DNA of 64,000 bases from Odiellus spinosus (lineage: Eukaryota > Arthropoda > Arachnida > Opiliones > Phalangiidae): assembly GCA_963920705.1 (NCBI GenBank), contig OY987227.1, positions 11,635,602-11,699,601 of the forward strand, given 5' to 3'. The first letter of the stretch is position 1. Each line of letters opens with the position of its first letter. Below are positions 1 through 64,000 of the stretch, one piece after another. The translations under genes were made by a program, and so were the position numbers. Under the pieces are notes generated by a model that saw only the letters and a program-made list of their open reading frames with translations, searched no databases and was not told where the DNA came from.

Positions 1-400
1 TAAGATCAACGTCAAGCGAGTTTTCGCCCAGTGACTAATCAAAACATTCCAAAAAGTTTTGAAAGTAGCTAATTGTAAAAGGAACATGATTAAAAGATAA
101 AATTGGCTTCGTTTACTGAAACAAACTGTCCTAATGGTAAACTTAGTCCTTCGTTTACTTGCGTCGAAGCAATATTTCAAAGAAGAAATAGTCTTACTTC
201 CTTTGAACTCTGTTGCCTCTAAGTTTATGAACAGACTTTAAATTTTTATTCAGATTATAGTGTAGTGAATTTTTGAGAGAGTTAAAGTAAAGATGTATAA
301 CAGAATCGTGGCAAGTGTTCGGTTCCAGAAAATTCTTATAAGTGGGAATACGGAGGTTGTGTTTAATTGAATTCATAATCCTTGGGGTTCGCGCGTTTAG
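1..400 (+). other. Intron upstream of cassette-1 Ig1 exon (partial)
   Basis: AT-rich sequence ending in the acceptor TTTAG at 396-400. The signal-peptide exon of this cassette was looked for here and not found: no ATG followed by a hydrophobic stretch and a donor. It should lie before the window. Confidence 0.6.
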
Positions 401-682
401 CCGCCATTCAGATCCAGCCGTTCAACTTCCCTGGAAGCGTTTTGGAAGGTCAATCCGTGCAAGTGATGTGCGGTATCAGTCAAGCGGAAGGGGAAGTCCG
501 TTTCCGGTGGCTACGGAACGGCGTGACCATCAGTTCCGGAGGTCACGTGTCCCTCGTCTCCCATCCCCGTCTCTCGGTGCTAATGGTCAACGAAGCCATA
601 GGCGAACTATCGGGCAACTACACCTGCATGGCCGAGAGTCAAGGCCAAGAGGACACGCACACAGCGCAACTTATAGTACAAG
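401..682 (+). CDS. Dscam: Cassette 1, Ig1 exon (Dscam Ig7-like)
   Basis: One exon of 282 nt encodes a whole Ig domain. It enters in phase 1 after TTTAG and leaves in phase 1 at G|GTAAAC. The protein starts AAIQIQPFNFPG and shows the Ig hallmarks: first cysteine in VMCGIS, core tryptophan in FRWLRNG, and second cysteine in GNYTC, which is also an N-glycosylation sequon. The same layout recurs in the Ig1 exon at 6968-7255, but the two proteins differ at many positions, so the duplication is not recent. It is a variable N-terminal domain, probably part of the recognition surface. The exact paralogue cannot be named from sequence alone. Confidence 0.88.
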
Positions 683-3600
683 GTAAACCCCCCGAAAGAA
701 TAGGGCTCAAGTTTGCCCAAATATTTGTTGTATAGGTTATGATTTATAACGTAGCAAACATTGACGAATCACAATTCATCCTCATAACTTATTTTAACGT
801 ATTTACCACAGAGCTTCCTCATGACCTTCATACAAGTATTTACATCCCAATTCCCTTTTATCCGAGTAATTAGATGCAAAATACCATAATCAAATTGAGC
901 CCCATTGAAAATGAAGACACTTTAGCTTAAATAGTAGTTAATTTGAGATGCTGAGGGTCAGCCATCTTGAAACTTACTTCTTACATAATTGTACATGTTG
1001 AACTTATTTAGCGTTTTGAGTTTACAAACCCTGTCCAATTCGTTAAACAATTAAAAAATAAAAATAAACACTCACGTGTTTGATGGTCATCTAGATATTC
1101 CACGGACGAACGTCTGACAGATGAGATGTTGTCACAAAAGATCATTTGATTCATTTCCATGTCCCAAGTTGGGTAATTTTGAGGTCCAAGATGAGCCACG
1201 CGTAAACTTTAAATTTGTTCCCGTTCAAATCAACCGTACTTTAATCAAAACCTGTTAAATACAAAACAAAATAATATAGTTAAGTTAATTCTGAAACTTA
1301 AATACTAGAATAAGCTCAAATAATTCGAGAAAAGAAATTAAAGTAAACCACTGTTATATAAAGATCAAATCTTATAAAGCTTTCTTCCACCATGTTTAAT
1401 CAAAGTTGTCTGTTTAATTGATCGTGTCTATCATTGGCCTCAAGATTGATGACAAAGACAAGATAAAAAACATCCAAATGAAATAAATAGAGAGCTAAAT
1501 GGCAATAAGGAAAACAGTGAAACGTGAAGCCCTCTTCTCTGAGTGGCGAGGTTGTAGGTGTGGATACACCGAGGTAATGGATAAAAGGGTGTGACGTTGC
1601 AAGATCAGAAATTGTTAGCTTCTATAAAATCTTTTCCTATCCCCCCTCTCTGCAAGTTCCCATTGAGATAACAATAACCCCCCTTCCAAAAATGCAAAGA
1701 GCATTCTTCTCTCATCAGTGTCAAGAAGAGACCAGCTGAATGCAATATAGGTTAAAATTAACCGAAGGAGAAACAAATTCAAGGGGCTCTTTTTTATAGC
1801 AGATGGTTCCTTTATGTGGAAGAAAATTGATTTTTATGCCACCGTTTAGAAAAACTAACTGAAGTGTATTTCACCTCAAATTGTTAGCGCAGCCAAGTAT
1901 AGGCTACCTATTATCTCTCGTGATATCTTTATTTGGAGATAACGTAGCTTTGTACGTACTGCGTGCTGCCAACTTTAATTGAAATAGACTACAGTTGTGT
2001 ATAACTTAATCTTAGGAAACAAAGATTCTCTCACTAAGCAAACATCGCGTTCACACTAAAAACTTTAAAACAGTGAACTGTAAACTACAGTGAACTGTAA
2101 ACTACAGTGAACTGTAAACTACAGTGAACTGTAAACTACAGTGAACTGTAAACTACAGTGAACTGTAAACTACAGTGAACTGTAAACTACAGTGAACTGT
2201 AAACTACAGTGAACTGTAAACTACAGTGAACTGTAAACTACAGTGAACTGTAAACTACAGAGAACTGTAAACTACAGTGAACTGTAAACTACAGTGAACT
2301 GTAAACTACAGTGAACTGTAAACTACAGTGAACTGTAAACTACAGTGAACTGTAAACTACAGTGAACTGTAAACTACAGTGAACTGTAAACTACAGTGAA
2401 CTGTAAACTACAGTGAACTGTAAACTACAGTGAACTGTAAACTACAGTGAACTGTAAACTACAGTGAACTGTAAACTACAGTGAACTGTAAACTACAGTG
2501 AACTGTAAACTACAGTGAACTGTAAACTACAGTGAACTGTAAACTACAGTGAACTGTAAACTACAGTGAACTGTAAACTACAGTGAACTGTAAACTACAG
2601 TGAACTGTAAACTACAGTGAACTGTAACCTACAGTGAACTGTAACCTACAGTGAACAGTAACCTACAGTGAACAGTAACCTACAGTGAACAGTAACCTAC
2701 AGTGAACAGTAACCTACAGTGAACAGTAACCTACAGTGAACAGTAACCTACAGTGAACAGTAACCTACAGTGAACAGTAAACTACAGTGAACAGTAAACT
2801 ACAGTGAACAGTAAACTACAGTGAACAGTAAACTACAGTGAACAGTAACCTACAGTGAACAGTAACCTACAGTGAACAGTAACCTACAGTGAACAGTAAC
2901 CTACAGTGAACAGTAACCTACAGTGAACAGTAACCTACAGTGAACAGTAACCTACAGTGAACAGTAACCTACAGTGAACAGTAACCTACAGTGAACAGTA
3001 AACTACAGTGAACAGTAAACTACAGTGAACAGTAAACTACAGTGAACAGTAAACTACAGTGAACAGTAAACTACAGTGAACAGTAAACTACAGTGAACAG
3101 TAAACTACAGTGAACAGTAAACTACAGTGAACAGTAAACTACAGTGAACAGTAAACTACAGTGAACAGTAAACTACAGTGAACAGTAAACTACAGTGAAC
3201 AGTAAACTACAGTGAACAGTAAACTACAGTGAACAGTAAACTACAGTGAACAGTAAACTACAGTGAACAGTAAACTACAGTGAACAGTAAACTACAGTGA
3301 ACAGTAAACTACAGTGAACAGTAAACTACAGTGAACAGTAAACTACAGTGAACAGTAAACTACAGTGAACAGTAAACTACAGTGAACAGTAAACTACAGT
3401 GAACAGTAAACTACAGTGAACAGTAAACTACAGTGAACAGTAAACTACAGTGAACAGTAAACTACAGTGAACAGTAAACTACAGTGAACAGTAAACTACA
3501 GTGAACAGTAAACTACAGTGAACAGTAAACTACAGTGAACAGTAAACTACAGTGAACAGTAAACTACAGTGAACAGTAAACTACAGTGAACAGTAAACTA

Positions 3601-4136
3601 CAGTGAACAGTAAACTACAGTGAACAGTAAACTACAGTGAACAGTAAACTACAGTGAACAGTAAACTACAGTGAACAGTAAACTACAGTGAACAGTAAAC
3701 TACAATGAACAGTAAACTACAATGAACAGTAAACTACAATGAACAGTAAACTACAATGAACAGCAAACTACAATGAACAGCAAACTACAGTGAACAGCAA
3801 ACTACAGTGAACAGCAAACTACAGTGAACAGTAAACTACAGTGAACAGTAATCAGTAATAGTAAATTATAATTAACTGTAAACTATTAACTAGAAAAAAT
3901 ATTTTAACAATATTCATAACAGTTGGAAATGCGTTTAAAGTACCTAGTAAAGTATACCTAGCATAAGGAAACATCCGATTCTATTTAGATTATTACCTCA
4001 ATGTCATTGGACAAACAGTAAAATTATAATTAAACAATTTAAACTAATTTCAACCTATAAATTTAGCAACCCAGTTATATCAGTACCAGAATTAATATTA
4101 TTGATTTTTCAGTAATAAAAATAACTTTGGTTTCAG
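683..4136 (+). other. Intron, cassette 1 Ig1 to Ig2a
   Basis: A 3.45-kb intron, GTAAAC donor and TTTCAG acceptor. Half of it is the 17-bp minisatellite at about 2070-3850. The remainder is AT-rich, with no convincing exon on either strand. Confidence 0.75.
2070..3850. repeat. 17-bp minisatellite, about 105 copies
   Basis: Uninterrupted head-to-tail array of the unit ACAGTGAACTGTAAACT. Variants come in blocks. The founder form fills about 2070-2618, followed by a few copies ending AACCT. A T-to-A change giving GAACAGT then takes over to the end, alternating between runs with AACCT and runs with AAACT. Near the right end there are copies with ACAATG and with CAGCAAACT. The founder unit contains a short palindrome, ACAGT-GA-ACTGT, which the T-to-A change destroys. 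Copy number is estimated from length divided by period. Confidence 0.97.
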
Positions 4137-4256
4137 GACCGCCAAAATGGGCCAAAGAGCCCAAAGACACGGCAGTATCCATAGGGGATAGTGCTAAAAT
4201 TGATTGCTCCGCTATTGGCTATCCAGTGCCAAAGATCAAATGGACCAAGCTCAATG
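4137..4256 (+). CDS. Dscam: Cassette 1, Ig2 first-half exon
   Basis: 120-nt exon, phase 1 to phase 1, between TTTCAG and G|GTCAGT. It encodes the front half of an I-set Ig domain: GPPKWAKEPKDTAV, then the first cysteine in IDCSAIGYPVPKI and the core tryptophan in KWTK. The cassette-2 counterpart at 20696-20815 has the same length and phases and a donor that also begins GTCAGT. The domain is completed by the exon at 4948-5118. It resembles Dscam Ig8. Confidence 0.87.
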
Positions 4257-4947
4257 GTCAGTGAATTTAGATAAGCTATATTAAAAATAAAATTATTTAA
4301 ACCTTTATCACAGCCCTGCAAAGGTAGTTTATAGCATTAAAATTTCAAGGTCATCAAATACAATTTTTTTTTTTTTTTCATATATTCATCAAACCACATA
4401 ATATTCTACGCTTCTGTATTATTTAATGCATGGAATAATTCATACAAAAAAAATAAACCATACTTGGGCGCAAATCATTCGACTGAATATTAAATTTAAA
4501 AAACCCACATTTGAAAACCAAAAATTTAAATATTAAATGAATTTAATTTTTATCCGTTTTAATTTTTTTTTTTTTTTTTATTTTAATGTTATGCGGTATT
4601 TCTAAAATATTAGAATTTGCCGTATTATTTATTTTATAATAAAATACTGCATTTTATTTTTTTTTTTAAATTTCATTTTAAATTTTTTTGGTATCGTTTA
4701 ATATTTTAAAATATTTTAAAATTGTTTAGGGTTTAATTAAAAAAAAAAAAAGAATTGTTTAATTATTTCAAATATTTTAAAATTGTAATTTCCAAAGCCA
4801 TTTAATAATTTTTTAAATTTTTTTTTTTTTTAATATTCAGTCGAATAATTTTAAATATTTATATAACTAAATAAAGGTTTTAATAATTTTAAGCTGTAAC
4901 CGTAATTTAAATACGGATAACTAAATATTAATTCAATACGTATACAG
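4257..4947 (+). other. Intron within cassette 1 Ig2
   Basis: A 691-nt intron, extremely AT-rich with many poly-T and poly-A runs (for example around 4360-4378, 4562-4580 and 4740-4751). No other feature seen. Confidence 0.8.
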
Positions 4948-5118
4948 ATACGAAAGGATCGGATCTGGAATCACCGGGTCATAGTCATCATCGATTCAAT
5001 GCGGATGGATCGCTGACAATTACCAGCGTCCGGCAAGAAGATGCTGGTCAATATACATGCGAAGCTTCCAACGGCATCGGTCAGACCCTCCAAAAACTTA
5101 TCAATTTGCACATAAAAG
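4948..5118 (+). CDS. Dscam: Cassette 1, Ig2 second-half exon
   Basis: 171-nt exon, phase 1 to phase 1, between TACAG and G|GTAAAA. It encodes the back half of Ig2: NADGSLTITSVRQEDAG, then the second cysteine in QYTCEASNGIG, closing with LINLHIKG. It is the last exon of the upstream cassette. In frame it can join the constant exon at 26307, skipping all of cassette 2. It could equally join the cassette-2 Ig1 exon at 6968, because phases match. The next thing downstream is the promoter-like region and signal exon of cassette 2, which marks the cassette boundary. Confidence 0.88.
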
Positions 5119-5640
5119 GTAAAACCCTATCATCATACATCAACAACAAAATAAAATACCGAACCAAAATATATTTAAAAACAACACAATACCTCAGGCT
5201 TATAATCAAATTCGCCAATCAAATACAAATTAATTACAGATAATTATGCAATTATAAAACCTTCCACGTTATCATTCAAGTACTAGGCCTAATCAAAAAC
5301 TATCATCACAATTAACCTTTGACCAATGTCAACCCTACCTTCTACCCCATTGGTCTTTGTTTATGCATTAGCATACCCAAACACCAAGGTTAATAATGCC
5401 TTTACATCACACGTTAACCCTAAGCCTCGCACCCATCCTTAATAACAATAATTCTATTATTTTATTAATAATTAACATCAACGTACCCTTTTATTGTCTC
5501 GCCATTAATAGCGGGTGCTTTCTTTTTATATTAAATTTACTCATTATTTCATTTATTTCGCTATCAAAGTTTTGGCGCGTAAATTCCAGAGGAGCCGTTA
5601 TGCCACAGCATTTGCAAACTTTTACTCTCCCTACTTCGTA
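5119..5640 (+). other. Inter-cassette spacer
   Basis: Between the last donor of cassette 1 and the GC-richer promoter region. AT-rich and featureless. Open frames here lack splice sites or domain signatures. Confidence 0.6.
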
Positions 5641-6383
5641 GCCCGCTTACGTACCGGGCGCCAAACATAGGCCTAGCGGGAGAATCTGGTGTGGCGCGCG
5701 CTCTTCGGTACAGGCTTGGCTATCGTTGTCAAAGATAAGGGAGGGTTGGAAACTGCGAAAACAAGGCCGGGGGGTGAAGCGAAAATTCAGCGCTCAGCGG
5801 CTCTAGATTCTCCAAGAGCCAAATAGACGAAAGCCACCAGTCCAGCATTCTGAAGCTTCGACTCTGTGCGGGTTGAAAATTGTTCGATAGGTGCTCCGTA
5901 AAAAGCTAGGAGGATATATTTTTTTTATATATAAAAATAAGCTAAAAGTCCCATCTTTATCCGCATCCTCCCGGATATTTTCCGATTTGTTATTAGGGAA
6001 ATTTAAGGAAATTTTGGATTAAACTATCGTACTGGTTAATTTCAAACGTTTTAGGGTGTGTTATGTTGTGTTCGAGAAAGAAAATATGGCAAATATTGGA
6101 TTAAAATCGACGAGTTTTCGCGTCGTTTCGACTCTACAGTGGTTTTGCAAAGTGTCTACACCCGGGGAAATGAGAAGCAACGCGGGAAAGCTTCTTAACG
6201 GGGGCCAATCCTTTCATTTCGATCGGAAAACCGCGCAAATTCGTCTCCGGGATCACGAAGCCTCGACCGGAGGAGCCGTCTAAATTTTCTCTATCTTTCC
6301 CTTCAAATTTAAATATTAAACGTCAAGAAAGTGCTCAAAAATTATCAGTGAAAAAAAATTAAGTATTAAAAAAAAAATTCAAA
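5641..6383 (+). promoter_or_regulatory. Probable promoter and 5' leader of cassette 2
   Basis: This stretch is GC- and CpG-richer than its surroundings, for example GTACCGGGCGCC at 5651 and GTGTGGCGCGCGC near 5690. It lies just upstream of a signal-peptide exon in the middle of the gene, where each cassette needs its own transcription start. A TATA-like stretch, TATATAAAAATA, lies at about 5928. An upstream open frame (ATG 6086, stop ending 6283) would be in the leader if transcription starts before it. The start site is not determined from sequence. The promoter role is inferred from position and base composition. Confidence 0.5.
6086..6283 (+). other. Possible upstream ORF in the cassette-2 leader
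   Basis: A 65-codon frame from ATG to TAA ends 100 nt before the signal-peptide ATG at 6384. It has no recognisable domain. If transcription starts upstream, it could lower translation of the main frame. It may equally be chance in a GC-rich stretch. Confidence 0.2.
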
Positions 6384-6468
6384 ATGAAGAAAAAATGCAA
6401 CATGTTTATCTGGTGGATTACCGTGGTCCAAATATTCGGATACTATTCCACATTCGTCTCATCCGAAG
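6384..6468 (+). CDS. Dscam: Cassette 2, signal-peptide first coding exon
   Basis: Starts at ATG 6384 in an A-rich context and runs 85 nt to G|GTAAGA, leaving in phase 1. The product begins MKKKCNMFIWW and continues through a hydrophobic core rich in I, V, F and Y to a small-residue end, FVSSE. This is a classic signal peptide: positive n-region, hydrophobic h-region, Ser-rich cleavage region at about residues 25-28. It was too short for routine ORF calling. No acceptor is needed because it is the first coding exon. It joins 6968 in phase 1. Confidence 0.87.
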
Positions 6469-6967
6469 GTAAGATTATCTCTTTTTCTTTCAGGAGTTTA
6501 ATCTGGGGGGGCTATTAAATATTTTCAGCCAAAATAACAACCCTAACTTGAGTTTAAAGCACTCATCTAAGTTCTAATCTTCAAAATAAAATGTTTTGAA
6601 AAATTTAATTATTTACGCAGTCCTAGGGTGCATCAAAATTCACATTAAAACTTTTATCCCTTCTTACCCTGAGAGAGTTAGGATTAAAAGAAAACAAAAA
6701 ATAATAAAAAGACAGGAGACAAAAACTAAGAGACTATATCGATCCAGAAGGGAAAAAAAGCCTTTAAAAATTTATCCATAAATAGTAGTTTCTATTTTGG
6801 TTTGTAACTAAATAATAAATACGCATCATTGGATTCAAAGAAAACGAAAAAAAAAATTGGGATGTTTTAGGCCTAAATCCTCCTTTTGAATTATCAATAA
6901 GTATTAAAAGATAATGTTATTTGAAGCTTAACGCGTTCTTTTTCGATATCTGTTTCTGTATTTACAG
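6469..6967 (+). other. Intron, signal exon to Ig1 of cassette 2
   Basis: 499-nt intron, GTAAGA donor and TTTACAG acceptor. A-rich, no other feature seen. Confidence 0.8.
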
Positions 6968-7255
6968 GCGCCCCTGTAATTCAACCGTTCTTTTTCCCGA
7001 AAAACGTCTCTTCGGGTCAAGATTTGAAAGTAATGTGTACGGTGACTGCGGGTCACCATCCGATGGCTTTCCAATGGATTAAAGACGAGCGAGGGGCCAG
7101 CCTGATGGACGCTAGCCGGACCCACGTCCAATCGTTCGACGACTACTCCATGCTGACCATCAAGGGAGCCGATCGAGAACACGCCGGCAATTACACCTGC
7201 ATCGCCAAAAACGGGGTCGGAAAAGACAGCTACTCCGCACAGCTATCCGTTCTAG
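6968..7255 (+). CDS. Dscam: Cassette 2, Ig1 exon (Dscam Ig7-like)
   Basis: 288-nt exon, phase 1 to phase 1, encoding one whole Ig domain (about residues 29-125 of the isoform). It begins GAPVIQPFFFPKNVSSGQ, with the first cysteine in KVMCTVTAG, the tryptophan in FQWIKDE, and the second cysteine in GNYTCIAKNGVG, closing with YSAQLSVLG. GNYTC is an N-glycosylation sequon shared with cassette 1. The IQPF-FP start and YSAQL-V end match Dscam Ig7. The donor is G|GTAAGC. Confidence 0.9.
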
Positions 7256-9747
7256 GTAAGCTAAATTACTAATCTCCGTATAGACGTATAACTACGTAGT
7301 GCTCTTAGTCAGCCAGCTGGAACTTAAGGGGGTGCGCGAGAATTAGATCATTCTAAAGAAATTTTCAAATTTCGGGATGAAGTCATTTTCTTCACTTTGA
7401 GAGTTTGTTTATAGTTTATTTCAGTTTGAAAAGGCAGCACGCGCAAAGTTACTCTCTATTAATCAAATCAATGAGATAAAGCGTCACCTAGCTTCGTACC
7501 GTGCTGCCAAATCAAGGTGGAATTTTAAATATAGAAGTGTTCAAAATGTCATAAACGAATTCAGCTAGAAGTCGTATCACGCGGCTTTCCATTTAGAAAT
7601 TGTTTTGCAAATATGGAGCAATTAAACAACAGGGCATAGAGTTGCCACATCATTAACATTCTAATGTTAATGCTCCATGGTTTGCGAAAAATATTTTCGC
7701 AATGTAAAATGGTGTATATATGAAATTATTATGTACATTAGGAAACCATAAACACGAAATATATAAATGAATATGCAAATTATTTGTTGAAGAGTTCATT
7801 TGTGGTATAACTGCTGCGTACTAGTCTAAAACAAATTCTGACAGTTTTGGTGACGCATCGTCTTGTCATATTAAGATTAAATTATATTTATAAGATATTA
7901 ATTAATATTAACACCAAAAATTTGTAATCATACTAATATCAGACTAACCAATATCAAAAATCAAACTCTTAAGCTTTTATTTTTAAAGGGATAATGAAGA
8001 CGAGTAACATGTTTTTTAAATCGATTAATTAAGAAAGATTCGATTTGAGTCTGCTAAGACTAAGTCCATTTTAATACGGATTAATAAATGTCGGACAAAA
8101 TCTACGGATAATCAAAGATTGTTTTAAAATATTTCGCGCAATTTAAAAAATATGAATTAAAAATTATAATTATAAATTATAAAGTTTCTAATGGATATAA
8201 AAATAAAACGTTACTCGATGGTTTATTATCCCTTTATCATTTTCCTTTATTTGGCTCGCGACTTTTAGTAGAAATAGAATAATATTGCTTTATATCGCTC
8301 AAATGGATGTCCACGGAATAAAATTGAATGGATTAAAAGGCTAGCTTCTAAGCTCCAGCTTATCCGCTTATACCTATAGCTATATTCAATTTCATTTGGT
8401 GTCGGTACATACGCGTTACTCAGGGACTATACGGTGAAGGCAACCTTTAGGGGGATTAGTCATATATTGGCGACCGTCTAGCTAATATTCTATGAAAGGG
8501 AAAATGAAGGTGCTAGTCCTTCTGGAGTTGATAAGGACTACTTTTTCGCCCCATGAGCTTAATCATTATGTATGAATCCGCCTAGTATTTTCCCTACATT
8601 GATTGCCAACTCCTCTTGGACATATATAGACTAGAGTTCTCATTAAATGACGGGCACCCGAAAATTAAGGGTTACCAACCCTATTATATACTGACGAAAA
8701 ATCAATAACTGAGGTAAATAACCCCTAAAGAGGGGTTGCTTCATATATAAAAGTAACATCCATGAAAAGGGATCCAAATTCTCATGTGAAACCGGTTTTC
8801 AAATGGGAAGTTGGTCACTTTCAAGATTGTTACATAGTTTACATAAAAATTACCAAGTCAGTTGGAATTTTAACAAAAATCACTTTTCCTAAAGATACGT
8901 AATATATTAAAATTATTGAAATTTCTCTTACTTTCTTCCAATCCTTTCTTTGTTAAACATAGCCAAAAAAATTATAATCTCCAAAACATATAATTAAATT
9001 AGGCTTAGGAGTTGCGTTAGGCTTAATCGATATTTGAAATTAAAAGCACGTGGCTCAAGTCTCGCGATAATACCATGAATCGCGCGAAAAAAATCATTCT
9101 CGGCGCGTTTTTTTTTTTTCAAATAAAAACTCAAATTCAGCCGGAGTTTGCAACGACGTTTATCATAACGCATCTAGCTTTGAGTGTGCATTTTAGCGTT
9201 CTCTATATGGACAGACAGACAGACGCACCTAGATAATTATATCGCGAGCCAATGAGAATATTCCCATGGTGCAGGAGGTGTTTATTATAGAGTTAAAGCA
9301 TCTAATCAAGAGACTGATTGGTTAAAATTAAAGATGAATCTTTAAAAATTCGTGTTATTTTTAGAAATAGTCATTTCGTGATTTCAAGGGATTTGGTAGT
9401 TTATAAGTGCAATTAAAAAATTTTGATTGGAGTGTTTAATTACCCAATATATAATAAAATATAGGTTAGATTAAGAACATCATATTTTACGAAAGTAAAA
9501 ATAAAGGTTCCCTTTATCTTTTAGGGTAACCTAACTTTTTTACAAGTTGAAAATTTTAAGCGGAATATATGTCCTTCTCGAGAACAATTCTTATGACTTT
9601 ATCTTCTAATTAACAATATTATCTTAACTTTGATGGTTAAAAGATATTTTTTCAACAACTTGAGATGAGAAAGAACAATACGATATATTAATACGTAATC
9701 CATATTTTAGTTCTAATTTAGAAAATATTTATCAATTTATTTCTCTT

Positions 9748-9872
9748 TTAAAAAATAGAGTGACAACAAAGTTGACTCATGCACAAACGATAAAAGTTTA
9801 ATTACAAAACTTTTTTAATTAAACTATTATCGCTTGTGCATGAGTCAACTTCGTTGTCGCTCTTTATTTTAA
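9748..9872. mobile_element. 125-bp foldback element flanked by TTAA
   Basis: Two arms of about 50 bp (starting at 9752 and ending at 9868) are near-perfect inverted copies around a loop of about 10 bp. Both contain GTTGACTCATGCACAA or its complement. TTAA sits at both outer ends (9748-9751 and 9869-9872). It is non-coding and consistent with a miniature inverted-repeat element of a TTAA-targeting family. Confidence 0.8.
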
Positions 9873-9937
9873 ACCATATCTCTAGGCAAGATTAACGCTA
9901 ATTTTAACAATAAACAAATTATTTCGTTATTCTTAAC

Positions 9938-10388
9938 TTAAAGTGAGGCTGTCGCTGATTTTTCATGAACTCCAAATGGAAATTAAGCAGCATTTTAAAA
10001 TCATCAGTTTTCGAAATTTGAAAATAAAAATCGCACGCAATACTACGTCATCGCACTATGGTCACGTGGCTATTGTAGAGCCTATAGTTGACTCTCGCGC
10101 GTTCTGGCACGTGGTAAGGTTATTTTCGCGCTGTCTTTTTCGTAGAGGTACTTAACCGAGAAAGTCCTTCCTTTCGTATGAAAATTATCGATTACGTTCC
10201 AGAAATAAACTACCTCATATATCGTAAAAGAAATTGCCTATATATTTTGTGTCATTTTAATTTACGAGTTTCTTAAGAACACTTCAAACCAGAATTATAA
10301 AATTTTGAATATGACGTTTTAACAGTATGATAAAACTATAAATATAATTCATAGGCAATGGAAATCAACGGTGACAGTCTCACTTTAA
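9938..10388. mobile_element. TTAA-flanked miniature element, AGTG family
   Basis: Left end TTAAAGTGAGGCTGTCGCTG, right end (complement) TTAAAGTGAGACTGTCACCG: terminal inverted repeats of about 18 bp with TTAA on both sides. It is 451 bp and has no transposase. Related sequence starts at 14658 and lies around 28390-28710, 29178-29547 and (reverse) 32215-32375. Confidence 0.8.
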
Positions 10389-10888
10389 GTTCAAGACACA
10401 TTATAAGACTCAATGCCACCCCTTTAATTCGGGGAAAATTATTACACTGAAATTACTCCTAAGTGCACGCACGTGTGCCAAACTTCCAAATTCCAAGGGC
10501 ATAATATACAAAAAAAAATAAAAAATAAAGAGAAATTGTGAGAGCACAAAAGAGAAGCATGCCTCCCCTCTTATGAACCCCCTTAAACCTATGCCTAAAA
10601 TCCACAACAATATAAACACTCCTCTGATTTTCTGAACAGGCTTAAATCTGGTAAACACGTGTGCAAAGTAGTGATAAAAATATTTCACTTTCTTTGTTTA
10701 AAACGTGTTTTTCCACAAAGAAAAATCGCAAAAATTTTGTAAAAGTTTCCACATTATTTCTTAAAGGGAGAATGAAAGGCCGAAACAACCTATTTTTAAT
10801 CGATTAAGAATGCTAAAATAATGAGAAAAAATATAATATAACTCACCAAAAATATTTCGTTATTTTATATAGTCTGGTCACCCTGATT

Positions 10889-11130
10889 TATAATTAATTG
10901 TACCTTATTTATTTTATTTATTAATTATATATTTATAATTAATTGTACCTTATTTATTTTATTTATTAATTATATATTCATAATTAATTGTACCTTATTT
11001 ATTTTATTTATTAATTATATATTCATAATTAATTGTACCTTATTTGTTTTATTTATTAATTGTATATTCATAATTAATTGTACCTTATTTATTTTATTTA
11101 ATAATTATATATTCATAGTTAATTGTACCC
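10889..11130. repeat. 45-bp AT-rich tandem repeat, about 5 copies
   Basis: Units begin TAATTAATTGTACCTTATTT at 10891, 10936, 10981, 11026 and 11071, with a partial sixth at 11116. Few differences between units, so it expanded recently. Confidence 0.92.
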
Positions 11131-11456
11131 TTATTATAATTATACTAGATAGTGGTAGCAGTATTAAAATAATTGTATCATAATTATTATCATATATATT
11201 GAAAAATTAAATTTAAATTGATTATTAATATAGTAGTTAATATTGATACATCTAGATTAAAATAGTTTTATTATTAATAAAAGTAGGCCCATGGGGAATA
11301 TCCAACACCCTGCATTTGCCTGTATTAACTGGAATACGGAAACAACATGGTCTGTCAACTCTCATTTAACAACTAAAATTTATCATTTAAAAAATAAAAA
11401 ATAAAATTTATCATTTAAAAACTAAAAATTATCATTGAAAAACTAATATTGCTAGG

Positions 11457-11633
11457 ATTATAGTATGTGGTAATAAGGTCAAAATTCTCCTCGTATCAAA
11501 TGGAAACTATTTTAATAGTGTATATTAGACCTCAACAATTTAACCTAACCTAACCTAAACAAACTCGAACAATAAACTAACCTAACCTAACCCAACCTAA
11601 ACAAACTCGAACCTTATTACCACATACTATAAT
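11457..11633. mobile_element. 177-bp inverted-repeat element carrying CCTAA motifs
   Basis: A 22-bp perfect inverted repeat at 11457-11478 and 11612-11633 (core TATAGTATGTGGTAATAAGG) bounds the segment. Between them lie two clusters of CCTAA (complement TTAGG) and two copies of AAACAAACTCGAAC or a close variant. It interrupts an array of TATCATTTAAAAACTA-type repeats seen on both sides. Confidence 0.65.
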
Positions 11634-11810
11634 TGTACCCTAATATTTATCATTTAAAAACTATAATTTTATCATAATTATGTCCTTACATCTAGGTGTT
11701 TAACTCCCCCAGATCCCCGCCACATTATAATCCATTTTTATCAAAAATGGCGACCTTCATGAATCAACTCATTGAACATTAAGAAGCCCTAAAACGTATC
11801 TTGACCGACC

Positions 11811-13082
11811 CATAGCCTCCTCGATCACGCGCTTCGGCTGCGCTCGCGCTATAGAAGCCCCGGCAAAGAAAAAAATTAACATGTGTTTGAGAGAATAAAT
11901 GGAAAATTAAAATGACACCAAAAGACGGCGCGAAAAAGCACTAAAATGTAGGGGGGGAAAGTCGTGGCGAGATACAAATTCTTGTCTAAAGTTTTAAATT
12001 TACGCTCCAGCTTCCTGATTTTTTAACCACATCTAATTAAGTATGTACGGATAATTTACAAATTAATTCCGAGCCTTTGAGAATTACAGATTTTGTGTCA
12101 ATAATTGTTGAAACTAGCAAACCTATTATTTTTCTCTCCGGACGGAGCTTTTTGCGGTTTTCACCTATTGCGCGGGTTTATTTTTAAATCTCAAGCCTTG
12201 ATCAATTTACACCGGTACTGTAGACACGCTAGATACTATTTATAAACTTATAATCTAATTTCACCCTCTGATTTGATGTTATTCTATGGCAATATACTAC
12301 TCTACTCCAAAACAACTCATTTGCGAAAAATTAGTCCCTATATTAATTAATAACGTATCGAGAAATACTTCAGCCCGGTACGAAAAAGTTAAAACACTCG
12401 TTTACAAACCCCTTTCTAGAAAAGTTCATAAAGTGTGAACCTTCAATTTTCCTCATTTCTAACGGTTTCTCCATACATAAATTGTTGTAAGTCATCTTAA
12501 CAAAATATATTGCAATTAAAGATATTCAATTAAAGATTTTTTTTTTCGCCTAAGTAGTCCATTCTTGCATTGGGATTAAGTAGGACTTTATTATTTTTGA
12601 AACTGGTTTGAATAAACATGACGAATAAATCAATTTCCACGCTTAAAATTGTTCTTTTAAATTTTTAATTATTGGTTCTTATAAGTGTATCACCTAATTT
12701 AGCACTGTATCATTATCGTTTTAAAACTTGAATAAAAATTTCACAACAAATTATATGTGATAAAGCTTTGCACACGCTACCAACTTAAGTTGATAATTAT
12801 TTTTTAACTTAAAAACTTCTTACCCTAAAATTATGAAACTTGGTTAGGGAGATAAAATAAACTAATTTGCAAAACATATAATTTAATTGTGGCTTTTAAA
12901 AATCATTAAAGTCCTGAAAAGGGCAAAACCCTTCAAATTTGGTCAGTTTCCCCCCTTTGAGACGTGCATCAGTTTGGTGTCATTTTGTAAATCTCGAGAA
13001 TTCATTTATTCGCGATTTTCGGCCGATTTCCGGGGCTTCTATAGCGCGAGCGCAGCCGAAGCGCGTGATCGAGGAGGCTATG
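11811..13082. mobile_element. Segment bounded by 53-bp perfect inverted repeats
   Basis: 11811-11863 and 13030-13082 are exact reverse complements over about 53 bp. The arms are GC-rich (GCTTCGGCTGCGCTCGCGCT) in an AT-rich intron. The 1.17 kb between them has no convincing coding frame. It could be an old non-autonomous DNA transposon with internal deletions, or two opposed copies of one short repeat. No target duplication was identified. Confidence 0.6.
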
Positions 13083-13232
13083 ACCGACAGCTTACCTCGT
13101 CACCTTTCCCCGCGAAAACTCATCGGTAAACCTCAGCCCCCCGTAGATCGTCGAAGTCAAAAGATCGTAATCATCAATAAGGCACCCATCACTTACCCCT
13201 AAAAAATGAAATTTTTCAAACTCACCGAATTT

Positions 13233-13247
13233 GGGGGGGGGGGGGGG
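13233..13247. repeat. Poly-G run of 15
   Basis: Fifteen consecutive G. The length is likely to be unreliable in sequencing. Confidence 0.9.
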
Positions 13248-13984
13248 ACACCAAAGAGATTACATCCTAAATTCCAGATAGTTTAGACATCCTTTGCTCA
13301 CGTATTACAAGGATTAACGATATTTTAAACGCGAATTAAACCGAATTTAATTTTAGTAAAACATCAGCGTGCCGTTACTGTCAGGCGCCATATTACTCTC
13401 GACGGGGAAGAAGGGGGAAGCCCGAGGGGGGCGTAACGAGAAGGCATGACTAGAAATAAGCCAAAATATTCTAGAGTTGCATTATGGGCGGAAATTCGTA
13501 ATAATAAAAATAATTAAATATGTAAAACTACGAATAATTAAAACATTTTCAAGTGTTTTAAAGCTAAACTAAGGTTGAAAATAATTATGACAGTTTTCAA
13601 ATTTATCCTGACAAACGTTAATTGATATAAAATGTTTCAAAATTGATAAAAATTAATAGAAAACGAAAATTAAACAAATAATTAGGGTACCCATGGAGTA
13701 ATAACACTAATAGCTATAAGAGTAGAAGGTATAAAAAGTTGTAATTTTTAATTTAAATGAATTATAAGCAAACCCAGGTTATTTTTGTAGATTTTAAAGT
13801 GAGGCTAATAATAGACACTTTCGCGAAAGACTCTTTGGATTTTGAAGCTAGACGCTAAAAGGCTCAATTATAAACAAAATTATCCTACCACGGCGACAAT
13901 CTTTTTTGTTTTTGACTTTATGCCTTTAGTGGGAAGTTTTAAATTATACTTTTATTTGAAAATGAATGACCTGATAACCGAAAA

Positions 13985-14104
13985 AAGTGAAAAAATAGGA
14001 AAATATAGGAAAATATAGGAGAAAACCGTCACTTATAGGAATTTATAGGAAGGCACTGAAAATATAGGAAAAAATGGGAAAAATAGGAAGTCTGGTCACC
14101 CTGT
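13985..14104. repeat. TATAGGA-rich dispersed repeat
   Basis: Repeated AATATAGGAAAATATAGG-type words, ending in AGTCTGGTCACCCTG (14090-14104). The same ending is at 10872-10886. A similar TATAGGA-rich stretch lies at about 32140-32225. Confidence 0.6.
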
Positions 14105-14657
14105 TAGTTGAAATTAAGTAATGTATATAGAAAGCGAGCGACACGACATAAATAGAAAAATTACTTAAAAATGTTTTTCTATTCAGTCTTTTAGTTAACA
14201 AAACTTATCAATGAAGTTTACCATTTTTAGTTTGGCACAAACTACTTAAAATATAAAATGCTAATTTTTAAAATAACTTTTTTTTCTTAATGGGGAGATT
14301 TTCTTAAAAGAAAAGCATGATAAATTACGTAATACTAATGAAAAAGGGTTTATTTTCTCACGATTTTCGTGATCCAAGATCATTTTGTCCTAAACGTCCT
14401 TGGCTAAAACCGAAACACTTACAATTTCAGACCGTACAAAGCTTTATCCAGTTTTCTTTCTTTTCGATTAAAGCGTGAAATCTTGGTTTGAGTGTTGAAA
14501 TTTTAGAATGATTTTCTTTATAGAAACGCTTGGCTTGTTAGATAGTTGAAAACTAGCGTGTGATAAGCATGCATGGTACAATGGGTAAGAAAAAAATGGT
14601 GGGTAGGCTAGTAGATTGTTAAAATTCCATATCCCCTAAACTATAACGGTACCATTT

Positions 14658-15060
14658 CTTAAAGTGAGGTTGTCACGGATTTTTCATCAACTCCAATTAA
14701 TGAAAATTGAGTAGCATTTTCGGAAAGATCGTTAAAGAACGATTCGAAATATATATCATAGAAAAAGATTATCGCGACAGGAAAAATACATATTTTATAA
14801 TCGTCATCACGATGGTGACCTGGCTATTGTTGAGCCTACAGTTAATTTTCGCGCGTTTTGGCAAGTGATAAAGTTGGATTCATGGAGAACTTGAACTCCC
14901 CATATAAGGACTAGCAACCAATGACATTGATCGAAGGCCCTTATATAGATAAGTTTTAAATTGATTTTTAGTTTAATATTTGTTTGTAAATTAAGTATTT
15001 CACGTCAGACTTTTCCTTTACGGGAAACCAATTTGAACCAATTCAAATTACTTTCTGTAT
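14658..15060. mobile_element. Degenerate, apparently chimeric TTAA-element remnant
   Basis: Starts like the 9938 element (TTAAAGTGAGGTTGTCACGG) and stays similar to about 14875. It then switches to sequence like the interior of the 24256 element (ATTCATGGAGA, then AGCAACCAATGACATTGATC). No matching right terminus was found, so this looks like a truncated fusion of two element families. Confidence 0.5.
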
Positions 15061-17401
15061 ATTAAAGCGGTGACGTTTTAAACAAGAAACCGTTACTAAT
15101 CAAAAACAAGCGAAGGATTTGCGGAGATTTATTTTTCTTAGCACCCTACACTCTTAAAACCATATGAAAAAAATAAAATTGTAATCGGCCTTCTTTGATG
15201 AGGGAATTTTTTCACTCATTTGAGGGAGAAGCTTTGGGATATTGGGAGGCCATATCAAAAACCCACACGCATTTGCGCTTAAACAACACGCGCGTCCTTT
15301 AAACGTATTTCGAGCGAGCGATGACAAGGCGAGCTAGATATATAGGGCATAACCCGCCATTTGACTGAGATCGCGACTTCCTGTTTTGGTGTTTCCTGTT
15401 ACCGCGTATAATATTCGATAGGAAGACTCATAATGCGCCCGACAAACCCAATTGCGTGAGCCTCGTCGTCCTTGTTGCCAGTAAAAAAAGATATCTTAAT
15501 TGTTATTCAACTTTTGCGCAATGAGTCAATGTAATCATTTTTGAGTTTCAATTTTAAATTATCGTGAAACGGAATTACACAAGGAAGTTTTTGACTTTTA
15601 CAGTTTATACGAAAACTTAAAGAATTATTGTTTTAGAAAGTGGAAAAATTATATTCTTTCTTTTAACTATTGACATCATGAAAATAATGTTTGAATAAAT
15701 ATTTGCTCGGTAGGCTTCGGATTAATCTTAATTTAGGCTTAGTATAATGAGGATATTTAATCAAATATTGCTATAGTATAATGACTTAGTTCCTGATCTG
15801 TAGTGTAGTGTTGATATAGTTCTTGTTAGACTGAGTAATTTTGAAGATAAATCTCAAGTTAGGCTTAGAAATTTTACGAAAAAAGCTCCACTTAGGCTTA
15901 ATTATGTAAGCCTGATAATTTTGATAAAGCTCAAGCTAAGCTTATAAATAAGCTTAATAAGAACAATTAGGCTGACCAGTTCTAATAAAAAAATTACCAC
16001 AAAGTCAAACTATATGCCTTTTGAAATTTTTCGAAATATCAATTTAAATAGCTCGGGGATTATAAAACGCATATCACACTCAACTATTCTTTAACACCTG
16101 ACCACATATTCCTTTTAAATAAATATGGAACAGCCGTTCTCAAAAAACCCTACCTGCAGTCAAACAAACAATAGCATTTCTTTTCCAAACCGTTATTTCA
16201 CTATAAAGTTTTCATTTTGAAACTAGTTTTTCTTTTAAAACTCGAAACGAGTTGAAACGAGTCCTACTCTCTCTCAGCTGGGTCTCTTTCAATCCTTATC
16301 AGTGCAAAAATAAGTGAAAAACCCGTGTGTCATGACAAAACTTTTGCACTTCTTGCCACCAGGCCATATTTGAAATCAGTCGGATAATTCAGCTCGTATG
16401 AAGATAGGCTTAGCGTTACCTCTAATAAACCGGTGTTACTGACAGTGTTGAATCGCATTCTTGAATCTTGAGCTGATTCTACTTCTAGCCTTTGTACGTT
16501 ATAGATTCAATAGTTCCCATAAGCTGTAAGTGACAACAAAAGCTAGAGAGAGAGGGAACCGAGCTTATTTTAAGGTTTTTTGAAACCTCTTGGCTGCTGG
16601 CGTCTTTCTTCGTTTTAAAGGGAATATGAAACTAGCAAATTCATAATCTATTCATTACAGACAAGATATATTTATGAAATAGGCAAAGACCTTTTACATT
16701 GACGCAGCCATTCTAAGTTGAATATTTACGTCAAATGTTTAGTCGAGAGGGAAGAAGCGGTTGGTGTAGGAGCACCATCTATAGTTTTTTTTTATTTCCT
16801 CTCGCCTTGTACGAAAGATGGCGTGTTTCTTGGAGGTATTTTCTATGAAGGAAAGTTACGAATCATTCTAGTCCAAAATAGTTATTTATCTTTTGTTAAT
16901 AGGGCCTTAGCACATGTGACTTAACACACCCCAGTCACCATTCTGGTATATTTAAACTGTGGAAGCTAATAAGCTATGCACACCCGCACTCTGATTTGTG
17001 ATATACCCGAGGGGGGATGGGCAGACACTGAATTCAGCCGTGGAGGAATACATAGTTTTCACTAAAGGGGGTAAGTGCCGTTCCCCCCATGTTGCCAACC
17101 ACTTGTGAGTGCAGAGGGAAAGGCTAGAGTTCAGTTTTGAAACTGATCTGTTCTGAACTGCACTCACAAGCTCCTGGCAACCTGGGAATGAAAGCAAAGC
17201 TGGGTAAGAGGGGTGGAATTATCTTTTGCCCCTTTACTGAAAACTATGTATAGACGGAATGCCAACTCCGCCTTTTTTCTACATAGTTACAACCTTAAAA
17301 TAGACCCAGATTATCATTGGAAAATAATGTTTTTCTATGGGAATTTAAGTTACATACAAGGGTGTTACCGAGCACTTTATTTTACGTGTTATATTCCCTT
17401 T

Positions 17402-17520
17402 TAGAAGAAGAAGAAGAAGAAGAAGAAGAAGAAGAAGGGGAAAAAATGAAGTTGAAATAAAAAGCCTCTTTGCACCTTTTCTCTTGAAAACCTTTTTTTT
17501 CTCTCTCTCTCTCTCTCTTT
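17402..17520. repeat. AAG and TC microsatellites
   Basis: About twelve AAG triplets from 17404, and a TC run at about 17498-17518. Open frames on the reverse strand here are made only of the repeat. Confidence 0.9.
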
Positions 17521-20339
17521 AAAAATAAATTCCAAAAATACTTCGATCCACCTACTACTGCTACCACCCTTGGTGATGGCGATATAAAGGGTGTCAATCA
17601 TCGATAAATAGAATGGAAAAATTTTGAAAACAGGGATGAAATTTTAGCTTGAAATTTACTGGTTTTACTTTATTTATAAATTCTCTAGAGCGTATTATTC
17701 CGTTTTTAAATAAAAAGTATGACGGGTTTTTTCTTCAAAAACTTCAATCACTCTTTTATTAATTAACTAGGGTAACGTTTTTTTTTTAAATTTCATTGAC
17801 GTTTTGGACTGGTTTATATTTAAATTGTAGGTTTCTTATTTTGGAGATTGAATTAGAACGCAAAAAAAGATTTCGAAATAAGAAAAAAAATATATGGTCA
17901 ATAAACTACAAATAGAATCCGAAATTAATTTGTTAAACTTTCTCTCCTTAAATATAATTTAGCATCTCATTTAAATTAATATTTAAAAATATGAAGTTCG
18001 TTACTATAGTCTTTATCTCACAGGTACTAATAATGAAATCGTCGATAACTTATGCAAATACTTTCTTGCGCGAGCTAGTGTTCGTTACTTTATGGTGACA
18101 GAAGCTCAAATAAAGGGGAGCCAAGCATTTCGAGGTGGAATGGATAATAAATTATTTATCAGAATAGATAATAAATTATTTTTCCTGACTTTTTTTTAAC
18201 AATACATATTTTAAATTCTTGGCTAATTAATTAGAAATAAGAGGTTTAACTAAAGCTCATTAAGAATTAAAATTAATATTTCGCTTTCGGTAATTAACGG
18301 AAAAGGATTAATTTTAGAAAATTGTTTCTCACGAACCTCTCCTGATTGAAGGAATCTCCCGAAAAGTTCGATTTCTCGGAATTGCAAATGGGGAAATTAC
18401 TTTTCCAATTCCTATATGCCATTCCAATTCCCAAGAGTCATCGGAATTAGTTTTAAAATTTAGTAGCTAGTTAACACGACTTTACTTTAGTTTCAAAAAG
18501 AGATAAAAATGGAGCCTAAGGTTTGTAGGTGCTGAAATTTCAACCTGATTCGGACTGTATAGAGTTTCATCATTTTGGAAAATCCCATTAGGAATAAAGC
18601 GACGAAAAGTGTGGGCCCGGGATTTATATATATTTCCCAGAACCAAACCTTCTTTCAATCGGTCCCTAAGCTGTTCAAATAAAAAAAAACTCTAAAGGCT
18701 ATTACCTATACTCATAGGAAGATTGGAAAGGTGTAATTCGAAAGCGATTCGTCTGTAGAAATCTTTCTATCCTTCGTAGCCCTAGTTATTTCAAAAAGAA
18801 ACTAACTTAAATTTGGAGTTACATATTACTTCGTTTTAAACGAAAATTCATTACAGAACTCACTTTATATTTAAATAGTATACACTTACTTAAACTAAAC
18901 TAAAATACAATCCTTAGATCTAAAATTCTCACGACTTGAATAAATATTCTTGAATTTTAAAAGGCATTGTGTCCACGGAATTTTTTTATTTAATTATAAA
19001 AATCATTTTGCGTAAATGATTTTTATAATAAAATAAAAAATTTCCACGAAGTATCCGTTTCTACTTATTATTAAAACTCGTATAAATATTACTAGGCAAA
19101 ATATACCGTAATTACTTAAGTTTTGCTTTATGATATTATCAACTTAATTAACATTCAAAGAACATACTTCATAATTTGGTTTGGGTAAAACATATTGAAA
19201 TGAAAACTGTGGCCTCTTTAAAATAATTAATTTCGTAAGTTGGATAAAAATGAAGGGAGAAAAGCCATCAACAATATTGTACAAATATTTCACTCTAAAA
19301 AAAACCCCAGGCACCACGCGAAATTAAACCATAACTATCACGCCTCCAGCCGTTCCGCTTCGATGCCAATCTCAGCTTGTTCAAGTTGACAATAATAGCT
19401 CTTTAGATTTGAAAAGAAGCGTGCGATGGCTCAGCTTTTTTTTTTTTTTTTTGTTTAAAAAGTAATATATATATTTTCGTCTAAAAAAATTTGGACTGAG
19501 GCTAAGGTGTTCAAGTGGAGTTGATAACGACTACGTTGTAGTCTATTAGTTATAGCATTGCGAATTATTCTGCCTCAACTTTTCCCATGGCATCCAACTC
19601 CTCTTGAAAGCGAATATAGGGGGTTCGAATCATACCCGAAGTTGCTTGCGGGGAATGTAAAGAGAAACTCTTCGCTCCGAGGATGGAGAGGAGATGGAAA
19701 CGGAGAGAGGATGGTAGGGGAAAAGTAGGAGGATGGAAGAGGCTGGAGATGAGAGGGATGAAGGAGAAGCGGGAGAGCTTTGAGGAGAAAATCGATTCTA
19801 TTAGGAGGCGCGAGCGATAAAAGCAAGCCCCACTCGTCCACGACCTTTTGTTGGAAAAGTTCATCCATGACGTCATGGATCTCTCTCTCATCTTTCTCAT
19901 CCGCCCTCCCTTTCCTCATCCCTCATCCTCGACTTCTTTCTCCTCGAAAGAGTCAGACTCGAATAATTGCTTTGGTTAAAAATATACGTCCGCGTTTTGG
20001 TATTTTAATAAAGAAATCTCTTTGATCGATGAGGGAAAACGCTACGGGGCACTCGCTATATATATTCGACCCGAAGCTTGACACCGTCAGTTCGCTAATT
20101 TAAGCCTAAATCTGGTCTTTTACACTGAAATTTTGGCGGGAAAGAGGCCCTGCGGGTACAACAATACTATGAGTACCGGTGTGTAGAGGCTGGAACGCTC
20201 TAAAAGGACAAATTTGGGATTGTTTCAATTTTTATTCTTATTAAAGAGAAAAGTGAATGAATTCATATTGTCAAGAGATACCCTATTTGAGTTTAGGCTT
20301 AAAAGATGATTGTCAAACTACCTAAAAAATAAATGGAAT

Positions 20340-20475
20340 TGATTTTTGAATCAAAGGTCAAGGGAAGTCAGGGAATTGATATTTGGTTCAAAAAGTCAAG
20401 GAAGATCAAAGAATTTTGGTCAAGAGAAAGCTTTAAATGGTCGAGAAAGGGGAGAAAGGTCAATTTATAGTAACC
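20340..20475. repeat. Dispersed GTCAGGGAAT repeat
   Basis: Copies of the theme 'gtcagggaatt ... tccaaaaagtc' lie here and at about 30115-30190, 30425-30510, 51480-51575 and 62500-62555. They are degenerate and short. The parent element is not recognised. Confidence 0.45.
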
Positions 20476-20695
20476 CTGTAATAAAGTTCAATATAGCACA
20501 GTTTAATTATAATTAATAATTTAAATTATATTTTGACTACGGTATATAAATATCAAACTGACTAATATTAACGCATTAAAAAGGACTAATCTTCAAATTC
20601 AACATTTAGTCTATTTTGAAGCTCAATGTATTAAAATATATTATACGAAACAGCAACGCTCTAACTTAGTTAATTTTATTTTTATCTCATTTCAG

Positions 20696-20815
20696 TATCA
20701 CCTCGCTGGACGGAAGAACCCAGCGACGTCCAAGTAGCTGTGTCCAAGCAAGCCGTCCTTCAGTGTAAAGCTGAGGGTTTCCCCGAGCCCAAGATCGTAT
20801 GGAGAAGGAAGAAAG
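20696..20815 (+). CDS. Dscam: Cassette 2, Ig2 first-half exon
   Basis: 120-nt exon, phase 1 to phase 1, between TTTCAG and G|GTCAGT. It encodes VSPRWTEEPSDVQVAVS, then the first cysteine in LQCKAEGFPEPKI and the tryptophan in VWRRKKG (isoform residues about 125-165). P-RW at the start and C-A-G-P-P-KI-W match the first half of Dscam Ig8 and the cassette-1 exon at 4137-4256. A stop would come soon after the donor if the intron were retained. Confidence 0.9.
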
Positions 20816-21555
20816 GTCAGTTAAACCTGGGTCAAACTAACCTTCGAATATCCCTGACTGTCCTTCTTTGAAAGATTCTCTAAAAATCTCTAAAAAGAAT
20901 GCAGGCTGCCAAAAACCTTTTTTCCTCCAACTGGTACCGCTGTTCAATACAGTTACGAAAGCTTTCACTCACAAATGTCAAAGTTCGGATGAAATTAAGT
21001 CCCCTTTTTCAAGTTGGACGGTCCTATATAGCTCCTTTTTACCGCTCGACACAAAATATCGATTTGGGTGTCAATATAGTTCAAATTGAACTAGTTTGCA
21101 AAACTACTTTATTCCCCTATATAGGTTAATATTGAGTATTAATCCGCCTTATTTTTGTTTTTAATGTTATCTCTTCGCGAACCAAGAACTCCGATACTGG
21201 TCCTTTTTTCTGGACACATTTTTCCTTTGGATAGAAACGATTTTTTGTGTGTTCCTGACCAAGTTTCTTCCCCTTTTTTTGGGGGGATTCTTTTTATTCT
21301 TCTTTCTTATAGATTGCCAGGCGTTATTACTCTAGAGAGTTCTTTGCTTACTGCTTACGGGCCTCGTATAAGAGTTTAGCCCCCCTTCATCTATTTCTTT
21401 TGTTTTAAAGTCTTCTATCTAACTCGCTGTGTAGCCTCCCAAAAAAATCGTTAAGCCTTTGTTGTAAAAATTGTTGGAAATCCACTGTAAATATCCGTCA
21501 CAAAAAGTTTAAAGAATTTAAGAAAAGACTAGCATTCCTTCAAAATAAAAAACTT

Positions 21556-22172
21556 TTAAGCTTAGTTCCCACTTGACCGAAAACACGACCGAAACACTGC
21601 GTTAACACCTCTGCGGTAAAAAAATTTCTGCACAAGATGACCGAAAACGATTTCGGTCGGACAGAATCTGTGTTCTATTTTTACCGCACAAGTCGACCGA
21701 AAGATAATTCTCTTGAAATCCTTGAGCACGCCTTCTTTTAAATATATCTCTCATCCAAAACCGTCTTCGTTTAATATTGGAAATTTTTTTGTACATAAGA
21801 TACGAAAGCATTGTATAATTAAATAAGCATAGTGTATTAATTATTTCAACAGAAAAACTCGTATCTGACAGGTCTTCCATCAGAGATGGCGCTGCAGCCT
21901 AGTTTTTTAAAAAATATTTGGCGGTAAATTCAAAAACAGACTTTAAGCAGACGACGTGTCAAGAACTCTAGTGTCTCGTTATTTTCGCGATTCTACGAGA
22001 CACTTACGTCACACCACGTGATTACTCGAATCTCCTTTCGGTCGCGGTTTTCGGTCGTATGTGTGAACCAATGGAAAATTATACCGTCGGGGCTCTGCGT
22101 TAATAGACATTTTTTGCCGCAGAGACAACTTTTTCGGTCGTTATTTTCGGTCAAGTGGGAACCTAGCTTTAA
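21556..22172. mobile_element. 617-bp TTAA-flanked miniature element with long inverted ends
   Basis: Left end has GTTCCCACTTGACCGAAAA after TTAA (21556-21559). The right end is its complement before TTAA (22169-22172). Similarity continues inward for about 60 bp, including a second ACGACCGAAA and CTCTGCGG motif on each side. The interior is rich in CGGTCG words. There is no transposase. It differs from the other TTAA families here. Confidence 0.82.
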
Positions 22173-23969
22173 GGTATTTTCTTAGTAGTTACGGAAAAAG
22201 TAGGGTTTGAAATTTAAAGGGATTGTTAAATGTAAAGAAAAAGGATTTAACGTTAGCCATGACCAATAGGAATGATGTTAAAGATGACCCAAAGGAATAA
22301 TGTTAAAAATGAGCCAAAGGGATAGTATTAAACATTGCTAAAATTATAATTAGATTAACATGACCAAAAAGATAATTATGTTAACCAGATCAAAATGATG
22401 TTAACATAACCAAAAGGATAATAATGTAATTACCATGCTTTAAAGGATAATTATGTAATTACCATGATTTTAAAGATAATTATGTTACCATGATTTTAAA
22501 TATATTTATATTAACAGTATCAAAAGATATTTTGCTAGCCCTGATTACAAGAATTCCTACGCATAAAATAATATTAACTGTTCCATCAATGAATCTCACA
22601 GTCTGAAGAATATTTATACGAAATATTTAACTCCATATAAAAAGTATCCAAAAACAAGCTATAAAAAAAAAAACAGAAAAATACTTTTTCATTTCATTAT
22701 CCCTTTAAAAATGAAAGAAGCGTGTGTGGTATGAAGAAGAAGCTCGGTGGCTCGACCTAGAGCATCTTCGGCTTTCGAGAAACTTTATACAATCCTTAAG
22801 CGCGTTGTTAGGAGTTTAAGCCTTTTTTTTTTAGAACATCCGGATTTTTTTTCCTCTCCTAGCTTAGATCTTTTCTCTCTATACTATCCTACATTCTTTT
22901 TCCGAAGCAACCAACATCATTAGTCAATGGAAAAGAAAAAGAGAAGATTGGACTTCGAGATACGAAAAAAAACCGAGCAAAATCGGCTTCTAGGGCGTCC
23001 CAACTACACTATCTGTTCAGGATCGTATTGCTAGAACTACTTTTCGGTCTAAGAGCTTTAACATTGTGTTTTAACGCGCCACGGCTTTCGCGAGTTCGAG
23101 ACACCACTGTTGAAACATAGTATATCTAGCTACATCAAAATCGATTGAAATAACTTTTCTTTTTTGATGATGAGGAGAAGAGAGGCGCGGGAAAAAAAAG
23201 ATGGAGCCAAGGATGGAGCTTTGTTCGACTTATCTGAACCAATAAATAAATGTTAGGTGAAAGAGAACATTCGTTTCGAGTTCTAGAATTTGTTTAAGTG
23301 ATGATTTTCTTTCGAAGAACTATTTTCATTACTATTATACACCCATATTAAAAATTTTACAACTTTGGGTTGACGCGTTTTTAAGAAACATTAAAATTAA
23401 ACCTAACGTTCAGACCGACCGACAGACAGTTTTCTTGTTGCTAACCAACCGAGTTGGGGTAGATTAAAGATTAGAATATTTACTATCATTTCTAGCTTTT
23501 TACGCATTGACTCATAAACGATGGATAAAATTGTAGAAGATACGTGAGATACACATTTCGTTCGATTTATTGGAATCAATAAATGTATGATAGGAAGACG
23601 GAAAAAAAAACGGCGTAAACGGGATATTGTAGACTTTACGTCATGTTCGCGGCTTGGTACGCGTTGACTCACAGAAGTCGAACCAGGATGGGATGGAAGA
23701 GGATGCTCTTTGTATCATCTGTCGCTCTTTTTCTTTTCTTTTCGCTTTTTCATTCGACCATTATGTTGTAGACTTTGATCTCGTAAAAAGGAAGCCCCAG
23801 ATCGGAAACCTCCGAAGGAAAAGAATAGAGCTTTCTATCTCTATTAAGACACTATCTCCTTTAATTTAAGGAGTACCCTATAATAACCGTTTTTATTGGA
23901 GACTTGTTATTTTTGATCAGGAAAGAGTATAGTATTTGATATAAATTGGATAGGGAATTCTCGATTCCC

Positions 23970-24945
23970 TTATATCGAAATATTGACTCCTTTAAAGCGA
24001 AATACTGACTCCTTTAAAGCGAAATACTGACTCCTTTAAAGCGAAATACTGACTCCTTTAAAGCGAAATACTGACTCCTTTAAAGCGAAATACTGACTCC
24101 TTTAAAGCGAAATACTGACTCCTTTAAAGCGAAATACTGACTCCTTTAAAGCGAAATACTGACTCCTTTAAAGCGAAATACTGACTCCTTTAAAGCGAAA
24201 TACTGACTCCTTTAAAGCGAAATACTGACTCCTTTAAAGCGAAATACTGACTGCTTTAAAGGGAGGATGCAACCTAACAATGAGTGATTTTTTATCGATT
24301 CCTTATTGTTTAAATAGGCCTAATCCACTATTTAAAAAATTTACAAACAAATATTAAACTAGAAATAAATTTAAAACTTACCCTGAAAATAGGCTTAGTG
24401 GGATTCATGGAGCTCCCGATTTCCTCGCGTGTAAGGTCTAGCGACCAATCGCACGGGACGTAAGTCTCGTGGAGATCTCGCGTGAACGACGGGCCTTTGC
24501 TCATTGGTCGCTAAACCTTACACGGACGCAATTCAGGATCTCCATGAATCCCGCTAAGCCTATTTTCAGGGTAAGTTTTAAATTTATTTCTAGTTTAATA
24601 TTTGTATTGTAAACTTTTTATCGGTGGATTAGGCCTATTTAAACGATAAGGAATCGATAAAAAATCACTTGTAATTAGGTTGCATTCTCCCTTTAAAGCG
24701 AAATACTGACTCCTTTAAAGCGAAATACTGACTCCTTTAAAGCGAAATACTGACTCCTTTAAAGCGAAATACTGACTCCTTTAAAGCGAAATACTGACTC
24801 CTTTAAAGCGAAATACTGACTCCTTTAAAGCGAAATACTGACTCCTTTAAAGCGAAATACTGACTCCTTTAAAGCAAAATACTGACTCCTTTAAAGCAAA
24901 ATACTGACTCCTTTAAAGCAAAATACTGACTCCTTTAAAACGAAA
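23970..24945. repeat. 22-bp minisatellite, about 24 copies, interrupted
   Basis: Unit CGAAATACTGACTCCTTTAA plus AG. About 13 copies lie left of the TTAA element at 24256-24696 and about 11 to its right. The last few have CAAAAT for CGAAAT. Degenerate descendants continue to about 25460. Confidence 0.95.
24256..24696. mobile_element. TTAA-flanked miniature element, GGGAGAATGCAACC family, copy 1
   Basis: Terminal inverted repeats read TTAAAGGGAGGATGCAACCT (left) and TTAAAGGGAGAATGCAACCT (right, complement). They extend inward through ATCGATTCCTTA and TAGGCCTA to about 150 bp, so the element folds into a long hairpin. It sits inside the 22-bp minisatellite, and the TTAA at each edge is part of the repeat unit, which gives the exact insertion point. 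Related copies lie at 38080-38506 and 41946-42495. Confidence 0.9.
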
Positions 24946-25205
24946 TAATATCTCCCTAATATCGAAAACTAAATATTGTCTCCCTAATATCGAAAACTAA
25001 ATAAACTACCTTATAACTAAATATCTACTCTCTTATTATAATGAAATTTGGCACCCTAATATGAAATTATTGACTCCCTCAAAACAAAATGTTGATTCCC
25101 TAAAATAGAAATACCGACTCCCTCAAAAACAAAATAACAACCTTATAACGAAATATCTACTCGACATCCCTTGTAGCGAAATATTATTATCGACTACTAT
25201 AACGA

Positions 25206-25420
25206 AATATCGACACCCATGACTCCCTTATAACGAAATATCGACACCCATGACTTCCTTATAACGAAATATTGACACCCATGACTTCCTTATAACGAAA
25301 TATTGACACCCATGACTTCCTTATAACGAAATATTGACACCCATGACTTCCTTATAACGAAATATTGACACCCATGACTTCCTTATAACGAAATATTGAC
25401 ACCCATGACTTCCTTCTAAC
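25206..25420. repeat. 31-bp tandem repeat, about 7 copies
   Basis: Unit contains TAACGAAATATTGACACCCA followed by TGACTTCCTTA. It appears to derive from the neighbouring 22-bp repeat, sharing CGAAATA-TGAC. Confidence 0.9.
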
Positions 25421-25662
25421 GAAGTATTGGTACCCAGAACTTCTTCGTATCGAAATACTGACAACCATAATTGCCTTGTAACAAAAAAGTGATAATTCCC
25501 TTATTAAGAACGATTGGCGAAGATATAACGAAATGCAAACTTTCCCATTTATTTTATATCGTCTTCCCCCATCTTCACTGTAACGAAACATATTCCTACG
25601 CTATTACATAACTTCAGGTATAATAAACGTTATTTTTTCTCCTATTTCTGGTCTGTCTGCAG

Positions 25663-25830
25663 ATTCGAGTTTGATTCCCGTTACGGACGATGGCCATTTC
25701 CGGCTGAGCGCAAACGGAAGTTCCTTGACAGTCGATTCGGCCAAACCGGAAGATACTGGCCAATACGAATGCGAAGTCACCAACGGTGTCGGTGATAAAA
25801 TAAGCAAAATAATTTCGCTCAGCATTCATG
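25663..25830 (+). CDS. Dscam: Cassette 2, Ig2 second-half exon with GC donor
   Basis: 168-nt exon after CTGCAG, phase 1 to phase 1. It encodes DSSLIPVTDDGHFRLSANGS, then SAKPEDTGQYECEVTNGVGD with the second cysteine, and closes with IISLSIHG (isoform residues about 165-221). The only donor that keeps the frame into 26307 is CATG|GCAAGT, a GC-AG intron. The nearest GT, three bases later, would change the phase. It is the last variable exon, 476 nt before the first constant exon. Confidence 0.88.
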
Positions 25831-26306
25831 GCAAGTTTCAAAATATTATTACTAAATCTCCAAACCTTTTTTTTTTTACAATACTTCAAGGTTTCATTGT
25901 AATCTATATTTTTTATCCAATGAATTTAATTTGCGCGAATGTTTATTGTGTAATAGCTCTTTAAATCTTTAAAGCTAAAACCTTTCGAGTGTTTTCATTT
26001 TCTAAATATGTTTTTGCCCAAAATCCTCGTATTTTCCCTCGATCATTGTCACTAAGAGGCTTAGCTGGTTCTTACATCTTATCAACGTTAAACCTATTTT
26101 CCTACACTTATACTAAACAAAATCCTACGACGTTAAGCTCATTTTCCTACAAATCTACTAGACAAAATCTTACATCGTCTTATTTAAGCCTATTTTTAAT
26201 ACGCGCTTACAAACATACTTATAACTTTGAAATAATAAGATTTAGGTCTGGTCTGAATTATTAATTATAATAAATTAATTATTTGATTTGTTTGTTTCGG
26301 GTTTAG
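25831..26306 (+). other. Intron between cassette 2 and the constant region
   Basis: 476-nt GC-AG intron ending GGGTTTAG. This acceptor at 26305-26306 must serve every cassette of the gene. AT-rich, nothing else seen. Confidence 0.8.
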
Positions 26307-26454
26307 TGCCTGTTCGATTCGAAGAGCGGTTCGAGGTGCGTACGATACAACGCGGTGATACGGCCAAGTTGAAATGTGAAGCCATGGGAGATAATCCTAT
26401 CACCATTACATGGACCAAAAACAAAGAAGTCATAGCTGGCCGAGAGGACAGTAG
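26307..26454 (+). CDS. Dscam: Constant region, Ig3 first-half exon (Dscam Ig9-like)
   Basis: 148-nt exon, entering phase 1 and leaving phase 2 at AG|GTGAGA. It encodes VPVRFEERFEVRTIQRGDTA, then the first cysteine in LKCEAMGDNPITI and the tryptophan in TWTKNKEVIAGREDS. The phase-2 boundary inside the domain differs from the phase-1 splits of Ig2, so this is a distinct Ig. GDNPITI-W matches the front half of Dscam Ig9. It is the first exon shared by all isoforms. Confidence 0.9.
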
Positions 26455-28389
26455 GTGAGAAACAAATTTAGTTTTTAACTATATATATTTTCATAATTAA
26501 GTAGTAATATAGCTTTTTAATAGTATGAAAAGAATAAAAATATTATTCACGAGTCTTCTAAAAAACAGTTTAAATTATAACAACATCACAGACTCGCTCA
26601 ACGTCATAAACCCAAAATATTAATGACGAAAGCCTAGTTTCCAATTACGAATTTACGTAAGACACCGAGAGATTTGGCGATAGCTCAAACCAGTTTAAAT
26701 CCCCCACGACGAGTATTTCCTGATAATTTCGTACAAACTTATAACACTTACTCAAAAAGCCTAAGTGTTTGTGTTTTTCTTAAAGGAATAGTACGACGAT
26801 CTCGTCTTAAACAATAATACACCACTTTGCTCTTCCACTGTGCGCATGCCCGCGCTCGAAACGCTTACTAGTGGCGAAAAAAAAAACGATCACTTGGTGA
26901 GGCGCGCGTAGTATCCCGCGTATTACCCCATGCAGGTTTTTTTCCCTGCCATTTTCACCAAGAGGAAGTTCGTTCTTTGCCGCTATAGCGCCCCAAGTAA
27001 TGGCTAAATGGTGTATTGGAATAAAACTCTCTCATTGCTAAGATGACTATTAGAGAAAGAACAAAATATACTGTTGTTACCCAAAATATTCTTTACTTTC
27101 CATATAAAAAAACCAGGAGAGAGGGTAAAGACAAATTTAAGACAATTCAATGACGTCATGAGGTTGTTAGTCTAAACTAAAGCTCGGGGCTTTCGAATTA
27201 AGAGCTGAAGATGGAAATAGAGTATTTAAATCATTTGGTTAGGCTTAAATAAAAGAAAAGGTGTTACGAAAAGCTCCCAGTACTAATTTAAGCGAGTCAT
27301 CAAATGGGTGAAATTCTTAAATTAAAAAGTAAATTTTAGGTGAAACAATAGCAAATTTTGTGGAATAAACCTATGGGTATTGACAATTAACAGTTAAATA
27401 TGAATAACAAAAATCTGGCGTTCATAAGCGTCCTCTGACGGCAAACAGTGATGAAAAAAGTAGTATTAACTAACGAAACTTCGAGCGTATAACTGCTAGA
27501 TGGATAAAGAATGGCAGCTAAGAAGTCCGTTGTTCCTTGTACTACCCCCTCTCTCTCTTTTTGCCCCTTATTCGAACTTGAGGACGAAATGTAAACACAG
27601 TAGTAGAGGCTGATGAAGAGATAGCGAAAAAAATTAAATAAACAAATATTTGAAACTATTCCTTTAAATTTCGTTTATACCCTAAAAATGAAACTTGGCT
27701 AAGGCTTAACGATTGAAACTTTGGCTCGAATCCAAGTCGGTTGCCGACTTGCCGCCAAGATATTTTTCCAAATTCTTTATCCCAAATAATTTTGAGGTTT
27801 TCCAAACGTACGCAGTTAGGCTTAGCTTTATTTCGGAGATAAACTATGTAGTGTAGGTTTGTACTTGATGAAAACTCTTAACTGATTGAAGATTGTCGAA
27901 GACGGAACCCACGAAAGACCCAAGATGTCTCCTAGACACATTACGCTCCAATTAGATAAGATAGGGGATAAATTGAATCAAAAAAATAACATTTTTGTCT
28001 CCCTCCGGTCCTATAGCTTCTTAGGAAATAGAAGAATAAATTTCTTGGATTAAAAATTAGTATTTACATGGAGATAATTTACCTAAATTAACTTAGAACT
28101 CTTAATTAGCAAATATTTTAAGAAATTAACAATTAAGTACCGATTGCGTCTTTCTTTAAAAATTAAATTACTGGTTAATTTCTTCTAAGGAACGGGATTT
28201 AAAAACTTTTTAAGGCTTTTGTTAACGGTTGCTAATTTTCATAATTAAGCATTGATAAATGAAATTCCATATCTAAAATTTTTGCAAATATCTTCAGAGT
28301 TTTCGATTTTATGGTTCAGAATTCATGTTTCTTGTGTTTTAACACAGAATGAAATATCAAAATATCTCCTGGTTTTAATTAAGTCTTTT

Positions 28390-28710
28390 TATAAATTAAA
28401 GAAATCCTCTTACAAATTTCTCATGAAAACCAAATGGAATTTCATAAGCATTTTCGCAAAGACCGTTAAAATTAAAAAAAGGTTTAGACATTTTATAATT
28501 GTTGCGTAATATGGCTGCTTTAGCGCGACATCTCTCGTGAAAGTACTTCGTCGAGAAAGCTCTCTTACTTTTTTAAACAAATTACAGTCAAAAATTCTAA
28601 GTCATCAGCTATGAAGTCTCTTAGAAACGCCCCTTCCCAAAAATGTAACATTTTGAAAAACCTAAAATATAGTCCATAGACCCGCGATCAAAACGGTGAC
28701 AGAGTAGCTT
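28390..28710. mobile_element. Partial copy of the AGTG TTAA-element family
   Basis: Shares CATGAAAACCAAATGGAATT, then GCATTTTCGCAAAGACCGTTA-like interior, and ends with AACGGTGACAGAGTAGCTTAA, similar to the right end of the 9938 element. The left terminus is decayed. Confidence 0.5.
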
Positions 28711-29177
28711 AAAAATCATAAATATTACTTGTGCTACAATCTAATTCTCACGCGAACTTTAACCCAGTCTAAAAGGTTTTCAACCTGCACTTCTTGAAAT
28801 GACTACTTTTTCAATTACGTTTAACATTATATATCAAACCGCATTGGCGTAGTCGAATTATACAAACCCTTCTTAACCCTTGTTATTTTATATATATGCA
28901 TATAAGAAACATTATATAATTTTCGTTCAGACGTGGCAATAATTTCCCCCTCGAGTATTACTCTTTAGTATTTAAAGCAAACCGTGCAACATAAAAGAAA
29001 TATTTCACATACAAAGAAACAATTACAACAAAGAAGGCTCCCAGTTTCTTCTTCGTTAAATGTCTCTAAACGAATACGGACTTCAATAATTACTTTAACA
29101 CCAAAAGGGGCGAGAAGGAAAATTGCCCATTACGTACTAGACTTTTTTAGTGCCTCTAAAATTTATTAAACCCTTCT

Positions 29178-29547
29178 TTAAAGTGCTGCTGTTACCATTG
29201 TTTTCGAAGCTTTATAAATTATATATTTCGTACTATTATATACTTGACTTTTTATTTGACCGAGAAAACTAACGCCGAAGCTTGACATAAAACGTCACAT
29301 TTTGTTTTTCAATAAGCTTCATTGGCAGGAAATATTCTCAAAACATTTTATGACATCTAGGCTTGACAGATACTAAACAGTGTCCCAATCGCTGCCCATA
29401 TCATATTTCGTCAAAATATCTAAGATGTTGATTTTTTATTTGTGTGGAAAATGTATTAATCTATTTGAAATAGTTTTTTAAATTTTTCTCCGAAAATGCT
29501 ATTCAAATTTTAATTATCATGAAAAATTGGTGACAACATCACTTTAA
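29178..29547. mobile_element. TTAA-flanked miniature element, AGTG family (reverse orientation)
   Basis: Ends TTAAAGTGCTGCTGTTACC and, as complement at the right, TTAAAGTGATGTTGTCACC. The right part in reverse matches the left part of the 9938 element (TTTTTCATGA, then AGCATTTTCGGA). 370 bp, non-coding. A poly-T run follows at 29574-29592. Confidence 0.75.
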
Positions 29548-30726
29548 ACTCTTCTCTTATGGGCGGGAAATCATTTTTTTTTTTTTTTTTTTACAGGAAT
29601 GGTACAGGTCAAATAGAAAGTTATAAGAAAAAACCAGTTTTTAAATACGAAAGTTGCGAGTGGTTAATAAGGGGTAATATAATAAAATTGTAGAAAAAAA
29701 AAAAGCCTTGAAGCATAGTTCGTAATTGTTTTAGACGATTCCGTGCCTCGAAAGTTAATGAATGGTTTAAAAATAAATTGTGGTTTTTCGCCCGCAAAGG
29801 GTTAGTGTACCGGTAGTAAAATTGATAAAACATATGTTCATTTTATTTTACACGCTACGATACGTTTTAGTTTCAATGTTAAAGTGACCTCAAATATTTT
29901 GAATGAATTTAGAATTTTACATTGTGGAATAATACCAACTTATGTTGGTTATAAGATAATTCTAAGAGTTTCAAACTTAAAGGTGTTAAGTGTTAATCGC
30001 TATTTTGGCAAAAAAGCAAATAGGATTGCTTTTAGACAGTCCTTTATCGAAAGAGATAGGCTTAGAAAATTGAAGTTTGAGATTCCTTATAAACAGGGTT
30101 CTTAAACGAGCTAGAAATGTCAGGGAATTGGAAAATGGGTCCAAAAAGTCTGAGAATTCAAAAGGTTATTTAGAAAATTAAAAACATTTCCTTGGTACAG
30201 ATCAAGGTAATGTTTATGATAGGGTTGACCTTTTAATTGTAATAAATAATTATTTTAAGTTGAAAATATTCGTCTAAAGATTCCGTTTTTTTTTTTTATT
30301 TGTTTTTTTTCCCTCATATTCTGAGCAAACTATCCTAACCCTGATTGATAGACTGTGTCAAAACACGTATAAAAAAAGTCCGCATAGCCAACATCTCGCG
30401 AATATGAGTAGAGTTAAGTAAAATATTAAATACTGGTCAGGGAAAATATTTAGAAATGGTCATTGAAAACCTAGAAAAGTCAGGGAATCTCACTTCAAAA
30501 ATTTTGTAAAAACCCTGATAAAATATTTCAGTTTATTATAAGACTGTTTTGATATTATTTTAATTCTTCAAATTGAAGAAGACGGTTATATCACTTAAAT
30601 ATCCCTTTAAACTCGATACAAATTTTATAATTAAAATTATTCGACCTACTCCGAAATGGCACACAGCACTGAGAGCAGACAGACAACAGGAAGTGATCTG
30701 CCATCACTTTTACTAAGTAACGCAAC

Positions 30727-30727
30727 C

Positions 30728-30754
<27 letters not shown>
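30727..30754. repeat. Poly-A run
   Basis: About 28 consecutive A on the + strand. Another A-run of similar size is at about 51946-51969. Confidence 0.9.
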
Positions 30755-30758
<4 letters not shown>

Positions 30759-32642
30759 CTTTTATCTAAGGAAGTTATCTTATATATTTTGACACTACGT
30801 TTGATAGGGCTCCAAAAGCTCTCTGGTCGTAATCCCACCAATAAATCTAGGTTTAAAAGGACGTGGTACGAACTCTTATAACGTATAAGCCGGTCATCCA
30901 CGCACCTGGACGAGTTTCCATCAGGCTAAATCTAAGGGATTACTCTTCCGGTTTTAAACCTTATCTTCTAGCCACCAAAACTTTACTAAGGTTTCAATTT
31001 GATACACCATACATTTTAAAGGGCGCGTAAAAAGAAAAACCAAATTTAATAGCTTTTAAAAAGGGATTAGGAGCATTCATTTTTAATTTAAAGTCTAGCC
31101 TGGGATCATTTGAGGTATCTATATTTTTAAGTAGATTTGTTTAAAGTGCTGTTGTCACTATTTTTCTTCGAAAGCGTATTTCATATTATGAAAAAGCCAT
31201 ATGTAAAATTGTTTACCTATATCGGTTAACGCGTTTTCAAGAAATTTCAAAATTAGACCATAAAATAGCTTATTTAGAAATATTACAGACGGGGCCCTGC
31301 CATCCCAACATACTAATTTTAGGCCAGATTTTCATTTTGGCTTAGTTCAGAAAGATTAATAATAATAATACGTATTATGGTACAAATACCAACAAATAAT
31401 TAAAAATATATTAATCAAAGAAGTATAATTAGGAAAACTCACCAACTAGATGTGTAACTTAAGCAATCCATCGAATTTCGCACTTCGCGATGTCGCCTAC
31501 ATAATCGGCAATAGATAATCGCAACTAGGCCTAGCCTTGGCACAACGAGGATGCAAAAAAATCTTTGTTTGGAATTGAAATTCACCATATTCACGGCAAC
31601 TTTTGATCAAATTACATAATATATAACCTAAACTAACTATTACCGATAAATTGCGATGATTAACTTGAAATATTTCGACAAGTTCAATGGAATTAATCTT
31701 AGCGATGTTTACACGCGCAACGCGTCTGTAGACTCTGGACGCTTGATTGGCAAGATTTTTTTAGTTAGGCCTACGACGCGTTATAAAAGTATGGACTTCT
31801 TGGAGAACTATCTAAAATCACAAACTAACGAATATATTGTGTATAATTAATGAAACTTACGAATGTAAACTTAATAATAAAAGATAAACCAAATTATATT
31901 AATAATAACAGGAACTCGTACTTAAATATATAAATTATTCCCAACTTATTGGCAGTGGTCACGGGCTTGGGCATAACGAAGTATATTAGAGTATATATAA
32001 TAGATTGGAGTAGAAACTTTCAGCGCTTTCGCGACAATAAACCGAAGCATCCAGCAAGATTTTTCCCCATGGCAACTGTATTCATTTGTTTATAGTTTTT
32101 GAATTTCATTTGACTAAAACTTCAGAATAAAACCAAACTTGGTAAAAATGTAGGAGTTATAGGATACCTTTTGAAAAAATAGGATTTAATATGATCATCT
32201 TGAAAATATAGGATATTATGGGATCACTGGGAGCAATGAGTTTTGTTCTGGAACGTATTTAACGATAATTTTCATACGAAGGGTAGGATTTTCTAGGTAT
32301 ATGTGTATATAATCTGAATCTTTTTTTAACGATCTTTCTGAAAATGATACTCAAATTCTATTTGGAGCTCATAAACACCCTTCAACTAAACAATCAGTTA
32401 AGCCTCATTGTCGAATACGCTTCAAACTTCCCTCTAAGTACCCATAGGACTTCATACTTTATTTAAAATGGCATTCGCGACTAATGCTTTGGATAAGAAA
32501 TTATTTAATTTTCAATAAACATTTTATCATCCCATTTTAAGCAATTTAATTTTCAAAAATGGGTAGAATCTGTTCTAATTATTATTAGATTTAGGCTATA
32601 CGTTATCTATACCTCAATTTCGAACGGGAAAGGATTTCTATA

Positions 32643-32858
32643 TATAGACTTTTTGCTGAGCCTTATGAAGGGGGCGGCCATTTTGCCCGTTCCCCTTAGT
32701 TCGCCCCCCCAATCCGCCATTTTGGTAACCCAGAAACGAGTAGGCAGAGCCACTACCACCTCGTTTCTGGGTGACCAAAATGGCGGATTGGGGGGTCGAA
32801 ACTAAGGGGAACGGAAAAAATGGCAGCTCCCTTCATAAGGCGCGGCAAAAAGTCTATA
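32643..32858. mobile_element. 216-bp perfect-looking foldback element
   Basis: Two arms of about 100 bp are inverted copies around a short loop near 32745-32755. Arms carry AATCCGCCATTTTGGT, CCAGAAACGAG and GTTCCCCTTAGTT. They end at TATAGACTTTTTGC on each side. It is GC-richer than the intron and non-coding. It lies 83 nt upstream of the Ig3b acceptor. Confidence 0.85.
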
Positions 32859-32941
32859 GACTTGGGACTTTGGGGGTAGGGTTTAATTAAAAGGTGAATA
32901 ATCCGTGGTTTGTAATTTGTAAATTGTGTTTTGTTTTACAG

Positions 32942-33096
32942 CGCCAAGTACGAGGTTTTCGATAGCATAACGGCAACGGGGACGTCTTCGGAGTTGCACG
33001 TTCCCGCGGCTGAGAGGAGAGATAGCGCGGTCTTCAATTGCGTCGCTCAAAACAAATTCGGCAAAGACGACCGGACCATCAAACTCGTCGTATTAG
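32942..33096 (+). CDS. Dscam: Constant region, Ig3 second-half exon
   Basis: 155-nt exon, phase 2 in, phase 1 out, between TTTTACAG and G|GTAATT. It encodes SAKYEVFDSITATGTSSELH, then AAERRDSAVFNCVAQNKFG with the second Ig cysteine, and ends KLVVLE across the junction. The sequence YEV, T-SELHVPAAERRDSA-F-C-A-N-FGKD is a strong Dscam Ig9 signature. It leads straight into FNIII-1, so the Ig10 region of classical Dscam is absent at this position, as expected for a shortened Dscam. Confidence 0.93.
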
Positions 33097-35490
33097 GTAA
33101 TTAGTCAAATTATATACTAATATAACCATTTAATCGTGAACAAACTATATACTATTATTTAAAATTATTTTAAAAGAAGGGGTCTCTTAAAAATCCTTAA
33201 TTTATGCCAAATGTTTCGAATTTCACTGATGTTTCACCGATTTATTTATCAACATTCAAATTACTTGATATTTCCAAGTATTCCTTGATTGTTTGAACCC
33301 TCCAATTTCATAGGCTTTCATACTAAAACTACTTTAATCTCAGTATGAACATTTACATTTTATAATTTTTCGCTCGAATTAGTCTTAATAATTTCGTGAA
33401 TGCATCATTAGCTCGAATAAATTTCCATAAAACTTAGAAGTGGGCTACCAAAAACACACGAGAGTAAAAAAAGTATTTGAAACTATAGATTATCATTTAG
33501 AATTAATTTCCATTTCAAATGAAACTCGAATGACATCGCTCGTCTCCTTCCCCATAAATTCCGTTCAAAGTTAGTTAACATAATGATGGAAACTGAAGCG
33601 GACTGATACTCGGCATTACACCTTGTTAAGTTTAAAAAATAGTCTTTACCAACTTCTATCGAGTACCCGAGTATAAAAACTATTCGTACAAAATTGGTTT
33701 CCTAAATCTTTTTCGAGACTCGAGAAAGATTTAAATTGGAATTTTAGGGGTTTCACCTGACCGCGCTCGCTTTTCCCAAGCCCATAGCTGATGGAAAAGG
33801 GGTGAACTTCTTTTTTTAGCCTCTGGGAAATCGCCGCGTCCGATTTTTAGTTCAGGCGTCCCTCGGGGGGCCCTGACTCGACATCGGCTCTTGTCCCTGA
33901 AAGAAGAGGGCCATAGCCTCGTGACCCTTCAGCCGTGAAAAAGCTCGCGAATGCTTCAACGATTTTACTCGTCGAATTTGGGTCTTCCCCGACAGAATTC
34001 ACTCGCGAGAAAAATAAATAAAAAAAAAAAACATAACTTATTTGATATATATTTCGTTGATAAAAATAAATTGAGTAAAGAGATTCATCTACTACATCTT
34101 CAAGTTTCCTCTCAAAGCTTTTATAGGTCTATCTCCTTTTTTTTGACAATACTAGGTCAATATTTATGTCAAGCAGTGAAAGTTGTACAAAGGAAAAGTA
34201 AATGGTATATTCTATGGAATGTTAGTTTATCACTGACGAGTGCTCAGTGCATTGTGTTTCGGTTCTGGCAAATCCAAACAAGTCGTGTAAAGTATACAGT
34301 ATAGGGATGGCCAGGGTTCAAAGGTGACTGAAAATCGTGTCATTTATTCTGAATTTCGTTATTTTCGCTGTCAAGCCCATTTTCCATAATTATTATTGTC
34401 GAGAACCTTTATTTCTCTAACGATCACATCGAGAGGTTGTTCACTCCACGAAGTCGGTGTAGAGCTTGTAGCTTTGACTGTACTAAAGTGATTACATAAC
34501 TGATTACGAGTTTAGCATTGTCAAAGGCTGTAGTTAGTTACGTAATCGCGTAGTCGTTGTACATATTTTGTGGAAGTGTTAAACACCTCGAACTACAAAG
34601 AGGACAGACCATTTAGAAGATTCTTCCCTATCAATGTTACCAAAGAGACGGGTTAAAGAAGCTCTGACGTCAATAGCGAAACCACGTGACTGTTCGAAAT
34701 CCTGGTTTGAATTTACAGAGATGCACGTGTCATCAATTGATTTTTAGTAAACCTTTAGATGAAAATTTAAACCTGGATTCCCAACAGTCACGGGCCTTTG
34801 TGATTGACGCCTGCAGAGCTATTAATTCTTAACCGGTCTCTTTATTAATATTGTTTCCCATAACACATGATTTAAGTTCTTACGCTGGGGAGATACATGA
34901 TAATAAGCAGAAGACTCGAAAATCAGTTCTCGTGGATAAATCTCAATTGGCATAATGTTTAATTACTGTACTTAAGCAGACACAATTATATCACGAGTTA
35001 GCAACTTGCTCAAAGCTATATATGCTACCTTTTATCCATAATATTTTTTGGTTTAGGAGATAGAGGAAGCTTAGGGCTACCAATACTGTCAACTCGAATT
35101 GAAAATGAGTATATCTTCTTGATGAAAGGCACGAAGCGCGTGATTTGACACGAGAAATGGGTAGTAATTTTTTTTCCGTTAAATGAATTCCATCCCCAAG
35201 GCAGCTAGCCCCCGTTTTCAGATTTTTTCCCGGGGATTCCCGACCACCTTATTAATTAGAAAAGAAAAAAAAAAGTAAAGGGACCGAAATATCGAGTAAT
35301 TGGAAGGAAACCAAAAGAACGAGTTCGCGAATAAAGTGGAGGAGATGGGGGGGGGGGAGAGAAAAATAAATCAATTTATCAAGGGGCCTTATTTTGGTAC
35401 ATTTGAAATTGAGACTAAAAATAGATATTGAAAGTGTCCTTTTTTTATAATTTGGTTCATTAATTTTAATTTTCTTTATCGTTTATTCAG
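33097..35490 (+). other. Intron, Ig3 to FNIII-1
   Basis: 2.4 kb, GTAATT donor, TTATTCAG acceptor. One GC-richer patch at about 33745-33960 has no exon signature. A frame at about 33951-34304 has no family likeness and was not called. Confidence 0.7.
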
Positions 35491-35622
35491 AGGTTCCATC
35501 AGCTCCATTGGACATTCGCGTGGAACAATCGTGGAGTCGCAGCGCAAGTGTCCGTTGGACGCCGCCTTTTAGCGGAAATAGTCCCATCACTAAATTCGTC
35601 CTGCAGTACTGGAGGGATGCCG
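35491..35622 (+). CDS. Dscam: Constant region, FNIII-1 first-half exon
   Basis: 132-nt exon, phase 1 to phase 1, between TTATTCAG and G|GTCAGT. It encodes EVPSAPLDIRVEQSWSRSAS, then VRWTPPFSGNSPITKFVLQY and WRDAG. P-AP-D-V, V-W-PP-GNSPI--Y are the standard front-half FNIII residues, including the core tryptophan. It follows Ig3 directly. Isoform residues about 322-366. Confidence 0.9.
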
Positions 35623-38600
35623 GTCAGTACTTATTTCTTAGTAACATCGTAGATACGCGAAGTAATAGGCAAATTTTAGGAGAAAAGAGCCTCCTGGTAA
35701 CGGAGGTAAATTAGTAATATTTAGGAGTTTCTATTGCTAAACCTCCTAAAGTTTATGTAGCCTCTCATTTCGTTGCCAGAGGGTGCATTTCTCGTCGACG
35801 TAGTCTATTAAAAACTCGCTAAGCTAAAAGACATTTGTGCAAAAGTCTATAACAGTGACCTTTAGCTAGACTAATGGTCATATAGACAACTTCAATTAAC
35901 AAAGGCGCGCGTGACATAACTTCATAACTAGGACTTGAGGTTCGTTGAAAACTTTAGGTCAATAATCTTAGAACATCTGATATCTCAAATTTGTCTATCG
36001 CAATTCTCAAAATTTTCTTCCAAAATATCTTTAAAATCTCATTTTCTTCCCATACCAACATAAATTGCAACAATATAACTTTTTAAACACTTCCAAGATG
36101 GGATTTTAGAATGGGTAGGGACATAAATTGCCTGATGGGAACCGTTTTATTGGAAGAAGAAAGGTGGAAGAAAGAAAATACGACGTATTTGCGGCTTAGC
36201 TAAAAATAAAGTCCGGTTATTTTCTTCTCATAAATGAGAACAGCCACTGAGCCAGTGGAAGAAAAGCCAGGGAATAAAAAGAAAGGGAAAAGTAGTAAAA
36301 ACGAGTAAAAGTCTACAGTGGAAAAAAAGGAAGAACGCTTGGTGGGTGCCTGGGAAAATGAAAATGAAAAAAATGAAGTTAATTCCGCAAAAGGAAAAGG
36401 TTTTTTTGGCGCGTGCGAAAAGAAACAGTAGGGAATCCAGTTGGCTAGCGCCAGGGCTTGCTCTCAAGCGTATCAGAGAGGATGGAGAGAAAGAAGATGA
36501 AGAGCAAAACGCGCTACCTGAGTTACAAAACCACGCAATTCGAATTTATCGAACGTTTTGAATTTCATATTTACTATCACATTTGAATATAATATGTAAT
36601 TTCAAGGAACCAGATTAGGGTTTCACCCTACGCTCATTAAGCCAATCAAGTGCTTTCAAAATGTATTTAGTCGCTTAGTGTAACAACGGTGGAAGTTCGT
36701 CGCGATTCTAGTGTAATATCTAGCGTAATATTGCTAATATATTGATTAACTTTTGAATTAATATAAATTATAAGCAATTAACTTTTAAATTAAAGTAAAT
36801 TCTGTTCCCCGCGATTATGAAACATATTCTTATCAATATAATAAGATTTTTTAGGTATTCGAATAGGCTTTTCGTACACATCTGTTCTATTAAAATAGTT
36901 GTCTTTTACATAAATCAAGAATAAATTATTTAAAAATTAAGTTTAACTCTAATAGTGTCATGTTGAGAGCTAAACGGATAGCAATAATTATAAATTTATA
37001 AAATGGCTCGCGCCTCTTGTTTCTTTGACGTAACCTGCCTTTTTACTACAGTATAACGATTCCATTAAACTCAACAAGTTGAGCGAGCCAAAAAGGTATT
37101 TTGTTATTCACATAAAAAAACGTGGTAATTTTAGGTCTAGAGGCTTAAATCATATTTGAATTTTATTAAATCCAAATATCTCAAAATGTTAATTTTAGAT
37201 AGATAATATCTCTATGGATATAATATCTTTTGTAACTAAAAACAAGAGGTGGAAAAAAATCCATAAAGATACTCTGTTGGGGTGAGGCTGGGAAATTTCC
37301 CCGGGTATGAGCCGGAAAACGGAGTGGGGAGCCCCCCTAACCCAAGGACGGAAAGGAATAATACATTGTATTTCAAGAAGAGAACTCCGCGTTTCAAATA
37401 CAACCTTTCCTTTCAGGGTAGCTTTGATATATTTTAGATAAACCTTAAGCCTTGGTTTTAGGGTCACGCTGAAAACTGCGAATGAAATGGTCTTTACCCT
37501 CCATCGCTCGTTGGGATCGATCCGGGAAACGAATCCCTCTCCTCTTCCTTTTTACTCTCTCTCCGCATCCTCATCTTCTAAAGGCGGGATAAAGGGGCCG
37601 TCCCTGATATGACGTCACGGGCAAACTCCCCCGAGCTCGCTTTCGCATTATTTTAACTCTTTATGCCAGGAAAAAAATTGGGAAAACAAAAACCATAGGA
37701 GCTAGAATAATACGGGCAAAATTGATCTAGATCCCCGTGGCATTTTCGTTTCAGGGATTCAGCTAGAGAATTCGTTGCGCATGCGTTAAGTTGCGAATTA
37801 TTACAGGGTTTCAAGCTCGAAGGAAATAAAAGAAACGCTAGGTTTGTGTGCCTGTTGTATATTCAAATTGAGATTGGTTCTGGTTTAAAGTAAAAGCCTG
37901 GGAAAGTGCTAAAGCTTGAAAATGGCAAAAAAAAATAACATTTTTTATCGTTCTAAAATAAATGAGAATGATAAAATTTGGTCAGGTACATCTTTTAACG
38001 TTGAACACGATGGCGAGCTAGCGCATTCGATAAAATTATTTGAAACATGCACTGATGATTTGGCAATTCTACAGAAGCCTTAAAGGGAGAATGCAACCTA
38101 ACAACAAGTAGATTTTTTTATCGATTCCTTATGGTTTAAATAGGCCTAAATCCAACAGTAAAAAAAATTACAAACAAACATTAATCTAGAAATCAATTTA
38201 AAATTTTCGATCAAAAAAGGCTTATTCATGGAGATAGCCTGTACTCCCTGTATAAGTACTAGCGACCAATGACATTGATCATGGAGATTCTGTATTACCC
38301 ATATAAGAGCCATCGATCAATGTCATTGGTCGCTATTCCTCATAAGGGAATTTCAGGTGATCTCCATGAATCCAGCTAAGCCTATTTCTCGTGTAAGTTT
38401 TAAATTTATTTCTAGTTTAATATTTGTGTTTTACTGTTGGATAAGGTCTATTTAAACGATAACGAATCGATAAAAATCACTTGTTTTAGGTTGCATTCTC
38501 CTTTAACATGCTTCCCATAAGCGTCGTTTTCACCCTGAACACTGAAGCTCTACGGTTGAAACATTTATGAAACAGGCACTTGTCAACAGCCACAAGATAA

Positions 38601-40595
38601 TTTATTTATTTCCAGTGGCGTCGCTAGGGTTTTTAATATTTTTGGAAGAGGGAGAACTGGACAAATATTTTCATAACAAGCTATACTCGTCCTCATTGTC
38701 CCTTTAATATCACATATCACTCGCGAGGTGGGCTTTCTCCAGTTAAAAGAAATAGCCCGCGAAATGACATAGACAGTTGCAGCCTCAGAAAGTATACTTT
38801 ACTTCGTATAGCAAAACCTCGATAATTTAGGACCACTTAATTCTCGGGTTGCAAATGGCGTATGTATTTGGTATAACGAATGTTCTCATATCATGGAGCG
38901 CTGTTACTCTTTTGGCTAGATTTGCAGCTGACGCGTTTTTCTTCCCCTTTTTCACGCCAGAAAGAACATTTTGGAAGGAATCTATCCTCCCTTAAAGTCT
39001 ATCACTCAAAACCAAGGTTGAAGAACTACTTTTCAACCCTATTAGATTTTACATCGCGTATTCAACCTCCTCAGCTTTAGCTTGTTTTGCAAACTACATT
39101 CGGACAAAACTACAGTAGTGTACCAATCTTAGATTACAGTGAGTAAAAGATACTACACTTCATCGTATCTCGTAAGATACTTAATCAGAGATTTTTGTTA
39201 TCATAGTTTCGAGGGGTATGATAATAGAGGCTGATGCGAATATATACGTTCCCTAATGTTAGGTGGGCTTGCTCCTTTGGTACAGTTACTAGGGTCTGTA
39301 TACAGAAAGAGGGTGCTACGCTTAACTGGCTCCGCGGCAACCGCCAATATCGGCCACACTAAATCCGTTCTCGTTACGGAAACCATTAGCAACCACGCGC
39401 GCCCCTCACTCGCTTTCTATAAGTCGTTAAAGATGTATTTGCGAGCGTGCGGGAAATGTTGTTCTATGATATAGGGCTCAGCTGATTTGAAATAAAAACA
39501 GCAGACTTCTAAAATAGGCTGGATGTTACACATATGGGATGGATGGAACTGAATAAATTCGACATTATCATTATGTTTGGATGTTGATATAGAAAAAATT
39601 ATATATATTAAAGATATTTCAAGGTATATTGATTAGAAATATATTTGTGTAATATTTTTTAAGATAAAGTACTTAGAATCATATTTTAAAACGACGTTCA
39701 TACTTAACTGAGAAAGGTTTCAATTGGAAAATAATTTTGAGGTTAATCTAGAACTATTAACAAAGTAGTCTTAATTATATTAATAAAGAACTTCGTACGA
39801 TTTCTCGATCTCTTTATTCAAGAATCGTGCGATGAACTACAAATACGTTAGGCTAAACTTTAACACAACTAATGACATTTAATCATGCAATACAGCATTG
39901 TAGAAGGTACGCGTTTCTCAACCTCTATTTTAGGAAACCTTTTTAAAAACATTAGATAATTAATTATATTCTTTAATAAAAAATAATGGAACCAACTAAC
40001 CAATGACTAAATCTAAATAACTAAATTATATCCAACATCTAATTTTCTACACAGCTATGTTAACAATGCACCATTTTCAATGCATGCGCTAACAATGCAC
40101 CATCTTTACTATATACCCAATGGTGGAAGGAAGTTCCATAAAAAGAGCAATTGTTCAAGAAGGGAAACGAGCTAGTCTCAATATTAAATTGTCCTCCGCG
40201 CGTCTTTCTAGCCGTAACTGCGTCAACACATCCGTTTCCTATTTTTAGACCCTTATATGGGTTTTGAAAACCACATAGCGAAATAGAAAATATATATAAC
40301 AGAAGCAGCCGCAACATAACACCTTTATCCCAGCTCCCCCGATCAGATATTGGCTATATCGAATCTGCAGTTAGAAGTTTCAACACGTACAATAAGATCC
40401 CTCGTATATTGAAACAAAATAAAGAGAAGGAAGATCTGGTTTATGGCTTTGTACTTACTGAAAACAAAAAATGGTTTACACGCATTGGTTTAGAACATAG
40501 GAACCGCAACAATGTTATTTTGAGCTCGAGCTACGTTATAAGAGTACTGAAAAAGACCTTTTGTATATTGTTCTTTTTTATTTTCTTTTTTGTAG
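35623..40595 (+). other. 5-kb intron within FNIII-1
   Basis: Contains the TTAA element at 38080-38506. The rest is AT-rich without recognisable features. Frames at 36228-36561 and 37195-37467 have no domain. Confidence 0.7.
38080..38506. mobile_element. TTAA-flanked miniature element, GGGAGAATGCAACC family, copy 2
   Basis: Left TTAAAGGGAGAATGCAACCT and matching right end with TTAA at 38503-38506. The interior shares ATCGATTCCTTA, AAATAGGCCTAAATCC and the CATGGAGAT/ATCTCCATGAATCC inverted pair with copies 1 and 3. 427 bp, non-coding. Confidence 0.87.
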
Positions 40596-40760
40596 GAGCG
40601 CCTCATCGGTTGGAAGAAGAATCGGTGGCCCCTTCCCAATCTACGGCTCTACTCAAAGATTTACAACCAGGGACTTCTTACGTCATCCGAGTCCTGGCCG
40701 AAAATGAAATTGGTCGCGGGAGCGCTTCTGAGACCCAACAATTCTCTACCAAGGAAGAAG
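40596..40760 (+). CDS. Dscam: Constant region, FNIII-1 second-half exon
   Basis: 165-nt exon, phase 1 to phase 1, between TTTGTAG and G|GTGAAT. It encodes GAPHRLEEESVAPSQSTALL, then KDLQPGTSYVIRVLAENEIG and RGSASETQQFSTKEE. L-DL-PGT-Y-IRV-AEN-IG-G are the back-half FNIII residues, with the conserved tyrosine. Reading continues open upstream of the acceptor by chance. The splice site is fixed by phase and by the pyrimidine tract. Confidence 0.91.
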
Positions 40761-41945
40761 GTGAATACCTTCCCTACTATTTTTATATACCTTTTACCCT
40801 CTAAGGATTTTCTCACTGTGTGTGCGTATATCCATGGATGACTCATTGGGGTTCGAACTAAGCCTTGGCTTAACGGTCCTTATTATGAGTCAGAATAAAA
40901 TATCGGTACTGATGTACACTCTTGGAAGGGACTAAAATTAGTAATAACCAGTCAAAATAAATCTCCTTTCCAAGGATGCAAAATAGTTATTTTTATCCTG
41001 ATATTTCCAATCCTACAATTTTTTCTGTCACTAATAACTTGGGGACACTCCGATTTCCTGAGTTTGACAGGCGTTGTAAACTTAAGTAGTGCAAAAAGTT
41101 CTAAATTTTGTAGGACCAAGTTCTCAAGTGTAAGCCCCTCTCGATTGAGACTTATGGGTCGAATCTTATCGTATACGAATTGTGAAAAGTTCGATTTTTT
41201 ATATTACGTCACGATTTCCTACCTTTCCTTTCATTAATTCTCCTCACACGCACGTATCTTACATAGAAGGACATCCCCAACTTTTAATAAAAAGAGCTTT
41301 AGGCCTACATATATCTGGAAGGTGAGGTGGTAAACTAGAAATGGCTTTCTACCCCGCCAAGTTCCCAACTTGAGTGGATTTAGGGTTTATCCTTGGGATC
41401 CCCCGCCATATCCCAGAGAGTGCTTTCTTTGGTTTTGATATCAAATTGGTTTTTACAAGCGCGAGAATCTCACCCGCGACACGTTGGCCTTTTTAACGAG
41501 AAAACGACAGATTCACACCCCATCACCCCGCCCTCTAAGTTATAATAAAGGTCAAAGGTTGGCGAGAACAATCTGAACAAATAGGCGACGTTAAGACCTA
41601 ACTAACTGACATTGTGAGGATGGGGACTGAACTGGAAAAGAAACTGAAAGAAAGGCTCCACGCGAAATTGGACGGTAAACAAGATCCAGAATATATTAGT
41701 CTTAGATCTTACACAAAACTAAGAAGTAGAAAACTTCTTTAGTACTTTTCCCAGGTTCCTAGTTAAAGGGATGATGAAATCTAATGTTTATAATGGTCAA
41801 ATTAAGTTTAAATTAGTAACTAAAATATAAAGTTAACCCAAACTATCTGAGATCGTGATTTTAATGAGCTTTACCCTTTCTTTAAGGTTAATCCTTTAAA
41901 GAATAAGTAAATATATATAGATTAGCAGCACGTTTTCAGTGGAGT

Positions 41946-42495
41946 TTAAAGGGTGAATGCAGCCTAATTACAAGTGATTTTTTATCGATTCCTTATCCAT
42001 TTTAATAGTCTTAATCCACCATTAAAAAAATTTACAAACCAATATTAAACTAGAAAAAAACTTACCATCAAAATAGGCTTAGCTGGATTCACGGAGATCC
42101 TAAATTTCTTCGCATTGATGGGTTAGCGACCAATCGAATGTTATTAAAGGCCTAGGATTTCTTCTGCCTGTTACCTGCCTGTTTCACTGGAAGTGGGCTC
42201 ACCTTCTGAGCTTCCCCTTTGGGTAGCAAGGCAAGAGAAAGCCTGGAGGGTGAGTCTGTTTCCAGGGTGACAGGCAGAAATAATCCTAGGCCTTTAAGGC
42301 CTTAACGACGGGCCTTTTCTCATTGGTCGCTGATCCATCAAGGCGAAGAAGTTCGGGATTCCATGAATCCAGCTAAGCCTATTTCGACGGTAAAATAATT
42401 TCTAGTTTAATATTTGTTTGTACAAATTTTTACGACTGGATTAGGCCTATTTAAACGCTAAGGAATCGATTAAAATACATTGCATTCTCCCTTTC
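41946..42495. mobile_element. TTAA-flanked miniature element, GGGAGAATGCAACC family, copy 3, with nested insertion
   Basis: Left end TTAAAGGGTGAATGCAGCCT, right end complementary (TGCATTCTCCCTTTCAA), with the right TTAA mutated. Shares GGCTTAGCTGGATTCA and the ACCAAT/ATTGGT inner arms with copies 1 and 2. It is longer than they are because another element is inserted at 42144-42297. Confidence 0.85.
42144..42297. mobile_element. Nested 154-bp foldback element flanked by TTAA
   Basis: TTAAAGGCCTAGGATT at the left and its complement at the right. The arms continue through TTCTGCCTGT for about 65 bp. TTAA lies at 42144-42147 and 42294-42297. Sequence outside resumes the host element (CGACCAATCG on the left, CATTGGTCGCTG on the right). 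Confidence 0.83.
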
Positions 42496-44558
42496 AACTT
42501 CACTGAAAACGAGCAAAATGTGGAAACGGAGGATTGGTGATGGGGGAATTGAAAGGAAACGTAATGCATTTCTTTTTCTTTCTTTTTTAAATAAAAAGGT
42601 ATGCTGGTAGTATTTCTCCAAAATTCTCTCCCCATTTCTTATTTCCGTTTTCTCTCTTTTTCTGCTCTTTTGAGAAAATAAAAAAAAATACCAAAGGGTT
42701 CCTTTACATCCATGGATGTCCGATAATAACTTTTCTTTTAGGAGAACTGATACTATCGGCAACGCTATATATAGTGCCTATAGTAGTATCCCAAAATGCC
42801 ATTTCCCCCCTCGGGCGCCGAATATTTTGCTAGAAATTGCCAAGAAAAAAAGGAAGAAACATACAGTTACTCCCATTTATTATCAGAAATGGGGAAAATC
42901 TTTCAAATTCCCTAAAAAGAAATCTTTGCTATAGCTCCACGAGTATAATCGGGTTATTTGTTGCAAAGAAGAAAGGCTTAGAATTTATTTGCAAAAATCG
43001 ATTTGAATTTTTGGAAGTATAGTTTGGCAAAATACATGTAGTGAAATAATCCAGGCGCATGATTCATTCGCTGTGTTATACTTTAGATTATGTTTGAATA
43101 TTATAGAAAACATTAAGATGGTCGCGGAAGAACTTATATTTACAAGTAACAAGTATTTTAGATTACAATGACATAGGGAAAAGTGGTTTAGAAGGTCAAG
43201 AAACCCTGAAAGATAAGATCTGTTAAATGGTCAATGACTCCAGAATAAATCATTTATCTGGTCAAGCACTCTAGAAATAATCGGTTTTGATGATTAAGGA
43301 TACAATAATGTGGTTAACATATATATTACCTTTTTTTATGATAATCTAAACAAATTCTTTCTCAAGTTCCTGACCATTTAAACTGATTATTTTTCGAGTT
43401 TTTGACCATCTAAATCGATTTTATCTGGAGTTCCTTCACCGTCTTGACATAATTATTTCATGGTCATAGAAATGTCACACTGTCAGAATTCTGGACTTTG
43501 AGGGACTTAAAACGTGTCAAAATTGAATCAGTTCGATATCAAACGCGAATATAGATCCCTGGCACCTAATAAAAAAAATTCTACTTAATAGAGTCCTATA
43601 TTACGAATCACCCTGAGAATACATTACATTCAAAGCTATTCTAAATCTCTATTACACCAAACCATACACAAAATATAGGAGAAGTAGTCATCTTGGGTAT
43701 TGAAACCTGAGTCAGAATAGTTGCGGATCATTGTGACTTTTTTCTTCTCGTTCATCGAGTCACCGTTCATTATCTTATAGAAACAACAGAGTGAAAGGCG
43801 AGGGGTAGGAAGAAATCGTACGATGATGTCTTTACGGGTATCTCCATCTCCCCGCCTTTCGCTATATTACCTCCAAGATATTAAACTTAAAGGAAAGACG
43901 TCCAGGAAGAGGAGAGAAAGATTTCTACATCCTCTTTCTTTTGTAATTCAATTTCGCACGTCGTTTTCCCTCTTGAGGGACCAAGTAAGATGGTGAAGGG
44001 AAAAGGAGGGTGAAAGTTTTTAATCGCATTAGTTTGTAGTAAAGAGAATTCTGGCGCGAGATTGGCCCGACCCTTCTTGGAGTTTCCTATAATATAGATC
44101 GTCGGTTCCAAGGCGTTTTGGTCCCCTCTCAAAATATCGATCGAAATCTAACTCGCTGATGCAAAGCAAATAAAAGCCTGAGCTAGATTTCCTCTCCTAG
44201 CTCTCATCGAGTCTCCTAAAAACCTAACTGCCGTTTTTATTATATAATTATTTTTATCGGAGTCCACGCACTAACTGACTTGACTGAGAGGGAAAATACT
44301 TAGCAAGCGGACTCTCAGACGACGTGTGTGACTCACAGTTGTTAGCGGCTAGTCACGCTAAACTTCCGTATATAGTTTAGGGGGTCGGGCATTCATGGTC
44401 AAGTGAATAAGAAGAAAACGTAATTGAAATACTTTGGGTGTAGTCGGTTCCATTATAAGGGAATAGAATATTGATACGTTGGTAAATTTCAAGATAAAAT
44501 TAGACATGAATATTTATCATGAGTGCCAAATATTTCCATAAATGGCAAAATATAGCGG

Positions 44559-44735
44559 TTATATGACCAATTTAGGCCGTTTTGTGAGCAATTGAGGCCG
44601 TTTTAAGACCAATTAAGGCCGTTTTAAAACCAATTAAGGCCGTTTTATAACCAATTAAGGGCGTTTTAAGATCAATTAAGGCCGTTGTAAGACCAATTAA
44701 GGCCGTTTAAGACCAATAAAGGCCGTTATATGACC
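44559..44735. repeat. 21-bp tandem repeat, about 8 degenerate copies
   Basis: Unit close to GACCAATTAAGGCCGTTTTA plus A, with indels between copies. Confidence 0.9.
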
Positions 44736-47321
44736 ACTTAGAGGAAATTATGAATGAGTATGGTCATTCAGGGTTTATTATGACCAGTTAAATCGAGGGA
44801 ACTTAAAGAAAATATACTAATATATTTTGGCTTCATATATTTAACTGGAATCAAATATAAAATACAAATCGGTACATTAAATTTTAGACCAGCACGATTC
44901 TCGTACAATTCCGGTACCACACCCCGCTCGCGTTATGTTTCCCACCCCCTCACCAAATACTTTATTAATCAGTACTTCCTTTTTACCCTAAGCATGCTCT
45001 CGTAACTCATTTCCCTCTTGTACACATATCCAAACTTCCCTTCATTATTAACGAGAACCGAACTTGAGTAATAAAGAATCTTTAAAGAAGAAAATCGTTG
45101 AAAATTTAAATTTATCCACGAGAGAACGAGGGAGTGAGCGCGCGCGCGTGCGTACGATCGATAATATCCTACGTACAACCATAAAGAGTTCCTTGGCCTT
45201 CGGTTGCCACGATGGCCAGCCAGCAACAGGGTGTACCAGAAACCTAGCTACCCTATAGGCTCGCGAGGTTAAACATTTTCGGGTTCAATCTAGAGGAGTG
45301 AAGGTCCGGGGAAGACTTCCGTTTCTATTCTTTATTTCCTCTTTTTTTCCCGCCTTCTTAGCGAGGCAACGAAGTATTCTTAGGGGAAAGTGAAATAGAG
45401 GGTACTCGTACGTAACAAAATCAGTTGAACTTATCGTTTGTAAACGTTGCTTCAAAAACGGTCGAAGTCGATCCTACGTCTCTAACCCTCCACTATCCTT
45501 CCTACCCTCGGGGAGTTTCCGAATCGAAATGGCCTCGTAAAGAGACAGAGCGCGAAAAAAAGAGGGTAGAAAGTTATGACCGTGGTTTATCCTACAATTC
45601 AGGGTTATCTCGGTAGCCATGGGTGCCTCCCTTTAATAATGATAGTAAGTTAAATTGACGTGACGTTGGTACTATACCAAGTTCCAAACATTGGTAGTTA
45701 AGTCCAAGTTTAGTTAGCAACACGTACGAAGTTATAAGACGTTTGGATCTTTTTGGTATTGGGTTTCAAGGCGTAAAAGACTGCAATGAAAGCGAGCGAA
45801 TGAAAGGCAGGGAACATAATCGTGGTTTAAGTATCAATATTTTTTCGAATCAGAAGATTTGACTAAGGAAAAAAATCATTTTATGGTATTTATCTTAGTA
45901 TACAGTAAGATTTCACGGTGAAAAATTACTACCACAATTTGATTCTTCATAAAAACGATAAAAAAAAGCAAGGGTAAAATATTTGTCTTCTTTTCATAGT
46001 AAAATTTCAGGTTAAAAATAAAACAATAAAATTCGAAGCCAAACTTTATTCGCGATGAGATTGTACCTCATCTCATAGCCAAAGCTAGGAATATAAAAAT
46101 TCAAGGAAATTTATTTTTTATATCAAACAGCTTTGAACGCAGTAAAAACTCAAGTTGAAAATTAGGAACGAACGCCTATATCAGTAGAAAAAAAAATCTC
46201 AATAAAATTCGTACTCAAATTGATTCTAAATAAAGTACTTTTCTAGACAATTTCGTTTCCAAAGCCCATAAATTTGGATAAACAGTAATAAAAAAATTGT
46301 AACAAAAAAACATCAATAGTAAAAATTCAAGGATTCAAGTAAATCCGATGAGATTATAGTGAATGCAAGGAACATTCTTTCGCAATGTTTTCAAGATGAT
46401 TAAATTTTATTAGTTCTCTTACAATCTATTTCCATTGGGCGATTTTCTTTGCGGATACAATTTCTCAAAAGTCGCGGCAAAGCGGAATTGTTGCTTTAGA
46501 TCTATTTTTATTAGCATGTAAGTTTTCACCGGGCAGCAACAAATACTTAAGCCTTGGTATCGTGAAATCAACTTAAGTGAATGACTAAATTAGCTTACAC
46601 TAAATTAATTGTTTAAATATTCGCATATACAATTAATAAAATTGAACCCATAATCATATCATTTTAAAATAATGATAATTTACAGTAACGTGTACATGTG
46701 CACGTCTTGTTGCCCTCGCCCAATGGAAACCGGGTATCCGTAGTAAAATTTTACCAAGTCTTATCATACTACTATTCTGTTGCAATTTGGGTCAGGACTA
46801 ACTTCAGGAAAGAACGAAGGAACATGGATATAAAACCCTCTTACTATTTTTAATGTCTATCTTCCTCCCAATAGAATATAACATGGTTAGGCCTTATCAT
46901 ATATCCTTTATACAAGAGAAAAGGGGGTTCTGCCCCGTATGTATGTTATATAATATATTATGTAAGCCTATCCCAACGACTCCTACGCTTTTTTACTACA
47001 TACAAGTCTAGTCTATATTTAGACGACATAAGATCGTGTTTTTGTCACCGGATATGCCCAATATATTCGTTTTTAGCGTAAGGACATGAAAAAAGTTTAC
47101 GACCAGACGAGACCAATTTCCTGTACATATAGCTTCATTCTTTACACATTCCCTAATTAGAAATCTAATCACACCCTTACCATACTTCCATCAGGCTGAA
47201 AGCTACAATAATGTCTAGAAATTGCAGAATCATTTAAACTTCGTTTTTTATTTAAGTTAATTAAATGATCGGGTCACGCTTAAGTTGGGTTTTAATTTGA
47301 CTTCTTCCCGGTTTATTTTAG

Positions 47322-47392
47322 AGCCCGAGGGAGCTCCCACAGATGTCTGGGTGGAGGCCAGAGGCGCCGGCGCTCTCAGGGTCAAATGGAAG
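47322..47392 (+). CDS. Dscam: Constant region, FNIII-2 first short exon
   Basis: 71-nt exon, phase 1 in, phase 0 out, between TATTTTAG and AAG|GTAATA. It encodes EPEGAPTDVWVEARGAGALR then VKWK. EPEGAP-DV-VEA-GA--LRV-WK is the typical start of the second Dscam FNIII, with the core tryptophan. It is too short to be called by ORF length. Confidence 0.9.
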
Positions 47393-48534
47393 GTAATAAA
47401 CATAATTTTAATTCATTTTCTTTTTACACACCCTTACTATAAACGTAATATTGTTAAGAGCAGTCACGCTATTGTTATAAAAACTACGTATTATTAAAGA
47501 GGAATACGAATATAACATGTTTAATAACCCGGGTTTTTAAACAAAAGGATGAGATATCATTTCCTCCTTTTGTCTATAAGTCCTTAAGATGTTTATAGCT
47601 TGTTTTAAATGGACACTTCAAAGAAATTACTACTTATATTTGATTACCTGTCGTTTATGGTGGAATTCATAAAAAAAAGCAAATAAATTTAGTAAAGACA
47701 AATGCATTGCAGTCTAACGCAACTAAAATTTCGTTCAATATTGAATGTCATTGCGGTCAGTGAGGATAGTTTTTTTTATCAGTCATTCATTTGACGTTTA
47801 TGAATTCCATAATTAAAGGCTTAACAAAAAACGGGACTCAAATTATTAGGCTTAGCATCTAACGTAAATAATGGCAGATAATAATATATCATGGTTGAAG
47901 TGCTGATTCGCGGTAAATTGTCTTACTTTGCTTGTTCTAAGACTGAACTACGCTAGATCGTGCAATCTAATTGGTTAAGCAGCCCGATAGGCCGAAGTAC
48001 ACTGATCAGGCATAATTAAGGGGGATTGTCTGATCTAAATGAAAAAAGAAAAAACTTCCCAGTTTAGAATTTTAATATTTTGATTGATTGGTGCTTAGGC
48101 TTAGCAAGGATTTTCAATGAGTACTCGATTTGTACAGAATACTCTAAATTTATAATCTTAAAGAGATGATTGGGGAAAAGCAATACGCTGATGGGAGGGG
48201 GGTCAAAATAGTTGCAAGATATACCACACCTAACTTTCATATGTGATATTACTGGACTGTTCGTTTCACATACCCTTTAAATTGAAACTTTGGGTGAAAG
48301 AGCAAGAAGAATCAATTTCTTTCAACAATTGTTCGAGTGTGCTGTTGAGGATTAGGGAAGCAATCTCAAAATAGGATCTCACGTTAGACACGTAGACGAG
48401 AAAAAGAAGAAGAGAAAAAAAAAAAACAATCACTGAAAGCAAATTGCAACTTTATCAAAAAAAAAAATCTTTGTCTTTTTCTTTGTCTCTGACGCTCGTT
48501 CGTGACCTTATACTGAACTGTAAACGCCACGCAG
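47393..48534 (+). other. Intron within FNIII-2
   Basis: 1.14 kb, GTAATA donor. The acceptor CACGCAG has a weak local pyrimidine tract; a better T-rich tract lies about 45 nt upstream. No other feature. Confidence 0.75.
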
Positions 48535-48772
48535 CCACCGCCTAAAGACCAATGGAACGGACAGTTAAAGGGCTACTATATCGGATACAAAGTGCAAGGA
48601 TCCGTCGAACCTTTCGCCTACAAGACCGTCGATTTTGGCGAAACCTTGGAGGAAGAATACGCCCTAACGGCTCTGCTCAAGTCTACCGCTTACACCGTCG
48701 TCGTCAAGGCCTTCAACAACGCAGGAAGTGGGCCATCTTCGCAGGAAGTCTCCGCAACTACTCCCGATACAG
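48535..48772 (+). CDS. Dscam: Constant region, FNIII-2 second exon
   Basis: 238-nt exon, phase 0 in, phase 1 out at G|GTAAGA. It encodes PPPKDQWNGQLKGYYIGYKV, then YALTALLKSTAYTVVVKAFN and NAGSGPSSQEVSATTPDT. PP--WNG-L-GYYIGY and L-T-Y-V-V-AFN-AGSGP-S are the body of Dscam FNIII-2. It is the last exon recognised in the window and joins a missing FNIII-3 exon in phase 1. Confidence 0.93.
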
Positions 48773-50039
48773 GTAAGAAGTTCGATTCTATTGACGTTTT
48801 CTTTTGGGGAAAATATTTTTTCAGTCATGAATTACTAATATCGGAAGGTCAAGGTTTTCGGTTTTCATTCCTCCATATGGTTACAATAACTAACGGCATT
48901 AGTATTTACAGCTGTTCTGTGATAAAATCACTCACATAGAGCGATGGCAACTGTAGCTCTTTATGTCTAGCAACTTTTTCCCGCGCCAAAACGCAGGAGG
49001 GGCGATAGAGTTGAGCTTTTTGGGAATTGTAGTTATGGTTTTATAAAGTGTAAGCTTAACGCCCGATATGTAAAGGATTATAGGGTTGGATTTCTTGAAC
49101 CATACACATGTATTCATAATCCTATATTACACTCCATGGGATTAGTGAAAAAATATATAACCCATTGCTAAAACGCAAAGTATGTCAGTTCTAATTCTTG
49201 CAGTTGAAAAAGCCAAATATTTCATATCTAAGAAGTTTAATATTGTATATCAATCCGCCTTATCTTTTCTCATCTTGCTAACTCTTCCTGAACAGTAGTG
49301 TATTTAAAGTCTCTAGTACGAACGTAGCTATAAGTCCACCCTATGTTGGGTTTGAGGCAATAAAGCGAAAGGCAGGAATGAAGAGATATCCTTAATGACA
49401 TCATTACCCGTATCTCTTACTCCCTAATTTCCATTCTTTATTGTCTCTAAGCCAGTGAATGGTAATACTATTAAGGCCGTGGATCTATCTTTTATTTCTT
49501 CCGAAAGTTGAGGTACTTTTTTAACTGCACGAGGAAACGTTCCAGCAACGGAACGACAATAAAACGGTCCATTTCGCGAGATTAGGGACCTTTCACAATT
49601 TAAAGGGATATAACTATACTATCTCGCTCTAGCTTCTCCCTTTTTTTATGGATTGGAAAGAAGCGTTTTAAATTAGCTGAAACGTTTAATGAACCATCCT
49701 CCGAAATCGACTTCCATAAATTTTTCGGGCCATACGCGAGGCGGAACCCTAATTTTATAAAGCACTCGCAGACTTTTAGACAGATAGTGCAAGGCGGTTC
49801 CCACGCGCAAATAACTGGACACTTTAAAACAAATGGACTTGATCGGATAGGCGGGGTCAATTTGCTTTAAAAAGAAAAGGGTGGGGTTATTAACCACTTT
49901 GAATGACCGTAACGGATTTTTTCCTTGACCATGTAAGGCGTTTTTTATGGATATTTATTAGAACGAAATATTTAAAAACATATTGTTAATTAGTTCCGCC
50001 TTGGACTATTATTATAATTGATTAAGATTAATAACAAAA

Positions 50040-50440
50040 CATGGCGTTTAAAAGCGTCCTCTAGCGGCAAACAGTGGCAAAAGTAGGAACTAACAAAGCA
50101 AAGGTCCAGGTAAATGTACCGGCAGATTCTGATTCGAGACACTCTAGCGGCCGCAGACGGTGTAAATAGTGAAATCGGAAGCGCCACTCTTGGGGAGTCG
50201 TGGGTAAGACAATATAGCCAGGCGCGGCCCGCCTAAATTCCATCCCTCTCTCCTGACTCAAAATATCGAGGAAGAGTCCAAATCACTCGAGCTAGACAGG
50301 GGTGATGACTTTTTTGGCTTGTTTGAAGTGCTGGGCTAGTACGTTTACCTGGCCCTTTATTGATAGTATTAAGCTAGTATGGGTGGTTGTTTACTTTTAA
50401 AATGGAACAAAATGATGGACTTTTGATATCGGTCATTGGA
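50040..50440. repeat. Dispersed repeat, copy A
   Basis: Matches 52865-53170 in the same orientation through GTAAATGTACCGGCAGATTC, CTAGCGGCCGCAG, GGAAGCGCCACTCTT, AAGACAATATAGCCA and GGAAGAGTCCAAATCA. Its first 60 bp (GGCGTTTAAAAGCGTCCTCT) also match 27413-27480. GC-rich for the region. The size would suit a SINE, but no tRNA-like head was identified. Confidence 0.7.
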
Positions 50441-51338
50441 GATTCGATTAAATCAATCAAACTGACTCCCTAGCTTGTCTATAGTTAGTAATTCCAGAAT
50501 GTAACCTTGCTTAGAGTAAAAAATTCGATACCTGGTTTTTTCGGTGTACAATTTTCCTCTACGCGATATTTTAGAGCAGTATAAATGGCTCACCTAAGTC
50601 AAGCACCAAAATATTTCAAAAACAAAAATTCATGGGCGTTGAACTAAAATTTGACTAAATGTACAAGATCCGCCTTTAAGGCATTCTATCGATTAAGAAA
50701 ACGACGTACGCGTGCCTTCTTACTAACTACATAGTTTTTTGGGCAAGCGTGTAGAAACTTTACCGTCATCCTTATATCATGAAACACCTGAAAATTTTTC
50801 TTCCCTGACTAAATATCATTACTCAAATCCTGATGGCACGCGAAAGCCGACCGCCTTAAAACGCGAAAGATAAAGTCTCTTAATGACCTGTCCTAGACAG
50901 AAGACTTTTTATATATATCCAGCAACGATACCCTTACGTCAATACAACCTAAAGTAATTTTACACGGTGAGGAGAGTGGGAATATGAGCCATATAACACT
51001 GCCAAAACAATCTGACGCTGTATATGTTTTTTATCCCCCTTTCATACGTTTTTAATTGTTGGGTGTTGCGCCTTATTGGAAAGTATCTTAGAAAACTATT
51101 TTCATTTCTTGGAGGGTAACACCCTTTTAAAGTATATGCTGTACTAAGGCTGAAAACTATGCAATAATCATAGTTATAATTGAACATATTTCAAGATCAG
51201 ATTGCAATATAGCGGAAACATAAGCGGATTAATACACAATTTTAAAACGTATAATAATGAAAGTAGTTTTGGTAAATTGGTATCGAACAAAGAAAATGCA
51301 AACTCGTGATCATTAAAGAACGATATTTGGAAAATTCT

Positions 51339-51822
51339 TTAAAGTTAGAATGAATTCGCACTACAAGAAAGTTTCTATCGATTCCTGTCGTTTACAAAAA
51401 AAGTTGCAAACCAAAATTAAGCGTAGAAATCAATTTACATTGTTCATACACCACGACCTGGAAAAAAACGGAGATTTTGAAAATGGAACCCAAACGTCAG
51501 GGAATTTAAAAATTAGTCCAAAAGGTTAAGGAATTTAAAAATGACTCTAGAAGGTCAGGAAAATAATACATTTCAAGCGCTGTTGAAGGTTGAAATAATA
51601 TGATTGGCCCGAATTTAATTTTTTTCAAATTTTATCAAACTTCAGAAATTAATTTAACCACCAAAAACGTTTCTAAAAAAATCCCTTTCTCGAATACGTT
51701 TGTTTGAATGGTGATTCCGAAAATGAAGTCAAAAGGTGTTCCATTTTTAGCTCAAAGTTTCCCTTTGTGAATAAGGATATCGATAGAAAATCTCTTCTTG
51801 TCAGATTTCATTCTCACTTTAA
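51339..51822. mobile_element. TTAA-flanked miniature element, another family
   Basis: Left TTAAAGTTAGAATGAATTCG, right (complement) TTAAAGTGAGAATGAAATCT. The ends stay similar inward for about 45 bp (TTTCTATCGAT on both). TTAA at 51339-51342 and 51819-51822. The interior includes a GTCAGGGAAT-type dispersed repeat. Non-coding. Confidence 0.7.
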
Positions 51823-52864
51823 ATAAAATCTAGTCTTTAACATAAGGGCGATGTCTTGGAAGTAAGAACAGGCAAGAAATGAAAAATAATTTTCAAATAT
51901 TTTCCGAGGTTTGAATAGAAAAGCAAAAGTTGAAATCCTAAGGTCAAAAAAAAAAAAAAAAAAAAAAAACAATTTTAAGGTTTTTGACCCCTAAATAACA
52001 TTCCTTCGAATATGTACGGGGAAAAAAAATATTCGTATTTATTTAAAGATTTCACCCCCTATTAAAAATTTATTTATTCGAACTCGAAATATTTCGTGAA
52101 ATATTCTCATTTTGAAATTAAAATAGGGAGGAAAGTTTGTTCTACTTAATCCATTCAATGTGTATAAGGCGTAAACCAATGCACCCAACTACCAATTTTC
52201 TCTACTTCCCCCTATATTTGCGAATTGGTTGATGTAAGAAAGACAAAGTGCAGAAGGGAATAGGAATTAAGGGGGAACTTGAAACTCTGAATCTACATTC
52301 GCAAGCAGACGGAAATTTCATGGTGTACAGTAAAGATATTGGCTTTCCGGTACATCTATTATATAAACCAAATACTAACTTGTAAGATATACTGTAGCTT
52401 TATACTGATGCAATTTAAGAATGAGGAGGTAATACCGAGGTCAACCGACTCTCTTATTATTTCCTCAGCTTCCCTGAATCAATTCTGTACCATTCCTTGT
52501 CTCTTTGAACAGCTAAATTCGGATCGAGTTGACAAAAATACTTGGTAGTTAGTGAACTACTTTAATTAACGGGGGTTTTAACATCGGATATCATTCCGTA
52601 GTAGAGTAGTCAGACGTATCATTTACGAATTGTTATACGGTATACCGTCATTTCCGCGAATTGCATTATTGGAATTTTCAAACCCTCACATTGTCTCTAT
52701 TATCTAAATATTGACGCGTTAAAGTGAGGATCAAAAGAAAGGGGTCACGTTAGAAAGCTCTCCTAAAATGTAGGAGGCTCGTTAATTATTATAAAAATAT
52801 TGTAAGTTATTCACCATGGCAAACGTTTATCACTTTATTTCATTAGCTAAATACTATATATGCA

Positions 52865-53170
52865 AAGCTCCAGGTAAATGTACCGGCAGATTCTAATCCT
52901 AGCGGCCGCAGTCGGTGTAAATCGGAAGCGCCACTCTTTGGAGAAATCCCGGAGTTGGGAGGGAAGACAATATAGCCAAGCGCGGCCCGCCTAAATTTCG
53001 TCCCTCTCTTCCGACTCAAAATATTGAGGAAGAGTCCAAATCATTCTGTCCAGGCAGGGGTGATGATTTTTTCGGCTAGTTTTAAATGATGGGATAGTAC
53101 GTTTGCTGATATTATTAAGCTACTGGGCGTTGTTTACTTTTATGGAATAAAGTTATAGACTTTTGACCAT
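52865..53170. repeat. Dispersed repeat, copy B
   Basis: Second copy of the repeat at 50040-50440, starting at AGCTCCAGGTAAATGTACCG. It lacks the first 60 bp and has several small indels. Confidence 0.7.
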
Positions 53171-56100
53171 GGTCAATACAATTTTTGAAAAGGAAAAATA
53201 GTTATTGTTTTAATAGATTTCTTGATACCAAAAATTAAACTCAAATGAGTTTTAAAAATACTGAAGGCACTCCATGAACCTCTATGCTAAGCCTAAATTA
53301 TTTCTAAGTTAAAAATTGAATATATAAATTAATATTTCTTTTGTTCTTTTAGAAAATTTAAATTCTAAGCTAAAAATAAACATTTAACGGGGATTTAGGG
53401 TTTTGTATTTCAAAAATACAAATATTAAGATTGAATGATCCTTAAAATATTAATAATAAATACTTAGTTTTCCTTTTCATCGTCCCTTTATGGTCTGTTT
53501 AAATATAGGAAAGTTGAAATTATATATAGATCTTTAGGGATGGAAATAAGGAATAATGGAGGTGTCATTATCGAATGACGTTCGTCGAATTTACGGCTAA
53601 CGGAAACAAAAGTTGCACCCGAGTGGCAAAACCTCGTAAATTGTTAAGGACAAGACTGGAAATTACTTGATTCTAGCTATCAATAACGAATTCTTAAATT
53701 ATAAAAGATACTGACTATAATTTTGGAAATGAGGTTGTTTTCGAAAATCACATTTTCAATTAAATTGGAAAATTAACGCGTAAACTTGGTATAGTTCTCG
53801 GATATCGGAAAATTTTAATCGTAGTATACTTGGGTTTATTTCAAACAATCCCTGAAGTAAATTACGTCTCTTTACCAATCAAAAATAGACAATAGGTTTA
53901 TATATAACTAAGAACTAATTAATGAAACCAGAGAACTGTAAAACTGCATAGCTAGAGTTTTACGATGAATACCCTCAAAAACACATTTTTCCTTTTAATC
54001 ACGAGATAGCTTGTTATATATTATATTGTGGGAGTTATATACTTATGTAAGACAGTCAAATTAAGCGTTAAACGTAGTACTCTCTTTACTCTATATGGTT
54101 TACAACTGTTATTAGTTGTCCAAGAGACACTTATTGGTAGCGACTGCTCCAATTATCTTTCCAACGCGATGTTGTCACCAAACATCGCGCTCGCGTCGTC
54201 GCTAAACTTCCGCCACGCTTGTTTATAGATTGGGGATGGGATTCGTGGAGTATGAGAGACTGGGAGTGGCATCAGAAAGGGGGCAATAACCTATGCAGTA
54301 TTGAAGATCATTAGACGTGGCTAGAAATCCATGGTCATTGTATGGAGTTTTCCGAGAAGTTTTCTCGTACATATTTGGTTTGGCCCCCTAGGAAATAAAT
54401 CATCGTCTTCAGGGCAAACGTTTTAGAAATGACCCAAAAACGATCAAATTTTAATGGATATATATGGTAGAAAAATTACACTTAATTCCCAACTAAACTT
54501 TTCGCGTCTAGACCTAAATCAAGGAAGTCGATGTTGAAAGGTACAGGAGCTCACGATATCCGCCTACACAAAGCACCTAATAGGAGTTTGAAATCTTATT
54601 TCCTTAATTTGTGTACAGGAGTGCATGGAGTAGGCGAAATAAGATGGGCTCCACCCTAAACGAACGGGTCATTCAGAGAAAGGTTTTCGATTGACTTAGG
54701 CATTCTTTGTATAATTTTCTATCAAATCTTTGGCACAACAAACTGCTTATGATATTATAGAGGATTTTACGGCAATATTTTATAGTTAAATTTACACTTA
54801 GAGATAGAGGGAGTGCTAGGCTTTGCGTGTACTGAAATTTCTAACTGCCGAGACTTGTCTTCTCCATACACTGGCCTTAAACTTATTTCACCATCGATCG
54901 GTTGTACCCGAAAAGCTCTGACATCACGTATCCCCCTTTCCTCTCCACCCCCCGATTGTTGTGAGTATACCAAACTTCTTCCTCCATCCTCCACTGTCTT
55001 CTATTTCCTGGCGTTTCCGTCCAAATATCGAACTAAGCTGGCCGCAAAACTTCCCCATTTTATAGTCCACGCTAGCTGGCTTAAAATTTTCAAGAAAAGA
55101 CGATTTCGCGTTAAGCTCGCACGTGAATTTTACCAAAGTTTTGGGGGCTTTGAACGGGTCGTAATACCGGACAAATATGGGATTAAGCAGTTTTGGGGGA
55201 TTGCTGTCTGTCGTACGAGTAAAATATCAAATATATTAGAAGTAGTTTAAGAATCAGATCGTTACGTAAAAATTTCGTTTTGTGATTGCTTTTAAACAGC
55301 GTTCACATTAGAATTTTTGAAACAATGTTTAATAATTTTAAAAAGGACGAATTTAAAAATTTGAGGGTTAATTTGTAGAGATTATTATTGAAGTTATTTA
55401 AATTATTGAAAACGTAATTTTAATATCCAATCCAAAACGGTTATTATTAAAATTATTTAAAACTTAATTTTAATATCCAATTCAAAGCTCTCCAAGTGTG
55501 AAGGTAACTTATTTAAAATTTTAAACACTTTTCAGTGGTCAACTCGCGTTAGGCTTAGCGCGATGGGTGTTTAGGCATATCCTATAGCCAAACCTCAACT
55601 GAAACAAACTATATCTCTTATATGGTTAAATAAACCCATTACTAGAAACAATTTTCTATGCCTTATAATCCTACACATACAAAATCGATACATTCCTAAT
55701 GAGTTATACCTTTAAAACAATGGTCATCTCGTGTTAGGCCTAGCGCTGGGCGCGATTTTGTATCTTAAACCAGCTTGAACAAACTGCAGCCCTTTAGGAC
55801 CAAGCTACTCCGTAACCGGAGCTACTTGTTCACTGTTATTCCTCCTCTCGGAGCTTGCTAGGTCCGCTTTAGCGCGCGTGGGTATCGATTTGAGTATACG
55901 ACGGACGGAAGAGGATGGAAGATTGCCGGATGAGAAAGAGGAAAATCGGTAGAGAATCAGTTTGAAATTTCAGCGCGTTTAAAGCTTGAACACCTTCTTA
56001 TATCCAAGGAATCTGTTCCTACAAAGATTGAACTAAAACCTATAACTGCGCGTTGGAATCTCAAACTGGATATGACGTTAGAAGCTGGATGGATGCGGAG

Positions 56101-58321
56101 CTAGAAGCCGAGAACGGGCAAAATTTCGGAGTCCGAGCGCGTGCATCCTTCTCGGAATAACGTTCAGCTTGAGATTTCATCGTGAACTATGGTATAGAAT
56201 ATATTCTATCCACATACGGTCTTGGACTTATCTGAGAACCTACGTTTGTACGTATTGAAAATTCTGGTTGATTGAAGCGTAACACTCAATCGCAATCATG
56301 GAAGGCATAACAATTCTCGTAAGAGAAATAGGTTTTTCAATAGAAAACGAGTCCCTTCTAAAACTGTAAATGACTATAGTATAAGTTTAACTCTGTTTAT
56401 TAGCGTCAACATCACGATGCTCAGGGAAACTTTCGCCCGCTTAAAGTGTTAAGCAAAAGCAGGTTTTTTTTTGACGTCACTTTTTCTCTCTCAGCGGTCC
56501 TAACTTATTAAAAGTCCCTTTTAACGATTCGCTCCCCGAACACTTCTATCTCTCAATCCTCATTTCCTGCTCGCTTATTCAAACAAACTTAACCACGCAA
56601 GGAAATAAAATATATTATCTAATGTGTAAGGATGATGTGTATCGCCCGCAAGTCCATTTCAAAGCCCGCTCGCTCTGGTACGCAAAAAAAGTTGAGAAAA
56701 ACAAAATATTATCTCCCCGAGTACCACCATAGAAAATATGGTAATACCTATATTCTATGGTATCTATTTTCTACCTAAAATATTTTATTCTGGCATTTAA
56801 CAGGGCACTTTCTTATTTTGGTTTACGCGTATCAAAAGTTCATAATTTATTCTAGAAAATTAATTAACGCAAATTGCAAATTGAACGTCATGTAGTATTA
56901 AAGACAATTTTCCTACGTATGGGACTCGAATTGTGGTGATAGTTTTAGAGGGACGAGCTAGAACGCTAGTCGCATGTTTTTGCAATTGGGGGACTATATA
57001 ATAATATATTTTATTTCTTAAATATTTAAAAAATTGAGAGATTTTACTGAAAACAGCAAACTTGGTATTGACCCACGCGAAACTTAACGTAAAATGTTCG
57101 CGAGGGAGATGAAGAAGTTCAGAGGTCACGCCTTTAAAATTTCTTCGTAATCTTCGCTAGATAACGGGAGCTCTATCTTCTATACCCATTGCAAACTATT
57201 TTTGAAACGTACCTAAAACTTTTTGGGCTAATGCGAGGGTCGAGGAGGAGAGATGATCGTTATTGTTAAACGAAGCGACTGCGGGCAAAAACCACGCTCT
57301 CTTTCCCGGACCAGCAGAAATCCTTAATGGACAGAAAAATGGTGTCCGTGCTTATGAAGCTTGTTAGTTGATGGCTATTTAACGAACCGATATGTCCTCC
57401 TCACCCGAGCAACTCCCAGCTCGCTCCAAAATCGCCATCGCCCAGCCCTGCATGCGGAGAAGGAACGAAAGAGGAAACTCAATGGAAAGTTTGCTCATAA
57501 ATGATGCGGAATAGTATACGATATTAGGTCTAACATGGTTGCTATATTCGCTACCTAGATATGAAAGGGAACTTTAAATATCGGGCTAAAATATTTAAAG
57601 GTCAGAGAATTGAGCCGAGAATAATCGGGGAATTTGTAAAGAACAACAGCAACTCCCCATAAGAGTCTGGGTCCACGTAATGTTAAAAATGTTCGTCTCT
57701 TTTATGATAAATTCGTATTATATTATTAAAATAGGGTAGTTGGGGGATAATTTAAAGCTAAAATTCGAGCTCACAACTGTAGATTTTGGGAATTACAACG
57801 AATGGAAGGTTTCTTCCATAATGTAAAGAATAGGAAGAATCTATGACTTCCGTGCCGGATATGAAAGCCTTCCCCCACACGAAAATCTTGAACGGTTATT
57901 ATTTTAGATTCATAATTATGTTAGGAAAATATTAGGAAAGAATTATTTTGTAACTGCCACGGGTATAGTGCTGGCGGCAAAATGAAATTCGTATATTTTT
58001 GGTCTACTATGCCTCGAAATCCTCGAAAACGCCTGTAGAAGTGTTCCACTTGTCAAGCATTCATGCAGTAGGCTTTTGCTAGCTTTACAGGGGCCGTGCA
58101 AAGACTATATAGCTTACTTGAATAGTCTTTGGTGTATAAGAAACTCGAAAAATAAATAGAGAAATCATACCAATTAGAAGATACTGGAGTAGTATCTTTA
58201 ATTTTTATTTCATATTAAACAAAACACACTTGTATAAAACGGACAAATTATTCATTTAACGCTAAGGTTTTCTACGTTTAACGTATGTCTGGTAGTTCAA
58301 GCTCAGTGGCATCTTCACACA

Positions 58322-59395
58322 CTACACGCAATTTTGACTGGTACCAACTGCCTCGATCTTCATGGCACGATAACCAAGATACCAGATTACGCTGCTAACG
58401 TGAACACAAGTACCTATCGTCAAACTACCACCTTTGCAATTGCAATACCAGCCTTTAATGGCATTTGCACCTGTCCCGTTCGGTACATAACGTATTAGAG
58501 CTTGGTGAACAGCTGAGGTGGAAAATTGACCAGGCACGCGTATACGAATTAAGTCATGTTCAACTTTGGACACTTCGACGCTGAAAGAGCCGGATTTCTC
58601 TATAGTCAACGCCACATAAGATTCAGCGCGTTTCGTTTTAAAGTCGCTCATTACCACCTCACGTACATCACTTTCACGAAGTACAGGGAAGTCTTGAAAT
58701 TCACTATCCTCAATTCGTTGCCATTGAGGATTTTCTTTCGTAGAGACTGCCAGCATTTTTTCGACGGAGTCTTCCCAGGAACCTTTAAGATGTAACTCCG
58801 GGTGGTAGGCGTTCAACAGCGCAGCAGCAATTTGAAGAAGTTCCGGAACTAATGGTAACATATGCACAGGTATACGGTTTTGAAAAAAACGATACACCGT
58901 CTGCAAATGCCCATTCCTAACTTCAACCGGCCACCTGAAGTACGTTACTTGTCGGGAACGATTAACTTCTTGCGTGTTTACTTGCTTCTCGCCTTTAGAC
59001 AAGAACGAAGGCATTTGTAAATCCACACCCAGTTCAGTCAGTACGCTGTTGGAGTCTCGAAAACCGCGGTCTGCCAGTACAACGTCACCAACTTGAAAGA
59101 AAGACTGGAGTTCTTCTCTCTTTTTGATAGAATGGTTTAAAATGCGCGCGTCGTTATTGCGGCCATTAGCAAAGTAGGGTCCGATTATATCTATTATGTA
59201 ACCCGTAGTTGTTACCATTAACATTGGCTTGAGGATATGCTGGCCTTTGTGCACACAGAAGGATTTGTGAAGAACGGTATAGTCCTTGGATCTTCCAACC
59301 TTAATATAGGTGCCATCTACATATATTAAAGACGTCTTTAATATTTTTTGCCAGCCAGGTTGGCGAAAAATAATTAAACCTGTTTTTATAAACAT
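58322..59395 (-). pseudogene. 5'-truncated transposase copy (left arm)
   Basis: Reverse-strand frame of 357 codons. From VDGTYIKVGRSKDYT onward it matches the right copy, with only F/L, L/Q and S/A changes plus a lysine (ILKPM) where the right copy has a stop. It retains the D, D and E motifs (VDGT, LADRGF, PVEVRNGH) and the C-terminal CxCx9CxH zinc finger. It lacks the helix-turn-helix and N-terminal zinc-binding regions. Its first 26 or so residues come from the spacer and are not transposase. It is probably unable to bind DNA as the full protein would, so it is called a pseudogene although the frame is open. Confidence 0.8.
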
Positions 59396-59484
59396 TAAAA
59401 AAATTGTAATATCTGGTTTGAACCATGATCTTAAGAACTTTCCTTATCAATAACATCAATGTGAGAGTCACTTGGAATTTGGAG

Positions 59485-59994
59485 ATGGCTCCAAATACAT
59501 GTTACGCGTGCAATCGGAAAGTTACCAATAGTACAAGTAGAGGTATAGGCACTCACGTAAAGGCTGGCTTTGCTCGTTTTCTTCGTTTTAGTGAAGGGTT
59601 ATTACCACTTGTAATTAATAGCAAAACAACGAAGATTTGTTTAAAGTGCTCGGGTCTGTCACGAAAGTTTCAAACGTTCTTAAATGCTAGCAAATCGTCC
59701 TTCAGTAGTGATCATGGCTCTTCAACGTCATCGTCTCCACCACAAAAACGAAGACAAATGACGCAAGTATCTAATCCATCAACATCAACAGTACCTGAGC
59801 CATCAACGTCCACAGTACCTGAACCAACAAAGTCCACAGTATCTAATCTATCACCGTCACCAATACCTCAGCCATCAACGTCGCAATTACCACGAAAGCG
59901 TACGTCATCAAACACTATTGCCATAAAGCACAGTTGTGTTCGGCCCTGCCAAAGACTTGCTTCATTTGCGGTGTTAGTACACGAACCAGGGTAA
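59485..59994 (+). pseudogene. N-terminal part of transposase, first frame
   Basis: From ATG 59485 (an in-frame ATG also lies at 59425) the product starts MAPNTCYACNRKV and later has KICLKCSGLSRKF: two C-x2-C pairs about 50 residues apart, like a zinc-binding head. A Ser/Thr/Pro-rich linker with repeated STSTVPEP follows, then a basic PRKRTSS stretch. The frame ends at 59994, where a second frame takes over from about 59925. A 1-2 nt indel or a short intron near 59920-59990 would explain this. It is called broken because the join cannot be decided from sequence. Confidence 0.6.
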
Positions 59995-61586
59995 AAGCCG
60001 AAGTGAGAACAAGTATATTTGTGGAAAGAGCCATATTTATTCATCGGGACAACCGAATGTGCTCCACGCATCTCGTTAACGGAGAGCTTCCCACCGAAAT
60101 AATTGCTGGAATTCAGGTTTCCGCTAGATCAACCATTATGACTGCCACGGACATTGAGCAACTATTACAGGACCTCAGGAAATGTGTTAACGACCTACGG
60201 ACGCCGAGCTTTGACAACTTCATACAAAGTGATGAAGACTGTAAAGTATTAACTTCATTGTCCCTGCACGAGTTCCTAGAGTTGCATTCGACTATTGAGG
60301 ACATTATTCGTACCATCAGATGCTGTTCGTCGAAGACAGCTCTAGCAGTATTATTGGTGAAATTACGATTGGGTATCTCCAATAAGGTGTTATCAACTTT
60401 ATTTCATTTAACTGAAAGATCGGTATCAAACACGGTAAAAGCGGTTATTATGGCTTTATCGGAGCATTTCGTGCCACATAATTTTGGCCTGCAACACTTA
60501 TCACGTGACAATCTGATAACAAACCATCAATCTGGAGCAGCAGTAAAACTCTTTGCTAACAACAAGCCTAATTGTCTTATTACCATTGTAGATGGCACCT
60601 ATATCAAGGTTGGAAGATCCAAGGACTATACCGTTCTTCACAAATCCTTCTGTGTGCACAAAGGCCAGCATATCCTCTAGCCAATGTTAATGGTAACAAC
60701 TACGGGTTACATAATAGATATAATCGGACCCTACTTTGCTAATGGCCGCAATAACGACGCGCGCATTTTAAACCATTCTATCAAAAAGAGAGAAGAACTC
60801 CAGTCTTTCTTTCAAGTTGGTGACGTTGTACTGGCAGACCGCGGTTTTCGAGACTCCAACAGCGTACTGACTGAACTGGGTGTGGATTTACAAATGCCTT
60901 CGTTCTTGTCTAAAGGCGAGAAGCAAGTAAACACGCAAGAAGTTAATCGTTCCCGACAAGTAACGTACCTCAGGTGGCCGGTTGAAGTTAGGAATGGGCA
61001 TTTGCAGACGGTGTATCGTTTTTTTCAAAACCGTATACCTGTGCATATGTTACCATTAGTTCCAGAACTTCTTCAAATTGCTGCTGCGCAGTTGAACGCC
61101 TACCACCCGGAGTTACATCTTAAAGGTTCCTGGGAAGACGCCGTCGAGAAAATGTTGGCAGTCTCTACGAAAGAAAATCCTCAATGGCAACGAATTGAGG
61201 ATAGTGAATTTCAAGACTTCCCTGTACTTCGTGAAAGTGATGTACGTGAGGTGGTAATGAGCGACTTTAAAACGAAACGCGCTGAATCTTATGTGGCGTT
61301 GACTATAGAGAAATCCGGCTCTTTCAGCGTCGAAGTGTCCAAAGTTGAACATGACTTAATTCGTATACGCGTGCCTGGTCAATTTTCCACCTCAGCTGTT
61401 CACCAAGCTCTAATACGTTATGTACCGAACGGGACAGGTGCAAATGCCATTAAAGGCTGGTATTGCAATTGCAAAGGTGGTAGTTTGACGATAGGTACTT
61501 GTGTTCACGTTAGCAGCGTAATCTGGTATCTTGGTTATCGTGCCATGAAGATCGAGGCAGTTGGTACCAGTCAAAATTGCGTGTAG
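59934..61586 (+). pseudogene. DDE transposase, main frame, with internal TAG
   Basis: One continuous frame interrupted only by TAG at 60678-60680. In order: a CFIC...CSTHL zinc-binding motif; a helix-turn-helix (LRLGISNKVLSTLFHLTERS) typical of DDE-superfamily endonucleases; catalytic Asp at 60591 (VDGT), Asp at 60837 (ADRGF) and Glu at 60984 (VEVRNGH); and a SWIM-type zinc finger C-x-C-x9-C-x-H near 61461-61507. This resembles the DDE_Tnp_4 class (PIF/Harbinger and ISL2EU relatives), with an unusual SWIM tail. The left-arm copy has AAG where this has TAG, so the stop is a recent single-base change. It starts at a non-ATG codon, and the natural N-terminus is in the other frame. Confidence 0.8.
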
Positions 61587-62269
61587 TGTGTGAAGATGCC
61601 ACTGAGCTTGAACTACCAGACATACGTTAAACGTAGAAAACCTTAGCGTTAAATGAATAATTTGTCCGTTTTATACAAGTGTGTTTTGTTTAATATGAAA
61701 TAAAAATTAAAGATACTACTCCAGTATCTTCTAATTGGTATGATTTCTCTATTTATTTTTCGAGTTTCTTATACACCAAAGACTATTCAAGTAAGCTATA
61801 TAGTCTTTGCACGGCCCCTGTAAAGCTAGCAAAAGCCTACTGCATGAATGCTTGACAAGTGGAACACTTCTACAGGCGTTTTCGAGGATTTCGAGGCATA
61901 GCAGACCAAAAATATACGAATTTCATTTTGCCGCCAGCACTATACCCGTGGCAGTTACAAAATAATTCTTTCCTAATATTTCCTAACATAATTATGAATC
62001 TAAAATAATAACCGTTCAAGATTTTCGTGTGGGGGAAGGCTTTCATATCCGGCACGGAAGTCATAGATTCTTCCTATTCTTTACATTATGGAAGAAACCT
62101 TCCATTCGTTGTAATTCCCAAAATTTACAGTTGTGAGCTCGAATTTTAGCTTTAAATTATCCCCCAACTACCCTATTTTAATAATATAATACGAATTTAT
62201 CATAAAAGAGACGAAAATTTTTAACATTACGTGGACCCAGACTCTTATGGGGAGTTGCTGTTGTTCTTT
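61587..62269 (+). other. 3' non-coding end of the transposon
   Basis: Mirrored at 57638-58321. It includes AATAAA (about 61700), a plausible polyadenylation signal for the transposase, and a hairpin-prone stretch around CCAGTATC. No terminal inverted repeat shared with the 5' end was recognised. Confidence 0.5.
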
Positions 62270-63689
62270 GAGCTTAAGTTTAATCTGGATTCAAAATTAT
62301 TGAGTTTTGTCTGAAAAACACACTTCCAATGAAAATGATCATTTTTTAAAATATATACGAAAGAAACATTAATATAGTAAAATAATAATTTATTTGGTCA
62401 AATAAATTTTCGAAAGCTCAAGCAATTTAAATAATTTTTGCCAACCATCCAATGAAAATGTATGTCGAATTTATTTCTCATAAACACCGGAATTGACCTG
62501 GAAAAGTTTCGTGAATTTTGATATTGTCCAAAAGGTCAAGGAATCTAGTATTTCGTTAGATCAGTACGAGCAGACGCGTATGAAGTTTACATTAAATATA
62601 CAGTGGAAATGATTTATTACACAGACCGCATTTTGAACTAATTAACCCCCCCCCCCCACATTCTTTCGCACCAAAAAAATTCAGAATGTCGCTATAGAAA
62701 GCCACGTGAGCATCGTAAACCAATGAGAATGAGTAGGCGTCGTTGGAGGAGACAGGCTTTTACCAGGATCCGCTGCCTGCCTTTGACACTTACATAGGCG
62801 GACAGGAGCGTGAATTAAAACGAGTTTTGCTTCAAATTCAAATTCAATTTATTTCAGTTATTAGCATTTGTTTGAGCGGGAAGGGACCAAGTCATCTAGC
62901 GACTTATTGCCCTTCGCTTCATTTTCATCTTCACCCGCCCTTTAAGGTCCTTCCCTCGCTATTCCATAAGATCCCAGCATGTGATAGCTATTTAGCTAGC
63001 ATTTCAGCCTGAATTTTCATCTAAAAAATATATATCCAACTTTGAGTTTACAGCATTTAACATAAATTATTTATTCTTATCATTTAGTTTATTTGAAATC
63101 GAGGTGGCTTATAGCTTCGTTCGTTAAGCAAACTTTGATTGGAATCTTTTTTCATTTCCCCCCTCTCAGTTCCGGACCATTTATCATTTACGTCCAACGC
63201 TTGCCTAATTTTAAAACCCCTTTTACGATGGAAATTTCCCAGACCAGTATACGAGTCTAATAATAACCTTTACGTACGTTTTCGCTCTACTCCGCGGACC
63301 AGTAGACGACTAATAATAGCCCACTCCCCTTTACTTAAAATAGACTAAAGATATATTACGAGATACGAAGGAGGATAAGTCCGGGGGGCTTAAAATCGCC
63401 TTCCGAAATTACACCCGATTTCAAATTATATATTCACGAGATTCGCTTCGATAATTAGATAAAGTATACATACGCATATTGTTGGCTGGATTTTGTAGGC
63501 CAATGTTAATAAGGTTAAAAGGGTTTTGGTGGCTAAAAACAGCCTAAAACGCTTTGCTTTCTTAAAGAAATTAAGAATGAATTAGAAAAGAGGTAAAATC
63601 ATATAGATTTTCAAGGCTTAAAGTTGCTTTAATTCAATTAATTTCATAAAAGCTATTTATATTTTGAGATTTTGAAATTATTTTAAGAA

Positions 63690-64000
63690 AGATGTTTGAA
63701 ATTCTTTTAGGTAAGATGTTTGAAATTCTTTTAGGGAAGCTTTTCGAAATTCTTTAAGGGAAGCTTTTTGAAATTCTTTAAGGCAAGATGTTTGAAATTC
63801 TTTTAGGGAAGATGTTTGAAATTCTTTTAGGGAAGATGTTTGAAATTCTTTTAGGGAAGATGTTTGAAATTCTTTTAGGGAAGATGTTTGAAATTCTTTT
63901 AGGGAAGATGTTTGAAATTCTTTTAGGGAAGATGTTTGAAATTCTTTTAGGGAAGATGTTTGAAATTCTTTTAAGGAAAATGTTCGAAATTCTTTTAGGG
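63690..64000. repeat. 24-bp minisatellite running off the window end
   Basis: Unit GGGAAGATGTTTGAAATTCT plus TTTA, about 13 copies. The first copies vary (GCTTTTTGAAATT). The array is open at 64000. Confidence 0.95.

Follow-up and report, generated by a model that had tools for sequence, protein, structure and literature searches.

In the published plan of the sDscam-beta genes, the cassettes generally consist of four exons that encode Ig7-8 and have their own promoters (PMC4835542). According to the part of PMC10154414 drawn on here, Ig1 gives isoform-specific homophilic trans binding in the sDscams studied. Yue et al. (2016) reported that sDscam genes tend to cluster (PMC4835542); Cao et al. 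(2018) described sDscams as largely dispersed or partially clustered, and considered that this dispersal might reflect a regulation unlike the long-range looping of the protocadherins (PMC5775551). Of the three sDscam papers cited here, two do not use the word CTCF in their main text, and the third has it in a reference title alone.

Here we describe a locus of Odiellus spinosus containing four genes with cassettes of this kind. One of them, called the window gene, lies in and around the window, the whole stretch of 64,000 nucleotides that was analyzed; positions are those of the window, with negative positions upstream of its first base.

Results

The initial annotation had proposed that two blocks of Ig1 plus split Ig2, with matching phases, precede one set of Ig3-FNIII exons. 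This proposal was exact to the base, and the exon boundaries confirmed 26307 as the start of the constant Ig3. The features of the window gene are as follows.

401..682, + strand: cassette A Ig1 exon (sDscam Ig1 type), 282 nt, phase 1-1
4137..4256, + strand: cassette A Ig2 first half (Ig2a), 120 nt, phase 1-1
4948..5118, + strand: cassette A Ig2 second half (Ig2b), 171 nt, phase 1-1, GT donor score 8.5
5119..6383, + strand: interval, expected site of the cassette B promoter and 5' UTR
6384..6468, + strand: cassette B signal-peptide exon, 85 nt, ATG at 6384, phase 1 donor
6968..7255, + strand: cassette B Ig1 exon (Dscam Ig7 / sDscam Ig1 type), 288 nt, phase 1-1
20696..20815, + strand: cassette B Ig2a, 120 nt, phase 1-1
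25663..25830, + strand: cassette B Ig2b, 168 nt, GC donor, score 0.9
26307..26454, + strand: constant Ig3, first exon (Ig3a), phase 1-2
32942..33096, + strand: constant Ig3, second exon, phase 2-1
35491..35622, + strand: constant FNIII1, first exon, match to sDscam-beta2 chain
40596..40760, + strand: constant FNIII1, second exon, match to sDscam-beta2 chain
47322..47392, + strand: constant FNIII2, first exon, 71 nt, phase 1-0
48535..48772, + strand: constant FNIII2, second exon, match to sDscam-beta2 chain
about 64.52 and 68.6 kb, beyond the window: FNIII3 exons
about 72.0 kb, beyond the window: transmembrane-like exon

All of the cassette exons are bounded by AG acceptors and by GT or GC donors, and the cassette junctions as far as Ig3 are all in phase 1. 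Within the window, Ig1A and Ig1B are mutual best matches (phmmer E about 4e-14, 34% identity), as are the Ig2 halves of A and B (phmmer). Neither phmmer nor tblastn revealed a third cassette copy in the window; an extra cassette inside the 13.4-kb and 4.8-kb introns of cassette B was considered and rejected, both searches being empty there. An NYT site lies ahead of the Ig1 cysteine in both cassettes, and the observed/expected CpG ratio is 1.28 in 5119-6468. Searches of the window for RNA families (gathering score) and tRNAs gave none.

The second block had been said to open with its own signal-peptide exon inside the gene, and the exon at 6384-6468 bears this out, with an in-frame TAA (6360-6362) upstream of its ATG. 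Because cassette A has its signal-peptide exon at −235 to −160, just upstream of the window, both cassettes are complete, each having a signal exon and an in-frame upstream stop. In cassette A all four exons are open-framed, and the signal exon, splice sites and Ig cysteines are present. The earlier description of a complete proximal cassette holds for B and can be extended to A.

Splice-site scoring on our own scale gave a weak acceptor for Ig1A (−2.9), with the other seven scored acceptors ranging from −0.2 to 9.9. The acceptors of Ig1B (5.5) and Ig2aB (9.9) both score above that of Ig3a (3.1). These two acceptors, together with the weak GC donor (0.9) that ends cassette B, were counted against the explanation that we prefer below. 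So were the weak Ig1A acceptor, the long branch of Ig1A in the tree (1.34) and the lack of a listed Dscam1 match for it, as well as the cassette B introns of up to 13.4 kb, in contrast to the compact cassettes of the neighbors.

Ig1 of both cassettes matches sDscam Ig1 chains of solved structure. Ig1B also matches Drosophila Dscam1 Ig7 (3dmk 619-711), and Drosophila Dscam1 is missing among the chains listed for Ig1A at the cut-off used; Ig2 of both cassettes matches Dscam1 Ig8. Ig1-3 with cassette B match Ig1-3 of sDscam alpha25 (7y6o) with an E of 3e-60. For FNIII1-2, the score against the FNIII1-3 chain of Mesobuthus martensii sDscam-beta2 (7y8s) was 267.5 bits (E 6e-79), and the scores of the window-gene FNIII against the alpha7 FNIII1 and FNIII2 chains were 61.8 and 88.3 bits. 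With these two genes as comparators, the constant region appears to be nearer to sDscam-beta than to sDscam-alpha. Protein searches, which had been suggested as a check, gave sDscam-beta2 as the best FNIII match and solved sDscam chains as matches of Ig1-3.

The extracellular plan is Ig1-3 and FNIII1-3, followed by the transmembrane-like exon; this is the plan of the sDscams, which retain Ig7-9, three FNIII and one transmembrane segment and have neither Ig1-6 nor Ig10. FNIII3 was not found inside the window and was afterwards located beyond it, its first exon being only weakly matched (E 0.055). The cluster Ig profiles gave no match between the Ig3 of the next gene (about −24 kb) and 401, and none between the window-gene Ig3 and the transmembrane exon. 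The two tandem cassettes, each with signal, Ig1, Ig2a and Ig2b exons, are a trait of sDscam-beta, and the layout agrees with the published plan (PMC4835542, PMC5775551). Together with the Ig and FNIII matches, the FNIII3 and transmembrane-like exons support the chelicerate shortened-Dscam (sDscam-beta) architecture claimed initially.

The window gene has only two cassettes. Upstream on the same strand are U1 and U2, whose compact cassettes number 20 and 25, respectively; D, also with 25, lies downstream in the opposite orientation. The four array genes have 72 cassettes in total within 264 kb. It had been guessed that the window gene has more cassettes upstream. However, those found there belong to other genes: a scan for repeated signal/Ig1/Ig2a/Ig2b blocks found none of the window gene's, only those of its neighbors, and the nearest upstream Ig exons, at about −24 kb, are the Ig3 of another gene. 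The last U2 cassette is about 51 kb from the window-gene Ig3 (26307) on the same strand, and between the U2 cassettes and the window gene come the Ig3, FNIII and transmembrane-like exons that belong to U2 itself.

Cassettes were counted by Ig1, because the exon listing enters two Ig3b (U1, D) as Ig2b and omits Ig2b for some D cassettes that are unsplit. Candidate scoring took in 150 of 206 candidates. A signal-exon candidate was found for all 72 cassettes in a wide search (the U2_01 pick was doubtful, and a better one was found later). When the search was limited to 600 bp from Ig1, 71 of 72 regions had such a candidate, compared with 4 of 72 in antisense and about 10% of shuffled regions. An Ig array at C14 17.53 Mb was rejected as a second sDscam locus; the 10 kb examined there code for Ig-FN3-FN3 modules, which we read as titin/twitchin-like.

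The new part of this analysis is an oriented CTCF-like core in the inter-cassette regions of U1 and U2. The sequence AGRKGGCRS is on the sense strand in 35 of these 45 regions and on the antisense strand in none (0/45; shuffles 0.37). Either of the core words is present in 39 of the 45, a definition that was picked after the AGRKGGCRS counts were seen. The ten regions without AGRKGGCRS are U1 2, 16 and 20, and U2 1, 2, 7, 8, 23, 24 and 25; the core is missing mainly near the constant exons. Its flanks are otherwise strongly diverged. For the flank profile, in which the word served as the anchor, 34 of the 36 AGGTGGCG sites qualified by having 45 bp to either side. Early slices were limited to 350 bp from the ATG prediction, which for U2_01 was probably wrong; the later core and signal counts used the region from the previous exon to Ig1 (maximum 600 bp), independent of the predicted ATG. 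The weight matrix for the core was built from the U1 and U2 sites.

AGRKGGCRS is absent at the window-gene cassettes (0/2), with no match on either strand of 5119-6468, and at the D cassettes (0/25). The 264 kb contain four minus-strand matches and about eight plus-strand matches outside the arrays; because of these numbers we make no claim of an antisense enhancer element, and an antisense (convergent) element by a would-be enhancer was dropped. The Dscam-family genes at C12 20.40-20.42 Mb, considered for testing the element independently, had no AGRKGGCRS in 19 kb on either strand; therefore, the element is not common to all Dscam genes in the genome.

The full 14-base human CTCF consensus fits poorly, the best U1 and U2 sites having 2-4 mismatches. 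The C of the Drosophila CTCF consensus CNNNAGNNGGCGC is present in 15 of 25 U2 regions and 1 of 20 U1 regions. A clean split between U1/U2 and D is opposed by seven of the 25 D regions, which differ from the 14-base consensus at two positions; the shuffled control (500 shuffles) gave 9 at two or fewer mismatches. The literature on the word AGGTGGCGC had no CTCF title among the matches listed, and a search for literature on the Drosophila CTCF motif with GGTGGCGC found none. The U1/U2 core resembles the protocadherin CSE, and CTCF may be used at U1 and U2.

Discussion

The window gene is very probably an sDscam-beta-type gene in which two tandem 5' cassettes serve as alternative front ends of one constant region. 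Most likely, each cassette would have its own promoter. In a transcript from promoter B, the Ig2b of B would be spliced to Ig3 at 26307; in one from promoter A, 5118 would be joined to 26307 and cassette B skipped. The outcome would be two proteins that differ in Ig1-Ig2. Promoter activity, the splicing choice and adhesion are properties that we infer for this gene.

Because all cassette introns are phase 1, splicing from A to B would be in frame, and the two cassettes could be read one after the other into a longer protein of five Ig domains (Ig1-Ig2 of A, Ig1-Ig2 of B, Ig3), with the B signal exon as a minor second start. The Ig1B acceptor does outscore that of Ig3a, and M. martensii has been reported to make isoforms carrying additional Ig repeats, which were unexpected (PMC4835542). 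We consider this improbable, because B has its own ATG, a hydrophobic signal sequence and an in-frame upstream stop, and because the 20-25 blocks of the neighbors could not plausibly be read in series. That cassette B is the sole working front end, with A a relic or rarely used, is unlikely but deserves some weight: the Ig1A acceptor is weak, its branch is long, and constant-distal cassettes tend to have lower use, sDscam-beta4 excepted (PMC4835542). Against it stand the open exons, signal exon, splice sites and Ig cysteines of A.

Cassettes might also be shared between genes, if those of U2 were spliced past their own constant exons to the window-gene Ig3; the common strand and the distance of about 51 kb would allow this, but the intervening Ig3, FNIII and transmembrane-like exons of U2 make it highly improbable. 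We give hardly any credence to the insect Dscam1 arrangement, in which a single upstream promoter would serve both cassettes and splicing would be mutually exclusive. The tandem Ig7-type exons are mutually in frame, but a signal-exon candidate accompanies every one of the 72 cassettes, and the stretch from the next gene to 401 yielded no upstream Ig exons that the cassettes could share.

The window gene by itself is one more sDscam-beta; the locus is of greater importance. M. martensii sDscam-beta1-6 likewise have four-exon Ig7-8 cassettes with their own first exon, and Chelicerata sDscam-beta genes have one constant region with Ig9, three FNIII and a transmembrane segment (PMC4835542, PMC5775551); sDscam-beta6 of M. 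martensii also has two cassettes (PMC4835542). In contrast to the published sDscam-beta genes, four array genes with 72 cassettes lie here in one 264-kb stretch, and most of the regions between the cassettes of U1 and U2 have a CTCF-like core on the sense strand. The likeness to Drosophila Dscam1 is in the domains, Ig1B resembling Ig7 and both Ig2 resembling Ig8. However, no Ig1-6 were found in the window gene, and its variable exons are 5' cassettes, whereas those of Dscam1 are internal and mutually exclusive. A Dscam1-type shared leader with upstream constant Ig exons was not found for the 72 cassettes, each of which has a signal candidate.

The vertebrate clustered protocadherins, as described in the part of PMC7811963 drawn on here, also have tandem 5' variable units joined to constant exons. 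Like U1 and U2, they have an element with CGC[CT] that precedes the ATG in a single orientation, and the units that lack it are mainly those close to the constant exons; the window gene and D are without it. They differ in being an unrelated protein family and in having one large exon per unit, whereas the cassettes here have four. CTCF binding and looping have been demonstrated for protocadherins (PMC7811963); the core described here is a putative CTCF site. Tentatively, and with somewhat less than even confidence, we suggest that sDscam and protocadherin arrays may have converged on tandem promoters and also on one switch, a sense-oriented CTCF site at every variable promoter that constant-proximal units lack. 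U1 and U2 would have this switch, and the window gene, whose element-free cassettes are of the constant-proximal type, would be under a different, non-stochastic rule, like the C-type protocadherins. If CTCF binds the U1/U2 core, two animal lineages would have arrived at the same promoter-choice device although the proteins involved are unrelated, and the window gene, being element-free, would be a built-in control.

Structure of the window gene

Two tandem 5' cassettes at 401–26306, feeding one Ig3–FNIII region, had been proposed in the initial annotation. Every exon claimed for this gene (W, plus strand; cassettes A and B) was found with usable splice sites, including a signal exon of the second cassette's own.

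Exons of gene W (plus strand; negative positions lie upstream of the window)
−235 to −160: cassette A signal exon, beyond the window, starting 636 bp upstream of Ig1
401–682: cassette A Ig1
4137–4256: cassette A Ig2a
4948–5118: cassette A Ig2b
6384–6468: cassette B signal exon
6968–7255: cassette B Ig1
20696–20815: cassette B Ig2a
25663–25830: cassette B Ig2b, GC donor
26307–26454 and 32942–33096: constant Ig3
35491–35622 and 40596–40760: constant FNIII1
47322–47392 and 48535–48772: constant FNIII2
~64.52 kb: FNIII3, first exon, beyond the window (weak match, E 0.055, accepted by eye)
~68.6 kb: FNIII3, second exon, beyond the window (E 9e-11)
~72.0 kb: transmembrane-like exon, beyond the window

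Phases were consistent along the whole constant chain, and all junctions from signal exon to Ig3 were phase 1. The FNIII3 and transmembrane-like exons beyond the window complete the sDscam plan for W. Within the window, Ig1A and Ig1B were reciprocal best relatives, as were the Ig2 halves, and no third cassette copy was found. The exon arrangement shows W as two complete putative alternative front ends joined to one constant part.

The proposed sDscam-beta type agreed with the match of W FNIII1–2 to FNIII1–3 of sDscam-beta2 (7y8s; 267.5 bits), and Ig1–Ig3 of cassette B matched Ig1–3 of sDscam alpha25 (7y6o) at E 3e-60; the identities of both chains are those in the data-availability section of PMC10154414. 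Both Ig1A and Ig1B matched solved sDscam Ig1 chains in the PDB sequence set. Ig1B also matched Drosophila Dscam1 Ig7 (3dmk 619–711), a chain that was not among the 37 listed as Ig1A matches in that set, and Dscam1 Ig8 (3dmk ~713–808) was matched by both Ig2A and Ig2B. Passages of PMC4835542 describe sDscam Ig1 as the counterpart of Dscam1 Ig7. Taken together, the domain matches indicate that A and B are duplicates of the Ig7–8 unit, as opposed to consecutive Ig domains within a long Dscam.

The Ig2b donor of cassette B (25830), the constant-proximal cassette, is GC and scored 0.9, vs 8.5 for cassette A, which might favor use of cassette A or regulated use. The Ig1–Ig2a intron of cassette A contains a 17-bp satellite (2070–3851; 104.8 copies, 99% matches). 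At 23976–24947, a pair of 22-bp tandem arrays surrounds a stretch that by eye resembles a long, MITE-like inverted repeat. DDE_Tnp_4 transposase frames at 58322–59443 (minus) and 60681–61586 (plus) read one common peptide stretch from opposite strands, forming an inverted pair (58322–61586); HTH_Tnp_4 was matched weakly in the space separating the two frames.

A cluster of cassette arrays

The window was placed at positions 11635602–11699601 of its contig (C3) in the 443-Mb assembly, and the neighborhood studied was the window plus 100 kb on each side (264 kb). Profiles built from the cassettes located 72 Ig1 exons there.

Genes with cassettes in the neighborhood
~−80.6 to −60.1 kb, plus strand: U1, 20 Ig1 exons
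−53.9 to −25.7 kb, plus strand: U2, 25 Ig1 exons
window, plus strand: W, 2 Ig1 exons
108.1 to 135.8 kb, other strand: D, 25 Ig1 exons

Additional W cassettes had been expected upstream. Because U1, U2, and D each have their own Ig3 exons, FNIII exons, and hydrophobic transmembrane-like segment, W is limited to two cassettes, and those upstream belong to other genes. A fifth gene, U0, has Ig3, FNIII, and a transmembrane-like segment; no cassettes were found for it down to ~−108 kb.

The Ig1 tree (72 sequences) had only 96 columns and is therefore weakly resolved. Most array members clustered by gene, with U1 in three pieces; W_01, W_02, U2_25, and D_25 (gene and cassette number) were unplaced, and D_25, W_01, and U2_25 had long branches. 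Within U2 the tree grouped cassettes 10-12-14, 9-11, 13-15, 17-19 (weakly), and 18-20, and Ig2 is unsplit in alternate cassettes 10, 12, and 14 (~−43.1, −40.8, and −38.5 kb). Some of U2 may have expanded two cassettes at a time.

Genome-wide, one FNIII2 query gave 41 matching rows, of which the five cluster genes account for 7. One Ig1 query gave at least 100 matches at E <= 1e-4 (150 of 206 candidates scored); among the matches listed, 69 were in the cluster, 3 further upstream on C3 (11.428–11.464 Mb), 8 on another contig (C12, 20.40–20.42 Mb), and 20 elsewhere. C12:20402501–20421500 contains four tandem Dscam-family genes in ~18 kb. Each of the four combines two Ig1-type exons with one Ig3-like exon and FNIII exons, and their transmembrane-like segments are near-identical.

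Of the 72 regions preceding Ig1 (at most 600 bp each), 71 contained a signal-exon candidate (antisense 4/72, shuffled ~10%), and 68 did so under stricter limits (1 antisense, 0.9 shuffled). The single region lacking one is, by elimination, that of cassette A of W, whose signal exon begins 636 bp ahead of Ig1. Between the last domain match of the preceding cassette and the ATG, the median distance was 328 bp (67 cassettes), so any promoter in that space would be very compact.

A CTCF-like element upstream of U1 and U2 cassettes

Among sense words of 8 and 9 letters, AGGTGGCG and AGGTGGCGC showed the strongest enrichment in the 72 slices preceding the ATG: they occurred in 36 and 32 slices, where shuffles predict 0.2 and 0.0, respectively. 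AGGTGGCG occurred in 15/20 U1, 21/25 U2, 0/25 D, and 0/2 W slices, and in none of the 72 antisense. A weight matrix derived from its sites, with the cut-off at the 99% level of shuffles, gave 17/20, 23/25, 3/25, and 0/2, respectively (antisense 0/72).

Because AGGTGGCG was discovered in the same data, published consensus cores were tested. The core AGRKGGCRS of the human CTCF consensus CCASYAGRKGGCRS (given in PMC6746451) was found on the sense strand of 35 of the 45 U1 and U2 regions and the antisense strand of none; across 200 shuffled sets the count averaged 0.37 and peaked at 2. A Drosophila CTCF consensus, CNNNAGNNGGCGC (methods of PMC8336396), occurred in 16 of the 45 (U2 15, U1 1; antisense 0; shuffles <0.1 per array). 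Either AGRKGGCRS or AGGTGGCG was present in 39. Over all 264 kb, AGRKGGCRS occurred 44 times on the plus strand and 4 times on the minus strand.

Lengthening the core by bases drawn from U1/U2 sites gave the 14-mer AGGTGGCGCYATNG, which occurs 37 times genome-wide (reversed control pattern, 6); 22 are at C3:11.534–11.604 Mb, 21 of these on the plus strand within U1/U2. A single antisense copy, at C3 ~11533960 (window ~−101.6 kb), lies in an 8-kb stretch that has neither Ig nor FNIII matches; it could mark a boundary or have arisen by chance.

With sites aligned on the core, flanks more than 10 bp away were 29–35% identical within U1 or U2 and 26–27% between them (values with no baseline alongside); given such diverged flanks, the core looks selectively kept, beyond mere inheritance, an inference qualified by that alignment. 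At U1/U2 sites the human consensus is not conserved in its upstream half, and CTCF is a candidate reader suggested by the core alone.

Cassettes without the element

Six U1/U2 cassettes had neither AGRKGGCRS nor AGGTGGCG (U1_16, U1_20, U2_1, U2_23, U2_24, and U2_25); U2_1 and U2_24 had AGGTGGCGC at one mismatch. The six are skewed toward the constant-exon end of their arrays: their relative ranks average 0.79 (permutation p 0.0076). Since U1_18 and U1_19 have the element, constant-proximal absence is a trend. The element was found in 0/2 W cassettes, the core in 0/25 D regions, and no core at the four C12 genes.

A related word, [CT]AGGTNNC[AG]C, occurred in sense in 14/25 D regions (antisense 0, shuffles 0.47). 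CGCCAT was present in sense in 23/25 D slices (108–136 kb; antisense 1) and also in 20/25 U2 slices, and D promoter slices had TTTCGCGC in 8/25 and TTCCCGCC in 8/25. We take these three D words to be reminiscent of YY1/Pho and E2F sites.

Proposed regulation and comparison with known systems

Each W cassette would have its own promoter, and the capped cassette would be spliced to Ig3. Ig1 would set homophilic specificity and the FNIII domains would support cis pairing, as portions of PMC10154414 describe for solved sDscams. CTCF-like sites might help promoter choice in U1 and U2, and W might follow another rule.

Arrays of sDscam-beta, separate promoters, two-cassette genes, and a clustering tendency are already described in parts of PMC4835542 and PMC5775551. 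The main text of three papers on the chelicerate sDscam genes lacks the word CTCF but for one reference title; otherwise, literature combining Dscam, CTCF, and Chelicerata yielded only a review, whose CTCF passages, in the portions available, concern protocadherins. The main texts searched, mostly from open papers, yielded no mention of CTCF-like elements at sDscam promoters. Among arthropods, CTCF has been shown in the water flea and honey bee, with no chelicerate among those named in the relevant part of PMC7021899. Cao et al. (a passage of PMC5775551) suggested that sDscam regulation might differ from that of protocadherins. Protocadherin promoter sites are forward-pointing and CTCF-bound (as stated in part of PMC7811963), and the U1/U2 element resembles them closely, although not exactly, in orientation, position, and exceptions.
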